A model generated the notes under the pieces. It saw nothing but the letters and a program-made list of their open reading frames with translations, did no database searches and had not been told where the DNA came from. 64,000 bases of DNA from contig NC_015496.1 in the NCBI RefSeq assembly GCF_000212355.1, forward strand, positions 930,001-994,000. Direction: 5' to 3'. Of this stretch, positions 1 through 64,000 are shown piece by piece. The position numbers and the translations under genes are program-made. Each line of letters begins with the position of its first letter. Positions within the stretch are counted from its first letter, which is position 1. The stretch comes from Dokdonia sp. 4H-3-7-5 (GTDB taxonomy: Bacteria; Bacteroidota; Bacteroidia; Flavobacteriales; Flavobacteriaceae).

Positions 1-221
1 ATAAACTTACTGATGTGTTAGGAGGTCTATTAGGTGGTAACAAAACAACACCAAACACTACTGCGACAGATAGCACAACTACTGGCACACAAACCCCTCA
101 AAACACCACCACAACCCCAAAAGCCGAGGATGCCATTAAAGATGTCGCAACGGGAATATTAGGTGGTCTTTTGGGGAAAATGAAAACAACTAAAGAAACG
201 GTGAAGGATACGGTTAATTAA
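1..221 (+). CDS. C-terminal end of a large protein (possibly AsmA family), cut by the window edge
   Basis: The reading frame is open from the first bases of the window, reading K-L-T-D-V-L-G-G before any start codon, so the GTG at 15 is probably not the true start and the gene begins outside the window. The visible tail is about 72 residues. It carries two copies of a Gly/Leu motif (LGGLLGG near the start and ILGGLLG near the end), separated by a Thr/Asn/Pro-rich low-complexity stretch, and ends with a Lys/Thr-rich tail. Flavobacterial AsmA-like membrane-associated proteins often end in such a tail, so that family is a guess only. It converges on the patatin gene with about 60 bases between the stops. 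Confidence 0.45.
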   Translation, partial: KLTDVLGGLLGGNKTTPNTTATDSTTTGTQTPQNTTTTPKAEDAIKDVATGILGGLLGKMKTTKETVKDTVN

Positions 222-263
222 TGATGTAGTAACTCAAGTTATGATGTGACATATTAATTCTCT

Positions 264-277
264 GCTTTAGCAAAGGC
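264..277. repeat. Decayed relative of the TTTCGCGAAA palindrome
   Basis: GCTTTAGCAAAGGC lies between two convergent genes. It resembles the consensus GCTTTCGCGAAAGC with the central CGCG changed. A very similar version, GCTTTTGCAAAGGC, is found at 44162. Confidence 0.35.
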
Positions 278-283
278 AGGGTA

Positions 284-1201
284 TTACCCCTCATCATCCA
301 CCTTAATCTCGTTGAGTTCTTCGTTTTTATACTTGGCATAGTCAAAGCCACTTTGCCACCATATTTTCATCTTTTCTTTGTTAAAAATCAATGAATTTGT
401 GGTGAGTACTGTAGGCGTATAATAGAAGTTAATTATTGCCTCTTTTTGATTTGCTGCATACTTACCTATGGTGATGTTTTGCTTCTCAATACGGTCCATC
501 ATGAAACCATGAAGGTTACTAAGCAGAGAAAAAACATTAGTAGAAGGGAGGTTATTGTAATAAGTAACTTCTGTTTCAAGTATGATTACATCGACCTCTG
601 TTGCACCGCGCTCTACGGCTTCCTTAATAGGTACTAGCGCGCCAAAACCACCATCTGCATACTCACATCCGTTTTTTGACGCAAGACTCATAAAAGGGAT
701 GTAATTACACGACATCCATACCCAGTCACAAAAATCTTCGTAAGTTTCTTCTTTACTAGATTTATACTCCGTTTTATGAAGTGAGAGATTTGAAACAGTG
801 ACTAGCACTTCTTTGCCACTATCTTGTAGTTGTTTATAATTTTCCCTTGTAAAGGTTTTTTCTATAAGTTTTCTCAACTTTTTACTTTCTCCAAAAGTCT
901 TAGAGCCTTTAAGAAAATTACGCAGTACACTCCAGTGATCAATAGCGATGGTTTGCTCTCCCCATTTATCTTTTTTAATTACAAATGGACATACATTAAA
1001 AATGGCATTCTGATTAACAGAAGTATACACTTCTTTTATCTTTTCGATGTTTTGAAGTGCAAGATGTGGCACTAGCAAACTGCCTGTAGAAGTTCCCACC
1101 AGCATATCATAATCCTTACCCATTTCTTGCATAAGGTATTGGGCTACGCCTCCGCCAAAAGCGCCTTTACTTCCTCCTCCTGAAATGACTAATGCTCGCA
1201 T
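284..1201 (-). CDS. Patatin-like phospholipase / serine acyl hydrolase
   Basis: This 305-residue protein has the full patatin signature. The glycine-rich oxyanion loop GGGSKG is at residues 8-13, the nucleophile elbow GTSTG at 36-40 gives the catalytic Ser38, and the DGG motif at 183-185 supplies the Asp of the Ser/Asp dyad. Patatin-family enzymes release fatty acids from phospholipids or related esters. There is no signal peptide or lipobox, so a cytoplasmic or peripheral membrane location is likely. The C-terminal half (about 190-305) matches no domain I can name. The ATG at 1201 directly precedes the conserved beta strand (ALVISGGG), which supports this start. It is downstream of the TonB receptor gene on the same strand but separated by about 80 bases containing a palindrome copy, so it may be transcribed separately. 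The substrate cannot be inferred. Confidence 0.85.
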   Translation of the reverse strand: MRALVISGGGSKGAFGGGVAQYLMQEMGKDYDMLVGTSTGSLLVPHLALQNIEKIKEVYTSVNQNAIFNVCPFVIKKDKWGEQTIAIDHWSVLRNFLKGSKTFGESKKLRKLIEKTFTRENYKQLQDSGKEVLVTVSNLSLHKTEYKSSKEETYEDFCDWVWMSCNYIPFMSLASKNGCEYADGGFGALVPIKEAVERGATEVDVIILETEVTYYNNLPSTNVFSLLSNLHGFMMDRIEKQNITIGKYAANQKEAIINFYYTPTVLTTNSLIFNKEKMKIWWQSGFDYAKYKNEELNEIKVDDEG

Positions 1202-1266
1202 TGTGGGTTCTCTTTGAGCTCAGAAAAATAAGGTTTTTAATTAAGAAATAAGTGTTTTGTTGAGGT

Positions 1267-1284
1267 ACGCTTTCGCGAAAGCGT
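1267..1284. repeat. Dispersed palindrome, copy 1 (perfect 18 bp)
   Basis: ACGCTTTCGCGAAAGCGT, intergenic. Its last base is the first base of the receptor gene's stop codon complement, so it abuts the 3' end of that gene. Confidence 0.9.
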
Positions 1285-4064
1285 TAAAAGAAGAATACCC
1301 CACCATCATTTGTTTCTCCTTTTTTTCCTAGCGTATTGAACTTCCAACTTAGGCTAAGCATAAAGTATTGCTCTAATACGGTGCTCTGTACATCTTGTAT
1401 AAAGTTTGCATTTGCAGTACGCCTTGCGTTTGTATTTTGATCTAGTACATCATACACTTTCAAGGTTGCGGTAGCGCGCTCTTTGGCAAATGAATAAGCA
1501 AGTGTCGAGTTCCAAAACACTGCACTTCGCTGAAAATCTGATGCAATGTTTGGGTTGTAATTATAGTTAATATCATTGCGCCATTCCCAATTTTTGGGAA
1601 CAAACAAAGCCGTTCCCAATGAAACATTATGAGATATGAAATCTTGATCTTCAAATGCGTCTAGACCAAATTGAGTTTTTGAAATCGAGATGTTATAACT
1701 AGGCCTAACCTCAAATAACTTTTTCCATGTGTATGTAAAATTTATACGTGGCGTAAGTGATCTCGTTTTACTAGCATATTGCACTTCGTTATTAAAGTTT
1801 ACGTTACGTCCAAAGTTCGTGTAAATACCTCCGCCATATTTTATACTACGTAAGGAATCTATTTTTACATTCTTATTATAACCTCCTCCTGCTCCTACGC
1901 TATAATTACCATTTACGTTTACATAAGTAGTGCGACTTACTAGGTTATTATCTATGGTCGTTTTACGCACAATAGCATCGTTTGTAAACCTTCCATTTCC
2001 ATTGAGATACCACCCTCCTCCTTTTTGGAAATCATAATTATTAAATCCTCCATAAAAATTGTAATCATTTGATGGAGCAAGGTTAGGATTACCTTCCACA
2101 ATATTAAGTGGGTCTGACACATCTACAAATGGATTGAGCTGCGTGACTTCTGGAGGTCTGTTGCTCTTACCTAAACTTGCATACATAGATGCTTTAGGGC
2201 TAAACCTGTAATTTACGTACGTATCAAGTTCTAAAGCTTCAAAATTTTGTTTGATATCTAGTTCTGGGCGCAAGTTGTCGTTATTCTCTAAGGTGCGAAA
2301 AACGTATCCTGCACTTACGTTTACATTTAGTTTCTCATTGTCGTAATTAAGTCCGAGCTTAGGCGTTGTGCGCGAATTACGACCTTCAAAGTCTGTACTT
2401 AATTCTTGATTGAGAATAGCATATTGCTGTGTTACCTCATCAAAGTCAAAGGTGCTTCGCTTGCGCTTTCTACTATCGCTACGGTGACCAAAATCTACAT
2501 CAAGGAATAACTTTTTGGCAACTAAAGGAACTCTATATGTGAGGTTGAGATTATAACCGTCAAGTTTAGTTTCTCCATCTGTAAACTGATTACGATTAAT
2601 TACTGACGGGTTATCGCCAAATATCTCTGTGTTTGACACTATAAAGTCTTCACTCTCTTGTCTATTGATTTCGTTTTGTACACGTGCTCTCACATAAGCT
2701 CCTTTGTCTCCCCATTTCTTGGTAACACTTAAGGTGTTTTCAAAATTCTTCCCCTCGTCTGTTACAAAGTTGTTTGTTGCCGACTCATTGATTCTCTCAC
2801 CGTCTTCATTAAGTGACTCCTCTGTACGGCGGAAGCGCGTCTCACTATTTGCAAAAGAGAATTTGGGCTTGATATTAATGAGTAGTGTAGAATCCTTTTT
2901 AATATTGATAGTGGTATTAATACTATGGTTATCTGAGTTTGAGTCATTACGAGAATCACTGTTTGTAAAAAACCGTCTGTCTGGTAAAATATTCTCCCGC
3001 TCTACACGAGTCTCATCAAAAGAGTTTGCAGCCGAGTAGAAATAATCCATATTGGCATCAAATCCTTTTGCATACTCATCTGTATAATTTGCTCCTACAC
3101 TGCGGCTATTTACAATTCCTTGTCCACCTCCAAAGCTCCTTCCGTCAATACCAAAGCTTCCGTTGCCATTAAAGTAAACGCTTCTTCCTCCTCCAAACAT
3201 TTTTCTTATCTCTCCAAAACTAAACCCAGCTGAGTTGATATTGTTACCACCAGCAAGCACGCTGATGCGTCGCTCGTTATCAAAAGCATTTACAATACCT
3301 GCATATTCAAAACGATTATCTGTCCCACCACCAGCAGCCACTCTACCAAAGACTCCTTTATTTTTTTCTTCTGAGATAGTGAGATTGATAGTCTTACTCT
3401 CTTGATCACCATCTTCGCCTGCAAAAGCCTCATCGTCTGTCTTAGTATCTACTACTTGTATTTTCTCTACGATTTCTTTAGTGAGGTTGCGCGTAGCAAT
3501 CGTAGGGTCATCGCCAAAGAACGGCTTACCATTAACTAGAATTTTATTTACTTCCTTACCATTTACTAAAATCTTGCCGCTTTCATCTACCTCAACGCCT
3601 GGCAGCTCCTTAAGCAAGTCCTCAATATTTGCATCTTTCTTAGTTTTAAAAGAAGAAACATTAAACTCTAACGTGTCTTTTTTTACGGTTACCGGAGCTC
3701 TACTTTTTACAATAACTTCGCCCAAGGTGTTTGTAGAAGGTGCTACCTCTATATCTCCAAGCACAATATCACCCGTACTTAAATCTACATTTTTTGTAAA
3801 GTTCTCATAACCCAGAAAGGAGATATTTACACGTGCATCTTTCTCTTGTGCGCGACCTTCTAGTTGAAAAAACCCCTCTTGGTTTGTAATCGTATACGTA
3901 ATGAGTGTACTGTCTTTTACGGTCTCTAAAAATACCGTTGCTGCTTCCAGCGTTTGTTTTGAATCCTTGTCTTTAAGAGTTCCAGTAATTGAAAAGTTTT
4001 GCGCCTGCATAGCTACAGATAAGAATAGCCCTATCGCAAGGAGTACTAGTTGATTAATTCGCAT
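1284..4064 (-). CDS. TonB-dependent outer-membrane receptor with N-terminal carboxypeptidase-regulatory-like domain
   Basis: This 926-residue protein begins with a signal peptide (about residues 1-21, ending AMQAQ). A carboxypeptidase-regulatory-like beta-sandwich follows (about 24-105). Next is a plug-like segment with the motif LLKELPGVEVDESGKI and NKILVNGKPFFGDDP (about 145-190). The remainder is rich in alternating aromatic and polar residues and typical of the 'outer membrane beta-barrel family' found in Bacteroidota. Its likely role is uptake of a large or scarce ligand across the outer membrane, or an outer-membrane function without TonB, since a TonB box is not obvious. No SusD-like gene is adjacent, so a polysaccharide utilisation locus is not supported. 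The 3' end touches a palindrome copy. The ligand is unknown. Confidence 0.85.
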   Translation of the reverse strand: MRINQLVLLAIGLFLSVAMQAQNFSITGTLKDKDSKQTLEAATVFLETVKDSTLITYTITNQEGFFQLEGRAQEKDARVNISFLGYENFTKNVDLSTGDIVLGDIEVAPSTNTLGEVIVKSRAPVTVKKDTLEFNVSSFKTKKDANIEDLLKELPGVEVDESGKILVNGKEVNKILVNGKPFFGDDPTIATRNLTKEIVEKIQVVDTKTDDEAFAGEDGDQESKTINLTISEEKNKGVFGRVAAGGGTDNRFEYAGIVNAFDNERRISVLAGGNNINSAGFSFGEIRKMFGGGRSVYFNGNGSFGIDGRSFGGGQGIVNSRSVGANYTDEYAKGFDANMDYFYSAANSFDETRVERENILPDRRFFTNSDSRNDSNSDNHSINTTINIKKDSTLLINIKPKFSFANSETRFRRTEESLNEDGERINESATNNFVTDEGKNFENTLSVTKKWGDKGAYVRARVQNEINRQESEDFIVSNTEIFGDNPSVINRNQFTDGETKLDGYNLNLTYRVPLVAKKLFLDVDFGHRSDSRKRKRSTFDFDEVTQQYAILNQELSTDFEGRNSRTTPKLGLNYDNEKLNVNVSAGYVFRTLENNDNLRPELDIKQNFEALELDTYVNYRFSPKASMYASLGKSNRPPEVTQLNPFVDVSDPLNIVEGNPNLAPSNDYNFYGGFNNYDFQKGGGWYLNGNGRFTNDAIVRKTTIDNNLVSRTTYVNVNGNYSVGAGGGYNKNVKIDSLRSIKYGGGIYTNFGRNVNFNNEVQYASKTRSLTPRINFTYTWKKLFEVRPSYNISISKTQFGLDAFEDQDFISHNVSLGTALFVPKNWEWRNDINYNYNPNIASDFQRSAVFWNSTLAYSFAKERATATLKVYDVLDQNTNARRTANANFIQDVQSTVLEQYFMLSLSWKFNTLGKKGETNDGGVFFF

Positions 4065-4253
4065 TATAAACAGCTGATTGATTGATGTCTATCAAATAAA
4101 CAATGATTACTTCCAAATGCTATGCTTCTAGTGGGATTTTAATAAAAATTTAACACGCTCTTCTCTTGGAATCTTAAACACATAACAGATTATTAACTCA
4201 TACAAGAATAAGAGTGATGTAAGTTTACATCACTAACCCTTAAACCAATTATC

Positions 4254-4373
4254 ATGAATAAAATCATTAAAGGACTTATTGCCGCATATGGCGCAAAAAA
4301 ACTAGGTGGTGGATGCATAAGCACCATCATCATCTTTTTTATTATTTTTTGGCTTCTAGGGTTACTTGGCTAA
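4254..4373 (+). CDS. Small hydrophobic membrane peptide (39 residues)
   Basis: An ATG at 4254 opens 39 codons ending in TAA at 4371-4373. The peptide starts MNKIIKGLIAAYGAKKLGGG, which is basic and amphipathic. It then has one strongly hydrophobic segment of Ile/Phe/Leu residues (about 22-38) that would span the membrane once, with a single Cys at 21. A factor-independent terminator (4431-4458) follows about 57 bases downstream. The codons show clean amino-acid structure and the stretch lies between two well-defined genes, so it is likely to be real. I recall similar short proteins in flavobacteria but cannot name a family. The function is unknown; a toxin-like or small regulatory membrane peptide is possible. 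Confidence 0.6.
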   Translation: MNKIIKGLIAAYGAKKLGGGCISTIIIFFIIFWLLGLLG

Positions 4374-4430
4374 CATTCGGGAGATGTATTACAGGCTGCA
4401 AATAGCCATTAGGAAACTATTATAAATAAC

Positions 4431-4458
4431 AAAAGCTATCAGATGTCTGATAGCTTTT
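4431..4458. terminator. Bidirectional factor-independent terminator
   Basis: A 13-bp stem (AAAAGCTATCAGA, 4431-4443, pairing with 4446-4458) is followed by T-rich DNA on the plus strand and preceded by A-rich DNA. It sits between the small peptide gene and the end of der, which converge. Confidence 0.75.
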
Positions 4459-4470
4459 TGTTTTATGTTT

Positions 4471-4486
4471 CGTTTTCACGAAAGTG
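4471..4486. repeat. Decayed palindrome copy
   Basis: CGTTTTCACGAAAGTG matches most positions of CGCTTTCGCGAAAGCG. The changes are all C to T or G to A, the pattern expected from mutational decay. It lies just after the terminator at 4431. Confidence 0.45.
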
Positions 4487-4495
4487 TACTTTTAA

Positions 4496-5803
4496 TTATT
4501 TTTTTCTAAAATAGATAGAAATAGGCACTCCTGAGAAGTCGTAAGCTGCACGAAGTTTATTTTCTAAGAATCTTCTATACCCTTCTTTAAGATACTGTGG
4601 CAAGTTACAGAACAACGCAAATTGAGGTTGTGGTGTAGGAAGTTGCATACAGTACTTAATCTTCACATATTTACCCTTAATTGCTGGTGGCGGGAAGGCT
4701 TCTACTAGCGGCAAGAAGAACTCATTGAGTTCACTTGTTTTAATACGCTTCGTTTTGCTTTCATATACCTTTACCGCAGTTTCAATTGCTTTAAAGATGC
4801 GTTGTTTCTCCAGTACAGAAATAAATACAATAGGTACATCTGTAAAAGGCTCTATCTGTTGTCTGATGTGCTTTTCAAAATTCTTCATAGTGTTGGTCTC
4901 CTTTTCTACAAGGTCCCACTTATTTACAAGAATCACGATTCCTTTTCTATTACGCTCTGCTAGCCAAAATATATTTTGAACCTGACCATCAAAACCTCTT
5001 GTTGCATCTACTACTAGTAAAATCACATCTGCGTGCTCAATAGCTCTTACAGATCTCATTACTGAGTAAAACTCAAGATCTTCTTTTACTTTTGCCTTAC
5101 GGCGTATTCCTGCCGTATCGACAAGGTTAAACTCAAATCCAAAGCGATTGTACTTTGTATCCATTGCGTCACGAGTAGTACCAGCGATATCTGTTACAAT
5201 ATATCTGTCCTCACCTATCAGTGCATTAATAAAAGATGATTTTCCTGCGTTAGGACGACCTACTACAGCAAATCTTGGTAATTCATCTTTTTCCTCCTCT
5301 TCTACTTGCTCTGGAAGAGCTTCAACAACAGCATCGAGAAGATCTCCAGTCCCACTACCATTTGTAGCGGCAATGGTATAATAATCACCTAGTCCTAAGT
5401 TATAAAACTCAACAGCATCTGCTGCTCTTTTATTATTATCTACTTTATTTACAGCAAGGAAAATAGGTTTTTTTGATCTGCGAAGTAGTTTTGCAACCTC
5501 TTCATCCATACCCGTTACACCGTGCTCTACATCTACCATAAAAATAATAGCATCTGCCTCATCTATCGCAAGTTCTACTTGCTTATCAATTTCGGCTTCA
5601 AAAACGTCATCACTTCCTACTACATATCCTCCTGTGTCAATAACGGTAAACTCGCGACCGTTCCAGTCTGTTTTTCCGTAATGACGATCACGCGTCACTC
5701 CACTTACGGCATCTACAATCGCCTCACGACGTTGCACTAGACGATTAAAAAAAGTAGACTTCCCTACATTAGGGCGTCCTACGATAGCTACTATGGTACT
5801 CAT
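4496..5803 (-). CDS. der: GTPase Der (EngA), 50S ribosome assembly
   Basis: At 435 residues this is the usual length for Der, the only bacterial GTPase family with two G domains in tandem. The first G domain has the P-loop GRPNVGKS at 9-16, DTGG at 57-60 and NKVD at 119-122. The second has GRPNAGKS at 182-189, the DTAG switch motif and NKWD. A C-terminal KH-like domain follows, with the conserved basic tail. Der binds the large ribosomal subunit late in assembly and is essential in most bacteria. A -7 box (TATCTTTG on the minus strand, 5823-5830) lies 19 bases before the ATG, which fixes the start at 5803. The gene appears to be monocistronic and ends at a bidirectional terminator. Confidence 0.97.
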   Translation of the reverse strand: MSTIVAIVGRPNVGKSTFFNRLVQRREAIVDAVSGVTRDRHYGKTDWNGREFTVIDTGGYVVGSDDVFEAEIDKQVELAIDEADAIIFMVDVEHGVTGMDEEVAKLLRRSKKPIFLAVNKVDNNKRAADAVEFYNLGLGDYYTIAATNGSGTGDLLDAVVEALPEQVEEEEKDELPRFAVVGRPNAGKSSFINALIGEDRYIVTDIAGTTRDAMDTKYNRFGFEFNLVDTAGIRRKAKVKEDLEFYSVMRSVRAIEHADVILLVVDATRGFDGQVQNIFWLAERNRKGIVILVNKWDLVEKETNTMKNFEKHIRQQIEPFTDVPIVFISVLEKQRIFKAIETAVKVYESKTKRIKTSELNEFFLPLVEAFPPPAIKGKYVKIKYCMQLPTPQPQFALFCNLPQYLKEGYRRFLENKLRAAYDFSGVPISIYFRKK

Positions 5804-5822
5804 TGTAAATTTTTTAGGTGTG

Positions 5823-5830
5823 CAAAGATA
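5823..5830 (-). promoter_or_regulatory. Promoter -7 box for der
   Basis: On the minus strand this reads TATCTTTG, matching the Bacteroidota -7 consensus TAnnTTTG, 19 bases before the der start. No clear TTG -33 element is seen at the expected spacing. Confidence 0.55.
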
Positions 5831-5926
5831 GCGTTAATCTACAGTCTTATGCATTTAAATGATTGTTCTCTTTATACCAACATTTTGGAAAGTAAATTTC
5901 TTAAATACTAAGGATATGATAAACTC

Positions 5927-5958
5927 TTGTCAATACATATGGATATAACGTAGCTTTG
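5927..5958 (+). promoter_or_regulatory. Promoter for the LysE-like gene pair
   Basis: TTG at 5927-5929, a 21-base spacer and TAGCTTTG at 5951-5958 match the Bacteroidota promoter rule (TTG, 17-23 bases, TAnnTTTG). The box ends only nine bases before the ATG at 5968, so the transcript would have an extremely short leader. Confidence 0.65.
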
Positions 5959-5967
5959 CTATCTGCT

Positions 5968-6597
5968 ATGATCATTATCGCATACATACTTACACTTTCT
6001 ATAGGACTTATAGGAGCCATAATTGCCACGCTACCACCTAGCGCGACTAATCTTGCTGTTGTAAAATACACAAGTGATAAAAATCTCACTAAAGGACTCC
6101 ACCTAGCATATGGAGCTGCGCTAGGAGAGATCATAATCGCTGGACTAGCGCTTGCTTTTGGCGTGCTTGCGAAGAGAATATTTGAAAAATACGAGTGGAT
6201 ACAGATTACTTTTATCGTTATCATGATAGCTGTAGGGGTCTATTTTCTTATTAAAAAGAATACAGATAATGATAATGACTCATCTAGTAGGCCTAAACGA
6301 TTTATCAATGGTCTTTTATTAGGCGGACTGAACATCCCGATGTTTATTTACTGGACTGCTATATTTTCTATAAGTTCTAGGTATGTTATTTTAGATAAAA
6401 ACTCCCCATGGCTACTCATCATATTTTTCTTAGTCGGGGTTTTTGCTGGTAAATTTGGACTGCTTTATCTCTACGGTAAAGCTAGCGAGTATATGACTTC
6501 AAATTTTTCAAAGTTCAAGGGAACGCTCAATAAAATTATAGGTGTTGTTCTTATTGTTGCCGGAGCAATCCAAGCCATCAAACTCATAATCGATTAA
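5968..6597 (+). CDS. LysE-family membrane exporter, first of a tandem pair
   Basis: About 209 residues with six predicted hydrophobic segments. The LysE/RhtB-type first loop motif is ATLPPSATNLAVVKY. A hydrophilic charged loop (about 110-120, KKNTDNDNDSSS) divides the two halves, and an 'NIPMFIYW' motif in the second half matches the usual N-P-x-x-x-x-W region. LysE proteins export amino acids or other small solutes through the inner membrane. The ATG at 5968 was preferred over an upstream TTG at 5956 because the latter falls inside the transcription start region of the promoter at 5927-5958. The downstream neighbour is a clear paralogue. The substrate is unknown. Confidence 0.75.
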   Translation: MIIIAYILTLSIGLIGAIIATLPPSATNLAVVKYTSDKNLTKGLHLAYGAALGEIIIAGLALAFGVLAKRIFEKYEWIQITFIVIMIAVGVYFLIKKNTDNDNDSSSRPKRFINGLLLGGLNIPMFIYWTAIFSISSRYVILDKNSPWLLIIFFLVGVFAGKFGLLYLYGKASEYMTSNFSKFKGTLNKIIGVVLIVAGAIQAIKLIID

Positions 6598-6618
6598 AAT
6601 TTTAATTATTAAAAGTAA

Positions 6619-6634
6619 GCTTTCTCAAAAGTGT
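6619..6634. repeat. Decayed palindrome copy between the two LysE-like genes
   Basis: GCTTTCTCAAAAGTGT resembles GCTTTCGCGAAAGCGT with three substitutions. It ends with the same AAAGTGTAC as the decayed copy at 4471, which may mean the two share a history. Confidence 0.35.
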
Positions 6635-6648
6635 ACCACTAAGTGCTT

Positions 6649-7263
6649 ATGATTCTTACAGCATTACTTCTGGGCATTATGACTACCATTTTGGGAGCAC
6701 TTCCTCCTGGCGCATCAAATCTTGCTGTAATAAAAACCTCTCTAAATGAATCTCACAGAGAGTCATTAAAAATAAGTTATGGTGCTGGACTAGGAGAAGT
6801 ATTACTAGCCTTTATAGCATTTTCCTTTGGCATGATTGTACAAGATTTTTTTGAGATGAATCTTTGGGTACAATATGTAGTTGCTGCAGTTCTTGCAACT
6901 GTTGGGCTTTACTTTGCTCTTAATAAGAAAGAAAGCACAAGGCCAGAAAGAAAAAAATCATCTAAGTATCTTCTAGGATTTACTCTTAGTGTTATCAATC
7001 CACCTGTTCTTATTTATTGGATTTTAGTGTTCTCTCTACTAGGCAGGTGGTTATCAAGTAATGAATCACACTCAGCTTTATGCATCACATTATTCCTTAG
7101 TGGTGTTTTTATAGGAAAGGTTGTGACACTATACGGTTATAGTAGATTTGGCACTCATATAAAAAAAAAGCAACATTCATCAGGAAGTAATATTAATCGC
7201 TACATAGGTATTACGCTCATAATATTGGCCTGTATGCAAGTCATTAAACTCACTGTTACTTAA
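6649..7263 (+). CDS. LysE-family membrane exporter, second of a tandem pair
   Basis: About 204 residues. It aligns by eye with the preceding gene along its whole length: GALPPGASNLAVIK against ATLPPSATNLAVVK, SYGAGLGEVLLA against AYGAALGEIIIA, and INPPVLIYWILVFS against LNIPMFIYWTAIFS. The two therefore arose by tandem duplication. It has six hydrophobic segments with a charged central loop (KKESTRPERKK). The ATG at 6649 is taken; a GTG at 6643 is possible and would add two residues. It is separated from the first copy by only about 50 bases and probably shares its promoter. Its stop codon overlaps that of the convergent DUF2797 gene. The two may form a heteromer or have split substrates. Confidence 0.75.
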   Translation: MILTALLLGIMTTILGALPPGASNLAVIKTSLNESHRESLKISYGAGLGEVLLAFIAFSFGMIVQDFFEMNLWVQYVVAAVLATVGLYFALNKKESTRPERKKSSKYLLGFTLSVINPPVLIYWILVFSLLGRWLSSNESHSALCITLFLSGVFIGKVVTLYGYSRFGTHIKKKQHSSGSNINRYIGITLIILACMQVIKLTVT

Positions 7264-8057
7264 GAAAGTACTTCTAAGCGTATTACATATCCTTCCCAGC
7301 TACGCACATTAAATACGGTATCATCTTCAAAAATGAGATACTGTCCTTTAATCCCTTTTAGAACACCTTCATAAGCCGGAGTTTTATCAAGATTAAGAGT
7401 TTTTAATTTTTCTGGATATTTATCTACCGGAAAGTGAATGTGAGTTTCTTCATTGCTAGCTATAAAATACTGCTGTGCCTCTTCTGGTATATATTTTTTA
7501 AGCGCATCCCTATACTCTGTGAGACTTAAGTCTTCTATATCATTTTTGAGCATCTTGCGCCAGTTAGTCTTATCTGAAACATGCTCTTTTAGTGCTAGTT
7601 CTGTTATACCCGCCAGGTATCTATTAGGCACTTCAACAATCTCTACTGCTTCATGAGCACCTTGATCTATCCACCTTGTAGGAACTTGGGTCTTACGAGT
7701 CACTCCTACCTTTACATTACTTGAGTTTGCTAGATATACAATATGTGGTTGTAGCTGCACCTTTTTCTCATATTCTAGATCTCTCTCTTCTTCGTCTAAA
7801 TGGGCTTTAGAAAGCTCAGGCTTCATGATCCAATCGGCAGCTTGTGGGACTTTATAAAAGTCATCATAGCAATACCCTTGACGGAAAATCTTTTTATTTT
7901 CGCCACAAGCCAGGCATTCGTATTTTACAAATTCCATATGCAACCTTTTTCCTAAGAGTTGATTCATTTGTATGAAGTCACCATCCATTACTAAATAGTA
8001 ATTTATAGGATCTGTGTGCTCCGTTTGCATTTTTCTAAGGACACCTTGGTATTGCAT
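7260..8057 (-). CDS. DUF2797 family protein
   Basis: This 265-residue cytoplasmic protein matches the DUF2797 pattern as I know it. An N-terminal region contains a CxxC pair and a third Cys (CLACG at about 48-52, then GYCYDDFY), suggesting metal binding. A central segment follows with HIVYLANSSNVKVGVTRK and PTRWIDQGA (about 105-135). That segment resembles the beta strands of the GIY-YIG nuclease fold (a K-V-G-x-T-R strand followed by a Q-G-A helix start), but this relation is inference and no activity should be assumed. There are no signal sequence or membrane segments. The last four bases overlap the stop of the convergent LysE-like gene. It is divergent from the GH3 gene, with a palindrome copy in the shared upstream region. 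Confidence 0.75.
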   Translation of the reverse strand: MQYQGVLRKMQTEHTDPINYYLVMDGDFIQMNQLLGKRLHMEFVKYECLACGENKKIFRQGYCYDDFYKVPQAADWIMKPELSKAHLDEEERDLEYEKKVQLQPHIVYLANSSNVKVGVTRKTQVPTRWIDQGAHEAVEIVEVPNRYLAGITELALKEHVSDKTNWRKMLKNDIEDLSLTEYRDALKKYIPEEAQQYFIASNEETHIHFPVDKYPEKLKTLNLDKTPAYEGVLKGIKGQYLIFEDDTVFNVRSWEGYVIRLEVLS

Positions 8058-8101
8058 TTAAGAAAACTTTGATTACAAAATGTGGGGAAATAAGGTTAAA
8101 T

Positions 8102-8119
8102 TAGCTTTCGCGAAAGTAA
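8102..8119. repeat. Dispersed palindrome, copy 2
   Basis: TAGCTTTCGCGAAAGTAA: exact 10-bp core with shortened symmetry. It lies in the region between the divergent DUF2797 and GH3 genes, about 40 bases from each start. Confidence 0.85.
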
Positions 8120-8158
8120 TAACCTATCCCGTTATATACGTGTAAATATACCAACTTT

Positions 8159-9670
8159 ATGGCTATCCCTTTAGTGCATTCCATTGCTTCTTGGTTCTTA
8201 AAAAAACGCATTCACCAGATGGAACTTTTTATGAAGTACCCCTCTGAGGTTCAAGAAGAATTGCGCACTAAACTCATAGAGAAAGCAAAAGATACCGAGA
8301 TAGGCAGGGCTTATGACTTTAAATCAATCAAGTCATATCGTGAGTTTGCAGATCGCATTCCAGTAACCTCATATGAGGAAAATCAAGAATATATAGAGCG
8401 AAGCCGTAAAGGTGAGACAAACATAATGTGGCCTACACCTATAAAATGGTTTGCACAAAGTAGTGGTACTACAAATGCTCGCAGCAAGTACATTCCTGTA
8501 AGCCCAGAATCACTTGAAAACTGCCACTATGCAGCAAGTAAGGATTTGCTGTGCATGTACCTCAATAATAATGAGGGGTCACAATTATTTTCTGGCAAAG
8601 GACTAAGGCTAGGCGGCAGCAAGCAGTTGTACCAGGATAATGGAACTGTGTATGGTGATCTTTCGGCTATATTAATTGATAATATGCCTTTCTGGGCAGA
8701 GTTCAGCAGTACACCAACTAACGGGGTTTCCCTGCTAAGTGATTGGGAAACCAAGATGCAAGCCATTGTAGACGAGACTATCCAGCAGGATGTAACTAGC
8801 CTGTCTGGAGTACCTTCATGGATGCTTGTTTTGTTAAATAATGTTCTTGAGACTACGGGCAGATCAAATTTACTTGAAGTGTGGCCTAACCTTGAGGTGT
8901 ACTTTCATGGAGGCGTAAGTTTTGACCCTTACATGGAGCAATACCAAAAGTTGATCCCGTCTAATTCATTTAAATATTACGAGATTTACAATGCCTCAGA
9001 AGGATTTTTTGCCATACAAGGTCAGAATGACTCTAAGGAATTATTGCTCATGCTCGATTATGGTATTTTTTATGAATTTATACCTATGACTACCTATGGA
9101 ACTCCTGGGCAAAACGTGATACCGCTTACAGAGGTAGAAGTAGGAGTAAATTATGCGATTGTTATCACTACAAATGCAGGGTTGTGGAGGTATAAAATAG
9201 GCGACACCGTAAGATTTACAAGCACCAGCCCATATAGAATTAAAGTTACGGGGAGAACAAAACATCACATCAACGTTTTTGGAGAAGAGCTTATAATTGA
9301 GAATGCAGAAGAAGCACTCAAGAGAGCGACAAGCGAGACAGGTGCCGAAATAAAAGACTATACCGCCGCACCTATATTCATGGAAGGAAAGGAAAAAGGT
9401 GCTCACGAGTGGATTATAGAATTTAAGAATCCGCCAGATGATATCGCACTTTTTAATCACAAACTAGACCTTGCACTTCAAGAAGTAAACAGTGATTATC
9501 AAGCAAAGCGTTTTAATAACACCACCTTAAACGCGCCCACTATCCACAGCGCGAGAGAAAATCTATTTTATGACTGGCTCAGAGAAAACAACAAACTTGG
9601 AGGACAGCATAAAGTACCTAGATTATCAAATAAGAGAGATTTTGTAGAAGCACTGCTTGAACTTGCATAA
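8159..9670 (+). CDS. GH3-family acyl-adenylate / amide synthetase
   Basis: This 503-residue protein is typical in length for bacterial GH3 proteins, which belong to the ANL adenylating superfamily. The Ser/Thr-rich ATP-binding loop QSSGTTNARSKYIP is at about 100-113. A second conserved block, YYEIYNASEGFFA, lies around 275-290, and the hinge region GLWRYKIGDTVRFT with the following RTKHHINVFGEE at about 340-380. Plant GH3 enzymes link hormones such as auxin or jasmonate to amino acids. Bacterial members are mostly uncharacterised, so the substrate here is unknown. The gene stands alone: divergent from the DUF2797 gene and convergent with clpX. The ATG at 8159 begins at the conserved N-terminal helix region, so the start is likely right. 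Confidence 0.85.
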   Translation: MAIPLVHSIASWFLKKRIHQMELFMKYPSEVQEELRTKLIEKAKDTEIGRAYDFKSIKSYREFADRIPVTSYEENQEYIERSRKGETNIMWPTPIKWFAQSSGTTNARSKYIPVSPESLENCHYAASKDLLCMYLNNNEGSQLFSGKGLRLGGSKQLYQDNGTVYGDLSAILIDNMPFWAEFSSTPTNGVSLLSDWETKMQAIVDETIQQDVTSLSGVPSWMLVLLNNVLETTGRSNLLEVWPNLEVYFHGGVSFDPYMEQYQKLIPSNSFKYYEIYNASEGFFAIQGQNDSKELLLMLDYGIFYEFIPMTTYGTPGQNVIPLTEVEVGVNYAIVITTNAGLWRYKIGDTVRFTSTSPYRIKVTGRTKHHINVFGEELIIENAEEALKRATSETGAEIKDYTAAPIFMEGKEKGAHEWIIEFKNPPDDIALFNHKLDLALQEVNSDYQAKRFNNTTLNAPTIHSARENLFYDWLRENNKLGGQHKVPRLSNKRDFVEALLELA

Positions 9671-9739
9671 TATCAATCAAGTTTTAAAAAAGATCTCACA
9701 CAATAAACTTCATCACTAACCGAAATCGTTGGTTTTTTT

Positions 9740-9757
9740 ACGCTTTCGCGAAAGCGT
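9740..9757. repeat. Dispersed palindrome, copy 3 (perfect 18 bp)
   Basis: ACGCTTTCGCGAAAGCGT, intergenic between the convergent GH3 and clpX genes, about 70 bases after the GH3 stop. There is no T tract on either side, so it is not a standard terminator; a separate one lies at 9811-9840. Confidence 0.9.
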
Positions 9758-9810
9758 ACTCACCACAATACATTCTGTTTCTAAAACCTAAAATGCTCAC
9801 TCAAAACCAT

Positions 9811-9840
9811 AAAAAAAGGCACTCACAAGAGTACCTTTTT
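9811..9840. terminator. Bidirectional terminator between GH3 gene and clpX
   Basis: The arms AAAAAGGCACTC and GAGTACCTTTTT pair with one mismatch around a short loop. There is an A tract on the left and a T tract on the right, so it can serve both convergent genes. Confidence 0.65.
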
Positions 9841-9863
9841 AATCTATTTATCTGACCTCATTA

Positions 9864-11096
9864 TTATGAAGCTGCTTTCAATTTTTTGAGCGTAGATTTA
9901 TTCAATTTACCCTCTGCGTACGTCTTAGTCACATTCAGCGATTTCTCGTCAGAACTAGGAAGATCAAACATAGCGTCTGTAAGGATAGCCTCGCATAAAC
10001 TACGCAATCCTCTTGCGCCAAGTTTGTACTCAATAGCTTTACCTACCATATAATCCAAAGCTTCATCTGTAATGGTAAGCTCAATATCATCCATACTAAA
10101 AAGCTTTTTATATTGCTTTATTATAGCATTTTTAGGCTCTGTAAGGATAGCTCTTAGCGTTCCAGCATCTAATGGGTCCATGTGTGTCAATACTGGCAGA
10201 CGACCTATGATTTCTGGTATAAGACCAAAATCTTTAAGATCCTTAGGAATAATATATTTAAGCATATTATCCTTCTCTACTACATCTTCACTTTTACTAG
10301 CCACAAACCCCATTGCTTGCATATTTAAACGCTTAGAAATGTGGCGTTCAATACCATCAAAGGCTCCTCCAGCGATAAATAAGATATTCTCTGTATCTAC
10401 CTCAATAAACTTTTGATCTGGATGCTTACGTCCTCCCTTAGGCGGCACGTTTACTACGGTACCTTCTAATAGTTTTAATAACGCTTGTTGCACACCTTCT
10501 CCACTCACATCACGAGTAATAGATGGGTTATCACTCTTACGAGCAATTTTATCTATCTCATCTATAAAAACGATTCCCCTCTGTGCTTTTTCAAGATTAT
10601 AGTCAGCTGCTTGTAAAAGACGTGTTAGTATACTTTCAACATCCTCACCTACATAACCTGCTTCTGTAAGCACTGTAGCATCTACAATAGCAAGAGGCAC
10701 ATTAAGCATACGAGCGATTGTCTTTGCGATAAGTGTTTTACCAGTTCCTGTTTGTCCCACCATCACGATGTTACTCTTTTGGATCTCTATATCATCATCT
10801 GTCGCAGGCTGTAATAATCGTTTGTAGTGATTGTATACCGCTACAGACATTACTCTTTTTGTAAATTCTTGACCTATAACGTACCCATCAAGAAACTCTT
10901 TAATTTCTTGTGGCTTTCTTAACTTAAGCTCTCCTTCAAGATCATTTGTAGCAACATCCTTAGACTCTTCTATCACAATACCATGTGCTTGCTCGATACA
11001 TCTATCACAGATGTGCGCGTCAAGCCCAGCAATTAGTAAGCTAGTCTCCGGTTTTTTTCTACCACAAAATGAACATTCTAAATCTTCCTTTGCCAT
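9864..11096 (-). CDS. clpX: ATP-dependent Clp protease ATP-binding subunit ClpX
   Basis: The 410 residues have the usual ClpX layout. An N-terminal zinc-binding domain has Cys8, Cys11, Cys30 and Cys33, which binds adaptors and substrates. The AAA+ module has Walker A GQTGTGKT at 114-121, Walker B FIDEID at about 177-182, and sensor regions. The pore motif GYVGE is at about 147-151. ClpX unfolds tagged proteins and threads them into the ClpP chamber. It lies just downstream of clpP on the same strand with about 50 bases between, containing a palindrome copy, so the two are probably cotranscribed or at least coordinated. Confidence 0.98.
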
Positions 11097-11121
11097 TTTA
11101 TTTACTGTTTTGAGATATTAT

Positions 11122-11139
11122 ACGCTTTCGCGAAAGCAT
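11122..11139. repeat. Dispersed palindrome, copy 4
   Basis: ACGCTTTCGCGAAAGCAT, in the short clpP-clpX spacer. If the two genes are cotranscribed the mRNA would carry an eight-bp GC-rich hairpin here. Confidence 0.88.
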
Positions 11140-11147
11140 AAACCTCA

Positions 11148-11822
11148 TTAGTCTCTCTTCAATATTTCATCTATCATACCATACTCAAGCGCTTTATCTG
11201 CTTTCATCCAGTAATCACGATCACTATCGTTATATACCTTATCGTAATCCTGACCAGAATGCTTTGCGATAATATCGTAAAGTTCCTTTTTAAGTGTCAA
11301 GATTTCCTTTGCAGTAATCTCGATATCTGATGCTTGACCTTGTGCTCCACCCATAGGCTGGTGAATCATCACACGGCTATGTGGTAAACCACTACGCTTA
11401 CCTTTTGCTCCTGCACAAAGTAATACAGCTCCCATAGATGCTGCCATACCTGTACAGATGGTAGCAACGTCTGGCTTAATAAACTGCATCGTATCATAAA
11501 TACCTAGACCAGCATACACACTTCCTCCTGGAGAGTTGATGTAAATCTGGATATCCTTATTTGCATCTGTACTTTCTAAAAATAGTAACTGTGCCTGTAC
11601 AATATTTGCAACCTGATCATTAATTCCTGTTCCCAAGAAAATGATGCGATCCATCATTAAACGAGAAAATACATCAAAGATAGCGATGTTCATCTGGCGC
11701 TCTTCAATGATATTAGGAGTAAGGCCCTGTGGCAACATACTCGTAATAATTTTATCGTAATAATTAGAGTTTACACCCTGATCTTTGATTGCAAAATCTT
11801 TAAATTCTTTTCCGTAATCCAT
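11148..11822 (-). CDS. clpP: ATP-dependent Clp protease proteolytic subunit ClpP
   Basis: The protein has 224 residues. The catalytic triad is visible: Ser129 in GMAASMGA, His154 in RVMIHQP, and an Asp at about 203 in SDRDYWM. The oxyanion strand INSPGGSV is at 95-102. ClpP forms a double heptameric ring and degrades proteins delivered by ClpX. The N-terminal extension of about 30 residues (MDYGKEFKDF...) before the conserved region is a little longer than in E. coli and may be a propeptide. The gene lies between the tig terminator (11851-11882) and clpX, so clpPX is probably its own transcription unit starting in the short region at about 11823-11845. Confidence 0.98.
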   Translation of the reverse strand: MDYGKEFKDFAIKDQGVNSNYYDKIITSMLPQGLTPNIIEERQMNIAIFDVFSRLMMDRIIFLGTGINDQVANIVQAQLLFLESTDANKDIQIYINSPGGSVYAGLGIYDTMQFIKPDVATICTGMAASMGAVLLCAGAKGKRSGLPHSRVMIHQPMGGAQGQASDIEITAKEILTLKKELYDIIAKHSGQDYDKVYNDSDRDYWMKADKALEYGMIDEILKRD

Positions 11823-11850
11823 ATTTTTATAGCAATATATATTTTAAAAA

Positions 11851-11882
11851 AAAGCGTTTTACCTATACAAGTAAAACGCTTT
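11851..11882 (-). terminator. Terminator downstream of tig
   Basis: A perfect 12-bp stem (AAAGCGTTTTAC, 11851-11862, pairing with 11871-11882) is followed on the minus strand by eight T residues. It separates the tig transcript from clpP. Confidence 0.8.
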
Positions 11883-11909
11883 AAAGATACTTATTATCTA
11901 GGAAGTATT

Positions 11910-13232
11910 CTAATTGTAAACTTCCTTAACAAATTCGTCAAAGGTTACTTCCTTCTCCTTAAGTTTTACATTTTCTTTAAAGAACGTAAGCATTTTCACA
12001 TTCATAAGCTGCTCAGATAAACGCTTTACCTCTTCTTGATTACCAAGGATACGTGCTGCGATATCTTCTAGCTCCTTATCTTCAGGGTTCATCTGACCGT
12101 ATTGCATCATCTGCGATTTGATCATATCTTTTGCGTAATCTTTTAATTCTTCAAAAGTTACTTGAAGTTTATTATCTGTTACTACTTTCCCTTCTATAAG
12201 TTGCCATCTTAGGCCTTTTTCAGAACGAGTAAACTCTTCTTTTGCCTCCTCCTCTGTCATAGGCTTCTCACCACTAGACTGTATCCATCTAGCAAGGAAT
12301 TCTGAAGGAAGATCAAACTTAGTTTCATCTATAAGACGCTCAGTAACGTCATTCATAAGTTGTTGATCGCTCTGCTGTACAAACTGGCGCTCTCCATCTT
12401 CTTTAATCTTTTCTTTAAGCTCTGTTGTACTTTTTACAACATCCTTACCAAATAACTTATCAAATAACTCTTGATCAAGGTCTGCTTGCTCACGCTTGTT
12501 TGTTTCGGTTAGTGTAAAAGTAAGTTCTGCATTCATTTCTTTTGCTTGATCTTCAGAGATCTTTAAAGCCGCTTGGTAGGTTCCAGGCTCAGAAAATAAA
12601 CTTTTAGTTTTTAATGTAATTACATCACCAGGTTTTGCCCCTACTAATGCATCTACATTCTTCTTTCCTTTTACTTGCTCTATTTCAAAAGTCGCTTGGT
12701 TATCAATTCCTGCTTCTTCGTTTACAAAAGTACCAGTGATTTCACTATTCTTTGCAACTTCAGTTTGAGAAACTAGCGTACCATATTGCTTTCTTATAGT
12801 AGTGACTTGGCTATCCACCATCTTGTCATCTACTTTGATTTTATAACTTGTAACGGCTTTCTTTGGCGTAAGATTTACATCAAACTTAGGAGCCATTCCT
12901 AATTCAAATTCAAAATTATAATCATCTGTATCCCAATTAAAACCTTCTTGGTTTTTAGGAAGTGGATTACCTAACACATCTAGCTTTTCTTCCTGTAAAA
13001 ACTTACCTAAAGCTTCTTGAAGTATTTTATTTACCTCATCAACTCTTACAGCTGTTCCGTACTGCTTTTTAATCATTCCCATAGGGACATGACCTTTTCT
13101 AAAACCAGGAATATTTGCCGTTTTACGGTAGTTTTTAAGGATAGACTCTACTTTCTCGTTATAATCTTCTTTAACGATTTCTACCTTTACTACTGCGTTC
13201 AGGTCGTCTATTTGCTCTTTTGTAATATTCAT
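11910..13232 (-). CDS. tig: Trigger factor, ribosome-associated chaperone
   Basis: About 440 residues when started at the ATG at 13232. An in-frame upstream start adds eight residues (MRPQNYII) but overlaps the promoter region, and the protein family begins at MNITKEQ. The ribosome-binding domain contains the signature GFRKGHVP (GFRxGxxP) at about 45-52. The middle PPIase-like segment is divergent from the proteobacterial one, as is usual in Bacteroidota. The long helical C-terminal arms are rich in Lys/Glu. Trigger factor binds nascent chains at the ribosome exit tunnel. Linkage with clpP and clpX is widespread in bacteria. The -7 box is at 13254-13261 and the terminator at 11851-11882. Confidence 0.96.
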   Translation of the reverse strand: MNITKEQIDDLNAVVKVEIVKEDYNEKVESILKNYRKTANIPGFRKGHVPMGMIKKQYGTAVRVDEVNKILQEALGKFLQEEKLDVLGNPLPKNQEGFNWDTDDYNFEFELGMAPKFDVNLTPKKAVTSYKIKVDDKMVDSQVTTIRKQYGTLVSQTEVAKNSEITGTFVNEEAGIDNQATFEIEQVKGKKNVDALVGAKPGDVITLKTKSLFSEPGTYQAALKISEDQAKEMNAELTFTLTETNKREQADLDQELFDKLFGKDVVKSTTELKEKIKEDGERQFVQQSDQQLMNDVTERLIDETKFDLPSEFLARWIQSSGEKPMTEEEAKEEFTRSEKGLRWQLIEGKVVTDNKLQVTFEELKDYAKDMIKSQMMQYGQMNPEDKELEDIAARILGNQEEVKRLSEQLMNVKMLTFFKENVKLKEKEVTFDEFVKEVYN

Positions 13233-13253
13233 TATGATGTAATTTTGAGGGCG

Positions 13254-13281
13254 CAAAAATACAATATTTTTACGAGTACAA
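13254..13281 (-). promoter_or_regulatory. Promoter of tig
   Basis: On the minus strand, TTG (13279-13281), a 17-base spacer and TATTTTTG (13254-13261) match the Bacteroidota promoter. A second TTG gives a 20-base spacer. The box lies 21 bases before the ATG at 13232 and supports that start. Confidence 0.65.
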
Positions 13282-13303
13282 CAATCTTTTAAGATGTGCT
13301 TAA

Positions 13304-13654
13304 CTAGCTCTTGCTGTCGTCTTTAATAAGTGAAAACAATATACTTTGAAAAATACTAAGTAAGATACTAAAGAGTAATGCCACCCAAATACCACTCACC
13401 GAAAAGCCTCCTATAAAGTAATCTGCTATCAATATTATGAAAGCATTGATGATAAAAAGGAACAAACCAAAGGTCAAAATCGTTACCGGAAGCGTCAGTA
13501 TAACAAGTATAGGTCTAACGATAAATTTAAGTAATGCTAATATTATAGCGACAATAATTGCCGTCACAAAACCATCTAAAGCAACACCTGGAAGCAGCTT
13601 TGAAAGCATCACTACCGCCACAGCTGTTAGTAAAATTTTGATTATAGATTTCAT
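13304..13654 (-). CDS. Four-helix membrane protein of the 'phage holin 4 superfamily IV' type
   Basis: The 116 residues are almost entirely hydrophobic, with four membrane segments (about 4-22, 28-52, 56-80 and 87-110) and a charged C-terminus (KDDSKS). The conserved P-I-L-V-I-L-T-L-P-V-T turn between helices 2 and 3 is typical of this family. The name comes from a weak resemblance to holins. In free-living bacteria these are ordinary chromosomal membrane proteins and nothing here suggests a prophage. Function unknown. It lies between tig and the GDSL gene, and a perfect palindrome copy sits just upstream of its start. Confidence 0.75.
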   Translation of the reverse strand: MKSIIKILLTAVAVVMLSKLLPGVALDGFVTAIIVAIILALLKFIVRPILVILTLPVTILTFGLFLFIINAFIILIADYFIGGFSVSGIWVALLFSILLSIFQSILFSLIKDDSKS

Positions 13655-13674
13655 AAGATTGAATTTTAAGGGTT

Positions 13675-13692
13675 ACGCTTTCGCGAAAGCGT
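13675..13692. repeat. Dispersed palindrome, copy 5 (perfect 18 bp)
   Basis: ACGCTTTCGCGAAAGCGT, with further symmetry outward (TT before, AA after). Intergenic, 20 bases upstream of the membrane protein start at 13654 and just before the terminator at 13707-13735. Confidence 0.9.
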
Positions 13693-13706
13693 AAATTTAC
13701 ACATAA

Positions 13707-13735
13707 AAAAAGCGCCTTTAATAAAGGCGCTTTTT
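13707..13735 (-). terminator. Terminator downstream of the FadL/GDSL operon
   Basis: AAAAAGCGCCTTT pairs with AAAGGCGCTTTTT around a very short loop. It lies 23 bases after the stop of the GDSL gene on the minus strand. Confidence 0.8.
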
Positions 13736-13757
13736 AGATATTTTAATTAAACCGATT

Positions 13758-15347
13758 TTAGTTTACATCATTACTTATCGTTACCGAAGCATAGCCTCCT
13801 ATATCTACTCCTGGAATCGTTGATCCATAAGTACTATTAATCGCATTAATAACCGCATTTGCAGTAAATGCATAACCTCTAGGCGTTGGATGTACTCCAT
13901 CTAAAGAGAACGCTCCTCCTGTCACAAATTGTGAAGAAAGAATACCTCCACTAAAAGCCACACCACCATTTGCTACATTTTGTAGCGCAGTTCTAGCATC
14001 TACGTAAGCAAGTCCATTAGCATCTGCTAGGGCTTGGATTGTTGCATTGTATTGTGTTTGTGCCGCAGTTACCAGTGCTTGCTCTTGCGTAGTAAGCACA
14101 AATTGATCTTGTAATGGTCTAGACACACCGTTTATTGCTAATAATCCAGCTTGTTCTACAGGAACACCTTGAGAAACTAAAAATCCTACATAAGCCTCAT
14201 CTATAGTTCCTAAAACTCCAGCAGTCGTAAGCGGGACTAAGTCATCATTTGTAGTCTGACGTAACTGAGATAATAAAGCAGCTGTAATAGGATCTAAGTT
14301 AAAAGGTGCTCCTTGGACCATAGTTGAAATATCAGTCAAATCTTCATCCTGAATAGTGATAAAGTTTGATCCAGCACTAAAGTTAATTTGACGAGCAGCA
14401 GCTTCTTCTGCTGTAATAACCCCAAAAGAAGCAAGTCCTGGCAATACTTGCGTGTTATAAGCTGCAAAACTAGCATTAAGTGTTGCTGCGGTTTCTTCAT
14501 CTAGCGGTATTGCCTGTGACGGAACCGTAGTAAAGAAAGGAATAGAAGTTACATCTGGAATGTTTACTAATGCCCCCTTTGCTCCCGTACTTGTAAGTGC
14601 CGCTACTTCTTGAGCATATACACCTGCAAATAATGTAGGATCTGTAATATCGTTAGGACCATAAGTGGTCGCATCAGGGTTTCCTGTTTGATCTGCACCT
14701 GCTCCGCCTGATGTTGCAAAACCTAAGATATCATTGTTACCTATCCATAAAGAAAAGAATGTTGGGTTTGCTGCAAGGGCTTCTGCCATTACAGTCGTGT
14801 TTGCTGAACTAGCAAAACGAGCAAAATAAGGGTTTGCTTGACCTGTAGCTACACCAGCAACATTACCGTAACCTGGTGCTACAAGGTGAAAGCTTTTTGC
14901 TCCTGGTACACCTACGTTATTAAATGGTCCCGCAACAATGTTTGAAACCTCTGTAGTAGGAGTTCCCGCAAGACGTGCAGGTCCTGGGTTGCCATCTGCG
15001 TCTGTAGCAAGTACAAAACGATTTTCTGTAATTTGCATACCTCCTAAAGTAAGTCCACCAAGGTTATCGCTTACTAGTGGTTGAGAGAAACTACCTCCTC
15101 CTGCAAGCGCAAACTGTTGCGCCATAATGTTAGGATAAGAGTTTTCTTGACCTGTGATGTACAAAGCTCCATCTGCAAAACCTGCAGTAAGAGAGTTTCC
15201 TACAGAAACGTAGCTTGAGAAATCTGCACTACCACTAGTGTAAAAATCCTGATTCTCTGTAATATCGTTGTCAAATTCTGGCTCACAAGCAACTAATCCA
15301 AGTGCGAGTGCCGGAAGTGCTATATAATTGAAATATTTTTTCATCAA
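13758..15347 (-). CDS. SGNH/GDSL-type hydrolase lipoprotein
   Basis: This 529-residue protein has a lipoprotein signal peptide ending in LVAC (Cys about 21). The three key SGNH blocks are present: GNSLTAGF (about 52-59) carries the nucleophile Ser, WIGNNDIL (about 200-207) the Asn, and DGVHPTPRGY (about 490-499) the Asp and His. Family members hydrolyse esters of lipids or acetylated sugars. The middle region (about 240-440) is an extended Ala/Gly/Thr-rich insert. Immediately upstream, eight bases away, is a FadL-like porin gene. The pair suggests that lipids or hydrocarbons are hydrolysed at the cell surface or in the periplasm and taken up through the porin, which is inference from context. 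Confidence 0.85.
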   Translation of the reverse strand: MMKKYFNYIALPALALGLVACEPEFDNDITENQDFYTSGSADFSSYVSVGNSLTAGFADGALYITGQENSYPNIMAQQFALAGGGSFSQPLVSDNLGGLTLGGMQITENRFVLATDADGNPGPARLAGTPTTEVSNIVAGPFNNVGVPGAKSFHLVAPGYGNVAGVATGQANPYFARFASSANTTVMAEALAANPTFFSLWIGNNDILGFATSGGAGADQTGNPDATTYGPNDITDPTLFAGVYAQEVAALTSTGAKGALVNIPDVTSIPFFTTVPSQAIPLDEETAATLNASFAAYNTQVLPGLASFGVITAEEAAARQINFSAGSNFITIQDEDLTDISTMVQGAPFNLDPITAALLSQLRQTTNDDLVPLTTAGVLGTIDEAYVGFLVSQGVPVEQAGLLAINGVSRPLQDQFVLTTQEQALVTAAQTQYNATIQALADANGLAYVDARTALQNVANGGVAFSGGILSSQFVTGGAFSLDGVHPTPRGYAFTANAVINAINSTYGSTIPGVDIGGYASVTISNDVN

Positions 15348-15355
15348 TGCTATTT

Positions 15356-16627
15356 TTATAATTTATAACTAAGACCTAAACCTGGTGCAAATGCACTTGA
15401 TTTATAAGTTCCTCCAAAAGGAACACGCTCTCCACCTTCTACATAAGAATCGTAAGAAGCATCAATTTCCTTAAATGTTAAGTAAAGGAAAGAAGCGTCA
15501 ATTGCTAACTTATCTGTTACATTATAAGTAAATCCTCCTGTAAATCCGTAAGAATCGTTACGTGGAGTTTCTGGAGCAAAGAAACCATCTTGTACTGGAG
15601 ACTCATCGAAGTAAGCACCTCCACGAAGAACAAATTTAGAACTCACATCAAACTGAGCACCTAGACGGTAACTTGAAGCATTCTTATAATTACGAGGGTT
15701 TATAGACTCTAAAGCAAGAGAGCCGTCTGTGTTAAGGAACATAATGTCTAATGCTTCATAAGCATCCCACTCTGCGTAGTTCCAGTCAAAGTTAAGTGTC
15801 CACTTATCTGATGGCTTGTAAGAAACTCCTACTGTCCACTCAGCTGGTAAAGGTAATGTTGCTGTAAAATCATAAGTTCCATTTGCAATAGGAGCAAGCG
15901 GAGAGTTAGGCACATTTGAGAATACTGCATCACCATCTCCTTGCTCTACATCGATATCGATTCTAGACCTGTAGTTAACACCAAATGACCACTGATCATT
16001 AGGAGTAATCATAGCTCCTACAGAAAAACCAAAAGCAGTTAGACCTTGAGAATCAATCGTAACATTTGAGCGATTACCATCAATATCTGTAAGGTTACGA
16101 GTAAGATTACGATTAAAGTTTACGCCTCCAATAGCTAGGATAGGCCCTCCTCCAATACTTAAGTCTTCAAGTAATTTTACAGAAACTAAAGGCTGCACAA
16201 AAATAGCCGAGAGATCAATATTATTAACTAAATGTGATCCAGACCAATCTGTAGGATACTCTACCGTACTTCCGTAAGGGGTATATACAGCTAGACCTAC
16301 TGCTAGTTTTTCACTCACGTTATAACTTGCATATAAATACAAAGGCGTTCCTGTAGGACTCTCTGTTTGTGAAGTTTGCCCAAACTCAGCGTTCTGGAAC
16401 TTTACATCAGAGAATACACCAAAACCTCCTACGGCTATATTCAATTTTCCTTCTAGATGAACTAGACCTCCTGGGTTAAAGAATGCAATCTCTGCATTAT
16501 TAACCATTGCCACACCAGTGTGACCCATCGCTAGACCGCGTTGTCCTTGTAAACTTACACGGTATCCACCGGCATACGTTACAGCACATACGAGTAGTAG
16601 CACAACGACACTTAATACTTTTTTCAT
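15356..16627 (-). CDS. OmpP1/FadL/TodX-family outer-membrane transporter
   Basis: A 423-residue beta-barrel protein with a signal peptide (1-19, ending TYAGG). The N-terminal FadL signature is GQRGLAMGHTGVAMVNNAEI followed by FFNPGGL (about 28-55), where the NPGG motif belongs to the plug. FadL proteins admit long-chain fatty acids or other hydrophobic compounds by lateral diffusion through the barrel wall. A -7 box lies at 16676-16683 and a 26-base inverted repeat further upstream (16717-16742), so expression may be regulated. It is cotranscribed with the GDSL lipoprotein gene. Confidence 0.9.
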   Translation of the reverse strand: MKKVLSVVVLLLVCAVTYAGGYRVSLQGQRGLAMGHTGVAMVNNAEIAFFNPGGLVHLEGKLNIAVGGFGVFSDVKFQNAEFGQTSQTESPTGTPLYLYASYNVSEKLAVGLAVYTPYGSTVEYPTDWSGSHLVNNIDLSAIFVQPLVSVKLLEDLSIGGGPILAIGGVNFNRNLTRNLTDIDGNRSNVTIDSQGLTAFGFSVGAMITPNDQWSFGVNYRSRIDIDVEQGDGDAVFSNVPNSPLAPIANGTYDFTATLPLPAEWTVGVSYKPSDKWTLNFDWNYAEWDAYEALDIMFLNTDGSLALESINPRNYKNASSYRLGAQFDVSSKFVLRGGAYFDESPVQDGFFAPETPRNDSYGFTGGFTYNVTDKLAIDASFLYLTFKEIDASYDSYVEGGERVPFGGTYKSSAFAPGLGLSYKL

Positions 16628-16675
16628 AATTTAATTTAGGTTAAGGGAAATGTGTTATTCTTAATAATCCTCCCT

Positions 16676-16683
16676 CAAAAATA
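16676..16683 (-). promoter_or_regulatory. Promoter -7 box for the FadL/GDSL operon
   Basis: TATTTTTG on the minus strand matches TAnnTTTG, 48 bases before the start at 16627. No TTG at the usual spacing, which fits a promoter needing an activator. Confidence 0.5.
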
Positions 16684-16716
16684 CAGTATTTATAAGGGAT
16701 TCATAGTTTTATTACC

Positions 16717-16742
16717 AATTTACTATGCATACATAGTAAATT
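16717..16742. promoter_or_regulatory. Inverted repeat, candidate operator upstream of the FadL-like gene
   Basis: The arms AATTTACTATG (16717-16727) and CATAGTAAATT (16732-16742) are a perfect 11-bp inverted repeat with a CATA centre. It is about 34 bases upstream of the -7 box. There is no T tract for a terminator of the neighbouring hydrolase gene. Confidence 0.5.
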
Positions 16743-16755
16743 TGCTGAAACAATG

Positions 16756-17520
16756 TTATAAAAAATTTATCACTTCTTTGTAAAAATCTTTAGGATTTTC
16801 TGCATGAAGCCAGTGACCAGCGTTTGAAATGGTAGTTAATTGCGCTTTCGCGAAAGCGTTATAAAGACCTTTTTCATCCTCGTTAAGAATATAATTAGAC
16901 CTATCTCCTCTTAAAAAAAGCACCTCTCCTCCATATGAAACTCTGTCTGGAAGTGCTTTTCCTATTTGTTCTATATTTCCTATAAGCGCTTTGAGGTTCA
17001 TTCTAAAACCAAGAACGCCCTTTTCTTTCCAATAAAGGTTTTTGAGCAAAAACATTCTCGTACCATCATCTGTAATATATTGCGAAAGAAAATCATCTGC
17101 TCCTGAACGACTCGTCATTGCTGGAGCATCATTTGACAAGGCAGTTAGTCCCTCAAGAATGGTCTGATGATGTTGTGGATATTGTTTTACACCTATATCT
17201 GCTATGATTAATTTCTTTACCATATTTGGATGTGTAGTGGCATAAAGCATAGCAACCTTACCTCCCATTGAGTGTCCAAGCAAATAGAATTCTTCAAGTT
17301 CATTTTCTAAACAATAAGACTTGAGGTCTTCTACCATTAATTCATAGCTAAACTCGTCACTGTGAAAACTACGACCATGATTACGCTGGTCCACAAGGTG
17401 CACTTGAAAACCATCTTCTGCAAATTGTTTTGATAGTGTTTTCCAGTTATCACCCATCCCTAGAAAGCCGTGTAATATGACGAGAGGCTCACCTTCCCCT
17501 ATGATATTAGAATGCAACAT
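16756..17520 (-). CDS. Alpha/beta-hydrolase (YbfF-like esterase)
   Basis: A 254-residue alpha/beta-hydrolase. HGFLGMGDNW near residue 17 gives the oxyanion region and GHSMGG at about 83-88 the nucleophile Ser; a late His sits in NAGHWLH at about 235-241. DQRNHGRSFHS is also typical of this subfamily. The substrate is unknown; YbfF-type enzymes hydrolyse small acyl esters. A palindrome copy encodes the peptide NAFAKAQ at about residues 221-227, between the last strand regions, where the family varies in length. The gene starts three bases after the pdxJ stop codon, so both are in one operon. Confidence 0.85.
   Translation of the reverse strand: MLHSNIIGEGEPLVILHGFLGMGDNWKTLSKQFAEDGFQVHLVDQRNHGRSFHSDEFSYELMVEDLKSYCLENELEEFYLLGHSMGGKVAMLYATTHPNMVKKLIIADIGVKQYPQHHQTILEGLTALSNDAPAMTSRSGADDFLSQYITDDGTRMFLLKNLYWKEKGVLGFRMNLKALIGNIEQIGKALPDRVSYGGEVLFLRGDRSNYILNEDEKGLYNAFAKAQLTTISNAGHWLHAENPKDFYKEVINFL
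16842..16859. repeat. Dispersed palindrome, copy 6, inside the alpha/beta-hydrolase gene
   Basis: GCGCTTTCGCGAAAGCGT. Read in frame as AFAKA in the hydrolase. Confidence 0.9.
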
Positions 17521-17523
17521 GAA

Positions 17524-18237
17524 TTATTGAAGTTTTTTAAGATAAGAAGTTATCACTGTTTCAAAACCTAGATATAAAGACTCTGCCATCAACGCATGAC
17601 CTATAGAAACCTCTAGCAAGTCTGGAATGCTATTATGAAAATATTCGATATTATCTAGTGACAAATCGTGCCCAGCATTAATCCCTATTCCTATATCACT
17701 TGCATGAAAAGCGGCAGCGATAAATGGCTTTATAGCTTCTTCCTTATTAAGCACGTAACCATCTGCATAGGACTCCGTATACAACTCGATACGATCTGCA
17801 CCTGTTTCTTTTGCACCCTCAACCATTTCCAATACTGGATCTACAAAAATTGAGGTTCGGATTCCTGCTTCTTTAAACTCTTGAATTACTTCTTGCAAGA
17901 AGCTTTTATGTTTAATGGTATCCCAGCCAGCATTACTCGTAATAGCATCTACAGCATCTGGAACGAGGGTAACTTGTGTAGGCTTAGTCTCGAGAACTAG
18001 GTCTATGAACTTCTGGATAGGATTACCTTCTATATTAAACTCTGTAGTAACTACATCTACAAGGTCTCTCGCATCTTGATATCTTATATGGCGCTCATCT
18101 GGACGGGGATGAATGGTTATTCCTTGAGCACCCATTTTTTCAAGGTCACTCGCTACTTTTAATAAATCTGGAACATTACCTCCCCTTGCGTTACGTAATG
18201 TAGCAACCTTATTTATGTTTACACTTAATTTTGTCAT
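17524..18237 (-). CDS. pdxJ: Pyridoxine 5'-phosphate synthase PdxJ
   Basis: The 237 residues match the family length. PdxJ makes pyridoxine 5'-phosphate from 1-deoxy-D-xylulose 5-phosphate and 3-amino-2-oxopropyl phosphate, the last step of the DXP-dependent vitamin B6 route. The N-terminal block VNINKVATLRNARGG and the active-site motif ITIHPRPDERHI (His43, Arg45, His50) are clear, as is a Glu in EFNIEGNP at about 70. It leads a two-gene operon with the alpha/beta-hydrolase. A -7 box (18263-18270) is placed 25 bases before the ATG and the region is divergent from the CBS-domain gene. Confidence 0.97.
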   Translation of the reverse strand: MTKLSVNINKVATLRNARGGNVPDLLKVASDLEKMGAQGITIHPRPDERHIRYQDARDLVDVVTTEFNIEGNPIQKFIDLVLETKPTQVTLVPDAVDAITSNAGWDTIKHKSFLQEVIQEFKEAGIRTSIFVDPVLEMVEGAKETGADRIELYTESYADGYVLNKEEAIKPFIAAAFHASDIGIGINAGHDLSLDNIEYFHNSIPDLLEVSIGHALMAESLYLGFETVITSYLKKLQ

Positions 18238-18262
18238 AGCAATATGGTATTATTTGATATCA

Positions 18263-18270
18263 CAAAAATA
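18263..18270 (-). promoter_or_regulatory. Promoter -7 box for pdxJ
   Basis: TATTTTTG on the minus strand, matching TAnnTTTG, in the region between divergent pdxJ and the CBS-domain gene. Confidence 0.55.
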
Positions 18271-18315
18271 CAAAGAGACCGCTGCTAGGCGGTTATTTTT
18301 TCATTATTTTGCAGT

Positions 18316-18972
18316 ATGACGTTAACAGATTTCATTATAAATGATATTTCTCCAGTTTCTGAAAAGCAGAATATAGGTGAAGTGCAGTCTATTTTTAGTC
18401 AAACTACTTACTCTCATGTTCCTATAGAACGAGAAGGTGTTTATGTAGGATCACTACCTGAAAATGACACACATTGTCTAGATGCAGATACTCCCATAAG
18501 TGAATATAGCCACGGATATGAGCAATTTTTTGTGCGTTATGACACAAACTGGCTAGACGTACTTGAGACTTTTGCACAACATGGTTCTAACATGATGCCA
18601 GTGCTAGACGAGAAAAACACATATTTAGGCTACTATGAGTTAGAAGATGTAATGAGCTTCTTTAACAGCACTCCTTTTATAAGTGAGCCAGGAAGCGTGG
18701 TAGTAATAGAAAAAGGCATCCAAGATTACTCTTTTAGTGAAATAAGTCAGATTGTAGAGTCTAATGATGGCAAAATCTGGGGAATGTTTATCTCTAGAAT
18801 AGAAAATGACGTTGCCGAAATTTCGATAAAAATTGGTAGATCAAATTTTAATGACATTCTCGCAGCCTTTAGAAGGTATAGCTATAATGTGGTGTCTAGT
18901 CACCAAGAAGATACCTTCCTGACAGACTTAAGAGAGCGCTCTCAGTACCTAGAAAAATACCTTAATATCTAA
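18316..18972 (+). CDS. CBS-domain protein
   Basis: A 218-residue soluble protein with two degenerate CBS motifs in the first half: residues about 1-60 (DFIINDISPVSEKQNIGEVQ, a typical CBS opening) and about 70-125 (VLETFAQHGSNMMPVLDEKN and GYYELEDVMSFF). A C-terminal region of about 90 residues resembles an ACT-like or other small alpha/beta domain. CBS pairs bind adenine nucleotides and act as energy sensors, but the partner here is unknown. It stands six bases upstream of nadK, so the two are cotranscribed, which suggests a link to nucleotide state. The order next to nadK and the envelope genes is one I know from other flavobacteria. Confidence 0.8.
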   Translation: MTLTDFIINDISPVSEKQNIGEVQSIFSQTTYSHVPIEREGVYVGSLPENDTHCLDADTPISEYSHGYEQFFVRYDTNWLDVLETFAQHGSNMMPVLDEKNTYLGYYELEDVMSFFNSTPFISEPGSVVVIEKGIQDYSFSEISQIVESNDGKIWGMFISRIENDVAEISIKIGRSNFNDILAAFRRYSYNVVSSHQEDTFLTDLRERSQYLEKYLNI

Positions 18973-18978
18973 TAGATT

Positions 18979-19863
18979 ATGAAAATTGGTATTTACGGTC
19001 AGTTTTATCATAAAGAAGCGGGACAATACATTCAGCAACTTCTTGATATTCTTGACAAAAAGCAAGTAGAAGTTATTATAGAAAAAAACTTCCTTAAACT
19101 CATACATGAGAATGACGCTATTGAAAGAGACTACAATCATTTTTCTACGTTTAAGGAGTTAGACAACAGTTACAATCTTTTTGTGAGCATAGGTGGTGAT
19201 GGAACCATACTTAAGACAGTTACCTACGTAAGAGACCTTAACATCCCAATAGTAGGTATTAACACTGGGCGATTAGGTTTTCTAGCAACCATCAAGAGAA
19301 ATGACATTGAAGCTTCTATTGATAAGATATTAACTGGAAAATATACCATCTCTAAAAGGAGTTTGCTGCAAATCACTACAAGTAAACTCTCAGAAGAAAT
19401 AGGGGAACTTAACTTTGCACTTAACGAGATTGCGGTGAGTAGAAAAAACACTACTTCTATGATCTCGGTAAAGACTAAGCTTGATGGTGAAGACTTAACA
19501 AATTATTGGGCAGATGGACTTATTGTTGCAACTCCTACAGGCTCTACTGGATACTCGCTTAGCTGTGGAGGCCCAGTAATCACTCCGCATACCTCTAGTC
19601 TTATACTCACACCTATCGCTCCGCATAACTTAAATGCAAGACCACTAGTGATCCCAGATAACACGGTAATAGAGCTTAGCGTTTCTGGAAGAGAAGAACA
19701 ACATTTGATTTCGCTTGATTCCCGCATAGCTACACTAGATAATGAGACCATTATCACTTTGGAAAAGGCGCCATTTGAAATAAGCCTCATACGATTGGAA
19801 GGAGATAGTTTTTTAAAAACACTTCGTCGCAAACTCCTTTGGGGAGAAGATAAAAGAAACTAA
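18979..19863 (+). CDS. nadK: NAD kinase
   Basis: The 294 residues show the NAD kinase signature. The GGDG motif is at 72-75 (SIGGDGTILKT) with the catalytic Asp. NTGRLGFLA follows at about 94-102 and a second conserved block, ATPTGSTGYSLSCGGP, at about 176-191. The enzyme phosphorylates NAD to NADP and is essential in most bacteria. Its first base is seven bases after the CBS gene stop. It is followed by a 155-base gap with a perfect palindrome copy and a new promoter for the next gene, so the transcription unit probably ends here, although no standard terminator is visible. Confidence 0.97.
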   Translation: MKIGIYGQFYHKEAGQYIQQLLDILDKKQVEVIIEKNFLKLIHENDAIERDYNHFSTFKELDNSYNLFVSIGGDGTILKTVTYVRDLNIPIVGINTGRLGFLATIKRNDIEASIDKILTGKYTISKRSLLQITTSKLSEEIGELNFALNEIAVSRKNTTSMISVKTKLDGEDLTNYWADGLIVATPTGSTGYSLSCGGPVITPHTSSLILTPIAPHNLNARPLVIPDNTVIELSVSGREEQHLISLDSRIATLDNETIITLEKAPFEISLIRLEGDSFLKTLRRKLLWGEDKRN

Positions 19864-19919
19864 ACAATATTTATGCGTTTAATGTGTTTTCTGTAAGGGC
19901 AACTAGTACGTATTTAATT

Positions 19920-19937
19920 ACGCTTTCGCGAAAGCGT
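19920..19937. repeat. Dispersed palindrome, copy 7 (perfect 18 bp)
   Basis: ACGCTTTCGCGAAAGCGT with flanking TT and AA extending the symmetry. Intergenic between nadK and the porG-like gene, about 33 bases upstream of the -33 element at 19970. Confidence 0.9.
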
Positions 19938-19969
19938 AAACTAACCGACAACATCTTAGCAACCCCTAA

Positions 19970-20001
19970 TTGCTAGTACCAACACAGAATTGTTATATTT
20001 G
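19970..20001 (+). promoter_or_regulatory. Promoter of the porG-uppS-bamA cluster
   Basis: TTG at 19970-19972, a 21-base spacer and TATATTTG at 19994-20001 match the Bacteroidota promoter consensus. The start codon is at 20019, giving a leader of about 12 bases. Confidence 0.7.
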
Positions 20002-20018
20002 CAAACTTTTAACGCTAT

Positions 20019-20693
20019 ATGAAGTACTTGACGATTATTTTGATCGCCATTTTTTGGAATACTAAAACACAAGCTCAGACTTATGAAATAGGAGGGTTTT
20101 TAGGAGGATCTAATGTTGTAAGTGACATAGGGTCTACTAGCTACTTTTCTCCAAATAAGCCTGTTTTTGGCGCTATTTTTAAGTGGAATAGAAGCTCCAG
20201 ACATTCATTTAGATTTACAGCACTGTTCACAGAGTTGGAAGGAAGTGACGAAGATAGCCATGAGGCTAGGAGACAGAGCAGAGGATTATCCTTTACTAAT
20301 AGTCTTCAGGAGGTTTCATTAGGCTTAGAATATACCTTTTGGGAATTTGACATGTTTAAAGATCGTAACGCAAACGCGCCATATTTATATACTGGTCTTA
20401 CAGTCTTTAATCAAGAAAATATTTCAAATATAAATGGTGTTACAGCGAGTGGAAACGCGCTAGACGTTGCAATTCCAATAGTATTAGGTTATAAAGTAGC
20501 AGTAAATAGTAAGATGGTCATAGCTCTGGAAGGTGGTGCACGTTATACATTTACAGATAATATAGATGGCAGCGATCCTGCGGGAGAAGATGCGCTAAGT
20601 TTAGGAAATAAAAATAATAATGATTGGTATGTATTCACGGGATTAACCGTGAGTTTTACCTTTGGCCGTAGACCTTGTTACTGCGGATTTTAA
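20019..20693 (+). CDS. porG: DUF6089 outer-membrane protein, PorG-like
   Basis: A 224-residue protein with a signal peptide (1-19, TQAQ) and a small beta-barrel pattern (alternating aromatic strands: YEIGGFLGGSNVVSDIG, FRFTALFTELEGSDED, EVSLGLEYTFWEF). The family (DUF6089) includes PorG of Porphyromonas gingivalis, an outer-membrane component of the type IX secretion system. In that species, as I recall, porG also precedes uppS, bamA and two ompH genes. The identical order here is the main support for the gene symbol; sequence similarity by eye is only moderate. It heads the cluster behind the promoter at 19970-20001. The C-terminus ends FGRRPCYCGF with two Cys. Confidence 0.65.
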   Translation: MKYLTIILIAIFWNTKTQAQTYEIGGFLGGSNVVSDIGSTSYFSPNKPVFGAIFKWNRSSRHSFRFTALFTELEGSDEDSHEARRQSRGLSFTNSLQEVSLGLEYTFWEFDMFKDRNANAPYLYTGLTVFNQENISNINGVTASGNALDVAIPIVLGYKVAVNSKMVIALEGGARYTFTDNIDGSDPAGEDALSLGNKNNNDWYVFTGLTVSFTFGRRPCYCGF

Positions 20694-20700
20694 TAATATA

Positions 20701-21441
20701 ATGGACGTACTTGCCCAGATTAATAAAGAAAAGTTACCCCAGCACATTGCCATTATTATGGATGGTAATGGTAGGTGGGCAAAAAAACAAGGCCTTCTTA
20801 GAGCTGTAGGTCACAAGAAAGGGTCTAAAGCAGTAAGAGAAGCGGTAGAAGCGGCAGCCGAACTTGGTGTACCTTACCTAACCCTTTATGCTTTTTCTAC
20901 AGAAAATTGGAATCGCCCTAAGGCAGAAGTAGACACGCTCATGAATCTTCTTGTATCTTCTTTAAAGAAAGAAATTTCTACTTTACAAGACAACGATGTT
21001 TCCCTCAACACTATTGGTAATACGAGCTCTTTACCTAAAAAAGCGCAAAGAGAACTCAACGAGGTTATAGAAAAAACGAAGAACAACAAAAGGCTTAAGC
21101 TCACACTTGCATTAAGTTACGGAAGCAGAGAAGAACTAATAAAAACTGTCAAAGAAATAAGCGATAAAGTTAAAAATAACCTAATTTCGCCAGCTGAAAT
21201 AGATGAATCTTGTATAAATGAGCATCTTTACACCCATGATATGCCGGATGTAGATTTGTTAATTCGTACGAGTGGAGAGCAACGAATTAGTAATTTTTTG
21301 TTGTGGCAGATAGCCTATGCTGAGTTTTATTTTACAGAAATATTGTGGCCAGATTTTAGAAAGGAACATTTACATGACGCTATTTACAATTATCAGAAAA
21401 GAGAACGAAGATTTGGAAAGACAAGTGAACAAATTAAATAG
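20701..21441 (+). CDS. uppS: Isoprenyl transferase (undecaprenyl diphosphate synthase)
   Basis: 246 residues from the ATG at 20701; upstream in-frame codons overlap the porG-like gene and are not part of the family. The motif HIAIIMDGNGRWAKKQG (15-31) has the catalytic Asp21. The later motifs YAFSTENWNRP and DLLIRTSGEQRISNFLLWQ are equally clear. The enzyme adds isopentenyl units to make the C55 lipid carrier for peptidoglycan and O-antigen. It is seven bases downstream of the porG-like gene and its 3' end overlaps the bamA start region, so the genes form an operon for envelope building. Confidence 0.97.
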   Translation: MDVLAQINKEKLPQHIAIIMDGNGRWAKKQGLLRAVGHKKGSKAVREAVEAAAELGVPYLTLYAFSTENWNRPKAEVDTLMNLLVSSLKKEISTLQDNDVSLNTIGNTSSLPKKAQRELNEVIEKTKNNKRLKLTLALSYGSREELIKTVKEISDKVKNNLISPAEIDESCINEHLYTHDMPDVDLLIRTSGEQRISNFLLWQIAYAEFYFTEILWPDFRKEHLHDAIYNYQKRERRFGKTSEQIK

Positions 21442-24046
21442 TGCGTCTACTTTTTCAAAAGTGACAGGCAAATGGATGATTTTTTTAGCCCTTTTGAGCT
21501 TCACTTTTGCACAAGCGCAAAGAGAATTACCGCTAGATCCTGAAGTTAAATATGAAATTGCAGACATCAAAGTAAGTGGCGTATCCACTTATAATGAGAA
21601 TACCGTAATTGCATTTACAGGATTACGTGTAGGAGAACAGATATTTCTACCTGGACAAAAGATTACAGACGTAATCAAAAAACTATGGTCGCTAGAACTT
21701 TTTTCAGATATTAATCTATATGTTACTGATATAAATGGAAATAAAGTAGACTTACAGCTAGACATCAAAGAAGTCCCAGAGCTTAATGAAGTAAGATTTA
21801 AAGGAATTAAGCAGAAAAAAGGGGCTAATTTTATTAAGGACAACGGACTTAATAAAGGGGCTAAGGTTACAGAAAATCTAGAAACTACAGCTAAAAATTA
21901 CATTGAGAATACTTACAAGAAAAAAGGATATCTTAACTCTAAGGTTTTTATCAATACTGTTCCGACTGCAGATAGTATAGGTACAAATAAAGTCAACATG
22001 ACTGTAAATATTGATAAAGGTGAGCGCGTAAAAATAGCCGACATCAATATCACAGGGCGCGAGAAGTTAAAAAGAGGAACTCTTTTAGGTTCTATGAAAA
22101 AAACCAAAGAGAAAAAAATCTGGCGTGTATGGAAACGATCAAAATTTATCAAAGCAGATTACGAAGAAGATAAAGTTGCTCTTATAAATAAATATAAAGA
22201 AAAAGGGTACCGTGATGCACGTGTAATATCTGATACCATTATTAAAAATAATGACAAAAGTATTACTCTTGAAATTAATGTAGAGGAAGGTAATAGATAT
22301 TACATAGGTGATATCGACTTTATAGGAAACTCTGTGTATACAGATGACCAATTAAGCCGCCAACTAGGACTATTTAAAGGAGATGTGTACAATGGAGTTC
22401 TGCTAAAAGAACGTATACAAGATGATACAGATCCAGATTCAGACAACATTGCAAATCTTTACCAAAATAGTGGTTATCTCTTCTCTAATATTAATGCAGT
22501 AGAGACAAGTGTCCAAAATGACACTATTGATTTTGAAGTACGTATTTCAGAAGGAAAACTCGCCTATTTTAACAAGGTAACTGTAAAAGGTAACGATAAA
22601 ACTAAGGATAAAGTAATTTATAGAGAATTACTTACAAAGCCTGGGCAACGTTATAGTAAAGATGCAGTAGTAAGAACAATTAGAGAGCTCGGACAATTAG
22701 GATTTTTTGACGCACAACAACTCACTCCTAATTTTGATAATTTTGACGCTGTAGCTGGTACAGTAGATTTAGAGTACAATGTAGTAGAACAAGGTGCCAG
22801 CCAGATAGAACTTCAAGGAGGTTTTGGCGGTGGTGGTTTTGTAGGAACACTTGGACTTTCTTTCAATAACTTCTCTATTCAAAACATATTTAATAAGGAT
22901 GCATATCAGCCTCTTCCTATGGGAGATGGTCAGAAATTCTCTTTAAGAGCACAAGCAAGTCAGTTTTTTCAGACATATAGTGCTTCACTTACAGATCCAT
23001 GGTTCGGAGGGAAACAACCAGTGCAATTTTCAACCTCTTTTTCACATACGATACAGTATCTATTTACAGGAATTAATAGTGGTAATGCTAGCGATCGTGT
23101 TGATAGAGACAGAAAGTTTTTAATTACAGGTGGTTCGATAGGGCTTTCAAAACGTCTTTCTTGGCCAGATAGGAACTTTTTCCTTTCGCATGCTATAAGT
23201 TTCCAGCACTTTGATTTACAAAACTATAACACTGGCCTTTTTACCTTTGGTAATGGATCATCAGAAAACTTAGCATATACTGTAGGTTTAAGTCGTCAGG
23301 AAGTTTTTGGTGGACGTATTTTCCCAACTGGTGGATCAGAAATAAGTTTTACAGCAAAACTTACACTACCGTACTCTGCTTGGAACGGCACAGACTACAA
23401 ACAACTTGCTGCAGATCGCGAGGTAGCTGTGGAGAATCAAGATAGTGACGAGATAGGCCGTATTGACCAAGAGCGTTTTAATTGGCTAGAATATTATAAA
23501 GTGAAATTTGATGGTAAATGGTATACTCCGATAGTCGGCAAATTTGTCCTACAAACGGGAATTGAATTTGGATGGCTTGGAGCTTATAATCAAGATAGAG
23601 GCGTACCTCCATTTGAGCGTTTCTTCTTAGGAGGAGATGGACTAGGTGGTTTCTCACTAGATGGTAGAGAGATAGTGAGACTTAGAGGTTATCCTAATCA
23701 AGCAGTGACTCCTATAGATAGAGGAGCCGCACTTTCTAGTACGAATCAAGCTAACGATGGTGCAACTATTTATAATAAATTCAGTTTAGAACTACGCTAC
23801 CCTATTTCATTTAATCCTCAGGCCACTATTTACGCATTAACTTTTGCAGAGGCTGGATCATCTTATGACAATTTTAGAGACTATAACCCGTTTCAATTGA
23901 GTAGATCTGCTGGGGCAGGAATTCGTATATTTATGCCAGCCTTTGGTTTATTAGGATTGGATTTTGGATATGGATTCGACCCAATTCCTGGTACTGTAGG
24001 AGCAAATGGATGGGAAACACACTTCATTATTGGTCAGCAGTTCTAA
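21425..24046 (+). CDS. bamA: Outer-membrane protein assembly factor BamA
   Basis: About 873 residues. It has a signal peptide (hydrophobic MIFLALLSFTFAQAQ), five POTRA-type repeats (about residues 30-440, each with short beta-alpha-alpha-beta-beta units such as YEIADIKVSGVSTYNENTV), and a C-terminal Omp85 barrel ending in GQQF. BamA inserts beta-barrel proteins in the outer membrane. The start is uncertain. ATG 21374 lies inside the conserved end of uppS; GTG 21425 and GTG 21461 give a basic n-region; ATG 21476 starts directly at the hydrophobic core. I prefer 21425, overlapping uppS by 17 bases. POTRA 3 carries a longer basic stretch than usual (KKTKEKKIWRVWKRSK). Confidence 0.93.
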   Translation: MNKLNSASTFSKVTGKWMIFLALLSFTFAQAQRELPLDPEVKYEIADIKVSGVSTYNENTVIAFTGLRVGEQIFLPGQKITDVIKKLWSLELFSDINLYVTDINGNKVDLQLDIKEVPELNEVRFKGIKQKKGANFIKDNGLNKGAKVTENLETTAKNYIENTYKKKGYLNSKVFINTVPTADSIGTNKVNMTVNIDKGERVKIADINITGREKLKRGTLLGSMKKTKEKKIWRVWKRSKFIKADYEEDKVALINKYKEKGYRDARVISDTIIKNNDKSITLEINVEEGNRYYIGDIDFIGNSVYTDDQLSRQLGLFKGDVYNGVLLKERIQDDTDPDSDNIANLYQNSGYLFSNINAVETSVQNDTIDFEVRISEGKLAYFNKVTVKGNDKTKDKVIYRELLTKPGQRYSKDAVVRTIRELGQLGFFDAQQLTPNFDNFDAVAGTVDLEYNVVEQGASQIELQGGFGGGGFVGTLGLSFNNFSIQNIFNKDAYQPLPMGDGQKFSLRAQASQFFQTYSASLTDPWFGGKQPVQFSTSFSHTIQYLFTGINSGNASDRVDRDRKFLITGGSIGLSKRLSWPDRNFFLSHAISFQHFDLQNYNTGLFTFGNGSSENLAYTVGLSRQEVFGGRIFPTGGSEISFTAKLTLPYSAWNGTDYKQLAADREVAVENQDSDEIGRIDQERFNWLEYYKVKFDGKWYTPIVGKFVLQTGIEFGWLGAYNQDRGVPPFERFFLGGDGLGGFSLDGREIVRLRGYPNQAVTPIDRGAALSSTNQANDGATIYNKFSLELRYPISFNPQATIYALTFAEAGSSYDNFRDYNPFQLSRSAGAGIRIFMPAFGLLGLDFGYGFDPIPGTVGANGWETHFIIGQQF

Positions 24047-24083
24047 TTTTTGGCACGATTATTTCTAATGCAATTCTGAAATT

Positions 24084-25091
24084 ATGAAGACACCTGTTTT
24101 TCTTTTACTAATCGCAACAATGTTGCTATCTACTTCACTAGAAGCTCAAAGAGCTAGTGGCGTACGTATAGGATATATTGATATGGATTACATACTTGAA
24201 AATGTTCCTGAATACCAAGAAGCATCTACACAATTAGATGATAAAGTAGGAAAATGGAAAGGTGAGATTGAAACTAGACTTGAAGAAGTTGCTGCAATGA
24301 AAAAGCAACTGGATAATGAAAGAGCGTTACTCACAAAAGAACTTATTGAGGAACGCGATGAAGAAATTACTTTTGAAAGAGATCAAATACTAGAATATCA
24401 ACAGAAACGTTTTGGACCAGGTGGAGATTTAGCTATCCAAAGAAGACAGCTTGTTGAGCCAGTACAAGACCAAGTATTTAACGCTGTACAAGAAATATCT
24501 GCAGCAAAAAAGTTTGACCTTGTCTTTGATAAATCATCAGACTTAATGATGTTATATACTGCAGACAGATTAAACATAAGCGACCAAGTCCTTAGAAGTA
24601 TTACTAGAGCTGCAAAACGTAATCAAATCAACAGTAAGAAAGATGAAAAAGATTTTGATATCGATGAGGCAAAAACGGTTGAGCAAGATAAAGCTAGTCA
24701 AGAAAGACAACGAGCAATAAACGCAAAGACTGCCGAACGTGATGCAGCACTTGAAGCCCGTAATAAAGATAGAGAAACGCAAAAAGCAGAACGTCAAGCG
24801 GCTTTTCAAGAGAGAAGAAGATTATTACTTGAAGAACGCCAGCGCAAGAAAGACTCTATACAAGCTGTGCGTGAAGCAAGGACAACAACACCTAGTGGCA
24901 GGGGCACGCCAACATTAGGCACGGATCCTGCAAATGCTAAAGCAGCCAAAGAAGCTGCAATTGCAGATAGAAAAAGAAAAAAAGATTCTATTATTGCTGT
25001 AAGAAAGGCAAAAAGAGATTCAATTTTAGAAGCAAGGAAAAAGAAAACTACGCCTCCAGCACAAAATGGAAATGACGGAGACGGTAGATAA
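24084..25091 (+). CDS. OmpH/Skp-family periplasmic chaperone with charged C-terminal extension
   Basis: A 335-residue protein with a signal peptide (1-21, LEAQR) followed by the Skp/OmpH domain: the opening strand VRIGYIDMDYILENVPEY, a long coiled coil (about 50-130), and the closing AKKFDLVFDKSSDLMMLY. Beyond residue about 190 it has an extension not present in classical Skp, rich in Lys, Arg, Glu and Ala with the repeated unit RKKDSI (three times), likely a long helix or disordered tail. Skp trimers hold unfolded outer-membrane proteins for BamA, and the position right after bamA supports this. Confidence 0.88.
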   Translation: MKTPVFLLLIATMLLSTSLEAQRASGVRIGYIDMDYILENVPEYQEASTQLDDKVGKWKGEIETRLEEVAAMKKQLDNERALLTKELIEERDEEITFERDQILEYQQKRFGPGGDLAIQRRQLVEPVQDQVFNAVQEISAAKKFDLVFDKSSDLMMLYTADRLNISDQVLRSITRAAKRNQINSKKDEKDFDIDEAKTVEQDKASQERQRAINAKTAERDAALEARNKDRETQKAERQAAFQERRRLLLEERQRKKDSIQAVREARTTTPSGRGTPTLGTDPANAKAAKEAAIADRKRKKDSIIAVRKAKRDSILEARKKKTTPPAQNGNDGDGR

Positions 25092-25130
25092 CCCTTATTA
25101 ATTATTACACTTAACTCAAATTAGATTAAA

Positions 25131-25643
25131 ATGAAACAGTTTACAAAAGTATTAGCAGCGATTGCACTTATCGTAGGAATGAGTAGCGCTATGCAAGCAC
25201 AAAGCAAAGTTGCACACATTAACTCACAGTCTCTTGTAGAAGCTATGCCTACATATAAGAATGCAATGTCTGAGCTAGAAAAGCTACAGAAATCATATGA
25301 CACAGAAATTTCTGCAATGGGTGCAGAGCTTCAAAAAACATACGAGCGTTATAACCGTGAGGCAGAAACTCAAACTGATGAGGAAAATGGAAGACGCATG
25401 CAGGAAGTTCAAGAAACTCGTACTAACATTGCAAAGTACCAACAAACGGCATTACAAACACTTCAAACTAAAGAGCAAGAACTCATCAAGCCTATCATTG
25501 AAAAAGCAAGAGTAGCTATTCAAAAAGTTGCAAGAGCAAAAGGATATGACTTCGTACTTGATTCTACACCTGGAGCTGGAGGAGTTATCATGGCAGATGG
25601 TTATGATTTAATGCCAGATGCAAAAGCTTCTTTAGGAATATAA
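25131..25643 (+). CDS. OmpH/Skp-family periplasmic chaperone
   Basis: The 170 residues are the usual Skp length. A signal peptide (1-23, MQAQ) is followed by VAHINSQSLVEAMPTYK, a coiled-coil segment (about 45-115) and the final domain strand AKGYDFVLDSTPG. It is paralogous to the preceding gene but lacks its charged tail. Two adjacent ompH genes after bamA are common in Bacteroidota. It lies 39 bases after the first copy and is followed by a strong terminator at 25683, so it probably ends the porG-uppS-bamA operon. Confidence 0.93.
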   Translation: MKQFTKVLAAIALIVGMSSAMQAQSKVAHINSQSLVEAMPTYKNAMSELEKLQKSYDTEISAMGAELQKTYERYNREAETQTDEENGRRMQEVQETRTNIAKYQQTALQTLQTKEQELIKPIIEKARVAIQKVARAKGYDFVLDSTPGAGGVIMADGYDLMPDAKASLGI

Positions 25644-25656
25644 TTTTAAAATATTC

Positions 25657-25672
25657 TTTCGCTTAAGCGAAA
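25657..25672. repeat. Variant palindrome TTTCGCTTAAGCGAAA
   Basis: A perfect 16-bp palindrome that shares the outer TTTCG...CGAAA arms with the dispersed element but has CTTAAG in the middle. It lies between the second ompH gene and the terminator. Confidence 0.6.
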
Positions 25673-25682
25673 ACAAATATTG

Positions 25683-25712
25683 AAAACTGCCCTTTTTAAA
25701 GGGCAGTTTTTT
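25683..25712 (+). terminator. Terminator of the porG-ompH operon
   Basis: A perfect 13-bp stem (AAAACTGCCCTTT, 25683-25695, pairing with 25698-25710) runs into a T tract. Confidence 0.85.
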
Positions 25713-25723
25713 ATTTTAGATAC

Positions 25724-26530
25724 ATGCAACACAAAGGTAACATTGGACTTTTTGATAGTGGTATAGGCGGCACTTCCATCTGGAAAGAAGTAGTCACACA
25801 CCTACCGTATGAAAACACCATATACCTTGCCGATAGTAAGCATGCTCCTTACGGTGCAAAATCAAAAGAGGAAATAATTGCGCTATCTGTAAAAAACACA
25901 GAAAAGCTTATACAACTAGGCGCAAAAATTATTGTTGTTGCTTGCAATACCGCAACCACTAACGCCATTGACTACCTCAGGAAAAATTATGACATCCCAT
26001 TTATAGGTATTGAACCAGCTATCAAGCCTGCGGCACTCAATTCTAAAAATAAGACCATTGGTATTCTAGCGACCAAAGGAACGCTAAACAGCACTCTATT
26101 TCAAGATACTTCAGAAAAATGGACACAGGGAACTAAAGTTATAGAAGTTATAGGAGAAGGCCTCGTACCGCTTATTGAGAGGGGAGATCTTGAGAGTTCC
26201 GTTTTAAAAGAACTTCTTAAGTCATATGTAGCTCCTATGATTACCCAGAAAATCGATTATCTGGTTTTAGGATGCAGTCACTATCCATACCTCATCCCGC
26301 TTCTAACTGAGTTATTACCTGAAGAAGTTACTATCATAGATTCTGGACTAGCCGTTGCTCGCCAGACTAAGTCTGTTCTTACAGAAATAAAAGCCTTGGA
26401 AACTGCAACGACTGGAAATCATCAATTATTTACAAATGGGGATCCCAGTATTTTAAAAAAAGTATTAGTACGCTTTCGCGAAAGCGTAACACCTCCACTT
26501 GATATCACTATCAAGAAACTTGATTTTTAG
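25724..26530 (+). CDS. murI: Glutamate racemase
   Basis: 268 residues. The two catalytic cysteines are in place: Cys74 in VVACNTATTNA and Cys184 in LGCSHYPYL. The N-terminal FDSGIGG is at 10-16. The enzyme makes D-glutamate for peptidoglycan. A perfect palindrome copy is read in frame near the C-terminus as R-F-R-E-S (250-254), a stretch that is not part of the active site. The start is just after the terminator at 25683-25712, so the gene either has its own promoter inside the hairpin region or relies on read-through; an alternative start is not obvious. It converges on the LytTR regulator gene with nine bases between stops. Confidence 0.96.
   Translation: MQHKGNIGLFDSGIGGTSIWKEVVTHLPYENTIYLADSKHAPYGAKSKEEIIALSVKNTEKLIQLGAKIIVVACNTATTNAIDYLRKNYDIPFIGIEPAIKPAALNSKNKTIGILATKGTLNSTLFQDTSEKWTQGTKVIEVIGEGLVPLIERGDLESSVLKELLKSYVAPMITQKIDYLVLGCSHYPYLIPLLTELLPEEVTIIDSGLAVARQTKSVLTEIKALETATTGNHQLFTNGDPSILKKVLVRFRESVTPPLDITIKKLDF
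26470..26487. repeat. Dispersed palindrome, copy 8 (perfect 18 bp), inside murI
   Basis: ACGCTTTCGCGAAAGCGT, read as FRES near the C-terminus of glutamate racemase. Confidence 0.92.
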
Positions 26531-26539
26531 TCGGATTAA

Positions 26540-27274
26540 TTATTGAAAATACGTGAGTAAGTTTGCTTTTTGACTAGCAGAAACCATCACTTCTTTCCCG
26601 CTACTTAATACGACGCTTCCTCCTTTACCCTTTTTATAGGCGGTGATTTCATTTACGTTCACTAAATATGATTTATGAACACGTGCAAATCCAAAATCTG
26701 TAAGCGCATCTTGAAAAAACTTTAGTGTTTTACTTACCAATTTCTTCTCGTTATTTTTCAGGAAAATCTCTGTGTAGTTATCATCTGCTTTGCAATATAA
26801 AATATCTTGTGCAGATAGTACTTCAAAACCATCTTGTACTGGGATAGTAATTTTACCCTGCTTATCAATGGTATGTGCAGTGAGCACTTTATTATCTAAA
26901 GCATTCTCTTTTGTCTTGATCTCACTTACGTAATCTACCGCCTTAATGAGTTCATCTATTGAAACTGGCTTTAGTAAATAGTAAGATGCGTGCGTATTAA
27001 GCGCGTCCATCGCATACTGATTATATGCCGTTACAAAAACCGTCTCAAAACTACGGTCGCCTACTTGCTCCAGCAAATCAAAAGCATTTCCCTTAGGCAT
27101 CTCTACATCTAGAAATACCAAATCAAGTTCATGATTTCTTATGAGTATCAACGCTTCATCAACATTTGCTGCCTCACCTACAATATCAACTTTAGGGCAG
27201 TACTTAGTGAGATAGTTACGTAAGATCTCTCTACTAGTCTCTTCATCTTCTACTATAATGGTTTTGAGCTTCAT
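26540..27274 (-). CDS. LytTR-type response regulator
   Basis: A 244-residue response regulator. The receiver domain (about 1-125) has the acidic pocket Glu9/Asp10, the phospho-acceptor Asp56 in VFLDVEMP and the conserved Lys at about 103 in YYLLKPVSIDEL. A LytTR DNA-binding domain (about 145-244) follows, containing CKADDNYTEIFLKNNEK and FARVHKSYLVN. Such regulators bind promoter repeats when phosphorylated. It lies three bases downstream of the TPR sensor kinase gene, so both are translated from one mRNA and form a cognate pair. Targets are unknown. Confidence 0.93.
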   Translation of the reverse strand: MKLKTIIVEDEETSREILRNYLTKYCPKVDIVGEAANVDEALILIRNHELDLVFLDVEMPKGNAFDLLEQVGDRSFETVFVTAYNQYAMDALNTHASYYLLKPVSIDELIKAVDYVSEIKTKENALDNKVLTAHTIDKQGKITIPVQDGFEVLSAQDILYCKADDNYTEIFLKNNEKKLVSKTLKFFQDALTDFGFARVHKSYLVNVNEITAYKKGKGGSVVLSSGKEVMVSASQKANLLTYFQ

Positions 27275-27277
27275 GTA

Positions 27278-29476
27278 TTATACTTTTTTAAGCGTGAGCG
27301 TCACTTTTGTTCCTTCTCCTGAATCAAATACATCAGAGACAGTGACAGCGATACGATCACCGTACATCTCATTGAGAATGGCAATTCGCTTTTTAATATT
27401 TCCCATCCCCTTAGATTTTTGTTTCTTTTGGTTCTCAGTCTTTAATGCTTTACTACGTGTACGTCCTACTCCATCATCTGAGACGGTTATCATTGCCGTA
27501 TTTTCATCCTTTTGATCAAAACTAATGCGCAGCATACCTTTCTCTTCTTTGTAACGCATTCCATGCCACACAGCATTTTCTACATAGGGCTGCAATAACA
27601 TAGGCGGAATCATAAAAGAGCTTACATCTAGCGCTTCATCTACCTCTATCTCATAATCAAAACGATCTTTAAATCTAAAATGCTCTAGCATCGTGTACCT
27701 CTTGATAAGATCTATCTCGCTAGATAGCGGTATAAAATCTTCCTCACTATTCTCTAGCACGGCTCTCATGAGGGTAGAGAAATCTGAAAGATATTTATTT
27801 GCCGTACGCTCATCATTAGTAGCTATAAAACTATTAACCGAGTTCAACGCATTAAAAATAAAATGCGGATTCATTTGTGAACGCAAACTTTTAAGAGCAA
27901 GGAGGTTATTTGCATATTGCTGCTTCTTACTACTTCTATACATAGAAAATGCCGTAAGTAGCAATAATGCTGTAACAAGTATGAGAGATCCAATAATTAC
28001 TTTTTGCCTGGTATCTCTAGCCTCTACAAGTTCTTGTTCTTGGAAAGCAAGCTGATATCGATTTTCATTAAGCTGTCTGTCTTTTTCAAGACTAATAATT
28101 CTATTCTGCTTTTCGGTAATGTCCTTTGCAAAGCGTGTTGCTTGAGAGATTTCTTGCTCCTTGCGACTATAACTAAGGTCTACAATGTTTTTGTATGCTT
28201 CGTAAGCTTCCTTTGCTTTATCGATATCGCCCTTATCACGATATACTTCAGAGAGTCTGCGTCTTGCATTTTTCTCGACTACAATGTCTTCCTTATCACG
28301 TGCTTCTTCTATACTCTTCTCTAAAAAAGGAATAGACTCTTCATATTTATTTTGTGCTGCCAGGGCAAACCCTATCTTGTAGTTTTGCTTTTGGACAGTG
28401 ATCACATCATCATTAGCTATAGCATCTGGTGCCACAAGATTAATATCTTCTATAGCAGATTTACGCAGTTCAATCTCTGCATCATAAGATTTATTCCTAC
28501 TATAATAATCTGCTACTTTTGTCTTTGCTCTTACAGCAGACTCTGTTTTTTCGATATTAGATAACTCGGCAGCCTTAGAGTAATTTAAAGCAGCTGCTTG
28601 AGGCGCACCTTGTTGATCATAAGCATCTCCTATCTTTGTATTAAGCCTTGCTGCGTCTGATGGCTTTTGAAGTTGGGTGACTTTTTTCTCCACCTCTTCA
28701 TAATTTGTAATAGAAGTTACATAGTCTCCAGTTGCAACATAAGCATCACCTAGTCCTTCCTTTACAGTTATTTGTTGTGTTGCAGTAAGATTCATCTCTG
28801 CAAGCCTGGTGTATAATCTTATACATTCCTGATAGTTCTTATTATTGTAATATGCCTGAGCAAGCGCAATTTCTACTGCAACACTTGCCTCATTTTTAAT
28901 GCTCAACTTATAATTAGTCACCGCAAGATCGTACTGCTTCCAGTGACTATAAATATCTCCCAGTAATTTAAAACTTTTAGCTCGTTCACTTGTTGAAATG
29001 GTAGGGACAGAAAGTGCTTGTGCAACTTTATCAACCCCAGCAGCAGCATTTTTTTTATAAATCTGCCTTGCTTGATTAATGAGGGAGTTAAAAGTAATAG
29101 GTGGCGCTTGAAGATCTGAAACCTCCTCAAACTCCACTATTTTTTCTATAGGTCGCACCTCTAATTTTATGCGTTGTTGATCCTTTATCGTATAAAATAC
29201 CGTCTCAAAATCTTCACTACGTATTACAAGCTCATCACCTACTTTGGCGGCTATTCTAAATTCACCATCACTCCCTGAGGTGGTGTAGGCCCCACCAGTT
29301 ACCTCTACATTTGCCTTGGCAACAGGCTTCATATACTCAGTATCAAGTATACTTCCCTTCAATGTAAAAACTCTATTAGTGCTCCTACTAACCGCCTCAC
29401 GTTCTTGTTGTGCAAAAGCTGTATACGATCCTAATAAAAGAATAAGTATAAATAATATGTTATTTCTAGTTTTCAT
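27278..29476 (-). CDS. TPR-containing sensor histidine kinase of LytS/YehU type
   Basis: 732 residues from the ATG at 29476, chosen because it starts a good signal peptide (MKTRNNILFILILLLGSYTA) and because a -7 box lies just upstream. A short carboxypeptidase-regulatory-like segment (about 35-90) is followed by TPR repeats through most of the periplasmic part (about 130-440). Then come a coiled coil, one membrane helix (about 487-510) and the kinase. The H-box is NPHFIFNALN with His538, and the ATPase domain ends with SDDGVGRTR and GMGNIKKRI. It is the partner of the LytTR regulator. TPR domains suggest that it senses a protein or peptide. Confidence 0.88.
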   Translation of the reverse strand: MKTRNNILFILILLLGSYTAFAQQEREAVSRSTNRVFTLKGSILDTEYMKPVAKANVEVTGGAYTTSGSDGEFRIAAKVGDELVIRSEDFETVFYTIKDQQRIKLEVRPIEKIVEFEEVSDLQAPPITFNSLINQARQIYKKNAAAGVDKVAQALSVPTISTSERAKSFKLLGDIYSHWKQYDLAVTNYKLSIKNEASVAVEIALAQAYYNNKNYQECIRLYTRLAEMNLTATQQITVKEGLGDAYVATGDYVTSITNYEEVEKKVTQLQKPSDAARLNTKIGDAYDQQGAPQAAALNYSKAAELSNIEKTESAVRAKTKVADYYSRNKSYDAEIELRKSAIEDINLVAPDAIANDDVITVQKQNYKIGFALAAQNKYEESIPFLEKSIEEARDKEDIVVEKNARRRLSEVYRDKGDIDKAKEAYEAYKNIVDLSYSRKEQEISQATRFAKDITEKQNRIISLEKDRQLNENRYQLAFQEQELVEARDTRQKVIIGSLILVTALLLLTAFSMYRSSKKQQYANNLLALKSLRSQMNPHFIFNALNSVNSFIATNDERTANKYLSDFSTLMRAVLENSEEDFIPLSSEIDLIKRYTMLEHFRFKDRFDYEIEVDEALDVSSFMIPPMLLQPYVENAVWHGMRYKEEKGMLRISFDQKDENTAMITVSDDGVGRTRSKALKTENQKKQKSKGMGNIKKRIAILNEMYGDRIAVTVSDVFDSGEGTKVTLTLKKV

Positions 29477-29482
29477 TGTATT

Positions 29483-29490
29483 CAAACTTA
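29483..29490 (-). promoter_or_regulatory. Promoter -7 box for the LytTR two-component operon
   Basis: TAAGTTTG on the minus strand matches TAnnTTTG and ends only six bases before the ATG at 29476, so the mRNA would be nearly leaderless. No good -33 element. Confidence 0.45.
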
Positions 29491-29684
29491 CTCTAAAAAA
29501 ATAGCATCTTAAAATCATAAAAGAAGCAAACACGCCTATTTTCATGCTTTTACGTACAAAAACGTTCCTTTTACTAATCATCTAAGGTCGTTTACTCATT
29601 CATACGTCCTATTCCCTCATTCTACCTAAAATTTGACTTTTCATAATGATAATTTTAAACTCTATTCATCATAAAAATCAGCAA

Positions 29685-30854
29685 ATGAAAACTCTTTTTA
29701 TCCTAGCAATTACACTAGCTATGCACAATGGACTACTCGCAACAAACTTACATGGGGTTGAGTACGCTTTCGCGAAAGCGGAAAAAAATCATATCCCATC
29801 TTTTACAAAAGATCCCGTTCAAAATACCATTAAAGTAGCTCTACTTTTAGATACTTCTAATAGTATGGATGGTCTTATAGATCAAGCACGAGCACAATTG
29901 TGGGAGCTAGTCAACGATCTAGCAGAAGCTAAGTGCGGAAATGAAAGCCGTCCAGACCTTAAAATTGCACTTTATGAATATGGAAATGACAGGCTTAATG
30001 CTAGAGAAGGATATATACGTATGGTAAATTCCTTCAGTACAGATCTTGATGAAATTTCTAAAAACCTCTTTTCTCTCACAACAAATGGAGGTAACGAGTA
30101 CTGCGGTAATGTGATTGAAAATTCGCTTAACCAACTAGAGTGGGGTAAAAATAAAAATGACCTCAACCTTATTTTTATAGCAGGTAATGAGCCTTTTGAT
30201 CAAGGCCCAGTGCGTTACCAAGATGCTGCCAGCAATGCCTGCGGAAAGGATGTCACTATAAACACAATTTTTTGTGGTGATTATAATGAAGGGCTCAACA
30301 CAAATTGGAAAGATGGCGCATCACTTACTCAAGGAGATTACATAGCAATAAATAGTGATCGCGCTACTGTACACGTACCATCACCATATGACGATAAGAT
30401 CTTACAAAAGAATGAAGAGCTTAACAAAACCTATGTAGGATATGGAAATCTCGCCTCATCTAAGCTTGCTCTGCAAAGTAGTCAAGACAGCAATGCACAA
30501 TCTTATGGTAATGCAAATGCTGTAAAAAGAGCAGTAAGTAAAAGCTCTAGACTATATAAAAATACCAGCTGGGACCTTGTAGATGCGATGGAAGAAAATG
30601 AAGCTGTGGTAGTAGAACTTAAAGAAACTAGCCTACCTAAAGAACTCAAAGGAAAAACCGAAAAAGAAATAAGAAAGTATGTCTATGAGAAAAAGAAACA
30701 GCGAACAAGAATACAAGGGGAAATTGCCAAGCTCAACATTAAACGTAAAGAATTTCTTGAATCTAAAACCAATACTAAAGATAATGAATTGCGCAATGCA
30801 CTAGTAGACGCTATAAAAAAGCAAGGTCATGCAAAAAACTATAGCTGGGAATAA
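29685..30854 (+). CDS. Secreted VWA-domain protein
   Basis: About 389 residues from the ATG at 29685, which begins a signal peptide (MKTLFILAITLAMHNGLLAT). Right after the signal peptide a palindrome copy encodes EYAFAKAEKN. The VWA domain (about 50-230) opens with the metal-binding MIDAS motif LLLDTSNSMDG and continues with GGNEYCGNVIENS and LIFIAGNEPFDQG. Cys residues at about 85, 146 and 182 could form disulfides in the periplasm. The C-terminal quarter is a charged coiled coil (KKKQRTRIQGEIAKLNIKRK). VWA domains mediate binding to proteins; the partner is unknown. It lies divergent from the TPR kinase operon and may be coregulated with it. Confidence 0.8.
   Translation: MKTLFILAITLAMHNGLLATNLHGVEYAFAKAEKNHIPSFTKDPVQNTIKVALLLDTSNSMDGLIDQARAQLWELVNDLAEAKCGNESRPDLKIALYEYGNDRLNAREGYIRMVNSFSTDLDEISKNLFSLTTNGGNEYCGNVIENSLNQLEWGKNKNDLNLIFIAGNEPFDQGPVRYQDAASNACGKDVTINTIFCGDYNEGLNTNWKDGASLTQGDYIAINSDRATVHVPSPYDDKILQKNEELNKTYVGYGNLASSKLALQSSQDSNAQSYGNANAVKRAVSKSSRLYKNTSWDLVDAMEENEAVVVELKETSLPKELKGKTEKEIRKYVYEKKKQRTRIQGEIAKLNIKRKEFLESKTNTKDNELRNALVDAIKKQGHAKNYSWE
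29764..29781. repeat. Dispersed palindrome, copy 9, inside the VWA gene
   Basis: ACGCTTTCGCGAAAGCGG, read in frame as AFAKA at the junction between the signal peptide and the mature protein. Confidence 0.9.
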
Positions 30855-30875
30855 TCAACACAAAACACTCATTAT

Positions 30876-30911
30876 AAACACTTTGCATGACACAGCATCT
30901 GCAAGGTGTTT
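30876..30911. other. Hairpin between the VWA and OmpA genes
   Basis: AAACACTTTGCA (30876-30887) pairs with TGCAAGGTGTTT (30900-30911) with one G-U pair. There is no T tract, so it may be a weak terminator or an mRNA-stabilising stem. Confidence 0.4.
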
Positions 30912-30988
30912 GACTTTGTGATATTCTTAACGTCTACATAAAAACCTCTCACCGTATAACTAAGAAGTAAACACTAAACTAAACACTT

Positions 30989-31870
30989 ATGATTATTTCA
31001 AGAGTTACAAAGAATACCCTACTTATTGCAATGACCGCTGGAGCACTTACCTCTTGCGTTTCTAAAAAGAAATACACTCAACTTCAATCTGAGTATGACA
31101 CTACAAAAGTTACTTTGACTAAAACTAAAGTAGAAAAAGAGGAAATAGAAGCAAAATATGCAGCTATAGAGCAACGTGTAGATGATTACAATACTAAAAT
31201 CAATTCTCTACGTGACACTAACGTAGATTTGCAAGCTTCTAACGATGCTAAATTTGAAATTACTACGAATGGTACTGTAATGTCAGAAAACACAAAGCAG
31301 AAGTTAAGAGCAGCACTCGCAAATGTAGATCCTAGTGAACTAGCACAAGCACAAACTCTAGAGGACTCTATGAATCTTGCAGTTTCTCATAAACTTAAAC
31401 GTAACCTTAATAAAGATATTTACGGCGCCAATGCACTTGATGATATTAACATTGACATAGATGATACTGTAGTACAGATTTCTATTTCAGATAAAATGCT
31501 ATTCCGCTCTGGGAGTTATAGAGTAAGCAAGGAAGCAGATGCTCTTTTGAGACGTATTGCTGCCGTTGTAAATTCCGAACCAGCTGTAGAAGTAATGGTA
31601 GAAGGTCACACAGATAGCCGTACTGTAAAGAAAGGTTCATACCTCAAAGACAACTGGGATTTAAGTGTACAGCGCGCTACAGCAATCGTACGTGAGCTGC
31701 AAACTAAGCACAATGTAGATCCATCAAAACTAATTGCTTCTGGACGTAGTAGCTATGTTCCTTTAGTAGAAAATGATAGTAAAGAGAATATGTCAAGAAA
31801 TAGAAGAACGAGAATTTTAATTCTTCCTAACCTTGATAAATTTCTAGCACTAATGGCTTCAAATGAATAA
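30989..31870 (+). CDS. OmpA-family peptidoglycan-binding lipoprotein
   Basis: A 293-residue protein with a lipobox ending LTSC (Cys23), then a coiled coil (about 30-80), a linker, and an OmpA C-terminal domain (about 165-280). That domain contains VMVEGHTDSRTV, the Asp and Arg contacts in NWDLSVQRATAIVREL, and RNRRTRILI. The OmpA domain binds diaminopimelate in the cell wall, so the protein probably tethers outer membrane and peptidoglycan. It ends at a bidirectional terminator shared with the convergent PorP/SprF-type gene. OmpA-like and PorP/SprF-like proteins are often neighbours in Bacteroidota and may act together. Confidence 0.9.
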   Translation: MIISRVTKNTLLIAMTAGALTSCVSKKKYTQLQSEYDTTKVTLTKTKVEKEEIEAKYAAIEQRVDDYNTKINSLRDTNVDLQASNDAKFEITTNGTVMSENTKQKLRAALANVDPSELAQAQTLEDSMNLAVSHKLKRNLNKDIYGANALDDINIDIDDTVVQISISDKMLFRSGSYRVSKEADALLRRIAAVVNSEPAVEVMVEGHTDSRTVKKGSYLKDNWDLSVQRATAIVRELQTKHNVDPSKLIASGRSSYVPLVENDSKENMSRNRRTRILILPNLDKFLALMASNE

Positions 31871-31900
31871 GAGCTATATTCCTTTACAGTTAGCAAACTA

Positions 31901-31935
31901 AAAAATCCCCCGCCATAACTGGCGAGGGATTTTTT
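31901..31935. terminator. Bidirectional terminator
   Basis: AAAAATCCC...CGCC pairs with GGCG...GGGATTTTT around a six-base loop, with one mismatch, between the convergent OmpA and PorP/SprF genes. Confidence 0.8.
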
Positions 31936-31965
31936 ACATTTTAAACTAGATTATTTAACCGAATG

Positions 31966-32967
31966 CTAGTTGATAGCTGGACAGTTACAATCATAAGGCT
32001 CTTTATTTTTACCAAGGTTGATACCAAGTGTGATCTGATGAAAACCACCATTAGTAAGCACTACTGAGTTACTTTGATATGAATATGTATAGCCTAACAT
32101 AAAACGATCATACATACCTCCTACAAAAGGTGTTACATATTGAAGTTTTTGAGTATCTACAGATTCACCATTAGTAGTAAATTCTGCTCCGTCAAAACTT
32201 CTTCTATAAGAAAGTCCTCCCCATAATCTACCCCAGTCTGTTTTATAATATGCCTTACCGTTTACATCTAAAGTAGCTTCTCCTGTACTATCTGTTGCCT
32301 GAAACATCACTGATGGTTCAAAACTCCATTCAGAATAATTAGGAGAAATCGTATATGCCATAGATAGTAGATAACGACGTTGGTTATTTGGCTCAAAATC
32401 CTCACTAAAGATATCACGCTTCACAGGGATTGCATTCTTAACGGTAAAGTGCGTTGAGAAATTTAAAAAATTGTAAGACATTCCAAAGTCTATATTCAAG
32501 TAAGAATCACTCTGCTCTATACCAGCTATAATAGGATCAAAATCTGTAAGATCAAAGCTAGTTTCATCAAGCTTACCTTGAATAATTCCTGCACTTATCC
32601 CAAAAGAAAGCTGATTTAAATCTACATAGTTACGTCCTAACATTAAGTGATATGCAAACGTAGCATTCACCCCTTGTTGAGAAAAATAGCCATTACTATC
32701 ATTAAATAGAACACCGCCTACCCCTATATTATCTCCTACTCGACCATTTAAACTTACTGTTTGAAGTGCTGGAGCGTCATCTACACCTGCCCATTGTGAT
32801 CTAGCGGTCCCTCTTAACTTAGTAGTTTGAGAAGCTCCAGCCATTGATGGATGAAGTAAATATAAATTATCTTGTAAATAATCAAGATATACTGGAATAC
32901 CTTCTTGCGCCATCGCAAACTGTGCAAAAAACAATGCTATTAGAAAGTAGGATTTCTTTAAACTCAT
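31966..32967 (-). CDS. PorP/SprF-family type IX secretion system membrane protein
   Basis: A 333-residue beta-barrel protein with a signal peptide (1-20, AMAQE) and the family's opening motif, PVYLDYLQDNLYLLHPSMAGAS. It continues with the typical strands GVGGVLFNDSNGYFSQQGV and FSTHFTVKNAIP. PorP/SprF proteins are outer-membrane partners of secreted or surface proteins of the type IX system, as in SprF for SprB. No large adhesin gene is next to it, so its partner is elsewhere. The C-terminus has CNCP, an unusual Cys pair. A TATATTTG box lies at 33075-33082, giving a 5' leader of about 100 bases. Confidence 0.88.
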   Translation of the reverse strand: MSLKKSYFLIALFFAQFAMAQEGIPVYLDYLQDNLYLLHPSMAGASQTTKLRGTARSQWAGVDDAPALQTVSLNGRVGDNIGVGGVLFNDSNGYFSQQGVNATFAYHLMLGRNYVDLNQLSFGISAGIIQGKLDETSFDLTDFDPIIAGIEQSDSYLNIDFGMSYNFLNFSTHFTVKNAIPVKRDIFSEDFEPNNQRRYLLSMAYTISPNYSEWSFEPSVMFQATDSTGEATLDVNGKAYYKTDWGRLWGGLSYRRSFDGAEFTTNGESVDTQKLQYVTPFVGGMYDRFMLGYTYSYQSNSVVLTNGGFHQITLGINLGKNKEPYDCNCPAIN

Positions 32968-33074
32968 GGACTTTTCTTTTTCTATACGGCTACAAATCGA
33001 AGGAATAATGCCTCGTACGACTGTATACTTTTAACTTGAGTAAAATCTATAAAAGACAATACTTCCATAGCTCT

Positions 33075-33082
33075 CAAATATA
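33075..33082 (-). promoter_or_regulatory. Promoter -7 box for the PorP/SprF gene
   Basis: TATATTTG on the minus strand, 107 bases before the start. The rest of the 305-base gap (32968-33272) holds the leader and the promoter of the Nfu gene; I see no other gene in it. Confidence 0.45.
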
Positions 33083-33250
33083 GGACTTTTTACAATACCT
33101 CACGCCATATAACTCCCCAACTACGACACACATACCCTCAAAAATGGCTATTATTTATTAGTGAATGAACTATATCATGAAGTACACAAAGCATAAATAT
33201 TCATAAAGCCATTACCTATACTTTATATACCAAGTACGCTCCATCTTCCA

Positions 33251-33258
33251 TACCTTTG
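33251..33258 (+). promoter_or_regulatory. Promoter -7 box for the Nfu gene
   Basis: TACCTTTG matches TAnnTTTG and ends 14 bases before the ATG at 33273. No TTG within the usual spacing upstream. Confidence 0.55.
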
Positions 33259-33272
33259 TAAAAAAATTATCA

Positions 33273-34175
33273 ATGTCAACATATAGTATATCTGTAGAAG
33301 GAACTTCTAACCCTGCTATTAAAAAATTTCAGGCAGATCAGTTTCTAGTTAATCATAACAGCTACGAATTTAAAAATATAGATGAAGCTGCAAATTCGCC
33401 GCTTGCTCAACAGTTATTTTATCTTCCATTTGTAAAGACAGTATATATCACTCAAAACTTTGTTGCTATAGAAAAGTACAACATTGTAGAGTGGATAGAT
33501 GTACAACAAGAAGTTGCAAATCAAATAGAAGACTATCTTAATGACAATGGACTTGTTATCATAGAAGATGTTGCTGCAAAGAAAATACCGGTAACAGTTT
33601 ATGCAGAGTCTACACCTAACCCATCAACGCTTAAATTTGTTGCAAATAAAAAGCTTGTAACTACAGCTTTTGAGTTTAAAAGTATAGATGACACTGCAAA
33701 TGCTCCTATGGCAAAGGCTTTGTTCCACCTTCCTTATGTAAAGGAGGTTTTCTTTGATGAAAACTATATTTCTGTTCAAAAATATGATGTTGCAGAGTGG
33801 GATGAAGTTGTTACTGAAACTAGAGAGTTTATACGTGATTACATTCAGGATGGTAAAGAAATTGTAACAGCAGCTCAACTTAAAACACCACAGCAAGCAG
33901 AAGCAATAGCCGAAGAAAAGTTTGAGACTTTAGACGATATTTCTAAGGAAATAGTAAATATTATTGAAGAGTATGTAAAACCAGCAGTTGCAAGTGATGG
34001 TGGTAATATTATGTTCAAAAACTATGATCCAAAAACACAGAACGTCTCTGTGATACTTCAAGGAGCTTGTAGTGGATGTCCTTCTAGTACATTCACACTT
34101 AAAAATGGTATAGAAAACATGCTTAAGCAAATGTTACCTGGAAAAATAAATATGGTAGAAGCTATAAACGGCTAA
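33273..34175 (+). CDS. Nfu-type Fe-S cluster scaffold with duplicated N-terminal domain
   Basis: A 300-residue protein of three parts. The first 90 residues and residues about 108-195 are two copies of the Nfu N-terminal domain (SVEGTSNPAIKKFQADQFLV against YAESTPNPSTLKFVANKKLV; NIVEWIDVQQEV against DVAEWDEVVTET). The C-terminal NifU domain (about 220-300) holds the cluster ligands Cys266 and Cys269 in GACSGCPSS. Nfu proteins carry and deliver [4Fe-4S] clusters to enzymes. Most Nfu proteins have a single N-domain, so the duplication is notable, although it may be a flavobacterial norm. A strong terminator follows at 34198-34234. Confidence 0.92.
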   Translation: MSTYSISVEGTSNPAIKKFQADQFLVNHNSYEFKNIDEAANSPLAQQLFYLPFVKTVYITQNFVAIEKYNIVEWIDVQQEVANQIEDYLNDNGLVIIEDVAAKKIPVTVYAESTPNPSTLKFVANKKLVTTAFEFKSIDDTANAPMAKALFHLPYVKEVFFDENYISVQKYDVAEWDEVVTETREFIRDYIQDGKEIVTAAQLKTPQQAEAIAEEKFETLDDISKEIVNIIEEYVKPAVASDGGNIMFKNYDPKTQNVSVILQGACSGCPSSTFTLKNGIENMLKQMLPGKINMVEAING

Positions 34176-34197
34176 CCGTCTTCCATTATATTAAATA

Positions 34198-34234
34198 AAA
34201 ATGCCCTTTACAACATTAATGTAAAGGGCATTTT
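34198..34234. terminator. Bidirectional terminator
   Basis: A perfect 14-bp stem (AAAATGCCCTTTAC with GTAAAGGGCATTTT) between the convergent Nfu and acyl-CoA dehydrogenase genes. Confidence 0.85.
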
Positions 34235-34251
34235 ATTTGTGATCTGAACCA

Positions 34252-35430
34252 CTATTTAAAAGCATTCTCGCCTGTGATATCTAAGCCTGTTATCAGAAGG
34301 TGAATATCATGTGTTCCTTCATAAGTAATCACACTCTCAAGATTCATCATGTGGCGCATGATACTGTATTCTCCAGTAATTCCCATACCACCTAATATCT
34401 GTCGTGCTTCGCGAGCAATTTTTAAGGCCATTTCAACATTATTACGTTTTGCCATTGAGATTTGAGCAGAGGTTGCTCTATCTTCATTTTTAAGTTGGCC
34501 TAATCTTAGCGCAAGCAATTGCGCCTTTGTAATCTCTGTGATCATCTCTGCAAGCTTCTTTTGTTGCAGTTGGAATGCAGCAATAGGCTTCCCAAACTGG
34601 ATACGCTCTTTTGCGTAGCGCAACGCAGTATCATAACAATCCATTGCAGCGCCTATAGCTCCCCAAGCAATACCATAACGAGCCGAATCAAGACAACCTA
34701 ACGGCGCGCCTAATCCGGATTTATTAGGTAATAAATTTTCTTTAGGAACTTTTACATCTTGAAAAATTAATTCTCCTGTAGCACTTGCTCTGAGTGACCA
34801 TTTATTGTGTGTCTCTGGAGTAGAAAATCCTTCCATTCCTCTTTCTACTATAAGTCCGTGTATGCGCCCTTCTTCATTCTTTGCCCATACTACAGCCACA
34901 TCACAAAAAGGACTGTTTGAAATCCATAATTTGGCTCCATTGAGAAGATAGTGGTCTCCCATATCTTTAAAATTTGTCACCATTCCACTAGGGTTAGATC
35001 CGTGATCTGGTTCTGTAAGCCCAAAGGATCCCATAAATTCGCCAGAAGCTAGTTTTGGTAAAAACTTGTTACGCTGCTCTTCAGAACCATACTTGTATAT
35101 TGGATACATAACTAGTGATGATTGTACAGATGCAGTAGATCGTACACCAGAGTCACCACGCTCTATCTCTTGCATGATAAGACCATAAGAAATTTGATCT
35201 AAGCCAGCACCACCATATTGTTCAGGAATATAAGGACCAAAAGCTCCTATCTCTGCGAGACCAGGAATGATTGATTTTGGAAATTTTGCATCTTGTGCAG
35301 CTTGTTCGATTATAGGAGAAACATCTCGCTTAACCCACGCACGCGCAGCATCTCGTATTAACTTATGTTCTTCGGTAAGAAGGTCATCTATATTGTAATA
35401 ATCGGGAGCTTCAAAAAGATCTGGTTTCAT
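34252..35430 (-). CDS. Glutaryl-CoA dehydrogenase-type acyl-CoA dehydrogenase
   Basis: The 392 residues have the three-domain acyl-CoA dehydrogenase fold. The flavin-binding motif GSFGLTEPDHGSNPSG is at about 133-148, and the catalytic base is Glu371 in TYEGTHDIH, the placement found in glutaryl-CoA dehydrogenase. The Arg expected to hold the substrate carboxylate may be in RSTASVQSSL at about 97, which also fits that subfamily. The enzyme oxidatively decarboxylates glutaryl-CoA to crotonyl-CoA in lysine and tryptophan degradation. There is no neighbouring lysine pathway gene, so the assignment rests on the sequence only. Confidence 0.85.
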   Translation of the reverse strand: MKPDLFEAPDYYNIDDLLTEEHKLIRDAARAWVKRDVSPIIEQAAQDAKFPKSIIPGLAEIGAFGPYIPEQYGGAGLDQISYGLIMQEIERGDSGVRSTASVQSSLVMYPIYKYGSEEQRNKFLPKLASGEFMGSFGLTEPDHGSNPSGMVTNFKDMGDHYLLNGAKLWISNSPFCDVAVVWAKNEEGRIHGLIVERGMEGFSTPETHNKWSLRASATGELIFQDVKVPKENLLPNKSGLGAPLGCLDSARYGIAWGAIGAAMDCYDTALRYAKERIQFGKPIAAFQLQQKKLAEMITEITKAQLLALRLGQLKNEDRATSAQISMAKRNNVEMALKIAREARQILGGMGITGEYSIMRHMMNLESVITYEGTHDIHLLITGLDITGENAFK

Positions 35431-35488
35431 AGCATATATTTTAGCAAAGTAAAAATAACGAAAACGTTTTCACTGCCCAAAATTCCTA

Positions 35489-36250
35489 CTACATTTTGAG
35501 ATAGAAGTCTTTAACTAGAGAAATGTAGTCATCTGTATAATCTTGACGTTTATACTCAATAGTAAGTTCTGTGGTGTTTGGTACGCTTTCGCGAAAGCGG
35601 AACTCCATCAAACTCCTTTTAATAGGCGAAGTTGGGTTCCCCTTTACTCGTGTAATTCTAGAGGGAAATAAACCAGCACGAGAACATAACAATATAAAGT
35701 CATCCTCCCTTTCATGAGGAATAATCACACTAAACGCCCCATCTTCTGATAGTAACTTTGCCACGGCACCTACGAGTAATTCAAAAGGCATTGACTCTTC
35801 TAAGCGTGCTTGTTCTCTAGCTTCTATAGCTGCTCCATCTTTAATAGAACGTGAACGCTGCAACGCTGTAGACTCATCATTGAGCGTTTCCATATAAAAG
35901 GGTGGATTGCAGACAATGAGGTCGTACTCATCATCTATCTCTGCTGCAAATTCGTATAAATGCGCATGATAACAAAAGAGTCTGTCTCCCCACACACTAT
36001 TTTCAAAGTTATCTGCGGCCTGCTCATAAGCGCTATCATCTAGCTCTACAGCGTCTACAGTCATAGCATCACTGCGTTGCGCAAGCATTAATGCGATAAC
36101 ACCAGTACCAGTGCCTATATCTAATATACTATCTGGATACTGAGCCACTGAAGTCCAAGCGCCAAGCAATACACCATCTGTGCCTATTTTCATAGCGCAG
36201 CGATTTTGGGCTACCGTAAATTCTTTAAATTGAAAAGGTTTTAAAGACAT
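35489..36250 (-). CDS. tRNA1(Val) adenine-37 N6-methyltransferase (TrmN6/YfiC-like)
   Basis: A 253-residue class I methyltransferase. The SAM-binding motif is ILDIGTGTGVIALMLAQ (about 42-58), and the N6-adenine catalytic motif NPPFY is at about 120-124. The N-terminal block FKEFTVAQNRCAMKIGTDGVLLG is diagnostic of the YfiC family. It modifies A37 of tRNA-Val in E. coli. A palindrome copy is read as FRES at about 218-221, in the C-terminal strand region. The gene directly abuts rimM (the stop of rimM is at 36251), so they are in one operon, both concerned with RNA. Confidence 0.88.
   Translation of the reverse strand: MSLKPFQFKEFTVAQNRCAMKIGTDGVLLGAWTSVAQYPDSILDIGTGTGVIALMLAQRSDAMTVDAVELDDSAYEQAADNFENSVWGDRLFCYHAHLYEFAAEIDDEYDLIVCNPPFYMETLNDESTALQRSRSIKDGAAIEAREQARLEESMPFELLVGAVAKLLSEDGAFSVIIPHEREDDFILLCSRAGLFPSRITRVKGNPTSPIKRSLMEFRFRESVPNTTELTIEYKRQDYTDDYISLVKDFYLKM
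35583..35600. repeat. Dispersed palindrome, copy 10, inside the trmN6-like gene
   Basis: ACGCTTTCGCGAAAGCGG, read in frame as FRES in EFRFRESVPNT. Confidence 0.9.
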
Positions 36251-36775
36251 CTACAGGTATAGATCAATCAGTCCATCAGGAAGTTCGAAGTGCATTTGCT
36301 TGTTTTCGCGGTCTACTTTCTTGATAAACTCGTCTACCATAGGTATAAGCACTTGACTACCATCTCTGTCAATTTCAAAAATAGCCTGCGTGTTACTATC
36401 GTTTACATATGTGATTGTACCTATCTCACCAAAGTCTTTATCTACGGCAGTAAATCCTACTACCTCATGGAAGTAAAATTGATCTCCCTTTAACTCAGGT
36501 AGTAAGTCTAGTGGCAAGTACAGACCTGCGCCTATCATATCATCTGCATCCTCTTCTGTATCTATATCTTCAAATTTTACTCGAAGTAAACTAGATTTAT
36601 GTAACTGAGAAGACTCTATAAAATATGGTACAAGACTAGGACCAAAATCAATAAACACAGAGTCCATGTCTACGTATATTTCTGGTTCGTCAGTATCAAG
36701 TTTAGCAAGGAGTTCTCCTTTAAAGCTATACTTTCTAACTATTTTTCCGAGGTAGAAACAATCTTCTTTTTTCAT
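36251..36775 (-). CDS. rimM: Ribosome maturation factor RimM
   Basis: A 174-residue protein with the N-terminal RimM barrel (YLGKIVRKYSFKGELLAKL, 7-25) and the C-terminal PRC-type barrel (about 98-170). RimM binds ribosomal protein S19 and helps assemble the 30S head. It follows rpsP at a distance of about 200 bases, an order conserved in bacteria, but here an apparent terminator (36901-36933) lies between, so rimM may be partly independent of rpsP. The trmN6-like gene starts right after it. Confidence 0.95.
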   Translation of the reverse strand: MKKEDCFYLGKIVRKYSFKGELLAKLDTDEPEIYVDMDSVFIDFGPSLVPYFIESSQLHKSSLLRVKFEDIDTEEDADDMIGAGLYLPLDLLPELKGDQFYFHEVVGFTAVDKDFGEIGTITYVNDSNTQAIFEIDRDGSQVLIPMVDEFIKKVDRENKQMHFELPDGLIDLYL

Positions 36776-36900
36776 AGGGTGTAAAAATACGGGATATCTT
36801 ATAAAAAGACGTAAAAGTTAATCGATAAGCAATCTCACATTGCCAGCATATTCTATAAGAGACTTTGCAAGCAATTAAGTGGTAATAAACATAGACCATA

Positions 36901-36933
36901 AAAAATGCCCCAATAATTAAATTAGGGCATTTT
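36901..36933 (-). terminator. Terminator or attenuator between rpsP and rimM
   Basis: The stem AAAATGCCC with GGGCATTTT around a 14-base loop, with a T tract on the minus strand. It lies about 40 bases after the rpsP stop. A half palindrome (GCGAAAGCAT) is seen at 36944-36953. Confidence 0.6.
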
Positions 36934-36972
36934 CAAAATGTTGCGAAAGCATTACACTTCCACTAGCTTTTT

Positions 36973-37488
36973 TTACTCTTCAGAATCTGAAGCTGCTGCT
37001 TCACCTTCTGCAGGCGCATCTTCAGTCTCTGCAACCACTTCTGGTTGAGCTGCTGCGATACGAGCCTCATTTACAGCTTTTTCAGCTGCAAGAGCTTCTG
37101 ATTTTGCTTTTTCTTCTGCTTGAGAAAGATTTCCTTTCTTAGCTTCTACTTTACCAGCTTTCTCCTCTACCCAAGCATTAAATTTTTCTTCTGCTTGCTC
37201 TTCAGTAAGTGCACCTTTACGTACACCACCAGCTAGGTGATTTTTAAGCATTGCTCCTTTATAAGAAAGAAGACGCTTTGCAGTCTCAGTAGGCTGCGCT
37301 CCGTTTTGTAACCAAGTTACAGCAAGATCAACATCAAGATCAATTGTTGCTGGGTTACTGTTAGGATTGTAAGTACCTATTTTCTCTAAGTATTTACCAT
37401 CTCTCTTTGCGCGAGCATCTGCTGCTACAACCCAGTAAAAAGGTTTACCTTTCTTACCGTGTCTCTGTAATCTAATTTTAACTGACAT
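36973..37488 (-). CDS. rpsP: 30S ribosomal protein S16 with acidic C-terminal extension
   Basis: The first 80 residues are a standard S16 (SVKIRLQRHGKKGKPFYWVV, ARAKRDGKYLEKIGTYNP). S16 is normally 80-90 residues. Here the protein has 171, with an added tail (about 95-171) rich in Ala, Glu and Lys that ends in an acidic Ser/Glu cluster, predicted helical or disordered. Long S16 tails occur in other Bacteroidota, so this is probably a family trait. A promoter box is at 37535-37542, and a GC-rich hairpin in the leader (37503-37517) is just upstream of the start. Confidence 0.97.
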   Translation of the reverse strand: MSVKIRLQRHGKKGKPFYWVVAADARAKRDGKYLEKIGTYNPNSNPATIDLDVDLAVTWLQNGAQPTETAKRLLSYKGAMLKNHLAGGVRKGALTEEQAEEKFNAWVEEKAGKVEAKKGNLSQAEEKAKSEALAAEKAVNEARIAAAQPEVVAETEDAPAEGEAAASDSEE

Positions 37489-37502
37489 AAAAGTTAATTT
37501 GT

Positions 37503-37517
37503 GGGGTACCCGACCCC
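37503..37517 (-). promoter_or_regulatory. Hairpin in the rpsP leader, possible autoregulation site
   Basis: GGGGT and ACCCC arms form a five-bp GC-rich stem with a five-base loop, 14 bases before the ATG. In AT-rich surroundings a GC block of this kind stands out. Binding by S16 itself is a possibility, not shown. Confidence 0.4.
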
Positions 37518-37534
37518 GTTTTTAAATAAGTCTG

Positions 37535-37542
37535 CAAATATA
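37535..37542 (-). promoter_or_regulatory. Promoter -7 box for rpsP
   Basis: TATATTTG on the minus strand matches TAnnTTTG, 46 bases before the rpsP start, leaving room for a leader of about 40 bases with the hairpin. Confidence 0.55.
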
Positions 37543-37587
37543 CTATAATTTTTCTGGCACTCATCACGTTAAATCTTTAATATAAAG

Positions 37588-37595
37588 TACTTTTG
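37588..37595 (+). promoter_or_regulatory. Promoter -7 box for the lipoprotein gene at 37619
   Basis: TACTTTTG matches TAnnTTTG and ends 23 bases before the ATG at 37619. Confidence 0.5.
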
Positions 37596-37618
37596 CCCTC
37601 TATTTTTGAATTTTGATT

Positions 37619-38431
37619 ATGCGTAATTTTCTTTTTGCTCTCATCTCTATTATCACATTTATTTCTTGTAGTACCATAGAAGATAACACACCTGCACTTC
37701 AAGGGGTGCGTGATACTGTGTTACTGCGCACTCAAGACAGTCGAGCAATCTTTAATGAAGACGGTGATTTATTAATACGTGGAGAACGCGGTGCAGAGGT
37801 AATAAGCTTTCAAATAAAAAATCAAGCGCAGACTCAAATTACATTTGGCGGTCAGAATAATCCTAGTATCGCAACCTATATAGATGAAAATGGCAAAGTA
37901 TTCACTACTGAGTCATCACAAGCCAGTGGTTTATTAGACTTTTCATTTAATGGAAGCAGTGCGGTGACTGGTAATTTTAAATTTACTGCATTTACTCCAT
38001 CTTTTTCAGATACTGTAGTATTTAGTAAAGGTGTTGTTTATAGAGTACCTATCCTTACTCCAGTAGTAATTCAACCAGAAATTGAGGATGTAGATGATAA
38101 TTTTGAAGCTCTTATCAATACAACGGTTTTTAACTCAATAGTTATCAATCATGTTGTCTCTGGTAATGTTCTTACGGTTTTAGGCCGCACATCTTCAACA
38201 AATATAGCGGTAAGTTTTCCTCTTAATAGCAATCCTGGCACTTACAACATAGGATCTAACCCTGATTTTTCTGCCGCTTATACAACTCCTTCTGGAATCT
38301 CAAATGCCATATCTGGTGAGATTACAATCATAGCAAATGATCAAGAAAACAATATTGCTGTTGGAACATTTAGCTTTATGACTGCTGAAGGTTTTTCAAT
38401 TACCGACGGTTCATTCACCATCAATTACTAG
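37619..38431 (+). CDS. Lipoprotein, probably DUF6252 family
   Basis: 270 residues from the ATG at 37619 (a TTG two codons upstream is not needed). A lipobox ends in FISC, placing the acylated Cys at about 17, so it is an exported lipoprotein. The mature part is beta-rich with many Thr, Ser, Asn and Val residues and no charged clusters. A repeated pattern of the type G-x-F-x-F-T and the ending G-x-F-S-F-M-T...G-S-F-T-I-N-Y resemble DUF6252 lipoproteins of flavobacteria, but I hold that assignment loosely. No function is known. It is divergent from rpsP and not in an operon with the next gene. Confidence 0.55.
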   Translation: MRNFLFALISIITFISCSTIEDNTPALQGVRDTVLLRTQDSRAIFNEDGDLLIRGERGAEVISFQIKNQAQTQITFGGQNNPSIATYIDENGKVFTTESSQASGLLDFSFNGSSAVTGNFKFTAFTPSFSDTVVFSKGVVYRVPILTPVVIQPEIEDVDDNFEALINTTVFNSIVINHVVSGNVLTVLGRTSSTNIAVSFPLNSNPGTYNIGSNPDFSAAYTTPSGISNAISGEITIIANDQENNIAVGTFSFMTAEGFSITDGSFTINY

Positions 38432-38806
38432 TGTACTCAACAATGCGTTTCTCATTTAATGCGTAACTAATTTTATAGGCATCTGCTTTCATCTTATAGC
38501 CTCTCGTTCTAAATTAAAATGATTTTCTCCACTAGGTAGCTATCATAATTATCTAACAACTACCCGTATCTTAGGCTAAGAAACCTAAATTATCAAGAAA
38601 GACTGTTTACTAACTTATAACCATTCTGTTTTACCAGTGCTACTTTCCATTGCTTCCCGCCTTATCATACTATTAAGACAATTAACATCGATTTACGTTA
38701 AAAGAAGCCAATTATAAACCGTTCTGGTTAAAGGTAGTTAAACTACTTCTGTATAGTGTTTTATGCTCATATCTTTACATCAATACTAACAACAAAAACA
38801 CACATT
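38432..38806. other. Intergenic region with little structure
   Basis: A 375-base AT-rich stretch without a credible reading frame. Near its end GTAGTT-A-AACTAC (38734-38746) forms a small palindrome about 60 bases before the next start and could be a regulator site. I see no repeat or RNA gene. Confidence 0.4.
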
Positions 38807-39253
38807 ATGAACTATACAGAAGAAGTTGCAAATAAATTAAATAGTCTATTAACTAAGTCATACGATGCAGAAGCTGGATACAAAAAAGCAGCAGAAAATG
38901 TAAAAAATCGCGGACTAAAAAACTTTTTTCAAAACCGTGCACAAGACAGATATAACTTTGGACATGAAATTAAGGAAGAAGTAAGAAGTTTTGGACAAGA
39001 AGTAGATAAGGGAACAAGCTTCCAAGCAGATATGCACAGAGCATGGATGGACGTAAAAACTGCCTTTTCTACAGATGATGACGAGTCAACACTAGAAGAA
39101 GCGATTCGTGGAGAAAAAGCTTCAGTAGAAGCATATAATGAAGTGCTAGCAGAGACGTCCCTACCTAGCTCAACGAGAAGTATACTAGAGAAGCAACGCA
39201 ATAGCATTCAGAGTGCATTAAATGAGGTAAAAACTTTAGAAGAGTGGGCATAA
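38807..39253 (+). CDS. Ferritin-like four-helix stress protein (PA2169 / DUF2383 type)
   Basis: 148 residues from the ATG at 38807; a longer frame starts at 38756 but the family begins at about this Met (MNYTEEVANKLNSLLTKSYD). Four helices are predicted throughout, with AEAGYKKAAENVKN, QDRYNFGHEIKEEV and GEKASVEAYNEVL. Members of the family are upregulated in stress and some bind metals. Here the Glu and His placement (e.g. E38-like AAENV, H in FGHEI and EKASVEAY) leaves metal binding possible but unproven. It stands alone and is closed by a strong terminator at 39281-39307. A small palindrome upstream may be an operator. Confidence 0.8.
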   Translation: MNYTEEVANKLNSLLTKSYDAEAGYKKAAENVKNRGLKNFFQNRAQDRYNFGHEIKEEVRSFGQEVDKGTSFQADMHRAWMDVKTAFSTDDDESTLEEAIRGEKASVEAYNEVLAETSLPSSTRSILEKQRNSIQSALNEVKTLEEWA

Positions 39254-39280
39254 GCAATTTATAGAGCTTATATAAAATTT

Positions 39281-39310
39281 AAAATCCAGCCATAATGGCT
39301 GGATTTTTTT
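39281..39310 (+). terminator. Terminator after the ferritin-like gene
   Basis: A perfect 13-bp stem (AAAATCCAGCCAT with ATGGCTGGATTTT) with a single-base loop region and a T tract. Confidence 0.85.
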
Positions 39311-39398
39311 TGTGCATAAAAGTTGATAACTCATAGCCGTAATCTCATGTAAAAAGCACTAAAATGTAGTACTTTTCATATCCACTTTTTCTACGCCT

Positions 39399-42300
39399 AT
39401 GTACCTTATTTTTGACACCGAAACCACAGGACTTCCTAAAAACTGGAATGCTCCACTTACAGACTCAGATAACTGGCCTAGAGCGATTCAAATCGCTTGG
39501 CAGTTACACGATGAGATGGGTAACGTCATAGAGCATCAAGATTATCTTATCAAGCCAGATGGATTTGATATTCCTTATGATGCAGAGCGCATACACGGCA
39601 TCTCCACAGCACTTGCCGAAAGAGACGGAATTGAACTTTCCGAAGTACTCTCAAAATTTAATATTGCACTTTCAAAATCAAAGTATGTTGTAGGTCAGAA
39701 TGTTGGTTTTGATACAAATATCATGGGAGCCGAGTTTCACAGACTCAACATAGGTAATGATCTTCAAGAGTTACCAGTGCTAGACACTTGTACAGAAAAA
39801 ACAGCGACATTGTGCCAGCTACCTGGAGGACGTGGTGGTAAATTTAAATTACCTACGCTTACAGAATTACACAAACACCTGTTTGGCGAAGGATTTGGTG
39901 AGGCGCACAATGCCACGGCAGATGTGGAGGCAACTACTCGTTGCTTTCTAGAGCTTATACGCCAGCGAGTTTACACAAAAGAAGAGCTAGACGTTGCGCC
40001 AGATTATTTTGAAAGATTCTCTCAATCTAATCCGCAGCCTATTACTTTTATTGGGCTTAAGCACATAAATCTTAAGAAAGCTTCTGCAAAAATTGCTCAA
40101 GCGCTCGCTGCTCAAGATGATACTCCAGAAATTTCTAAGGCAGAGATAGAAGAAAATAAAGAACAACTTTCTGATGTAAAGTTTGCTCACCTTCACAACC
40201 ACTCTCAGTTCTCTATATTACAATCTACTGCGAGCGTTCAAGATATTGTAAAAGCCGCTGCACTACATAAAATGCCTGCTGTCGCTATGACAGACATGGG
40301 TAACATGATGGGGGCTTTTCACTTTACAAAAGCGGTAAAAAGTCATAACGCTTTCGCGAAAGCGGAAAATGCAAAACTCACAGAAGCAGGAGAAGCAGAA
40401 GAGCATGTACCACTTAAAGCCATCATAGGTTGTGAGTTTAATGTATGTGTTGATCACAAAAACAAGAGCCAAAAGGACAATGGATACCAGATTGTCATTT
40501 TAGCCAAAAATAAAAACGGATATCAAAACCTCTGTAAAATGGCTTCTATAGCCTACACAGATGGTTTTTATTACGTTCCTCGTATAGACAAGCAAGTTAT
40601 TGAGCAGTACAAAGAAGATCTTATTGTACTTACCGGAAATCTATATGGTGAAGTGCCAAGTAAGATTCTTAATGTAGGAGAAAAACAAGCCGAAGAGGCC
40701 CTTATTTGGTGGAAAGAACAATTTGGTGACGACCTTTATGTTGAGATCATGCGTCACGGGCAAGAAGATGAAGATCGTGTGATGCCTGTTTTAATTACGC
40801 TTTCGCGAAAGCATGATGTAAAACTTATCGCGTCTAACAATACATTCTACATTGATAAGTCTGATGCAGATGCGCATGATGTTTTATTATGTGTAAAAGA
40901 TGGTGAAAAAGTAGCCACCCCAAAAGGTCGCGGTAGAGGATATCGTTTTGGATTACCTAATGACGAATACTACTTTAAGAGTGCAGATGAGATGAAAACG
41001 CTCTTTGCAGATGTACCTGAAGCCATTCTTAATGTACAGGAGGTAGTAAATAAAATCGAATCTTACGAGCTTGCTCGTGACGTACTTCTTCCTGCATTTG
41101 ACATTCCAGAAGAATTTGTTTCTCCAGAAGATGCTATTGACGGAGGAAAACAAGGTGAAAATGCATTTCTGAAACATCTTGTTTATGAAGGAGCAAAAAA
41201 GCGTTACGGAGAAGAACTCTCTGAAGAAGTTATAGAGCGCCTAGACTTTGAGCTAGATGTTATTGAAAAGACGGGTTACCCTGGATACTTTCTGATTGTA
41301 GAGGATTTTATACGAGAAGCTCGTAATATGGACGTTTCGGTAGGTCCAGGACGTGGATCTGCAGCGGGATCTGTGGCAGCATACTGTTTATGGATTACAA
41401 ATATTGATCCGCTTAAGTATGATTTACTTTTTGAGCGTTTCTTAAATCCGGATCGTGTAAGTATGCCCGATATTGATATTGACTTTGATGATGAAGGTCG
41501 CGGGCGAGTAATGCAATATGTAATTGACAAATACGGCGCAAATCAAGTAGCACAGATTATCACTTACGGTACTATGGCTGCAAAGTCATCCATACGTGAC
41601 ACCTCCAGAGCACTAGATTTATCCCTAGGTGATGCAGATAGAATAGCTAAGCTCATCCCTACGATGAGTAAGCTTAGAAAGATTTTTGGTAAAACAGATG
41701 CAGAGCTACGTAGTGCTTTTAGGTCTGACGATTTACCTAAAGTTCAAGAACTAATTACACTAGAACAAGCAGATAATCTTGAAGGGCAGATGCTACGTCA
41801 AGCAAGACAGCTTGAAGGATCTGTGCGTAACACGGGAATTCATGCCTGTGGGGTAATTATCACACCTAGTGATATTACAAATTTTGTTCCTGTAGCACTT
41901 GCAAAAGATTCTGATCTCTACGTAACACAATTTGATAACTCCGTCGTAGAGGAAGCTGGGCTACTTAAAATGGACTTCTTGGGTCTGAAGACACTTACTT
42001 TAATAAAAGACACTGTAAAGCTCGTGAAGTATCGTCACGACGTAGATCTCGATCCAGAGAGTTTTCCTCTTGACGATGAGAAAACATATGAACTTTTCCA
42101 GCGTGGTGATACTGTAGGTATATTTCAATATGAATCACCTGGGATGCAAAAGCACATGCAATCGCTCAAACCTACCGTGTTTGAGGATCTAATTGCAATG
42201 AATGCATTATATCGTCCTGGGCCTATGGAATATATCCCATCTTTCGTAAGAAGAAAGCACGGGGAAGAAGAGATAGAATATGACCTTCCTGCCATGGAAG

Positions 42301-43790
42301 AGTATCTTAAGGAAACGTACGGTATTACTGTCTACCAAGAGCAAGTAATGCTACTTTCTCAAAAACTAGCCGACTTTACAAAGGGTGAGGCCGATGTACT
42401 TCGTAAGGCAATGGGTAAGAAGCAAATTGCCGTTCTTGATAAAATGAAGCCTAAGTTTATAGAGCAAGCTTCTGCGAAAGGGCATGACCCAGAAAAACTA
42501 GAAAAAATCTGGAAAGACTGGGAGGCATTTGCCGCTTATGCATTTAATAAGTCACACTCTACATGTTATGCATGGATTGCATACCAAACTGCATACTTAA
42601 AAGCCCACTACCCTGCCGAGTATCTAGCTGCTGTACTATCTAATAACATGAACGACATCAAGCAAGTTACCTTCTTTATGGAAGAGGCAAAACGTATGGG
42701 TCTTGAAGTATTGGGTCCAGATGTAAATGAATCTTTCAGAAAATTTACGGTAAATGACAATGGTGCTGTACGTTTCGGTATGGGTGCCGTAAAGGGTGTA
42801 GGTACCGGAGCCGTCGCGACTATTGTAGAAAATAGAAAGGATGGAAATTATAAATCTGTCTTTGACTTTGCTCGTCGTGTAGATTTGCGTGCTGCAAATA
42901 AAAAAGCTTTTGAAAGTCTCGCTCTTGCTGGAGGATTTGATGAACTAGATAGAAATACACACCGAGCTCAATTCTTTAACCATGATGGTGATGGTATAAC
43001 TTTCTTAGAAAAAGCAGTAAAATATGGTGCGCGTTACCAAGAAAATGAAAATAGCTCACAAGTAAGTCTTTTTGGAGAATCAAGCGAAGTCCAAATACCA
43101 GAACCCGAAGTTCCTCCATGTGAAGAATGGGGAACAATGGAAAAACTAAAGCGCGAGAAGGAGGTAGTAGGAGTTTATATCTCTGGCCACCCACTTGATG
43201 ACTTTAAAACAGAAATGGAGACATTTTGTAATGCGACTGTTGCGCACTTTAGTCAGATGGAATCTTTTATAAATCGAGAGCTCACCTTTGGCGGTGTAAT
43301 CTCTGATGTACAACATCGCGTTTCCAAAAATGGGAAAGGATGGGCCGCTTTTACTGTTGAAGATTTTACAGATACCTTCGAGTTTAGAATGTTTGGAGAA
43401 GAGTACCTCAAGATGCGTCACTTTTTAATTCCTAATAGCTTTATACACGCAAAAGTGTTCATAAAAGATGGCTTTACAAATAGGGAAACTGGAAGAAAAA
43501 GTGATCCAAGAACGCAGTTTAATAGCATCCAGCAACTGCAGGATGTGATGGAAACAAATGCTAAGAAACTAACCATTAATATTGACATTAATGAAGTTGC
43601 AGAAGCTCGTATTGAAGAAATAAAGGATATTCTTGACCTACATGTAGGCGAGGCCAAACTTCACTTTCAAGTCTTTGAACCACTTGAAAAACTCTTTGTA
43701 AAAATGCCTAGTAAACGCATGAAAGTAAAAATTTGCCAAGAGCTTCTTGACACCTTAGAAGAAAATAGCGTTCATTATAAATTAAACTAA
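39399..43790 (+). CDS. dnaE: DNA polymerase III alpha subunit with N-terminal DnaQ-like exonuclease domain
   Basis: This 1463-residue protein is about 300 longer than E. coli DnaE. The extra part is an N-terminal DEDDh exonuclease (about 1-200): FDTETTGLP holds Asp6 and Glu8, VGQNVGFDTNI the next Asp, and AHNATADVEAT the His and last Asp. A PHP domain starts at LHNH (265-268). The polymerase palm carries PDIDIDF (690-696) with the catalytic Asp residues. Helix-hairpin-helix, OB and tau-binding regions follow. It would be a polymerase with built-in proofreading. Two palindrome copies are read in frame: AFAKA at about 318-322 in the PHP domain and LSRK at 468-471. It ends four bases before the next, convergent gene. 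Confidence 0.96.
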   Translation: MYLIFDTETTGLPKNWNAPLTDSDNWPRAIQIAWQLHDEMGNVIEHQDYLIKPDGFDIPYDAERIHGISTALAERDGIELSEVLSKFNIALSKSKYVVGQNVGFDTNIMGAEFHRLNIGNDLQELPVLDTCTEKTATLCQLPGGRGGKFKLPTLTELHKHLFGEGFGEAHNATADVEATTRCFLELIRQRVYTKEELDVAPDYFERFSQSNPQPITFIGLKHINLKKASAKIAQALAAQDDTPEISKAEIEENKEQLSDVKFAHLHNHSQFSILQSTASVQDIVKAAALHKMPAVAMTDMGNMMGAFHFTKAVKSHNAFAKAENAKLTEAGEAEEHVPLKAIIGCEFNVCVDHKNKSQKDNGYQIVILAKNKNGYQNLCKMASIAYTDGFYYVPRIDKQVIEQYKEDLIVLTGNLYGEVPSKILNVGEKQAEEALIWWKEQFGDDLYVEIMRHGQEDEDRVMPVLITLSRKHDVKLIASNNTFYIDKSDADAHDVLLCVKDGEKVATPKGRGRGYRFGLPNDEYYFKSADEMKTLFADVPEAILNVQEVVNKIESYELARDVLLPAFDIPEEFVSPEDAIDGGKQGENAFLKHLVYEGAKKRYGEELSEEVIERLDFELDVIEKTGYPGYFLIVEDFIREARNMDVSVGPGRGSAAGSVAAYCLWITNIDPLKYDLLFERFLNPDRVSMPDIDIDFDDEGRGRVMQYVIDKYGANQVAQIITYGTMAAKSSIRDTSRALDLSLGDADRIAKLIPTMSKLRKIFGKTDAELRSAFRSDDLPKVQELITLEQADNLEGQMLRQARQLEGSVRNTGIHACGVIITPSDITNFVPVALAKDSDLYVTQFDNSVVEEAGLLKMDFLGLKTLTLIKDTVKLVKYRHDVDLDPESFPLDDEKTYELFQRGDTVGIFQYESPGMQKHMQSLKPTVFEDLIAMNALYRPGPMEYIPSFVRRKHGEEEIEYDLPAMEEYLKETYGITVYQEQVMLLSQKLADFTKGEADVLRKAMGKKQIAVLDKMKPKFIEQASAKGHDPEKLEKIWKDWEAFAAYAFNKSHSTCYAWIAYQTAYLKAHYPAEYLAAVLSNNMNDIKQVTFFMEEAKRMGLEVLGPDVNESFRKFTVNDNGAVRFGMGAVKGVGTGAVATIVENRKDGNYKSVFDFARRVDLRAANKKAFESLALAGGFDELDRNTHRAQFFNHDGDGITFLEKAVKYGARYQENENSSQVSLFGESSEVQIPEPEVPPCEEWGTMEKLKREKEVVGVYISGHPLDDFKTEMETFCNATVAHFSQMESFINRELTFGGVISDVQHRVSKNGKGWAAFTVEDFTDTFEFRMFGEEYLKMRHFLIPNSFIHAKVFIKDGFTNRETGRKSDPRTQFNSIQQLQDVMETNAKKLTINIDINEVAEARIEEIKDILDLHVGEAKLHFQVFEPLEKLFVKMPSKRMKVKICQELLDTLEENSVHYKLN
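40348..40365. repeat. Dispersed palindrome, copy 11, inside dnaE
   Basis: ACGCTTTCGCGAAAGCGG, read as AFAKA in the PHP domain. Confidence 0.9.
40797..40814. repeat. Dispersed palindrome, copy 12, inside dnaE
   Basis: ACGCTTTCGCGAAAGCAT, read as LSRK (468-471). It is the only copy in this frame and lies 449 bases from the previous copy. Confidence 0.9.
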
Positions 43791-43794
43791 TATG

Positions 43795-44202
43795 CTAAGC
43801 ACTTTGTAAAATTTCTTTAGATGACTGAGATACAGCCTCTCTTCTTATTTTAATGGTAACTACATCTCTGTGGCAATCTCCATATACTACATAAGTAGCA
43901 GTGTGCACAGCAGAGCTATGTTTTCTATTTAATGAACTATGGTGAATTAAAAATGCAGCATAGTTAGGGTAACGCATGAATTTGCACAGCGACTCGATTA
44001 TTCTTGATTTTGGGGTTAGCTCTCCCTCATCATTTTCTTTATAATGATTGTAGTAATTTAAAAGTGTTCGTCTTGACACTTGAATTTTGTAATCTTCCCA
44101 CAATACATCTACTAAATAATTTGCCCATTGGGTTTTTGTAGCTGCTGGTGTTTCTGCATTTGCTTTTGCAAAGGCAGATAACACAATTTCTCTGTACATC
44201 AT
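43795..44202 (-). CDS. Unknown flavobacterial protein (135 residues)
   Basis: A soluble, basic protein without signal peptide or membrane segment. Residues about 5-20 (LSAFAKANAETPA) include the AFAKA peptide, encoded by a decayed palindrome. Residues about 25-55 (WANYLVDVLWEDYKIQVSRRTLLNYYNHY) look helical with an SRRTL-type turn that could be a DNA-contacting helix, and LCKFMRYPNYAAFL at about 70-85 recalls small helical domains of other Bacteroidota proteins. No family name can be given. It converges with dnaE, four bases between stops, and has long inverted repeats in front of it (44274-44301), pointing to regulated expression. A regulator role is a guess. Confidence 0.65.
   Translation of the reverse strand: MMYREIVLSAFAKANAETPAATKTQWANYLVDVLWEDYKIQVSRRTLLNYYNHYKENDEGELTPKSRIIESLCKFMRYPNYAAFLIHHSSLNRKHSSAVHTATYVVYGDCHRDVVTIKIRREAVSQSSKEILQSA
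44162..44175. repeat. Decayed palindrome inside the unknown gene
   Basis: GCTTTTGCAAAGGC, in frame as AFAKA on the minus strand. It resembles the decayed copy at 264. The peptide is kept although the DNA palindrome is not. Confidence 0.4.
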
Positions 44203-44273
44203 AACGCCTTATTTTTTGGTAAACATCTTTTATGGAATTTCTTTTCCATGAAATTTCCACACACATTAATCTC

Positions 44274-44301
44274 CTAATTGTTTATTTGTATAAACAATTA
44301 G
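44274..44301. promoter_or_regulatory. Perfect inverted repeat between two divergent genes
   Basis: CTAATTGTTTAT (44274-44285) and ATAAACAATTAG (44290-44301) form a perfect 12-bp inverted repeat with a four-base centre. A weaker repeat, TGGAATTTC and GAAATTTCCA, lies at 44233-44259. Both are in the 270-base gap upstream of the unknown gene and the lipoprotein gene; the gap also holds the 19-base element at 44340. Confidence 0.5.
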
Positions 44302-44339
44302 TTTACAGCCATTAAGGTACGTCAAGTCGATAAAATTAT

Positions 44340-44358
44340 ATAAAGGAAATACGTAAAA
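44340..44358 (+). repeat. 19-base element, copy A (upstream of the lipoprotein/kinase cassette)
   Basis: ATAAAGGAAATACGTAAAA. A copy with one change lies at 47286-47304, just after the response regulator, so the two flank the cassette in the same orientation. Confidence 0.5.
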
Positions 44359-44472
44359 GACTACGCTTTTCTTGAAAATAAATAATTGACTCTAACATTA
44401 AATTTCACCAAACCGCCCAAATCAATATTGACTTCACTAAAAATTATTTCTAATTCTAAAATTTACAACACT

Positions 44473-44625
44473 ATGAAAACTACACTTTACTTTTTACTAC
44501 TAGCTTTTTTTACTATAAATTTTTCATCATGTACTCCAGATGAAATAAGTGATAGGAGCGATCATATTGAGCGAGCAACCGATGTAGGAGGAAATGAGGA
44601 AGATCCAGATGATAGCGGTGAATAA
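44473..44625 (+). CDS. Small lipoprotein (50 residues)
   Basis: The ATG at 44473 opens 50 codons. The product has a signal peptide with lipobox (MKTTLYFLLLAFFTINFSSC, Cys20) and a short acidic mature part of 30 residues rich in Asp and Glu (ending EEDPDDSGE). Nothing else can be recognised. It stands 49 bases before the TPR kinase gene on the same strand and may be the ligand, inhibitor or marker of that kinase, which is speculation based only on position. Longer in-frame starts exist from 44386 but give no signal peptide at the N-terminus. Confidence 0.6.
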   Translation: MKTTLYFLLLAFFTINFSSCTPDEISDRSDHIERATDVGGNEEDPDDSGE

Positions 44626-44654
44626 GAGGTAAATTAAACGGTACGCTATTTTAC

Positions 44655-44662
44655 TAATTTTG
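44655..44662 (+). promoter_or_regulatory. Promoter -7 box for the TPR kinase gene
   Basis: TAATTTTG matches TAnnTTTG and ends 12 bases before the ATG at 44675. No clear -33 element, so it may be regulated or only apparent. Confidence 0.4.
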
Positions 44663-44674
44663 TATTTTAGAGGA

Positions 44675-46585
44675 ATGAAACGTGATGTATCATTCCTCTT
44701 TTTAATTGTTTTATTTTGCTCAACTTCAAGCCTTAGTTTTGCATCAAACGTATCGCAATTAGATAGCATAATTAAGTACAGAAAAATAAGTGAAGACAAG
44801 AAGTTATCGATAGGTGAAAGGATTAAAGCTATAGATAGCGCGATATACCTAGCACAAAACGCAACAGACTCAACATTACTATCTCAACTTGCCTATAAAA
44901 CTAGAATCTATAGTAATGGAAAAGATTACGATAGTGCCATTACACAAACTAGATTACTACTAGATAAGTCCAAAACATTAAACAATGCATATTATCAAGC
45001 TATAGCATACAATAAACTAGGCTGGTATCTCAATGTAAAGCAAGAACCTATACCAGCTTTTACATCTTATGTAAAGGCCATTGATCTCTTTGCAGAGGTA
45101 GGAGATAGCTTAAGTGTTATCAAGGTTTCCAAAAGAGCAAGCTTTATTCAAGCAGATCAAGGAGATTACGACGGAGCAGAGTATACAATAGTTAATGCTT
45201 TAAAATATGGCGATGCTGTAAAAAACATATCAGAATTAGCATGGCTCTATGATATTTTAGGCAGAGTATATCGTCAGCGTGCACTTTGGGAAGAGGCTGT
45301 AAACTATCATAAAAAAGCACTACAGTTTGAAGATAGCCCCGTATCGAAAGCTTCATTGTTGAATAATTATGGATTGACTTTAATACTTGCAGGTAATTTT
45401 GAAGAAGCGATTATACAACTTGAGATTGCTCTTGGATATGGAGAAGTAATAAGCAAGAATACGAGACTAAGACTTTTAGATAACTTTGCTTTCGCGAAAG
45501 GGAAACTCGACGATCCAACAGCTATTAGCCTTCTTGAACAAGTGTTATTATCAAGAGGAAAAATAAATGACATAGATGGAGAATATGCAAGTAATATGCA
45601 TCTCTCAGAAATTCACAAAAGCAGAGGTAATAATGAAAAGTCACGGTTCCATGCACAAGAAGCATATGACCTTGCATTAAAATTAAACAACCCACAAGCT
45701 GTTATTAAAGCGCTCGATCTTTTAATTCCCGTCACAAGGAAATCTTCCTCTTTATTTGAAGAATATGTAGTTTTATCAGACTCCCTAAAGAATGCTCAAA
45801 ACAAAGCCAAGTTTGAATTTGCTAAGCTTCGTTATGATGTAGAAAAAGCAGAGGAGAGAGAATCTATTGCGATACAGTCACAATCTGCTAGTAAACAAAG
45901 AGAGGAAACGGCTGTGAGAAAACGTAACTGGGCCTTAACAGCACTTCTTGGACTTGGTCTACTAGCCTTTTTCTGGATATTATATCAAAAAGAGCGCTCA
46001 AAGAAACAACGCCTACAAGATCAATACAATACTGAGAAACGTTTGGCCAAAAAACTCCACGATGAGTTGGCCAATGAAATTTATTTAGTCATGTCACAAC
46101 TGGAAAGTGACACCACCACACCTCAAGTATCCGAAAAATTAGATCATATTTATAAGATGAGTAGGGATTTATCTAGAGAGACGCAACCCATACAAACAGA
46201 TAGCACATTCCCCAAGGCACTATCTATGAGTTTGCAAACATATATCACAGCGCATAGAAAATTAATTTTGAAAGGCCTAGAATCTGTGCAATGGGACTTA
46301 ATAGCTCCTACAAAAAAAGTGGAAATTTATCGTGTTTTACAAGAGCTTATGACTAATATGAGGAAGCATAGCAAAGCCTCCTTTATAGCATTAGTTTTTA
46401 AACACGAAGACAATATTCTTACTATCAATTACAGTGACAATGGAGTTGGAACAACATTATCACCAGATAAGCGAAATGCTGGACTTAATAATATTGAATC
46501 TCGAATAGATGCTATAAACGGTCAAATCACTTTTGAATCTAAGTTGAATGAAGGATTTAGAGCAGCACTTACTGTTACTACATAA
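44675..46585 (+). CDS. TPR-containing sensor histidine kinase
   Basis: 636 residues from the ATG at 44675 (a TTG at 44660 is less likely since the signal peptide begins at MKRDVSFLFLIVLF). Periplasmic TPR repeats span about 60-370, a membrane helix is at about 425-443 (WALTALLGLGLLAFFWIL), and the cytoplasmic kinase follows. The His box is KKLHDELANEIYLVMSQL with His462, of the NarX/DegS-like (HisKA_3) type. The ATPase domain has LQELMTNMRKHSKA and NYSDNGVGT and ends at about 636. A palindrome copy encodes FAFAKGK at about 271-277. Its partner is the response regulator ten bases downstream. Confidence 0.88.
   Translation: MKRDVSFLFLIVLFCSTSSLSFASNVSQLDSIIKYRKISEDKKLSIGERIKAIDSAIYLAQNATDSTLLSQLAYKTRIYSNGKDYDSAITQTRLLLDKSKTLNNAYYQAIAYNKLGWYLNVKQEPIPAFTSYVKAIDLFAEVGDSLSVIKVSKRASFIQADQGDYDGAEYTIVNALKYGDAVKNISELAWLYDILGRVYRQRALWEEAVNYHKKALQFEDSPVSKASLLNNYGLTLILAGNFEEAIIQLEIALGYGEVISKNTRLRLLDNFAFAKGKLDDPTAISLLEQVLLSRGKINDIDGEYASNMHLSEIHKSRGNNEKSRFHAQEAYDLALKLNNPQAVIKALDLLIPVTRKSSSLFEEYVVLSDSLKNAQNKAKFEFAKLRYDVEKAEERESIAIQSQSASKQREETAVRKRNWALTALLGLGLLAFFWILYQKERSKKQRLQDQYNTEKRLAKKLHDELANEIYLVMSQLESDTTTPQVSEKLDHIYKMSRDLSRETQPIQTDSTFPKALSMSLQTYITAHRKLILKGLESVQWDLIAPTKKVEIYRVLQELMTNMRKHSKASFIALVFKHEDNILTINYSDNGVGTTLSPDKRNAGLNNIESRIDAINGQITFESKLNEGFRAALTVTT
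45486..45503. repeat. Dispersed palindrome, copy 13, inside the TPR kinase gene
   Basis: TTGCTTTCGCGAAAGGGA: exact core with weaker flanks, read as AFAK. Confidence 0.88.
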
Positions 46586-46594
46586 CTAATATTT

Positions 46595-47260
46595 ATGTTT
46601 AAAAAAATATTAATAGCCGAAGATATAGATAGCATACAGCTAGGCGTATCATCTATAGTAAATCAATTTAAAATTCCTACCATCACGCATGCCCAATATT
46701 GCGATGATGCGTTCTTATATTTTAAAAATAGTCTAGCAGCAAATGAACCCTACGATTTACTCATTACAGACCTATCATTTAAGGAATCTCATCGCAAAGA
46801 GCGATTAACTTCAGGAGCAGATCTTTTAAAAGCCCTAAAAGCAGAGTACCCCTCTATTAAAGTCATTGTATACACCATGGAAGATCACCCTCAAAGATTC
46901 GTAAACCTTTGGAATACTAGACTTATAGACGCTTACGTATGCAAAGATCGTCATGGACTAGAAAACCTAAGGGAGGCCATGGAACTAGTTTTTAAAAATG
47001 AAACTTACATTACTCAATCACTAGCAGACACAGTAAAACAAAAAAATCTTGTCGAACTCGATAACTATGACATGGAACTCCTCAATCTTCTAGCAAAAGG
47101 GGCAACACAAGATGAGATACAATTTCATTTTAAATCTAAGAACATGAAGCCCAATAGCAGAAGTTCCATAGAAAAAAGATTAAGGGAACTGCGCAATGAA
47201 TTTGGGGCAAAAACCACCATTCATCTCATAAGAATACTTGCAGATTTACATCTTTTGTGA
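46595..47260 (+). CDS. Response regulator, NarL-like with divergent DNA-binding domain
   Basis: A 221-residue regulator. The receiver domain (about 1-130) has an acidic pair (ED at 9-10), the phospho-acceptor Asp59 in LLITDLSF, a Thr in VYTMED and the Lys in YVCKDRHG. The C-terminal domain (about 155-221), MELLNLLAKGATQDEIQFHF and SIEKRLRELRNEFGAKTTIHLI, follows the LuxR/NarL helix-turn-helix layout but lacks the usual L-T-x-R-E opening. It forms the pair for the kinase upstream with ten bases between. It may act on the 19-base elements at both ends of the cassette, which is a hypothesis. Confidence 0.85.
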   Translation: MFKKILIAEDIDSIQLGVSSIVNQFKIPTITHAQYCDDAFLYFKNSLAANEPYDLLITDLSFKESHRKERLTSGADLLKALKAEYPSIKVIVYTMEDHPQRFVNLWNTRLIDAYVCKDRHGLENLREAMELVFKNETYITQSLADTVKQKNLVELDNYDMELLNLLAKGATQDEIQFHFKSKNMKPNSRSSIEKRLRELRNEFGAKTTIHLIRILADLHLL

Positions 47261-47285
47261 TTTTTTTTGAAAAAATTTAGCCCAA

Positions 47286-47304
47286 ATAAAGGAAATGCGT
47301 AAAA
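47286..47304 (+). repeat. 19-base element, copy B (downstream of the response regulator)
   Basis: ATAAAGGAAATGCGTAAAA. One base differs from copy A at 44340-44358. It lies 25 bases after the response regulator stop, in front of a structured intergenic region. Confidence 0.5.
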
Positions 47305-47334
47305 TTTTATCTCCATCCACTACTATCTTTATAA

Positions 47335-47490
47335 CACCCTACAGTTTCTCTTCCAAGAGAATAATTTTATTAAGTACATGTAATTGATTTTTTTGGAAGA
47401 AACTGCGTGGCATAATTTGATTATGCTAGTGTGATTATTTTACGGTCCCCCAACCAAAAAACACCTTGTCGATGTACCGACAGGTGTTTT
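47335..47490 (+). ncRNA. Candidate structured small RNA
   Basis: The gap 47261-47551 has no gene, but its plus strand can fold. CAGTTTCTCTTCCAA (47342-47356) pairs imperfectly with TTGGAAGAAACTG (47393-47405), CATAA and TTATG (47411-47425) form a small hairpin, and the terminator at 47459-47490 closes the unit. A weak -7 box (TATCTTTA, one mismatch) lies near 47323. This layout fits an RNA of about 155 bases, or a 3' untranslated region of the regulator gene. Confidence 0.35.
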
Positions 47491-47492
47491 TT
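47459..47492 (+). terminator. Terminator, plus strand
   Basis: AACACCTTGTCG pairs with CGACAGGTGTT (one bulged T), followed by an eight-T tract. It serves the response regulator transcript or the candidate small RNA. Confidence 0.75.
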
Positions 47493-47500
47493 TTGCAAAC

Positions 47501-47530
47501 AAAAAAGTCTGCTCGAAAGCAGACTTTTTT
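47501..47530 (-). terminator. Terminator of the sucA-sucB operon
   Basis: A perfect stem AAAAAAGTCTGCT with AGCAGACTTTTTT around CGAA, about 20 bases after the sucB stop on the minus strand. Confidence 0.85.
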
Positions 47531-47551
47531 GAAAATTTAGATGATATCAGA

Positions 47552-48802
47552 TTACATTTCTAATGCCTTCTTGATATCTCCATTCATTAATATATTGATA
47601 GGATCTTCTAACGCCTCTTTTACTGCTACTAAGAATCCTACAGATTCTTTACCATCGATTATACGGTGATCGTAAGATAATGCTACATACATAATAGGCG
47701 CTACAACGATACCACCGTCTATTACAACAGGACGCTCTACAATGTTGTGCATTCCTAATATTCCAGATTGTGGTGGATTGATTATAGGAGTAGATAACAT
47801 AGAACCAAATACACCTCCGTTTGAGATAGTAAACGTTCCTCCTGTCATTTCATCTACTGTAATCTGTCCATCACGAGCTCTTATTGCAAGTCTCTTCACT
47901 TCGCTTTCTACACCTCTAAAAGAGAGGTTCTCCACATTACGCATAACAGGCACCATTAAACCTTTTGGTCCAGATACAGCGATAGAGATGTCTTTATAAT
48001 CAAAAGTAATCATCTCCTTACCATCTATCATACTATTAACAGAAGGATACATTTCTAATGCTCTTACTACAGCTAGTGTAAAGAAAGACATAAATCCAAG
48101 TCCTACACCATGCTTCGCTTTGAAGTCTTCTTTGTATTCCTTACGAAGATCAAAAATAGCCTGCATATTTACCTCATTAAAGGTAGTAAGCATTGCAGTG
48201 GTATTCTTTGCCTCTACTAGACGCTCTGCTACTTTACGACGTAACATTGATAGCTTAGTACGAGATTCTCCACGAGCTCCAGGTCCAGGAGTTCCCATAG
48301 ATGGTCTTGCATTTACAGCATCGTCCTTAGTGATACGTCCATCACGACCTGTACCTGTAACAGTTTTAGGGTCGATATCTTTTTCTGCAAGCACTTTCTT
48401 TGCGGCAGGGCTAGCAGATCCAGATGCATACGTTTTTTGAGTTTCTGCAGGAGCTTTTGCTCCAGTGTCTGCAGTTTTTGCTTGTTCCTTCTTAAGGTTC
48501 TCTTCTACATTTGCATCACCACCACCTTCGTCACCACCTTCATAAGTAGTAGTTGCTGGAGCCTCTGCAGATGTATCAATAAGACACACAACGGCACCAA
48601 CCTCAACAGCATCACCTTCTTCGGCTTTAAGGGTAATTACTCCACTTGCTTCTGCAGGTAGTTCTAAAGTTGCTTTGTCACTGTCTACTTCGGCAATAGC
48701 CTGATCTTTTTCTACATAATCGCCGTCTGCAACGAGCCATTGTGCGATTTCAACTTCTGTGATGGATTCTCCCGGTGAAGGGACTTTCATTTCTAAAACC
48801 AT
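47552..48802 (-). CDS. sucB: 2-oxoglutarate dehydrogenase E2, dihydrolipoyl succinyltransferase
   Basis: The 416 residues show the usual E2 layout. An N-terminal lipoyl domain (1-75) has the lipoylated Lys43 in VDSDKATLE. A flexible linker rich in Ala, Gly and Glu (about 80-130), the E3-binding domain (about 130-165, SPAAKKVLAEKDID), and the catalytic domain (about 190-416) with YDHRIIDGK, active-site His379 and Asp383, follow. It transfers the succinyl group to CoA in the TCA cycle. sucA lies upstream with a 110-base gap containing a palindrome copy. In Bacteroidota the E3 subunit gene usually lies elsewhere, as here. Confidence 0.96.
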   Translation of the reverse strand: MVLEMKVPSPGESITEVEIAQWLVADGDYVEKDQAIAEVDSDKATLELPAEASGVITLKAEEGDAVEVGAVVCLIDTSAEAPATTTYEGGDEGGGDANVEENLKKEQAKTADTGAKAPAETQKTYASGSASPAAKKVLAEKDIDPKTVTGTGRDGRITKDDAVNARPSMGTPGPGARGESRTKLSMLRRKVAERLVEAKNTTAMLTTFNEVNMQAIFDLRKEYKEDFKAKHGVGLGFMSFFTLAVVRALEMYPSVNSMIDGKEMITFDYKDISIAVSGPKGLMVPVMRNVENLSFRGVESEVKRLAIRARDGQITVDEMTGGTFTISNGGVFGSMLSTPIINPPQSGILGMHNIVERPVVIDGGIVVAPIMYVALSYDHRIIDGKESVGFLVAVKEALEDPINILMNGDIKKALEM

Positions 48803-48815
48803 AGTTGTTATAATT

Positions 48816-48833
48816 ACGCTTTCGCGAAAGCGG
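48816..48833. repeat. Dispersed palindrome, copy 14
   Basis: ACGCTTTCGCGAAAGCGG, intergenic between sucA and sucB, 14 bases before the sucB start. Confidence 0.9.
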
Positions 48834-48912
48834 AGTTTAATTCATTATTTTCTACAAAAATCATTTCAATTATCTCTGTAGGCTTTTACTACTTGTTCCT
48901 TAAAAAGAACTT

Positions 48913-51660
48913 TTATTTTAATGTTGCGTCAAAAACGCTATCTATTACTTTTTTATGACGTGCTTTTGATCTTGTACTACTACCTGCAGCTGGTGAAGCA
49001 TACACGCGGCGTGAGGCTACTCTAAGTTTTACTTGCTCAAAATTCATAAGCATGTAACCCCAAGCTCCCATATTCTTAGGCTCTTCTTGTGCCCATACGT
49101 AATCTGTTACATTCGGGTAGCTAGCAATAATCTCTTCTAGTTGTTTTTGTGGTAATGGGAATAGTTGCTCGATACGCACTAACGCGACATCTTCACGCTC
49201 ATTTTCTGTACGTCGCTCTAATAAATCGTAATAGAACTTACCTGTACAAAATACGAGAGATGTAACCTTCTTCTTATCTACAGTTACATCATCAAAAACT
49301 TCCTGGAAGCTTCCAGTCGCAAGTTCTTCTTTACTACTTACTACTAGAGGATGTCTCAATAATGATTTAGGTGTAAAGACAACGAGTGGCTTTCTAAAAT
49401 TCCACTTCATCTGGCGACGTAGCAGGTGAAAAAAGTTTGCTGGCGTCGTTACATCTGCCATGATTAAGTTATCTGTAGCACATAGCTGAAGATAACGTTC
49501 CATACGAGCACTTGAATGCTCAGAACCTTGTCCTTCATATCCATGAGGCAATAACATTACAAGACCATTCTGTGTCTTCCACTTAGACTCTGCAGCGCTT
49601 ATGTATTGATCTAACATAATCTGAGCACCATTTGAAAAATCTCCAAACTGAGCTTCCCAGATTGTAAGCGTTTTTGGAGATGCCATTGCATAACCATAAT
49701 CAAAACCTACAACACCATACTCAGAAAGTAGTGAGTTGTAAATATCCATTCTACCTTCAACACCTAAGCGATTGTGAAGATTAATCTCCTCAACATCATC
49801 TTCTGTCTTAATAATAGCATGACGGTGAGAGAACGTCCCACGCTCTACATCTTGACCAGATATACGCACATTAAAACCTTCTTCCATTAATGAGCCATAA
49901 GCAAGTAACTCGCCCATACCCCAGTCTAACTTATTAGTCTCTCTATATTGTTTATTACGGTCTGCTACAATACGCTGTATCTTACGTATAAATTTTTTAT
50001 CCTCAGGGAGCTTTGTAATACCATCTGCAATGGTATCAAGCTTTTTCTGATCATAAGTAGTATCGATAGGAGCAAGAATATCTTCTCTACTACCTAACTC
50101 ATACCCTTCCCAGTCATCTGCAAGAATCTCAGTAATGACTGTTTTATCTTTTTTACGAGACTCCTCTAGATCTTCTTCTAGATCGTCTTTATATTCTTTT
50201 TCTAGTTGCTTTACATGACCATCTTGTATAACACCTTCTTTGATAAGGCGCTCAGCATAGATATCTCTTGGGCTTGCATGTTTAGCAATTGCTTTATATA
50301 ACAATGGCTGAGTAAAACGTGGCTCATCACCTTCATTGTGTCCATACTTACGATATCCTAAAATATCTACAAACACATCACGACCAAATTTCATTCTAAA
50401 ATCCAATGCAAATGCAAATGCATGACATACAGACTCTACATCATCTCCATTTACGTGTAGTACTGGTGACAGTGTAACTTTACCTACATCTGTACTATAA
50501 GTAGATGATCTTGCGTCAAGATAGTTTGTTGTAAAACCTACTTGGTTATTTGCTACAATATGGATAGTTCCTCCAGTACGGTAACCTTCTAACTGTGCCA
50601 TTTGCACAATCTCATATACAATCCCTTGCCCAGCTACTGCGGCATCACCGTGTATTGCTATAGGTAATATTTTCTTTTCGTCTCCACCTAATTGATTATC
50701 AATCTTAGCACGAGACATTCCTTCTATTACTGCTCCTACAGTCTCGAGGTGAGACGGATTAGGCGCTAGATCCATACGGATTTTTTCTCCTTTACTGCTT
50801 TCGCGAAAGCTCGTCCAACCCATGTGATATTTTACATCACCATCAAAAAGTTCATCTTCTGCATATTCCTTACCGTCAAATTCTGAGAAAATTGCCTCCG
50901 GCGATTTTCCGAAGATATTTGCAAGAACGTTAAGACGTCCACGGTGAGCCATCCCCACTACAAACTGTTCGATTCCATTATCTGAGCCACGCTCGATAAG
51001 CGTGTCTAATCCAGGAATCATAGCGTCAAGTCCTTCAACAGAAAAACGTTTTTGACCTACATATTTAGAATGTAAAAATCCTTCAAAAGAAGCTGTTTGA
51101 TTAAGCTTTTTAAGAATATGTTTTTTCTCTTCGGCAGAGAATTCTGGGTGATTATCGTTTTTGTTAAGCCAGTTTTGTATCCACGCAATCTCTTCTGGGT
51201 TGCGTATATACATATACTCTATCCCGATGTGATCGCAGTAAATAGCTTCAAGGTGATTAACAATTTCGCGTAAGCTAGTTCTACCTAGACCTAAAATAGA
51301 TCCAGCCTCAAACTGTAAAGTCATATCAGCTTGTGACAACCCGAAGTTTTCTATTTCAAGAGTAGGTGCGTACTTACGACGTTCACGCACAGGGTTTGTT
51401 TTCGTAAAGAGGTGACCTCTGTTACGATAAGCATCAATCAATTTTACAATTTGAAACTCCTTCTGTATTGCTTCTGGAATAGCAGCTGGAGTTGTTCCTG
51501 AATCGTCAGAAACTGGCTCAGCATTCTCCATTCCAAAGTCAAAACCTTGGAAAAAAGCGCGCCAGCTAGCTTCTACACTATCTGGATTTAATAAATATTG
51601 ATCGTAAAGCTCAGCAAAGTGAGCGGTATGTGCGGCATTCAGAAATGAAAATCTATCCAT
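48913..51660 (-). CDS. sucA: 2-oxoglutarate dehydrogenase E1 component
   Basis: About 915 residues from the ATG at 51660, which starts at MDRFSFLNAAHTAHFAELY, the usual SucA beginning. The reading frame is open for 90 codons further upstream but that part shares no homology and crosses the promoter. The TPP-binding fold contains the GMAHRGRLNVL and HGDAAVAGQGIVYE motifs, HNEGDEPRFTQPLLYK in the middle, and LLPHGYEGQGSEHSSAR in the C-terminal half. It decarboxylates 2-oxoglutarate and passes the succinyl group to SucB. A palindrome copy is read as FRES at about 284-287. The -7 box is at 51699-51706. Confidence 0.97.
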   Translation of the reverse strand: MDRFSFLNAAHTAHFAELYDQYLLNPDSVEASWRAFFQGFDFGMENAEPVSDDSGTTPAAIPEAIQKEFQIVKLIDAYRNRGHLFTKTNPVRERRKYAPTLEIENFGLSQADMTLQFEAGSILGLGRTSLREIVNHLEAIYCDHIGIEYMYIRNPEEIAWIQNWLNKNDNHPEFSAEEKKHILKKLNQTASFEGFLHSKYVGQKRFSVEGLDAMIPGLDTLIERGSDNGIEQFVVGMAHRGRLNVLANIFGKSPEAIFSEFDGKEYAEDELFDGDVKYHMGWTSFRESSKGEKIRMDLAPNPSHLETVGAVIEGMSRAKIDNQLGGDEKKILPIAIHGDAAVAGQGIVYEIVQMAQLEGYRTGGTIHIVANNQVGFTTNYLDARSSTYSTDVGKVTLSPVLHVNGDDVESVCHAFAFALDFRMKFGRDVFVDILGYRKYGHNEGDEPRFTQPLLYKAIAKHASPRDIYAERLIKEGVIQDGHVKQLEKEYKDDLEEDLEESRKKDKTVITEILADDWEGYELGSREDILAPIDTTYDQKKLDTIADGITKLPEDKKFIRKIQRIVADRNKQYRETNKLDWGMGELLAYGSLMEEGFNVRISGQDVERGTFSHRHAIIKTEDDVEEINLHNRLGVEGRMDIYNSLLSEYGVVGFDYGYAMASPKTLTIWEAQFGDFSNGAQIMLDQYISAAESKWKTQNGLVMLLPHGYEGQGSEHSSARMERYLQLCATDNLIMADVTTPANFFHLLRRQMKWNFRKPLVVFTPKSLLRHPLVVSSKEELATGSFQEVFDDVTVDKKKVTSLVFCTGKFYYDLLERRTENEREDVALVRIEQLFPLPQKQLEEIIASYPNVTDYVWAQEEPKNMGAWGYMLMNFEQVKLRVASRRVYASPAAGSSTRSKARHKKVIDSVFDATLK
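50795..50812. repeat. Dispersed palindrome, copy 15, inside sucA
   Basis: CTGCTTTCGCGAAAGCTC: exact 14-bp GCTTTCGCGAAAGC, read as FRES in TSFRESSKGEK. Confidence 0.9.
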
Positions 51661-51698
51661 TTGATATTTTTGTTCTGCGTCATGAGACAATAGAAATG

Positions 51699-51706
51699 CA
51701 AAAATA
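51699..51706 (-). promoter_or_regulatory. Promoter -7 box for sucA-sucB
   Basis: TATTTTTG on the minus strand, 38 bases before the sucA start at 51660, supporting that start. Confidence 0.55.
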
Positions 51707-51757
51707 CAATAATTAACATTTTCGCCCATATAATCCTTATATTTATAACACTTAATT

Positions 51758-52312
51758 ATGATACGATTAACAATGAGAGAGAGAATTTCCTGCGCTATAT
51801 TAATATTGAGTTGCCTGTTTTTAGGAAACAATATTCTTGTTGCCCAACAAACCACTACGACCCAAAAAAGTGATTTCTGGAGTAAGGTCCGTTTTGGTGG
51901 TGGATTAGGATTAAATTTTGGAAGAAACAATACTAATATTACAGTGGCACCTAGTGCACTTTACCAACCCAATCAATATGTAGCTTTTGGACCAGGGCTT
52001 AATTACACGTATCAAAAATTTGGAGATTTTAAAACAACACTTGTGGGAGCAAGTGCTATTGTAATTTCAAATCCCCTTGATTTCTTACAACTTTCTGGAG
52101 AGTTTGAGCAGCTTCGTGTTTTTCAATCTGTATCTGGACAACCAGATATTCCTAACTCTTGGAACACTGCCCTTTTTCTAGGTGCGGGATACCGTCTCAA
52201 CGTGGGAGGAAATAGCCTAGGCGCTATCGGGGTGCGTTACAATGTGCTTTTTGATAATGATGATTCTGTTTATGCAGATGCATGGCAACCTTTTGTGAGA
52301 GTATATTTCTAA
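51758..52312 (+). CDS. Small outer-membrane beta-barrel protein next to sucA
   Basis: A 184-residue protein with a signal peptide (about 1-29, NNILVAQQ) and a small barrel: FGGGLGLNFGRNNTNITVAP, YVAFGPGLNYTYQKFGDF, ALFLGAGYRLN and ending FVRVYF with a terminal aromatic. A second start at 51773 is possible. In other flavobacterial genomes I recall this gene being labelled 'alpha-ketoglutarate decarboxylase', which does not fit the sequence: there is no TPP-binding motif, and the label must come from its neighbour sucA. Function unknown. It is divergent from sucA, with about 100 bases between the starts. Confidence 0.7.
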   Translation: MIRLTMRERISCAILILSCLFLGNNILVAQQTTTTQKSDFWSKVRFGGGLGLNFGRNNTNITVAPSALYQPNQYVAFGPGLNYTYQKFGDFKTTLVGASAIVISNPLDFLQLSGEFEQLRVFQSVSGQPDIPNSWNTALFLGAGYRLNVGGNSLGAIGVRYNVLFDNDDSVYADAWQPFVRVYF

Positions 52313-52340
52313 AGAGACTTTTATAACAAGTCGTTTTTGC

Positions 52341-52348
52341 TAAGTTTG
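52341..52348 (+). promoter_or_regulatory. Promoter -7 box for the lipoprotein gene at 52374
   Basis: TAAGTTTG matches TAnnTTTG, 25 bases before the ATG at 52374. Confidence 0.5.
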
Positions 52349-52373
52349 CTTGACATTACATGCAAGCTTTATT

Positions 52374-53225
52374 ATGATACGAAAACTTTGCTCTTTCTTA
52401 CTACTCTCAGCACTCTGTGTTCTCAATTCTTGTGGTTTCTCATCAGAAACTAAAACTCCAATTATAGAACTAAGCGACGCAAATGAGCCTTTCGTAGGCA
52501 AAATTGTTCTTGAAAATATTGAAGGCAACACAAAAACCGAAGTTACATTTCACATTGATGTAAAGAGTATACGAAGAGAGCAAACTCACCAAGGCGGTGA
52601 TGGCTTCCTAGGCGATAAAGCTGGTATCATCGTAAATTATGATAAGGACCAAGTTATCTTATATAACACATATGGAGGAGCAAAATGGACAACATACACT
52701 ATTGAAGGGTATAAAAATGCATTAGCTAGAGACACCTTCCCATACACTCCTATTGTAGCATCTTACGATTATACCTATAGCTTCTTAAACGATTATACTG
52801 CTATTGTCGCAAAAGAAAATGCACTAGAGATTGAATCTCTCCAACTTGACTATAAGCTATACAGCAATCTTAGTATCCGTCAAGAGAATTTTGATACCGA
52901 TGAGATTAAAGTAAGACGAGAAATGATAGCATTAGTTTTTCCTAACATGCCAGAAAATGTGCACTTCCCATTACTTTTTAAGGTCTCAAAAAACACTGGA
53001 GATAATGGGATTGACAATAAAACTAATCTCTCAGAAAAGGGATGGAAAGACAAGATAACCCAAGTCTTTAATGAACTAAACACCAAAGAAAACAAAGTAA
53101 AAAGTATACAGCGTAGCGAGGTAGATCCTTCTTTATTTGAGTTTAACGATACAGATTTTATTGAAACGCGTCCAGAATATTTTTTCCAAATTTATAGTGG
53201 TGGAAGCTCTTGGGGAGATGATTAA
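52374..53225 (+). CDS. Unknown lipoprotein (283 residues)
   Basis: The ATG at 52374 starts a lipoprotein signal (MIRKLCSFLLLSALCVLNSC, Cys20); the frame is open eight codons further up but without a better signal. The mature part begins with acidic residues and continues with beta-rich segments (GKIVLENIEGNTKTEVTFHI, YNTYGGAKWTTYTIEGYKNA). It resembles in outline the family of lipoproteins with DUF4412-like folds that report on periplasmic state, but I cannot confirm that. It ends with FFQIYSGGSSWGDD, seven bases before the convergent YciI-like gene. Function unknown. Confidence 0.55.
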   Translation: MIRKLCSFLLLSALCVLNSCGFSSETKTPIIELSDANEPFVGKIVLENIEGNTKTEVTFHIDVKSIRREQTHQGGDGFLGDKAGIIVNYDKDQVILYNTYGGAKWTTYTIEGYKNALARDTFPYTPIVASYDYTYSFLNDYTAIVAKENALEIESLQLDYKLYSNLSIRQENFDTDEIKVRREMIALVFPNMPENVHFPLLFKVSKNTGDNGIDNKTNLSEKGWKDKITQVFNELNTKENKVKSIQRSEVDPSLFEFNDTDFIETRPEYFFQIYSGGSSWGDD

Positions 53226-53232
53226 CGAAAGA

Positions 53233-53523
53233 TTATACCTCTAACATACTTCCCACAACCACATTCCATTCTTTAATTTCCCATGAAGAAACGATGCCGT
53301 TTTGTACATAAGGATCTTTAAAGATAAATTCTTCTATGAGGCTTTTATCAGACACTTTGAAAATTAAGATTCCTTGGTCTGCTGGGTTTTCCGTGGCACC
53401 ACCTAGTAATAAATAGCCAGCAGCAACTGCTTCTTTTGCTAGTGTAAAATGGTCTGGGCGAAAAGGCGTTCTTTTCTCCAAATAGTCCTCAACGTATTGA
53501 TATTTGAGAAGGTAATGCTTCAT
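53233..53523 (-). CDS. YciI-family protein
   Basis: The 96 residues match the small YciI/DGPF-type ferredoxin-like fold, with the initial HYLLKYQYVEDYLEKRTPFR, a His in RPDHFTLAKEA at about 24, and the conserved Asp-Pro in FKDPYVQNGIVSSWEIKEW at about 70. In related proteins this His/Asp pair lies in a small active site; the substrate is unknown. The start codon shares its A with the scpA stop codon region (its start at 53523 overlaps the scpA end by one base), so it is translated with the mutase genes. Confidence 0.8.
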   Translation of the reverse strand: MKHYLLKYQYVEDYLEKRTPFRPDHFTLAKEAVAAGYLLLGGATENPADQGILIFKVSDKSLIEEFIFKDPYVQNGIVSSWEIKEWNVVVGSMLEV

Positions 53524-55649
53524 TAGTTCATCATAATTTCTAGAAGACCTATTGCAGCCTCACTAATTTTTGTTCCAGGTCCAAAAACTGCCGCAGCACC
53601 AGCATCAAACAGAAATTGATAATCTTGTTGAGGAATCACCCCACCTACAATCACCATAATATCAGGCCTACCTAACGCCTTCAATTCTTCAATTACTTGA
53701 GGCACTAATGTTTTGTGACCTGCAGCAAGTGATGATACTCCCAGAATGTGAACATCATTTTCCACCGCTTGTTTTGCTGCTTCCTTAGGTGTTTGAAATA
53801 ACGGACCAATATCCACATCAAACCCTATATCTGCATATCCAGTTGCTACTACTTTGGCGCCACGGTCGTGACCGTCTTGCCCCATTTTGGCAACCATAAT
53901 TCTTGGACGGCGTCCATCTTGTTCGGCAAATTGGTTTGCGAGTTGTTGCGCTTTCGCGAAAGCGGGATCTTGTTTCATCTCTTTACTATATACACCACTA
54001 AAGGATTGGATTTGTGCTTTGTGTCTTCCATATACATCTTCCAGCGCATCTGAAATTTCTCCTAATGTTGCTCGCTCCTGTGCAGCTGTAACCGCCAGCG
54101 CAAGTAAATTATCATTACCCGTGCGAGCCGCTTCTGTAAGTGCTTCGAGGGCTTTTTTTACATTTTCGGTATTACGAGCTTCTCTAATGTCTGCTAAACG
54201 CTTAAGCTGCCCTTCTCTTACTTTTGTATTATCTACATCAAGAATATCTAGGTGCTCATCTTCTGTAGGTCGGTATTTATTTACTCCTACAATAATATCT
54301 TGAGCACTGTCTATACGTGCCTGTTTTCTAGCTGCAGCCTCTTCAATACGTAGTTTAGGAATCCCTGCCTCAATCGCTTTAGTCATTCCGCCTAGCTCCT
54401 CAACCTCTTCAATAAGCTCCCAAGCCCTTTGAGCAATATCATCTGTAAGTGACTCTACATAATAACTGCCAGCCCAAGGATCTACTGTTTTTGTAATATG
54501 AGTTTCTTGTTGTAAGAATATCTGTGTGTTTCTAGCAATACGCGCAGAAAAGTCTGTAGGTAAGGCAATAGCCTCATCTAAGGCATTTGTGTGCAAACTC
54601 TGTGTGCCTCCAAAGGCAGCTGCAGCTGCTTCAATGGTAGTACGAGCCACATTATTAAAAGGATCTTGTTCTGTAAGGCTCCACCCACTTGTCTGACAGT
54701 GCGTTCTAAGCGCTAATGATTTAGGGTTTTTAGGATTAAATTGCTTTACAATTTTTGCCCATAGCATACGTGCTGCACGCATTTTGGCAACTTCCATAAA
54801 GTGGTTCATTCCTATTGCCCAGAAAAAAGATAATCTTGGCGCAAAGCTATCAATATCCATTCCTGCAGCGAGTCCAGTTTTAATATACTCTAGACCATCT
54901 GCAAGTGTATAAGCAAGTTCTATATCACAAGTAGCACCGGCTTCTTGCATATGGTATCCTGAGATAGATATACTATTAAATTTAGGCATGTTTGCAGCCG
55001 TATATTCAAATATATCTGAGATAATTCTCATTGAAGGAGTAGGTGGATATATGTACGTGTTGCGCACCATAAACTCCTTCAAAATGTCATTTTGTATGGT
55101 TCCAGAAAGTAATGCTGGATCCACTCCTTGCTCTTGTGCTGCTACAATGTAAAACGCCATAATAGGTAACACGGCACCATTCATAGTCATGGACACAGAC
55201 ATCTTGTCTAATGGAATCTGATCAAAGAGGATTTTCATGTCCTCTACAGAATCTATGGCAACACCTGCTTTGCCTACATCTCCCACCACACGCTCATGAT
55301 CACTATCATAACCGCGGTGTGTAGCAAGATCAAATGCAACCGAAAGCCCTTTTTGACCAGCAGCGAGATTACGGCGATAAAATGCATTACTATCTTCGGC
55401 AGTTGAGAAACCTGCATACTGACGTATCGTCCAAGGACGTCTTACGTACATAGTACTGTAAGGACCTCGTAAATTAGGGGCGACACCTGCGATAAAATCA
55501 AGATGCTCTAATCCTTTTACATCGTCCTTTGTATAGCGAGACTTTACATCAATCTTCTCTGCAGTTGTAGTAAGGTTAACTTCTGCAATTGAAGATAAAT
55601 TTTCTTCTTGAGAAGAAAGTGTGATATGTTGAATATTTCTTCTACTCAT
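53523..55649 (-). CDS. scpA: Methylmalonyl-CoA mutase, large (catalytic) subunit
   Basis: The 708 residues are the usual length of the cobalamin-bearing subunit. The substrate barrel (about 50-420) has [20 protein letters not shown] and the family motif [12 protein letters not shown]. The C-terminal B12-binding domain (about 580-708) has GQDGHDRG (592-597 core DGHDRG) with the cobalt-binding His594, then GADIGFDVD and GGVIP. It interconverts methylmalonyl-CoA and succinyl-CoA, used for propionate degradation or synthesis. A palindrome copy is read as AFAKA in [10 protein letters not shown] at about 564-568, in the linker before the B12 domain. Its start overlaps the upstream lipoprotein gene by eight bases. 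Confidence 0.97.
53948..53965. repeat. Dispersed palindrome, copy 16, inside scpA
   Basis: GCGCTTTCGCGAAAGCGG, read as AFAKA in the linker between the barrel and the B12 domain. Confidence 0.9.
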
Positions 55650-56226
55650 TACTTTCTTTTATAGGAAGCTCAGTCATAGTAAGCTGTTGATAATAGGTAT
55701 CTAAAGCAACATATAATGCTGTATATCTATCTGTTTGAGATTTATATGCAAAATTTCTCATTCGAGAGTTAAATAATTTTGGATCCATTGTGTTGGATTC
55801 AACAAGCGCTTCTATCATAAGAGCAAGCTGCGGATCTTCTATATTCTTAAGGACACAAGGAATATTACTATACATTAAATTACTCTTTAGACCTCCATCT
55901 TTTATAATCCCTGCTTTCACAAGCTCTTTTCTTATTGCCAAAGTGTGTGGTGTAGCTAGTCGCTCATATTCTGCATCTCCTGAAAAACCCACGTAAACAA
56001 AATTTGCGTACGCTTTATTCCTCAATCGTGATTCTGGATCATAAGCACTAATAATGTCTTGTTCGAATTGATACAATGCTTCGTTTAGCAGTGCATTATT
56101 TTGATTTTCACAATTAATTATCTGTTCCTTATCTGCGTGTTTATATTCGAGAGAAGACTGGTCTTCACATGACAACACTCCTAATACAATAGCTATCGCA
56201 ACGCCAAGGCTATATATTTTTTTCAT
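55642..56226 (-). CDS. Unknown lipoprotein between the two mutase subunits
   Basis: A 194-residue protein with a lipobox ending VLSC (Cys20) after [16 protein letters not shown]. The mature part is mostly helical with many Tyr, Ala and Asn residues ([40 protein letters not shown]) and no recognised domain. It overlaps the start of scpA by eight bases and is four bases after the mutA stop, so the translation of both mutase subunits is tied to it. Having a membrane-anchored lipoprotein inside this metabolic operon is unusual. It is probably a flavobacterial family of unknown role. Confidence 0.6.
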
Positions 56227-56230
56227 ATGA

Positions 56231-57589
56231 TTACTTTTCTGCTTTAATGCGTTCTTGTTCTAATGATTCGGCTAGGCGTTTTGGAATTATAGGCTCAAGC
56301 AATGTTTTACGAGGGTTAATTTTTACAAAAGGATAAATTTCTAACTCACCTTTCATAACGTCTTTTGGATTAGGGTGCTTATTTGTTCCTAGAAGAATGA
56401 GCTCTCCTTCGTCAAACTTAGCCTGCTCCTTTGCAGCACTTTCTTTTATCTTTCGTTGTATGGTTCCTTCTTTAAGTTGTCTCAAAAATCCTCCTTGCGC
56501 TTCTATATCTTTATAAAGCGTAAGTGCTTTTTCAGCCAATTGCGAGGTAAGCTCTTCTACATAATAAGAACCATCTGCAGGGTTTTGAACTACATCAAAA
56601 TAGCTTTCTTCTTTGAGAACAATGAGCTGGTTACGAGATATGCGCTGTCCAAAGTTATTGGTCTTGTGATACAATGCATCATACGGCATATTTACCACCC
56701 AGTTTGCGCCACCTAGCACAGCACTCATACATTCCGTTGTGGTGCGCAGCATGTTTATATTATAATCATAAATCGTTTTATTGCGTCTTGATGGGTGCGC
56801 TATAATGTTAATAGCTGCATCCGTATAATTAAATGCAGATAATACTACAGCGGCAAGCTTTCTGAGCGCCCTTAGCTTTGCAATTTCAAAAAAGTAGTTA
56901 GTTCCTACCGCGACTTCAAAAGTGACAATATTTATACTAAGCTTCTCTTTTTCACAATGGTTTAAATATTCGGTAAGATGTGCCATACCGTAAGCCAGTT
57001 GCTGTACCATGGTGGCACCAGCATTTTGATATGAGGTTGTGTCTACAGTAAGTTTGTTTTCTTCTCCCTGTAATAAACTACTTACTATATCGTGATCATT
57101 TTGCAAGTTGTGATACCAGTTACCATCAAGTGCAAGATGATTGATTATATCAAGCTTTGTGGTGATATGATACGCTTTCGCGAAAGCGTGAAAACTTTTA
57201 TAAAAATCTTCATCAAGAAAACTGAGCTCAAAGTAAAGAGGGATATCTTTGTGCTTTAAACCTTTAAATAACTGCTCAAGATCAAACAGCGTATCTGCCT
57301 GAAAGTAAATAGCCTCTGCACCGCTCTCTATAGCTTTATTTGCCGATTGCGCAGACTTAACCGCATCTACAATAAATATTTTCTCCCCAATAAACCATTG
57401 TTCGGGAGCTTCAACAGCTACTGATTCTTTTATTTCATCACTGTGATAAAAAGGTTTTACATGTATTCCTTCTAGACTTTGCCAAACAAGCGTCTCATTG
57501 TAGTCTGCACCCTTCAGGTCAAACTGTATTTTTTGCTTGAAGGCTTTTGCCGAAACTGCGTCAAACTCTGAAAATAAATTAGTCTTCAT
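56231..57589 (-). CDS. mutA: Methylmalonyl-CoA mutase, small subunit
   Basis: About 452 residues from the ATG at 57589 (an in-frame start ten codons upstream overlaps the FtsB-like gene and is not part of the family). It is homologous to the barrel of the large subunit but lacks the B12 domain, as expected for the non-catalytic subunit. Motifs include ETLVWQSLEGIHVKPFY near the start, TTSYQNAGATMVQQLAYG in the middle and RISRNQLIVLKEESYFDVVQ towards the end. A perfect palindrome copy is read as AFAKA at 135-139 (SFHAFAKAYHI). It overlaps the end of the FtsB-like gene by 11 bases. Confidence 0.93.
   Translation of the reverse strand: MKTNLFSEFDAVSAKAFKQKIQFDLKGADYNETLVWQSLEGIHVKPFYHSDEIKESVAVEAPEQWFIGEKIFIVDAVKSAQSANKAIESGAEAIYFQADTLFDLEQLFKGLKHKDIPLYFELSFLDEDFYKSFHAFAKAYHITTKLDIINHLALDGNWYHNLQNDHDIVSSLLQGEENKLTVDTTSYQNAGATMVQQLAYGMAHLTEYLNHCEKEKLSINIVTFEVAVGTNYFFEIAKLRALRKLAAVVLSAFNYTDAAINIIAHPSRRNKTIYDYNINMLRTTTECMSAVLGGANWVVNMPYDALYHKTNNFGQRISRNQLIVLKEESYFDVVQNPADGSYYVEELTSQLAEKALTLYKDIEAQGGFLRQLKEGTIQRKIKESAAKEQAKFDEGELILLGTNKHPNPKDVMKGELEIYPFVKINPRKTLLEPIIPKRLAESLEQERIKAEK
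57172..57189. repeat. Dispersed palindrome, copy 17 (perfect 18 bp), inside mutA
   Basis: ACGCTTTCGCGAAAGCGT, read as AFAKA in the small mutase subunit. Confidence 0.92.
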
Positions 57590-57911
57590 TCTCTGTAGAT
57601 AAACTATCTTGATATTCAATTATATAAATCTCCTCATTGTCCCTCTTCATAAGGTATTCTTCACGAGCAAACCTTTCTAAACCTGCGCTATCTTTAAGTT
57701 GTAAGATTTGTGCATTATCCTTTGCTATTTCTTTTTTAAAATAAGCTCTATTACCTTCTAGCTTGTCATATTCTTGATTAAGCTCTCTGTGCAACAGATA
57801 TGAACTTCCATCAAAAAATAGCATCCAGACTATAAAAATGAAGAAAATGAGCAAATATTTATTACTCATTATTCTAAACCATTTTTTCTGTTTTAGCTCC
57901 TTGATGTTCAT
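57579..57911 (-). CDS. FtsB/DivIC-type septum formation protein
   Basis: The 110 residues fit the FtsB/DivIC family: a short basic N-terminus (MNIKELKQKKWFRIMSNK), one membrane helix (about 19-37), then a periplasmic leucine-zipper-type coiled coil (about 38-75) and the typical end AREEYLMKRDNEEIYIIEY. Such proteins link the inner division proteins FtsQ and FtsL. The last codons overlap mutA by 11 bases. It is 22 bases downstream of udk, so udk, this gene, mutA, the lipoprotein gene, scpA and the YciI gene may form one operon with mixed function. Confidence 0.85.
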   Translation of the reverse strand: MNIKELKQKKWFRIMSNKYLLIFFIFIVWMLFFDGSSYLLHRELNQEYDKLEGNRAYFKKEIAKDNAQILQLKDSAGLERFAREEYLMKRDNEEIYIIEYQDSLSTENED

Positions 57912-57932
57912 TGTTGTAAATATAACAAAACC

Positions 57933-58541
57933 TTAATGTAATCGTTCGTTTATGATACTACGAACGATATCTACAGCCACTGTATTGTACCTATTATTAG
58001 GTATAATGATATCTGCAAATTCCTTTGTAGGCTCTATAAACTGCTGGTGCATGGGTTTCAATGTAGTTTGATATCTATTTAACACCTCATCTAGATCACG
58101 ACCACGCTCTGCAATATCTCTCTTAAGACGGCGTATTAAACGCTCATCACTATCTGCATGCACAAATACTTTAATATCAAAAAGATTACGAATATTAGGG
58201 TCTGTCAAAATAAGAATTCCTTCTACCACAAGCACATTCGTAGGACTTGTAAGCACAGTCTCATCAATGCGATTATGCGCAACAAATGAATACATAGGTT
58301 GTAAAATATTTCTTCCTTCTTTGAGCTCAACAAGGTGTTGACACAGCAAAGGAAAATCTATTGCATTAGGGTGATCAAAGTTCACCTTCTTACGATCTTC
58401 CATCGATAATGCAGAGAGATCTTTATAATATGAGTCTTGAGAAATTACTGTTACTTGTCCTTCTGGAAGATCTGACACAATCTGATCTACAACGGTAGTC
58501 TTACCACTTCCGGTACCACCGCCTATTCCTATAATAAGCAT
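57933..58541 (-). CDS. udk: Uridine kinase
   Basis: 202 residues with the P-loop GGTGSGKT at 8-15 followed by VISQDSYYKDL (the uridine-binding Asp). VNFDHPNAIDFPLL and RDIAERGRDLDEVLNRYQ are further family motifs. It phosphorylates uridine and cytidine in pyrimidine salvage. It heads the operon that continues through the FtsB-like gene to the mutase genes. The start at 58541 is followed directly by the first beta strand, so no residues can be missing. Confidence 0.96.
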   Translation of the reverse strand: MLIIGIGGGTGSGKTTVVDQIVSDLPEGQVTVISQDSYYKDLSALSMEDRKKVNFDHPNAIDFPLLCQHLVELKEGRNILQPMYSFVAHNRIDETVLTSPTNVLVVEGILILTDPNIRNLFDIKVFVHADSDERLIRRLKRDIAERGRDLDEVLNRYQTTLKPMHQQFIEPTKEFADIIIPNNRYNTVAVDIVRSIINERLH

Positions 58542-58645
58542 ATAATATTATTTTGAGGTAAAGGTACTATTTACGGATTAGTCTTTTATGAGAGGTTTCA
58601 AAAAATCAAGAATAATAGTAAAAGCTCAACCATCGTTTTTGAGCA

Positions 58646-58682
58646 AAAAAAATCGAAGGCTTTAAGAAAGCCTTCGATTTTT
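58646..58682 (-). terminator. Strong hairpin upstream of udk / after the PQQ-like gene
   Basis: A perfect 16-bp stem (AAAAATCGAAGGCTTT with AAAGCCTTCGATTTTT). It follows the stop of the beta-propeller gene at 58702 on the minus strand, so it terminates that transcript. Confidence 0.85.
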
Positions 58683-58701
58683 ACAATTATAAAGTATTGT
58701 A

Positions 58702-60600
58702 TTATTTACCCTTAAATATTTTTACCTCTTTACCATTACTGTAAAATAAATCTTTGGTAACAGGATCATAGTCATAGACTGGTTTATTAGTATCAACGGT
58801 GATTTTATCTAGCTCCTCACCAGTTTCTTTATCTACACGAATAAGAAGCTTCTCTCCATTTTCACCTTTTGCAAAAATGATAGCATACACATCTGTCTCT
58901 TGCAGTGCATTGTATCTGTCTTTTACAAACTGACTACCAATATTTCCTGCTATGAAACCTGCTTTTCCTATCTGTCTTGTCTTTTCGTCAAAACCTATTT
59001 CGCCAACTTTAGTAAGCTGCTCGTTTCCATTTTCATCTCGTGTAACTTGACTAATCTCAACATTTGTAGTGGCTACGGCACCAGCTGTTTTTACCACAGA
59101 CATGGTACCTTTCAATAGTTTCCTGCCAAATTCACCTGGTTGCTTGTATTTATTATGAAAAAGCACTTCTCCATCTTCTTTTACACCAATCACTTCACTC
59201 TGTCCAGAAATAGATACGTTATTAGGAAAAATCTCCATGCTCGTAATTAACTTCTCATCTTTGAGTTTAAGCTTTGCATAAGGCTTTGGTCTTTCAGTTG
59301 AGTTTTCATTGAATCTATATAACTTTTCATCATTGTAGATTACAAAATCACCTGTGTTCTCGTCAAACTTTGCAACCGTAGGTCGCTTTTCGTTTAGCTT
59401 CAAGTTCCCACTCCATATTTTCTTTCCTGTATTGTAGTCTACCATATTTGCATAGGTAGCTGTTACATAAAGTACTTTTCCGTTTTTTGTTTTCTCTAAG
59501 AAAAAAACTGGATCTTCATCATCATCACAGATTTTTACATCCTTCTTCCACTTTTTCTGCCCGTCCTTATCGATCAACATCATCTCGTTGTCATACACGT
59601 AAAGAAAATCTGTTCCCTCTGGGATTACAGATTTAATATTCTTTCCTTTAGGATCTTTTTCCCACACTTTTTCTCCTGTCTCAAAATCATAGAAATTAAA
59701 TCCCTTATAGTGTGCTAAGAGCATTTTATTTTTCCAATCTTCAAAAAGAACTAGCTTCTTTGTTTTAATAGGGTCTTCCCACACTGGACTTCCATCTTGT
59801 GCATTCTTGAGATATAACAATGACTTCCCTGCAAAGAAACCTTTAGACTCATTTAAAAGCACATACGTTGCATCTTGATTAGCATTAAAACCTGCATAAT
59901 CATTCTCTTCTGCACTCCACAATAAACTACCAGACTCATTATCTAACACATAAAATTTAGATTTTGCTAGTAAGAAAATTTTATCTTCTATAAGCTCTAA
60001 CTTATCTGTAACTCCTGTTTGATCCTTCCCTGCTGCTGCTGCGAGCTTCGAAAAAACAGTTCCAAAATTTTCTGAAACTTCTGTTTCCCATTGGTACGTT
60101 TCATTTTTAAGATCATACTTAGCAATCACTAAGCTTTTATCTTTCATCCCTCTTAATAGCAGTGCATTTTCGTCAAAAAGATATTCTGATTGAAAAAAGA
60201 AAACATCACTATCATCTGATGCAAAAATCACATTTCCATCAAAGCTATTTATAATATAAAGTCTGTTATCAAAAAACTTCTGAAGGAAAGGCGTGTCTGG
60301 TATCACATCAAAACCTGATCCTTTTCTGTTTGTACTAAAAATACTTTCAACAGATAAGTCAGCATTTAATAGCGCAGACGCGCTACTCGCTTTTGGTATA
60401 GGAGTTACCCACAGACTCTCATCTGTATCTGGGTTATACGCATTTAAATTTGTACCGTCAGAAATAACTACAATACCATTAAAAGGCACAATAATTAAGT
60501 CCGTGACTTTTCCGTCAAAATCAAGTGTTTCATCTGCAGCTCTTTGCGAAAAGACTGAGCATGATAAAAATAATAAGACAACAAGAGTAAGTTTATTCAT
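58702..60600 (-). CDS. Exported PQQ-like beta-propeller protein
   Basis: A 632-residue protein with a signal peptide (MNKLTLVVLLFLSCSVFS). The mature part repeats short blocks of the type N-x-x-S-G-S-L-L-W (residues about 215-235) and D-x-x-T-G-K-K-I-W (about 390-400), the signature of PQQ-like propeller blades (BamB-like). It lacks visible PQQ-binding residues, so it is probably a binding scaffold. A Cys just inside the signal (SCSVFS) does not form a proper lipobox. Most Lys-rich loops (KKWKKDVKICDDDEDP) lie on the surface. Function unknown. Confidence 0.7.
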   Translation of the reverse strand: MNKLTLVVLLFLSCSVFSQRAADETLDFDGKVTDLIIVPFNGIVVISDGTNLNAYNPDTDESLWVTPIPKASSASALLNADLSVESIFSTNRKGSGFDVIPDTPFLQKFFDNRLYIINSFDGNVIFASDDSDVFFFQSEYLFDENALLLRGMKDKSLVIAKYDLKNETYQWETEVSENFGTVFSKLAAAAGKDQTGVTDKLELIEDKIFLLAKSKFYVLDNESGSLLWSAEENDYAGFNANQDATYVLLNESKGFFAGKSLLYLKNAQDGSPVWEDPIKTKKLVLFEDWKNKMLLAHYKGFNFYDFETGEKVWEKDPKGKNIKSVIPEGTDFLYVYDNEMMLIDKDGQKKWKKDVKICDDDEDPVFFLEKTKNGKVLYVTATYANMVDYNTGKKIWSGNLKLNEKRPTVAKFDENTGDFVIYNDEKLYRFNENSTERPKPYAKLKLKDEKLITSMEIFPNNVSISGQSEVIGVKEDGEVLFHNKYKQPGEFGRKLLKGTMSVVKTAGAVATTNVEISQVTRDENGNEQLTKVGEIGFDEKTRQIGKAGFIAGNIGSQFVKDRYNALQETDVYAIIFAKGENGEKLLIRVDKETGEELDKITVDTNKPVYDYDPVTKDLFYSNGKEVKIFKGK

Positions 60601-60662
60601 ATTTATAATTTTGTGGGAAATTACTGAATAATACTTAATAACTAGAAAGTTTTTTTACGCAA

Positions 60663-60699
60663 AAAAAAAATCGGCCAACTTTTAAAGTTGGCCGATTTT
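60663..60699 (-). terminator. Terminator after hflX
   Basis: A 17-bp stem (AAAAATCGGCCAACTTT with AAAGTTGGCCGATTTTT), with a T tract on the minus strand, about 30 bases after the hflX stop. Confidence 0.85.
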
Positions 60700-60727
60700 T
60701 CTATTACGCTATTAAGAATAAATAACC

Positions 60728-61957
60728 CTATTCTTCCTCGCTATTTCCTACTTGCTCCTCATATTCTGGATATAAAAATGCATTGTAAGGAAATCTTGTT
60801 ACGTGAATCTCTCTTACTCGTTCGTAGATTTTCTTTCTGAACTCCTCAAAGTTATTTTTGTTAAGTGCAGATATAAAGATAGCATCACCATTAGTACGAG
60901 ACATCCATGTTTCTTTCCACTCGTCAAGTGTGTAATGCGCACCAGTGCGCTCTACCATAAGATCCTCATCATCATAAGCCTCTGCCGTATAAGCATCAAT
61001 CTTATTAAAAACCATAAGCGTAGGCTTGTCCATACTCTCAATCTCATCAAGAATCTGGTTTACAGCATTAATGTGATCTTCAAATTGCGGGTGAGAAATA
61101 TCTACCACATGCAGTAGTAAATCTGCCTCACGCACTTCATCAAGCGTACTTTTAAAAGAATCTACTAGCTGTGTAGGCAACTTACGTATAAATCCTACCG
61201 TGTCTGAAAGTAGAAAAGGAAGATTCCCTACCACCACTTTACGTACGGTAGTATCTAAGGTTGCAAAAAGTTTATTTTCGGCAAATACTTTACTCTTACT
61301 TATTACATTCATGAGAGTACTCTTACCCACATTCGTATAACCTACGAGAGCTACTCTCACAAGTGCACCACGATTACCACGCTGCGTAGCCATTTGCTTA
61401 TCTATAGTAAGCATCTTCTTTTTAAGCAAGGTAATACGGTCACGCACAATACGTCTATCTGTTTCAATCTCTGTCTCTCCAGGTCCACGCATACCTATAC
61501 CTCCACGTTGGCGTTCAAGGTGTGTCCATAAACCTGTAAGTCTAGGCAACAAATATTCATACTGAGCAAGCTCCACTTGTGTGCGTGCATAACTCGTTTG
61601 AGCTCTCTGAGCAAAAATGTCAAGTATCAAATAGGTGCGATCTACAATCTTACATTTTAAGATTGCTTCTATGTTACGTTGTTGTCCAGGAGTAAGTTCG
61701 TCATCAAAGATCACAGTACCCACATCGTGCTGCTCTACATATGCAGCAACGTCTTCCATCTTCCCTGTCCCTATAAAAGTTTTGGGATTAGGTTTTTCTA
61801 ATTTTTGAAAGAAACGCTTTAAAACTTCTCCTCCAGCTGTGTATGCTAGAAACTCAAGTTCGTCAAGGTATTCCGTCATTTTATCGTGTGATTGCTTTTG
61901 GGTAACTAGCCCCACCAGCACACACTTTTCATAATCTATTTTTTCTGTTTCGATCAT
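60728..61957 (-). CDS. hflX: GTPase HflX, ribosome rescue factor
   Basis: About 409 residues from the ATG at 61957. The longer in-frame start (62008) would cross the promoter at 61963-61970. The N-terminal HflX domain contains TAGGEVLKRFFQ, the glycine-rich region FIGTGKMEDV and RQRGGIGMRGPGETEIETDRR cut by a coiled coil (about 170-195). The G domain has GYTNVGKS at 206-213, DTVGFIRKLP and NKID. HflX splits stalled ribosomes in heat stress. The box TACCTTTG lies only five bases before the ATG, so the mRNA would be leaderless or nearly so. Confidence 0.95.
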   Translation of the reverse strand: MIETEKIDYEKCVLVGLVTQKQSHDKMTEYLDELEFLAYTAGGEVLKRFFQKLEKPNPKTFIGTGKMEDVAAYVEQHDVGTVIFDDELTPGQQRNIEAILKCKIVDRTYLILDIFAQRAQTSYARTQVELAQYEYLLPRLTGLWTHLERQRGGIGMRGPGETEIETDRRIVRDRITLLKKKMLTIDKQMATQRGNRGALVRVALVGYTNVGKSTLMNVISKSKVFAENKLFATLDTTVRKVVVGNLPFLLSDTVGFIRKLPTQLVDSFKSTLDEVREADLLLHVVDISHPQFEDHINAVNQILDEIESMDKPTLMVFNKIDAYTAEAYDDEDLMVERTGAHYTLDEWKETWMSRTNGDAIFISALNKNNFEEFRKKIYERVREIHVTRFPYNAFLYPEYEEQVGNSEEE

Positions 61958-61962
61958 ATTAA

Positions 61963-61970
61963 CAAAGGTA
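61963..61970 (-). promoter_or_regulatory. Promoter -7 box for hflX
   Basis: TACCTTTG on the minus strand, the same eight bases as at the Nfu gene (33251-33258), five bases before the ATG. Confidence 0.5.
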
Positions 61971-62026
61971 GCAAATGGATTGCAGTCTTTTTGACTAAAT
62001 TGTAACACTCATAGACACTATTCATT

Positions 62027-63010
62027 ATGGAGGATGATTCCGCTTTCGCGAAAGCGCAACAAGAAAAAATACAATGTGCAGTAGGCTTTTACAACCTAGA
62101 AAATCTTTTTGACACGACAAACAACCCAGAAACGCTAGACGACGACTTCACACCGAACGGTTTTAAGGAGTGGAATAGCTATAAGTTTAATAAAAAAATA
62201 GCCAAACTATCAACAGTCATCTCAAACATAGGAAAGGAGGACACTAAGACCTCACCTTCTCTCCTTGGCGTTGCCGAAGTGGAAAATAGATCCGTACTAG
62301 AGTCTCTTATTGCGACAGACAACCTCAAAGATGAAGGTTATGACATTGTTCATTATGACTCCCCAGATGAGCGCGGTATTGATGTTGCTTTATTGTACAA
62401 AAAAGCAGACTTTAAAGTCACGGCAAGTGAACCCATCACACTCTACCTAGAAGCCGAAGAAGGTGGCAGAGATTATACTCGTGATATTCTTTATGTACAA
62501 GGAGAACTTTTAGGAAATCCTGTTCACATACTAGTAAATCACTGGCCTTCCCGAAGATCTGGTGAGAATGAAACCTCACAAAAGCGCATTACAGCAGCAC
62601 AGCGCAATAGGGAAGTTATTGATAAACTCATGAATGAAGACCATAAAGTGAAGATTATCATTATGGGCGATTTTAATGACGGGCCACACAGTGAAAGCGT
62701 AAAAAACAACCTTGTTAAAACGGAGTTTTACAACCCAATGCTGTACTTAGGAACAAGATATGAAGGAAGCTTAAATTATAGATTTGAGTGGTTCATTTTT
62801 GACCAGATAATCTTTTCAAACAATTTTGTACAGCTACACGAAAACACACTTCTTTACGAGAAGTCAGATATTTACAATGACTTTTTCCTCACTGAATATG
62901 AAGGGAAGTTTAAAGGAACACCCTTTCGCACCTATGCAGGAAAAAGATATTTAGGCGGCTATAGTGATCATTTTCCTGTGTATAGTATTTTATCTAAAAG
63001 ACCTGAATAA
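62027..63010 (+). CDS. Endonuclease/exonuclease/phosphatase-family protein
   Basis: The 327 residues have the EEP fold: FYNLENLFDT near residue 23 (Asn and Glu of the first metal site), GVAEVENRSVLE at about 83, NHWPSRRSG at about 172 (His and Trp), MGDFNDGP at about 215 (Asp and Asn) and YSDHFPVY at about 315 (Asp and His). All catalytic positions are present, so it is probably an active phosphodiesterase or nuclease. The first nine codons contain a palindrome copy (EDDSAFAKAQQ), so the N-terminus is built from the repeat. No signal peptide is present and the enzyme would be cytoplasmic, unlike many EEP relatives in this group. Confidence 0.85.
   Translation: MEDDSAFAKAQQEKIQCAVGFYNLENLFDTTNNPETLDDDFTPNGFKEWNSYKFNKKIAKLSTVISNIGKEDTKTSPSLLGVAEVENRSVLESLIATDNLKDEGYDIVHYDSPDERGIDVALLYKKADFKVTASEPITLYLEAEEGGRDYTRDILYVQGELLGNPVHILVNHWPSRRSGENETSQKRITAAQRNREVIDKLMNEDHKVKIIIMGDFNDGPHSESVKNNLVKTEFYNPMLYLGTRYEGSLNYRFEWFIFDQIIFSNNFVQLHENTLLYEKSDIYNDFFLTEYEGKFKGTPFRTYAGKRYLGGYSDHFPVYSILSKRPE
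62040..62057. repeat. Dispersed palindrome, copy 18, at the start of the EEP-family gene
   Basis: CCGCTTTCGCGAAAGCGC, read as AFAKA at codons 6-10, only 13 bases after the start codon. Confidence 0.9.
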
Positions 63011-63018
63011 AAAGATTT

Positions 63019-64000
63019 TTAATTTGCTTTAATTTGAATCTCGTCAAGTTCATAAGTACCGTCAAAACTTGCATTTCCAGATCCGTTATATCTAAATGCA
63101 ACATAGCCAGTACCTGTGACACAGGAGAGATCAACAATACCGGAGTCAATCCAGTTTCCAAAGAAATCATTATCTGCTACAATATCTGCTGCTGCTAGGA
63201 CATCCCAAGTAGAAGCAGCAATTGTTGTGACATCACCATCCCAGTCGTTAGAAAAAAGGATGGTCAACCTACTGCCGTCTGCAAAGCTATTTGATGTTCT
63301 AAATCGCAACGTTTCTCCCGTATTTGATGTAAAATCTAACGGCGGAGTGATTAACCAAGACACCGTTCTTGCATCTCCAGAAAAAGCAGATGCAATTCTC
63401 GCAGACCTACCCAATGAGGCATTCTGACCAGTACTCGTATAAGCTTCCCATGCTTGGGTTCCTTCTTCATGATAATTAGTCCAGCCATTACCCATTATAG
63501 GGTTGTTATTAGTTTGAGTTTCAAAAAATTCTTCAAATAGTATGTTCTCTCCCATTCCACTAGCTGGGCCGCAATCTATTTCTACGGGATCACAACGGTC
63601 TGTCTCATCAAAAATAAGGGCTTCTGGATTGTTAATTGCAATATTGTAGGTGTCTCCAAAAAAGTTACGCGTGAGCACTCCCGATATACTCCCACGTCCA
63701 TCGGGCAGCAATATGGATTTAAAATTTGCAAAGGTACTTGTACTTACAATAGTAGATTGTCCAGTGGCGCAATGCACCAGTTCTCGCTCTCCATCAAACT
63801 CATCAAGAGGTTCTCCCGCGTAGGTAACACTCCCATCAATGACATCCTCCTTTATAAACTGAACATCTGTGAGCTTGACGAATATATTTTCTAACTCATT
63901 ACTAAAGTCTTCTATAGTCACCTCCAGCGGAATTATCTCTTCAATAATGGCTGATCTCTGCATAAAGCTAAACTGTGCTGGCGCTGGAATTTTATCTAGA
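63019..64000 (-). CDS. Secreted protein with DUF5689 and choice-of-anchor J regions, 5' end outside the window
   Basis: The reading frame is open to the end of the window (reading L-D-K-I-P-A-P-A-Q-F-S-F before the Met at 63963), so the gene continues upstream. The visible 326 residues hold the end of a DUF5689 domain (FVKLTDVQFIKEDV, TFANFKSILLPDGRGSISG and the closing DETDRCDP) and then a choice-of-anchor J-type domain (LFEEFFETQTNNNPIMGNGW, then SWLITPPLDFTSNTGETLRF and FANGS-like loops, about 150-326). Such proteins are exported in Bacteroidota and bind surfaces or sugars. No T9SS C-terminal domain is seen at its end; the last residues are DEIQIKAN. Confidence 0.75.
   Translation of the reverse strand, partial: LDKIPAPAQFSFMQRSAIIEEIIPLEVTIEDFSNELENIFVKLTDVQFIKEDVIDGSVTYAGEPLDEFDGERELVHCATGQSTIVSTSTFANFKSILLPDGRGSISGVLTRNFFGDTYNIAINNPEALIFDETDRCDPVEIDCGPASGMGENILFEEFFETQTNNNPIMGNGWTNYHEEGTQAWEAYTSTGQNASLGRSARIASAFSGDARTVSWLITPPLDFTSNTGETLRFRTSNSFADGSRLTILFSNDWDGDVTTIAASTWDVLAAADIVADNDFFGNWIDSGIVDLSCVTGTGYVAFRYNGSGNASFDGTYELDEIQIKAN

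Follow-up and report, generated by a model that had tools for sequence, protein, structure and literature searches.

A short palindrome, TTTCGCGAAA, recurs throughout the 64,000-nucleotide stretch of the Dokdonia sp. 4H-3-7-5 chromosome analysed here (the window), and the question raised by this locus is what maintains it there. We confirmed all 18 exact copies at the coordinates given in the preliminary description. The G+C content of the window is 37.3% (∼37% by the earlier estimate), and in 100 dinucleotide shuffles the word appeared 0.07 times on average and at most once, in line with its claimed rarity by chance. Six of the 18 copies are perfect over the 18 bp of ACGCTTTCGCGAAAGCGT, and 15 of the 18 match this longer word with at most 3 mismatches, as expected from the extension described earlier. 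Over the whole genome (3,389,993 bases, one contig), the core is present in 1,012 copies, or 1 per 3.35 kb, compared to 10 copies of the reversed control word, and the 18-mer in 229 copies compared to 0 for its control. A genome count near expectation, which had been raised as a possible outcome, was thus not observed (∼100-fold over the reversed control word), nor did the literature searched contain an element already described for this genus. Judged by their titles and the beginnings of their abstracts, none of the papers printing the core letters dealt with such a word in a bacterial genome.

The copies in the window lie both between and within genes, as called with a home-made gene model. 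Site 1 (1267..1284, a perfect 18-mer) is intergenic, just past the stop codon of ORF 1284-4064 on the minus strand; site 2 (8104..8117, GC arm on the left only) is between divergent ORFs, and site 3 (9740..9757, perfect) between the convergent ORFs 8159-9670 and 9864-11096. Sites 4 (11122..11139), 7 (19920..19937, perfect) and 14 (48816..48833) are intergenic between tandem genes, and site 5 (13675..13692, perfect) is intergenic according to the gene model. Among the intragenic copies, site 6 (16842..16859) is within ORF 16756-17520 (alpha/beta hydrolase), where the frame reads AFAKA, site 8 (26470..26487, perfect) is close to the 3' end of ORF 25724-26530 (Asp/Glu racemase family), and site 9 (29764..29781) falls in the N-terminal region of ORF 29646-30854 (VWA domain protein; ...YAFAKAEKN). 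Site 10 (35583..35600) is within ORF 35489-36250 (small methyltransferase domain, MTS), site 13 (45488..45501, GC arm on the left only) within ORF 44660-46585 (TPR and HATPase_c match), and site 15 (50797..50810) within ORF 48913-51930. Two methylmalonyl-CoA mutase ORFs carry site 16 (53948..53965; ORF 53523-55649, with B12-binding domain) and site 17 (57172..57189, perfect; the second ORF, 56231-57619). Site 18 (62040..62057) spans codons 5-10 of ORF 62027-63010 (Exo_endo_phos_3), MEDDSAFAKAQQE. Sites 11 and 12 are in dnaE and are described below.

We analysed the surroundings of the core in 253 sites. The outward symmetry noted earlier is present in the consensus (ATTACGC...GCGTAAT), yet from copy to copy the two sides vary without regard to each other; arm complementarity at 20 positions was at the level given by permutation (z −2.3 to +1.1). 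The flank 5' of the core is G/T-rich and C-poor on both strands, a bias present both in genes and between genes, and its C fraction is 0.067 by an intact GC arm, 0.122 by a lost arm and 0.149 further out. The GC arms and the C-poor flanks together form two half-sites, which vary independently. At least one arm is present in 252/253 sites; as ∼3.7 armless sites are expected from independent arms, this near-universal arm is not a separate rule. Each copy would be a two-fold symmetric predicted binding site of ∼50 bp in total, in which the strict core of 10 bp has a GC(GT) arm on either side and, on both strands, a C-poor 5' flank of ∼20 bp; its putative reader would be a homodimeric (or two-headed) sequence-specific DNA-binding protein.

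A palindrome could also act as a hairpin, a transcription terminator or a REP-like RNA/DNA element, and the enrichment between convergent genes (3.16 per kb compared to 1.08-1.24 per kb in the other intergenic classes) would suit such an element. However, about half of the copies are intragenic (129/253), the densities being 0.18 per kb in genes and 1.20 per kb in intergenic DNA. In addition to the lack of covariation between the sides, the sites gain no folding from their own flanks (−12.3 kcal/mol compared to −12.5 kcal/mol with swapped flanks). The flanks, T before the core and A after it, are in the reverse of the terminator order, with at least 6 T in the next 10 bases at 2/253 sites and in the preceding 10 bases at 27/253. 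A strand asymmetry at sites after stop codons was observed in a first sample and was gone with more data (P 0.21). As a general account this explanation is refuted, and we give it almost no weight.

The copies are also evenly spread. The preliminary description had put them at about one per 3.5 kb; the mean gap in the window is 3,575 bases, and the regularity turned out to be stronger than it had claimed. We compared the gaps in 824 kb of the genome with a null of 2,000 simulations that kept the observed rates in genes, in convergent and in other intergenic DNA. The gap CV was 0.53, compared to 1.02 ± 0.06 in the null (0/2,000 simulations as regular), and gaps <1 kb made up 10.7% of the total, compared to 34% in the null. 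The even spacing goes beyond the contribution of the gene layout. Gap CVs of 0.46-0.66 were found in five other genomes of the genus, and each of the 38 20-kb bins along the chromosome holds 2-10 sites (dispersion 0.53). A passage of PMC1939737 describes DNA uptake words as evenly spaced too.

Orthologous cores were next compared between species, with 10-mers 35-290 bases from the core as controls. The cores were kept in 18/18 (controls 0.66), 15/17 (0.34), 11/16 (0.17) and 10/13 (0.08) cases in the four comparisons (P 5e-4 to 3e-9). In dnaE (DNA polymerase III alpha, ORF 39399-43790), site 11 (40348..40365) is variable, being present in some members of the genus and missing from others, while the core of site 12 (40797..40814; codons LSRKH) is intact in 17/17 genus genomes with contig coverage. 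Among 16 genomes, 114 of the 1,463 dnaE codons are invariant, and the sole run of at least four such codons is site 12, CTT TCG CGA AAG CAT; 11 outgroup dnaE genes have different codons and different amino acids at this position. The core is under purifying selection, even within an essential gene. Site gains and losses in dnaE are substitutions that leave the length unchanged, and the copies have no arms of a mobile element, which bears out the earlier statement that this is not a transposon or MITE. A dnaE segment has seemingly moved between members of the genus.

One-mismatch cores are in small excess (54 compared to 28.9 expected, beside 253 perfect cores in 824 kb), amounting to 0.10 of the perfect copies. 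The same ratio, computed from a table in PMC1939737, is 0.30 for HIP1 of Synechocystis, 1.98 for the uptake word of Actinobacillus pleuropneumoniae and ∼6 for Chi. HIP1 is, like this site, a dispersed palindrome of high copy number, and methylation-linked mismatch repair has been proposed for it by Elhai 2015 (the statement is in PMC4390886). That the present word is made and kept in this manner, with little function of its own, is very unlikely. Neither the even spacing nor the codon-level conservation in dnaE is predicted by a sequence-autonomous process, and TCGCGA shows no enrichment beyond the core (of 22 copies in the window, 18 are those within cores; 4.6 are expected overall). Mutation- or repair-driven spread is weakened by the spacing and by the small number of one-mismatch copies.

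The site is restricted to a few flavobacterial genera, as emerged from the count in related flavobacteria that had been suggested. All 18 Dokdonia genomes searched are rich in it (481-1,195 copies); among the 237 genera of the family sampled only two more, g11 and g210, are rich (559-700 per genome), and the other genomes have at most 34 copies. In the dnaE loci of other genera (24 kb, with loci <14 kb left out) we found no comparable palindrome; weak ones included TAAAGCTTTA, with 3 copies in L104, and 8-mers in L044, L050 and L082. Genus g11 and the phage records show the same arms and flank bias, which are weaker in g210, where both arms are present in 12/23 sites. Five one-mismatch forms accompany 12 perfect two-armed copies in g210, compared to 6 beside 31 in g11, and maintenance of the site in g210 looks looser. 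As g11 falls outside the grouping of Dokdonia and g210 in the DnaE tree, the spread between genera could have begun with transfer of the gene for the putative protein, the sites accumulating afterwards. The site is found in virus records as well, 9 of the 24 examined having 3-8 copies (phage identity was confirmed by family matches for two of these nine), and in apparently acquired islands.

A long, over-specified word limited to few genera, enriched in intergenic DNA and evenly spaced as reported for uptake words, could be maintained by the molecular drive of biased transformation, like the DNA uptake words of Neisseria and Haemophilus; the apparent movement of the dnaE segment would also fit. 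On the other hand, the type IV pilus ATPase (PF00437) was above cut-off in 7/31 genomes, comprising 5/14 site-rich and 2/17 site-poor ones, and had no match above cut-off in this genome, which weakens a pilus-driven form of the uptake role proposed earlier. The one-mismatch excess is 1.98 and higher for the published uptake words compared to 0.10 here, such words are described in PMC1939737 as non-palindromic, and the conservation in an essential gene exceeds what uptake bias requires. We consider this explanation distinctly unlikely.

We also considered a Chi-like control of recombination, in which an AddAB-type nuclease/helicase, or a protein stopping such an enzyme, would recognise the site whichever side it came from, with the 5' DNA, rich in G/T and poor in C, becoming the RecA-loaded 3' tail. 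In density the site comes close to E. coli Chi, for which PMC1939737 lists 1,008 copies in 4.64 Mb. The 5' flank composition, present on both strands and in intergenic DNA too, agrees with this role; the even spacing and the phage copies would be understandable if a site were required every few kb, and the half-sites are independent as though one arm served each direction. However, in neither replichore did one-armed sites show a polarity (16 left and 12 right in one, 16 and 15 in the other), with replichore limits guessed from coarse GC skew, RecC (PF04257) was found in 0/22 genomes, site-positive and site-negative alike, and the one-mismatch excess of Chi is ∼6 times its perfect copies. We know of no Chi with a strict dyad-symmetric core. 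Moreover, going by titles cited in PMC3763553, codon use has been put forward as the cause of the GT islands that surround Chi in E. coli. On balance, this role is unlikely.

A search for the partner protein covered four families (ParB paralogue, RecC, KilA-N and type IV pilus ATPase), and none of them tracks the site. ParB_N gave one match in 8/9 site-rich genomes (two in G010) and in 9/11 site-poor ones, and KilA-N was found in 0/9 site-rich genomes, its sole match being in the Leeuwenhoekiella genome of L034. Comparing the proteins of this genome with the g11 and g210 stretches, a low-power test, gave no candidate partner. Neither 20 parB loci (3.3 kb each) nor four 20-kb parB regions contained a canonical parS at ≤3 mismatches; one with 2 mismatches was found in the examined stretches of this genome, and no palindrome common to the site-poor parB regions stood out. 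A LexA site was rejected as well; the Bacteroidetes LexA motifs given in a passage of PMC8565304, GGA-N5-TCC and CTAA-N5-TTAG, differ from the core.

Of the roles listed in the preliminary description, a selected, protein-binding-like site is supported in kind, while ParB/Noc/MatP-style segregation has, like pilus-driven uptake, lost ground, all 38 20-kb bins being occupied and no ParB paralogue tracking the site. The even spacing, together with selection even in an essential gene, points to a putative protein for which landing sites must recur at intervals of a few kb. We give about even chances to the reading that the palindrome is the site of a dimeric protein organising or maintaining chromosomal DNA. 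Selection would then provide any DNA living in the cell, chromosome or phage, with a site every few kb, and the preferred job would be chromosome organisation or maintenance, with the site anchoring or loading a protein of the nucleoid or of DNA repair. Only tentatively do we go further and propose a sequence-programmed, evenly spaced protein scaffold, in which a dimeric protein of three flavobacterial genera might occupy ∼1 site per 3.3 kb, all resident DNA including phages might be selected to bear sites, and the word might mark DNA as the cell's own for packing or repair.

Finally, we compared the site with known systems. The parS, Noc-binding and matS sites are palindromic, dimer-bound and chromosomal, occur in and between genes, and number tens of sites in defined domains. 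The present site is likewise palindromic, chromosomal, and in and between genes, whereas its ∼1,000 copies extend over the whole chromosome (2-10 per 20-kb bin). DUS/USS of Neisseriaceae and Pasteurellaceae resemble it in copy number (hundreds to thousands), in having genus-level words with additional conserved flanks, and in even spacing, the last according to a passage in PMC1939737. Unlike it, uptake words are non-palindromic and rich in one-mismatch forms, and the genome of the present site is without a pilus ATPase match above cut-off. Chi shares a frequency of ∼1 per 3-5 kb, genus-specific words and G/T-rich DNA 5' of the site; it is a short polar word, whereas the present site is a dyad in which no orientation bias was found, and RecC is absent in 22/22 genomes. 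HIP1 of cyanobacteria (GCGATCGC) differs in its word, the site being TTTCGCGAAA and not GCGATCGC or a GC-rich alternate; the site also has a strict 10-bp core, graded arms, C-poor flanks and a tested even spacing, and a lower one-mismatch excess (0.10 of perfect copies compared to 0.30 in Synechocystis). Both are short, lineage-specific palindromes iterated chromosome-wide, in and between genes. To our knowledge, the genome-wide DNA words described so far are of few kinds, namely Chi, uptake words and HIP1. New here are the regular spacing, the core conservation, the few one-mismatch copies, the independent half-sites and the copies in phages and islands. The site offers a genome-wide word with clear selection, even spacing, readable half-sites and phage copies, and a natural on/off contrast between sister genera; at stake is whether it belongs to a periodic scaffold programmed in the sequence, acts as a repair stop in both directions, or does something else.

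All 18 copies of the 10-bp palindrome that the preliminary description placed in the window (first core at 1271, last at 62044) were present at their positions. The 18-mer, comprising the core and four bases on each side, was perfect at 6 of them, and 15 of the 18 had at most three mismatches to it. In the whole genome of Dokdonia sp. 4H-3-7-5 (3.39 Mb, single contig), the 10-mer was found 1,012 times versus 10 times for the reversed word, and the 18-mer 229 times versus 0 for its control. Two methylmalonyl-CoA mutase ORFs lying side by side at 53523-57619 have one site inside each. The closest pair of sites seen, 33 bases apart, lies between two ORFs of genome G016 (L333, positions 5679 and 5712).

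The 18 genomes of this genus that were searched all carry the palindrome, at 481-1,195 copies each. Only 6 of the 397 family genomes, drawn from 237 genera, had more than 100 copies: two of the same genus, three of genus g11 (595, 648 and 700) and one of genus g210 (559); the remaining 391 had at most 34 each. In a phylum draw of 395 genomes, where the 4H-3-7-5 genome was the sole member of these three site-rich genera, the 14-mer GCTTTCGCGAAAGC occurred 757 times in it and at most 6 times in any other. No copy occurred around dnaE in 79 further genomes, either named or MAGs, over loci of up to 24.5 kb; the Leeuwenhoekiella dnaE locus (24.4 kb) is free of it. In the DnaE tree, a Dokdonia MAG (the nearest named record, 93% identical in DnaE) fell inside the genus group, and g210 clustered with Leeuwenhoekiella and Dokdonia, with g11 placed elsewhere. 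From these placements and the copy-free Leeuwenhoekiella locus, we concluded that the trait is patchy, through loss or through more than one gain or transfer.

A consensus built on 149 sites (464 kb) was strict across TTTCGCGAAA, followed outward by GC (about 0.9 each), C (0.77), A (0.57), T and T. About 6 to 20 bases out on the 5' side, the C fraction is 0.03-0.13 versus about 0.15 further out, and G and T are abundant; the pattern is mirrored on the 3' side, and this bias is present both inside genes and in intergenic DNA. The flank C fraction was 0.067 by an intact GC arm (the GC next to the core; 264 sides), 0.122 by a lost arm (34 sides) and 0.149 distally. Among 253 sites from 824 kb, both arms were present in 193, one in 59 and none in 1, near the expectation for independent arms. 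Complementarity between the two sides equalled the permuted expectation at 20 of 20 positions (z -2.3 to +1.1), and folding energy was unchanged when flanks were swapped between sites. Therefore, the symmetry is that of two half-sites read independently, as with a dimeric protein, and not that of a stem. In genome G183 (L325, positions 5221, 9604 and 11201), three copies of a different, AAAATWTTTTCGCGAAAGACAGACAYAAAC-like repeat lie just past ORFs; they contain the 10-mer and have neither GC arms nor C-poor flanks.

By a home-made gene model, 129 of the 253 sites are genic (0.18 per kb), versus 1.20 per kb in the intergenic remainder, and the density is highest between convergent genes (3.16 per kb versus 1.08-1.24 in other intergenic classes). 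The preferred frame of the genic copies encodes AFAKA (72 of 129), and several lie within N-terminal stretches that resemble signal peptides by eye. Each of 38 bins of 20 kb held 2 to 10 sites (variance-to-mean ratio 0.53). We compared the spacing with 2,000 simulations in which each class of DNA (genes, convergent intergenic, other intergenic) retained its own site rate. The CV of the gaps was 0.53 versus 1.02 ± 0.06 under this null, with none of the simulations as extreme; gaps below 1 kb made up 10.7% versus 34%, and bin dispersion also differed (P 0.0025). The gaps are thus much too regular for the gene layout null. Five further genomes of the genus (80 kb each) gave gap CVs of 0.46-0.66.

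The window cores were intact in orthologous DNA of genomes G008, G007, G016 and G004 in 18/18, 15/17, 11/16 and 10/13 alignable cases, respectively, versus 66, 34, 17 and 8% for control 10-mers 35-290 bases away (P 5e-4 to 3e-9). In dnaE, 114 of 1,463 codons are invariant among 16 genomes, and only at the site at 40801 do four or more of them follow one another, namely its five codons CTT TCG CGA AAG CAT. This core was intact in all 17 genus genomes with covering contigs (those of G001 do not cover it), whereas the 11 outgroups examined have different codons and amino acids at this place. It is also present there in G230 (g210) and G433 (g11); two other g11 genomes lack it at this position but have one elsewhere in dnaE. 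The second dnaE site, at 40352, varies in presence among species, its states differing by several base changes at constant length. Near it, G007, which is close to 4H-3-7-5 overall (97% DnaE identity), has a site-free codon stretch identical to that of G016 and G003, which by sequence looks like recombination between species.

One-mismatch cores numbered 54 versus 28.9 expected, beside 253 perfect ones; the excess of one-mismatch copies divided by that of perfect ones (excess ratio) is 0.10. With both GC arms intact, 6 stood beside 193. Decayed copies are therefore present but few in this genome, and commoner in g11 (6 beside 31) and g210 (5 beside 12; both arms intact).

A scan of virus contigs with the 14-mer matched at least 80 loci; the 24 examined, picked for low G+C or several copies, had 3-8 copies in 9, two in 2 and one in 13. 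G458 (L302) has 8 copies in 37.4 kb and family matches to Mu-like transposase, transposition protein, portal and terminase; G440 is not independent of it, sharing three copies at the same positions. G437 (L304) matches tail sheath, baseplate and major head protein. These Mu-like and related contractile-tail phages carrying the host palindrome are likely phages of site-rich genera. The 18 sites on five 20-kb pieces of phage DNA have the same arms and flank bias as the chromosomal sites. Well-formed sites also cluster locally in site-poor genera, e.g. in G200 (C1:311-327 kb) and G141, at ORFs that look like efflux operons by eye; these are apparently acquired islands. Apparently acquired efflux operons of this kind (L323, L324, L330, L331), in genera otherwise devoid of sites, could help in tracing donors.

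Together, the data show that resident DNA carries a selected signal of two half-sites, needed at an even density. A homodimeric DNA-binding protein on the site would be the simplest machine. An organising or maintenance role is preferred because the chromosomal density is even, no site polarity was seen and DNA between convergent genes is favoured; we give the whole statement, putative protein and role included, an even chance. The best rival, a Chi-like stop acting in both directions, appears unlikely; an uptake word ranks after it and is doubtful, and a methylation-linked drive, ranked last, is more doubtful still. Four candidate partner families, ParB_N, RecC, KilA-N and T2SSE, fail to track the site. 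In the ParB recognition helix (loci L282-L301), VGK is followed by N in the Dokdonia group and g210 and by S in g11, which accounts for 9/9 site-rich genomes; of the 11 site-poor genomes, 10 have K at this position and G024 has N. This may simply be clade-linked, and altered ParB specificity is conceivable.

No description of the palindrome was found in searches of a library of open-licence papers. Words of such kind are already known, namely HIP1, uptake words and Chi. Excess ratios computed from the table of PMC1939737 are 1.98 (A. pleuropneumoniae uptake word), 6.2 (E. coli Chi) and 0.30 (Synechocystis HIP word); in this comparison, rough since word lengths differ, the palindrome lies below all three.
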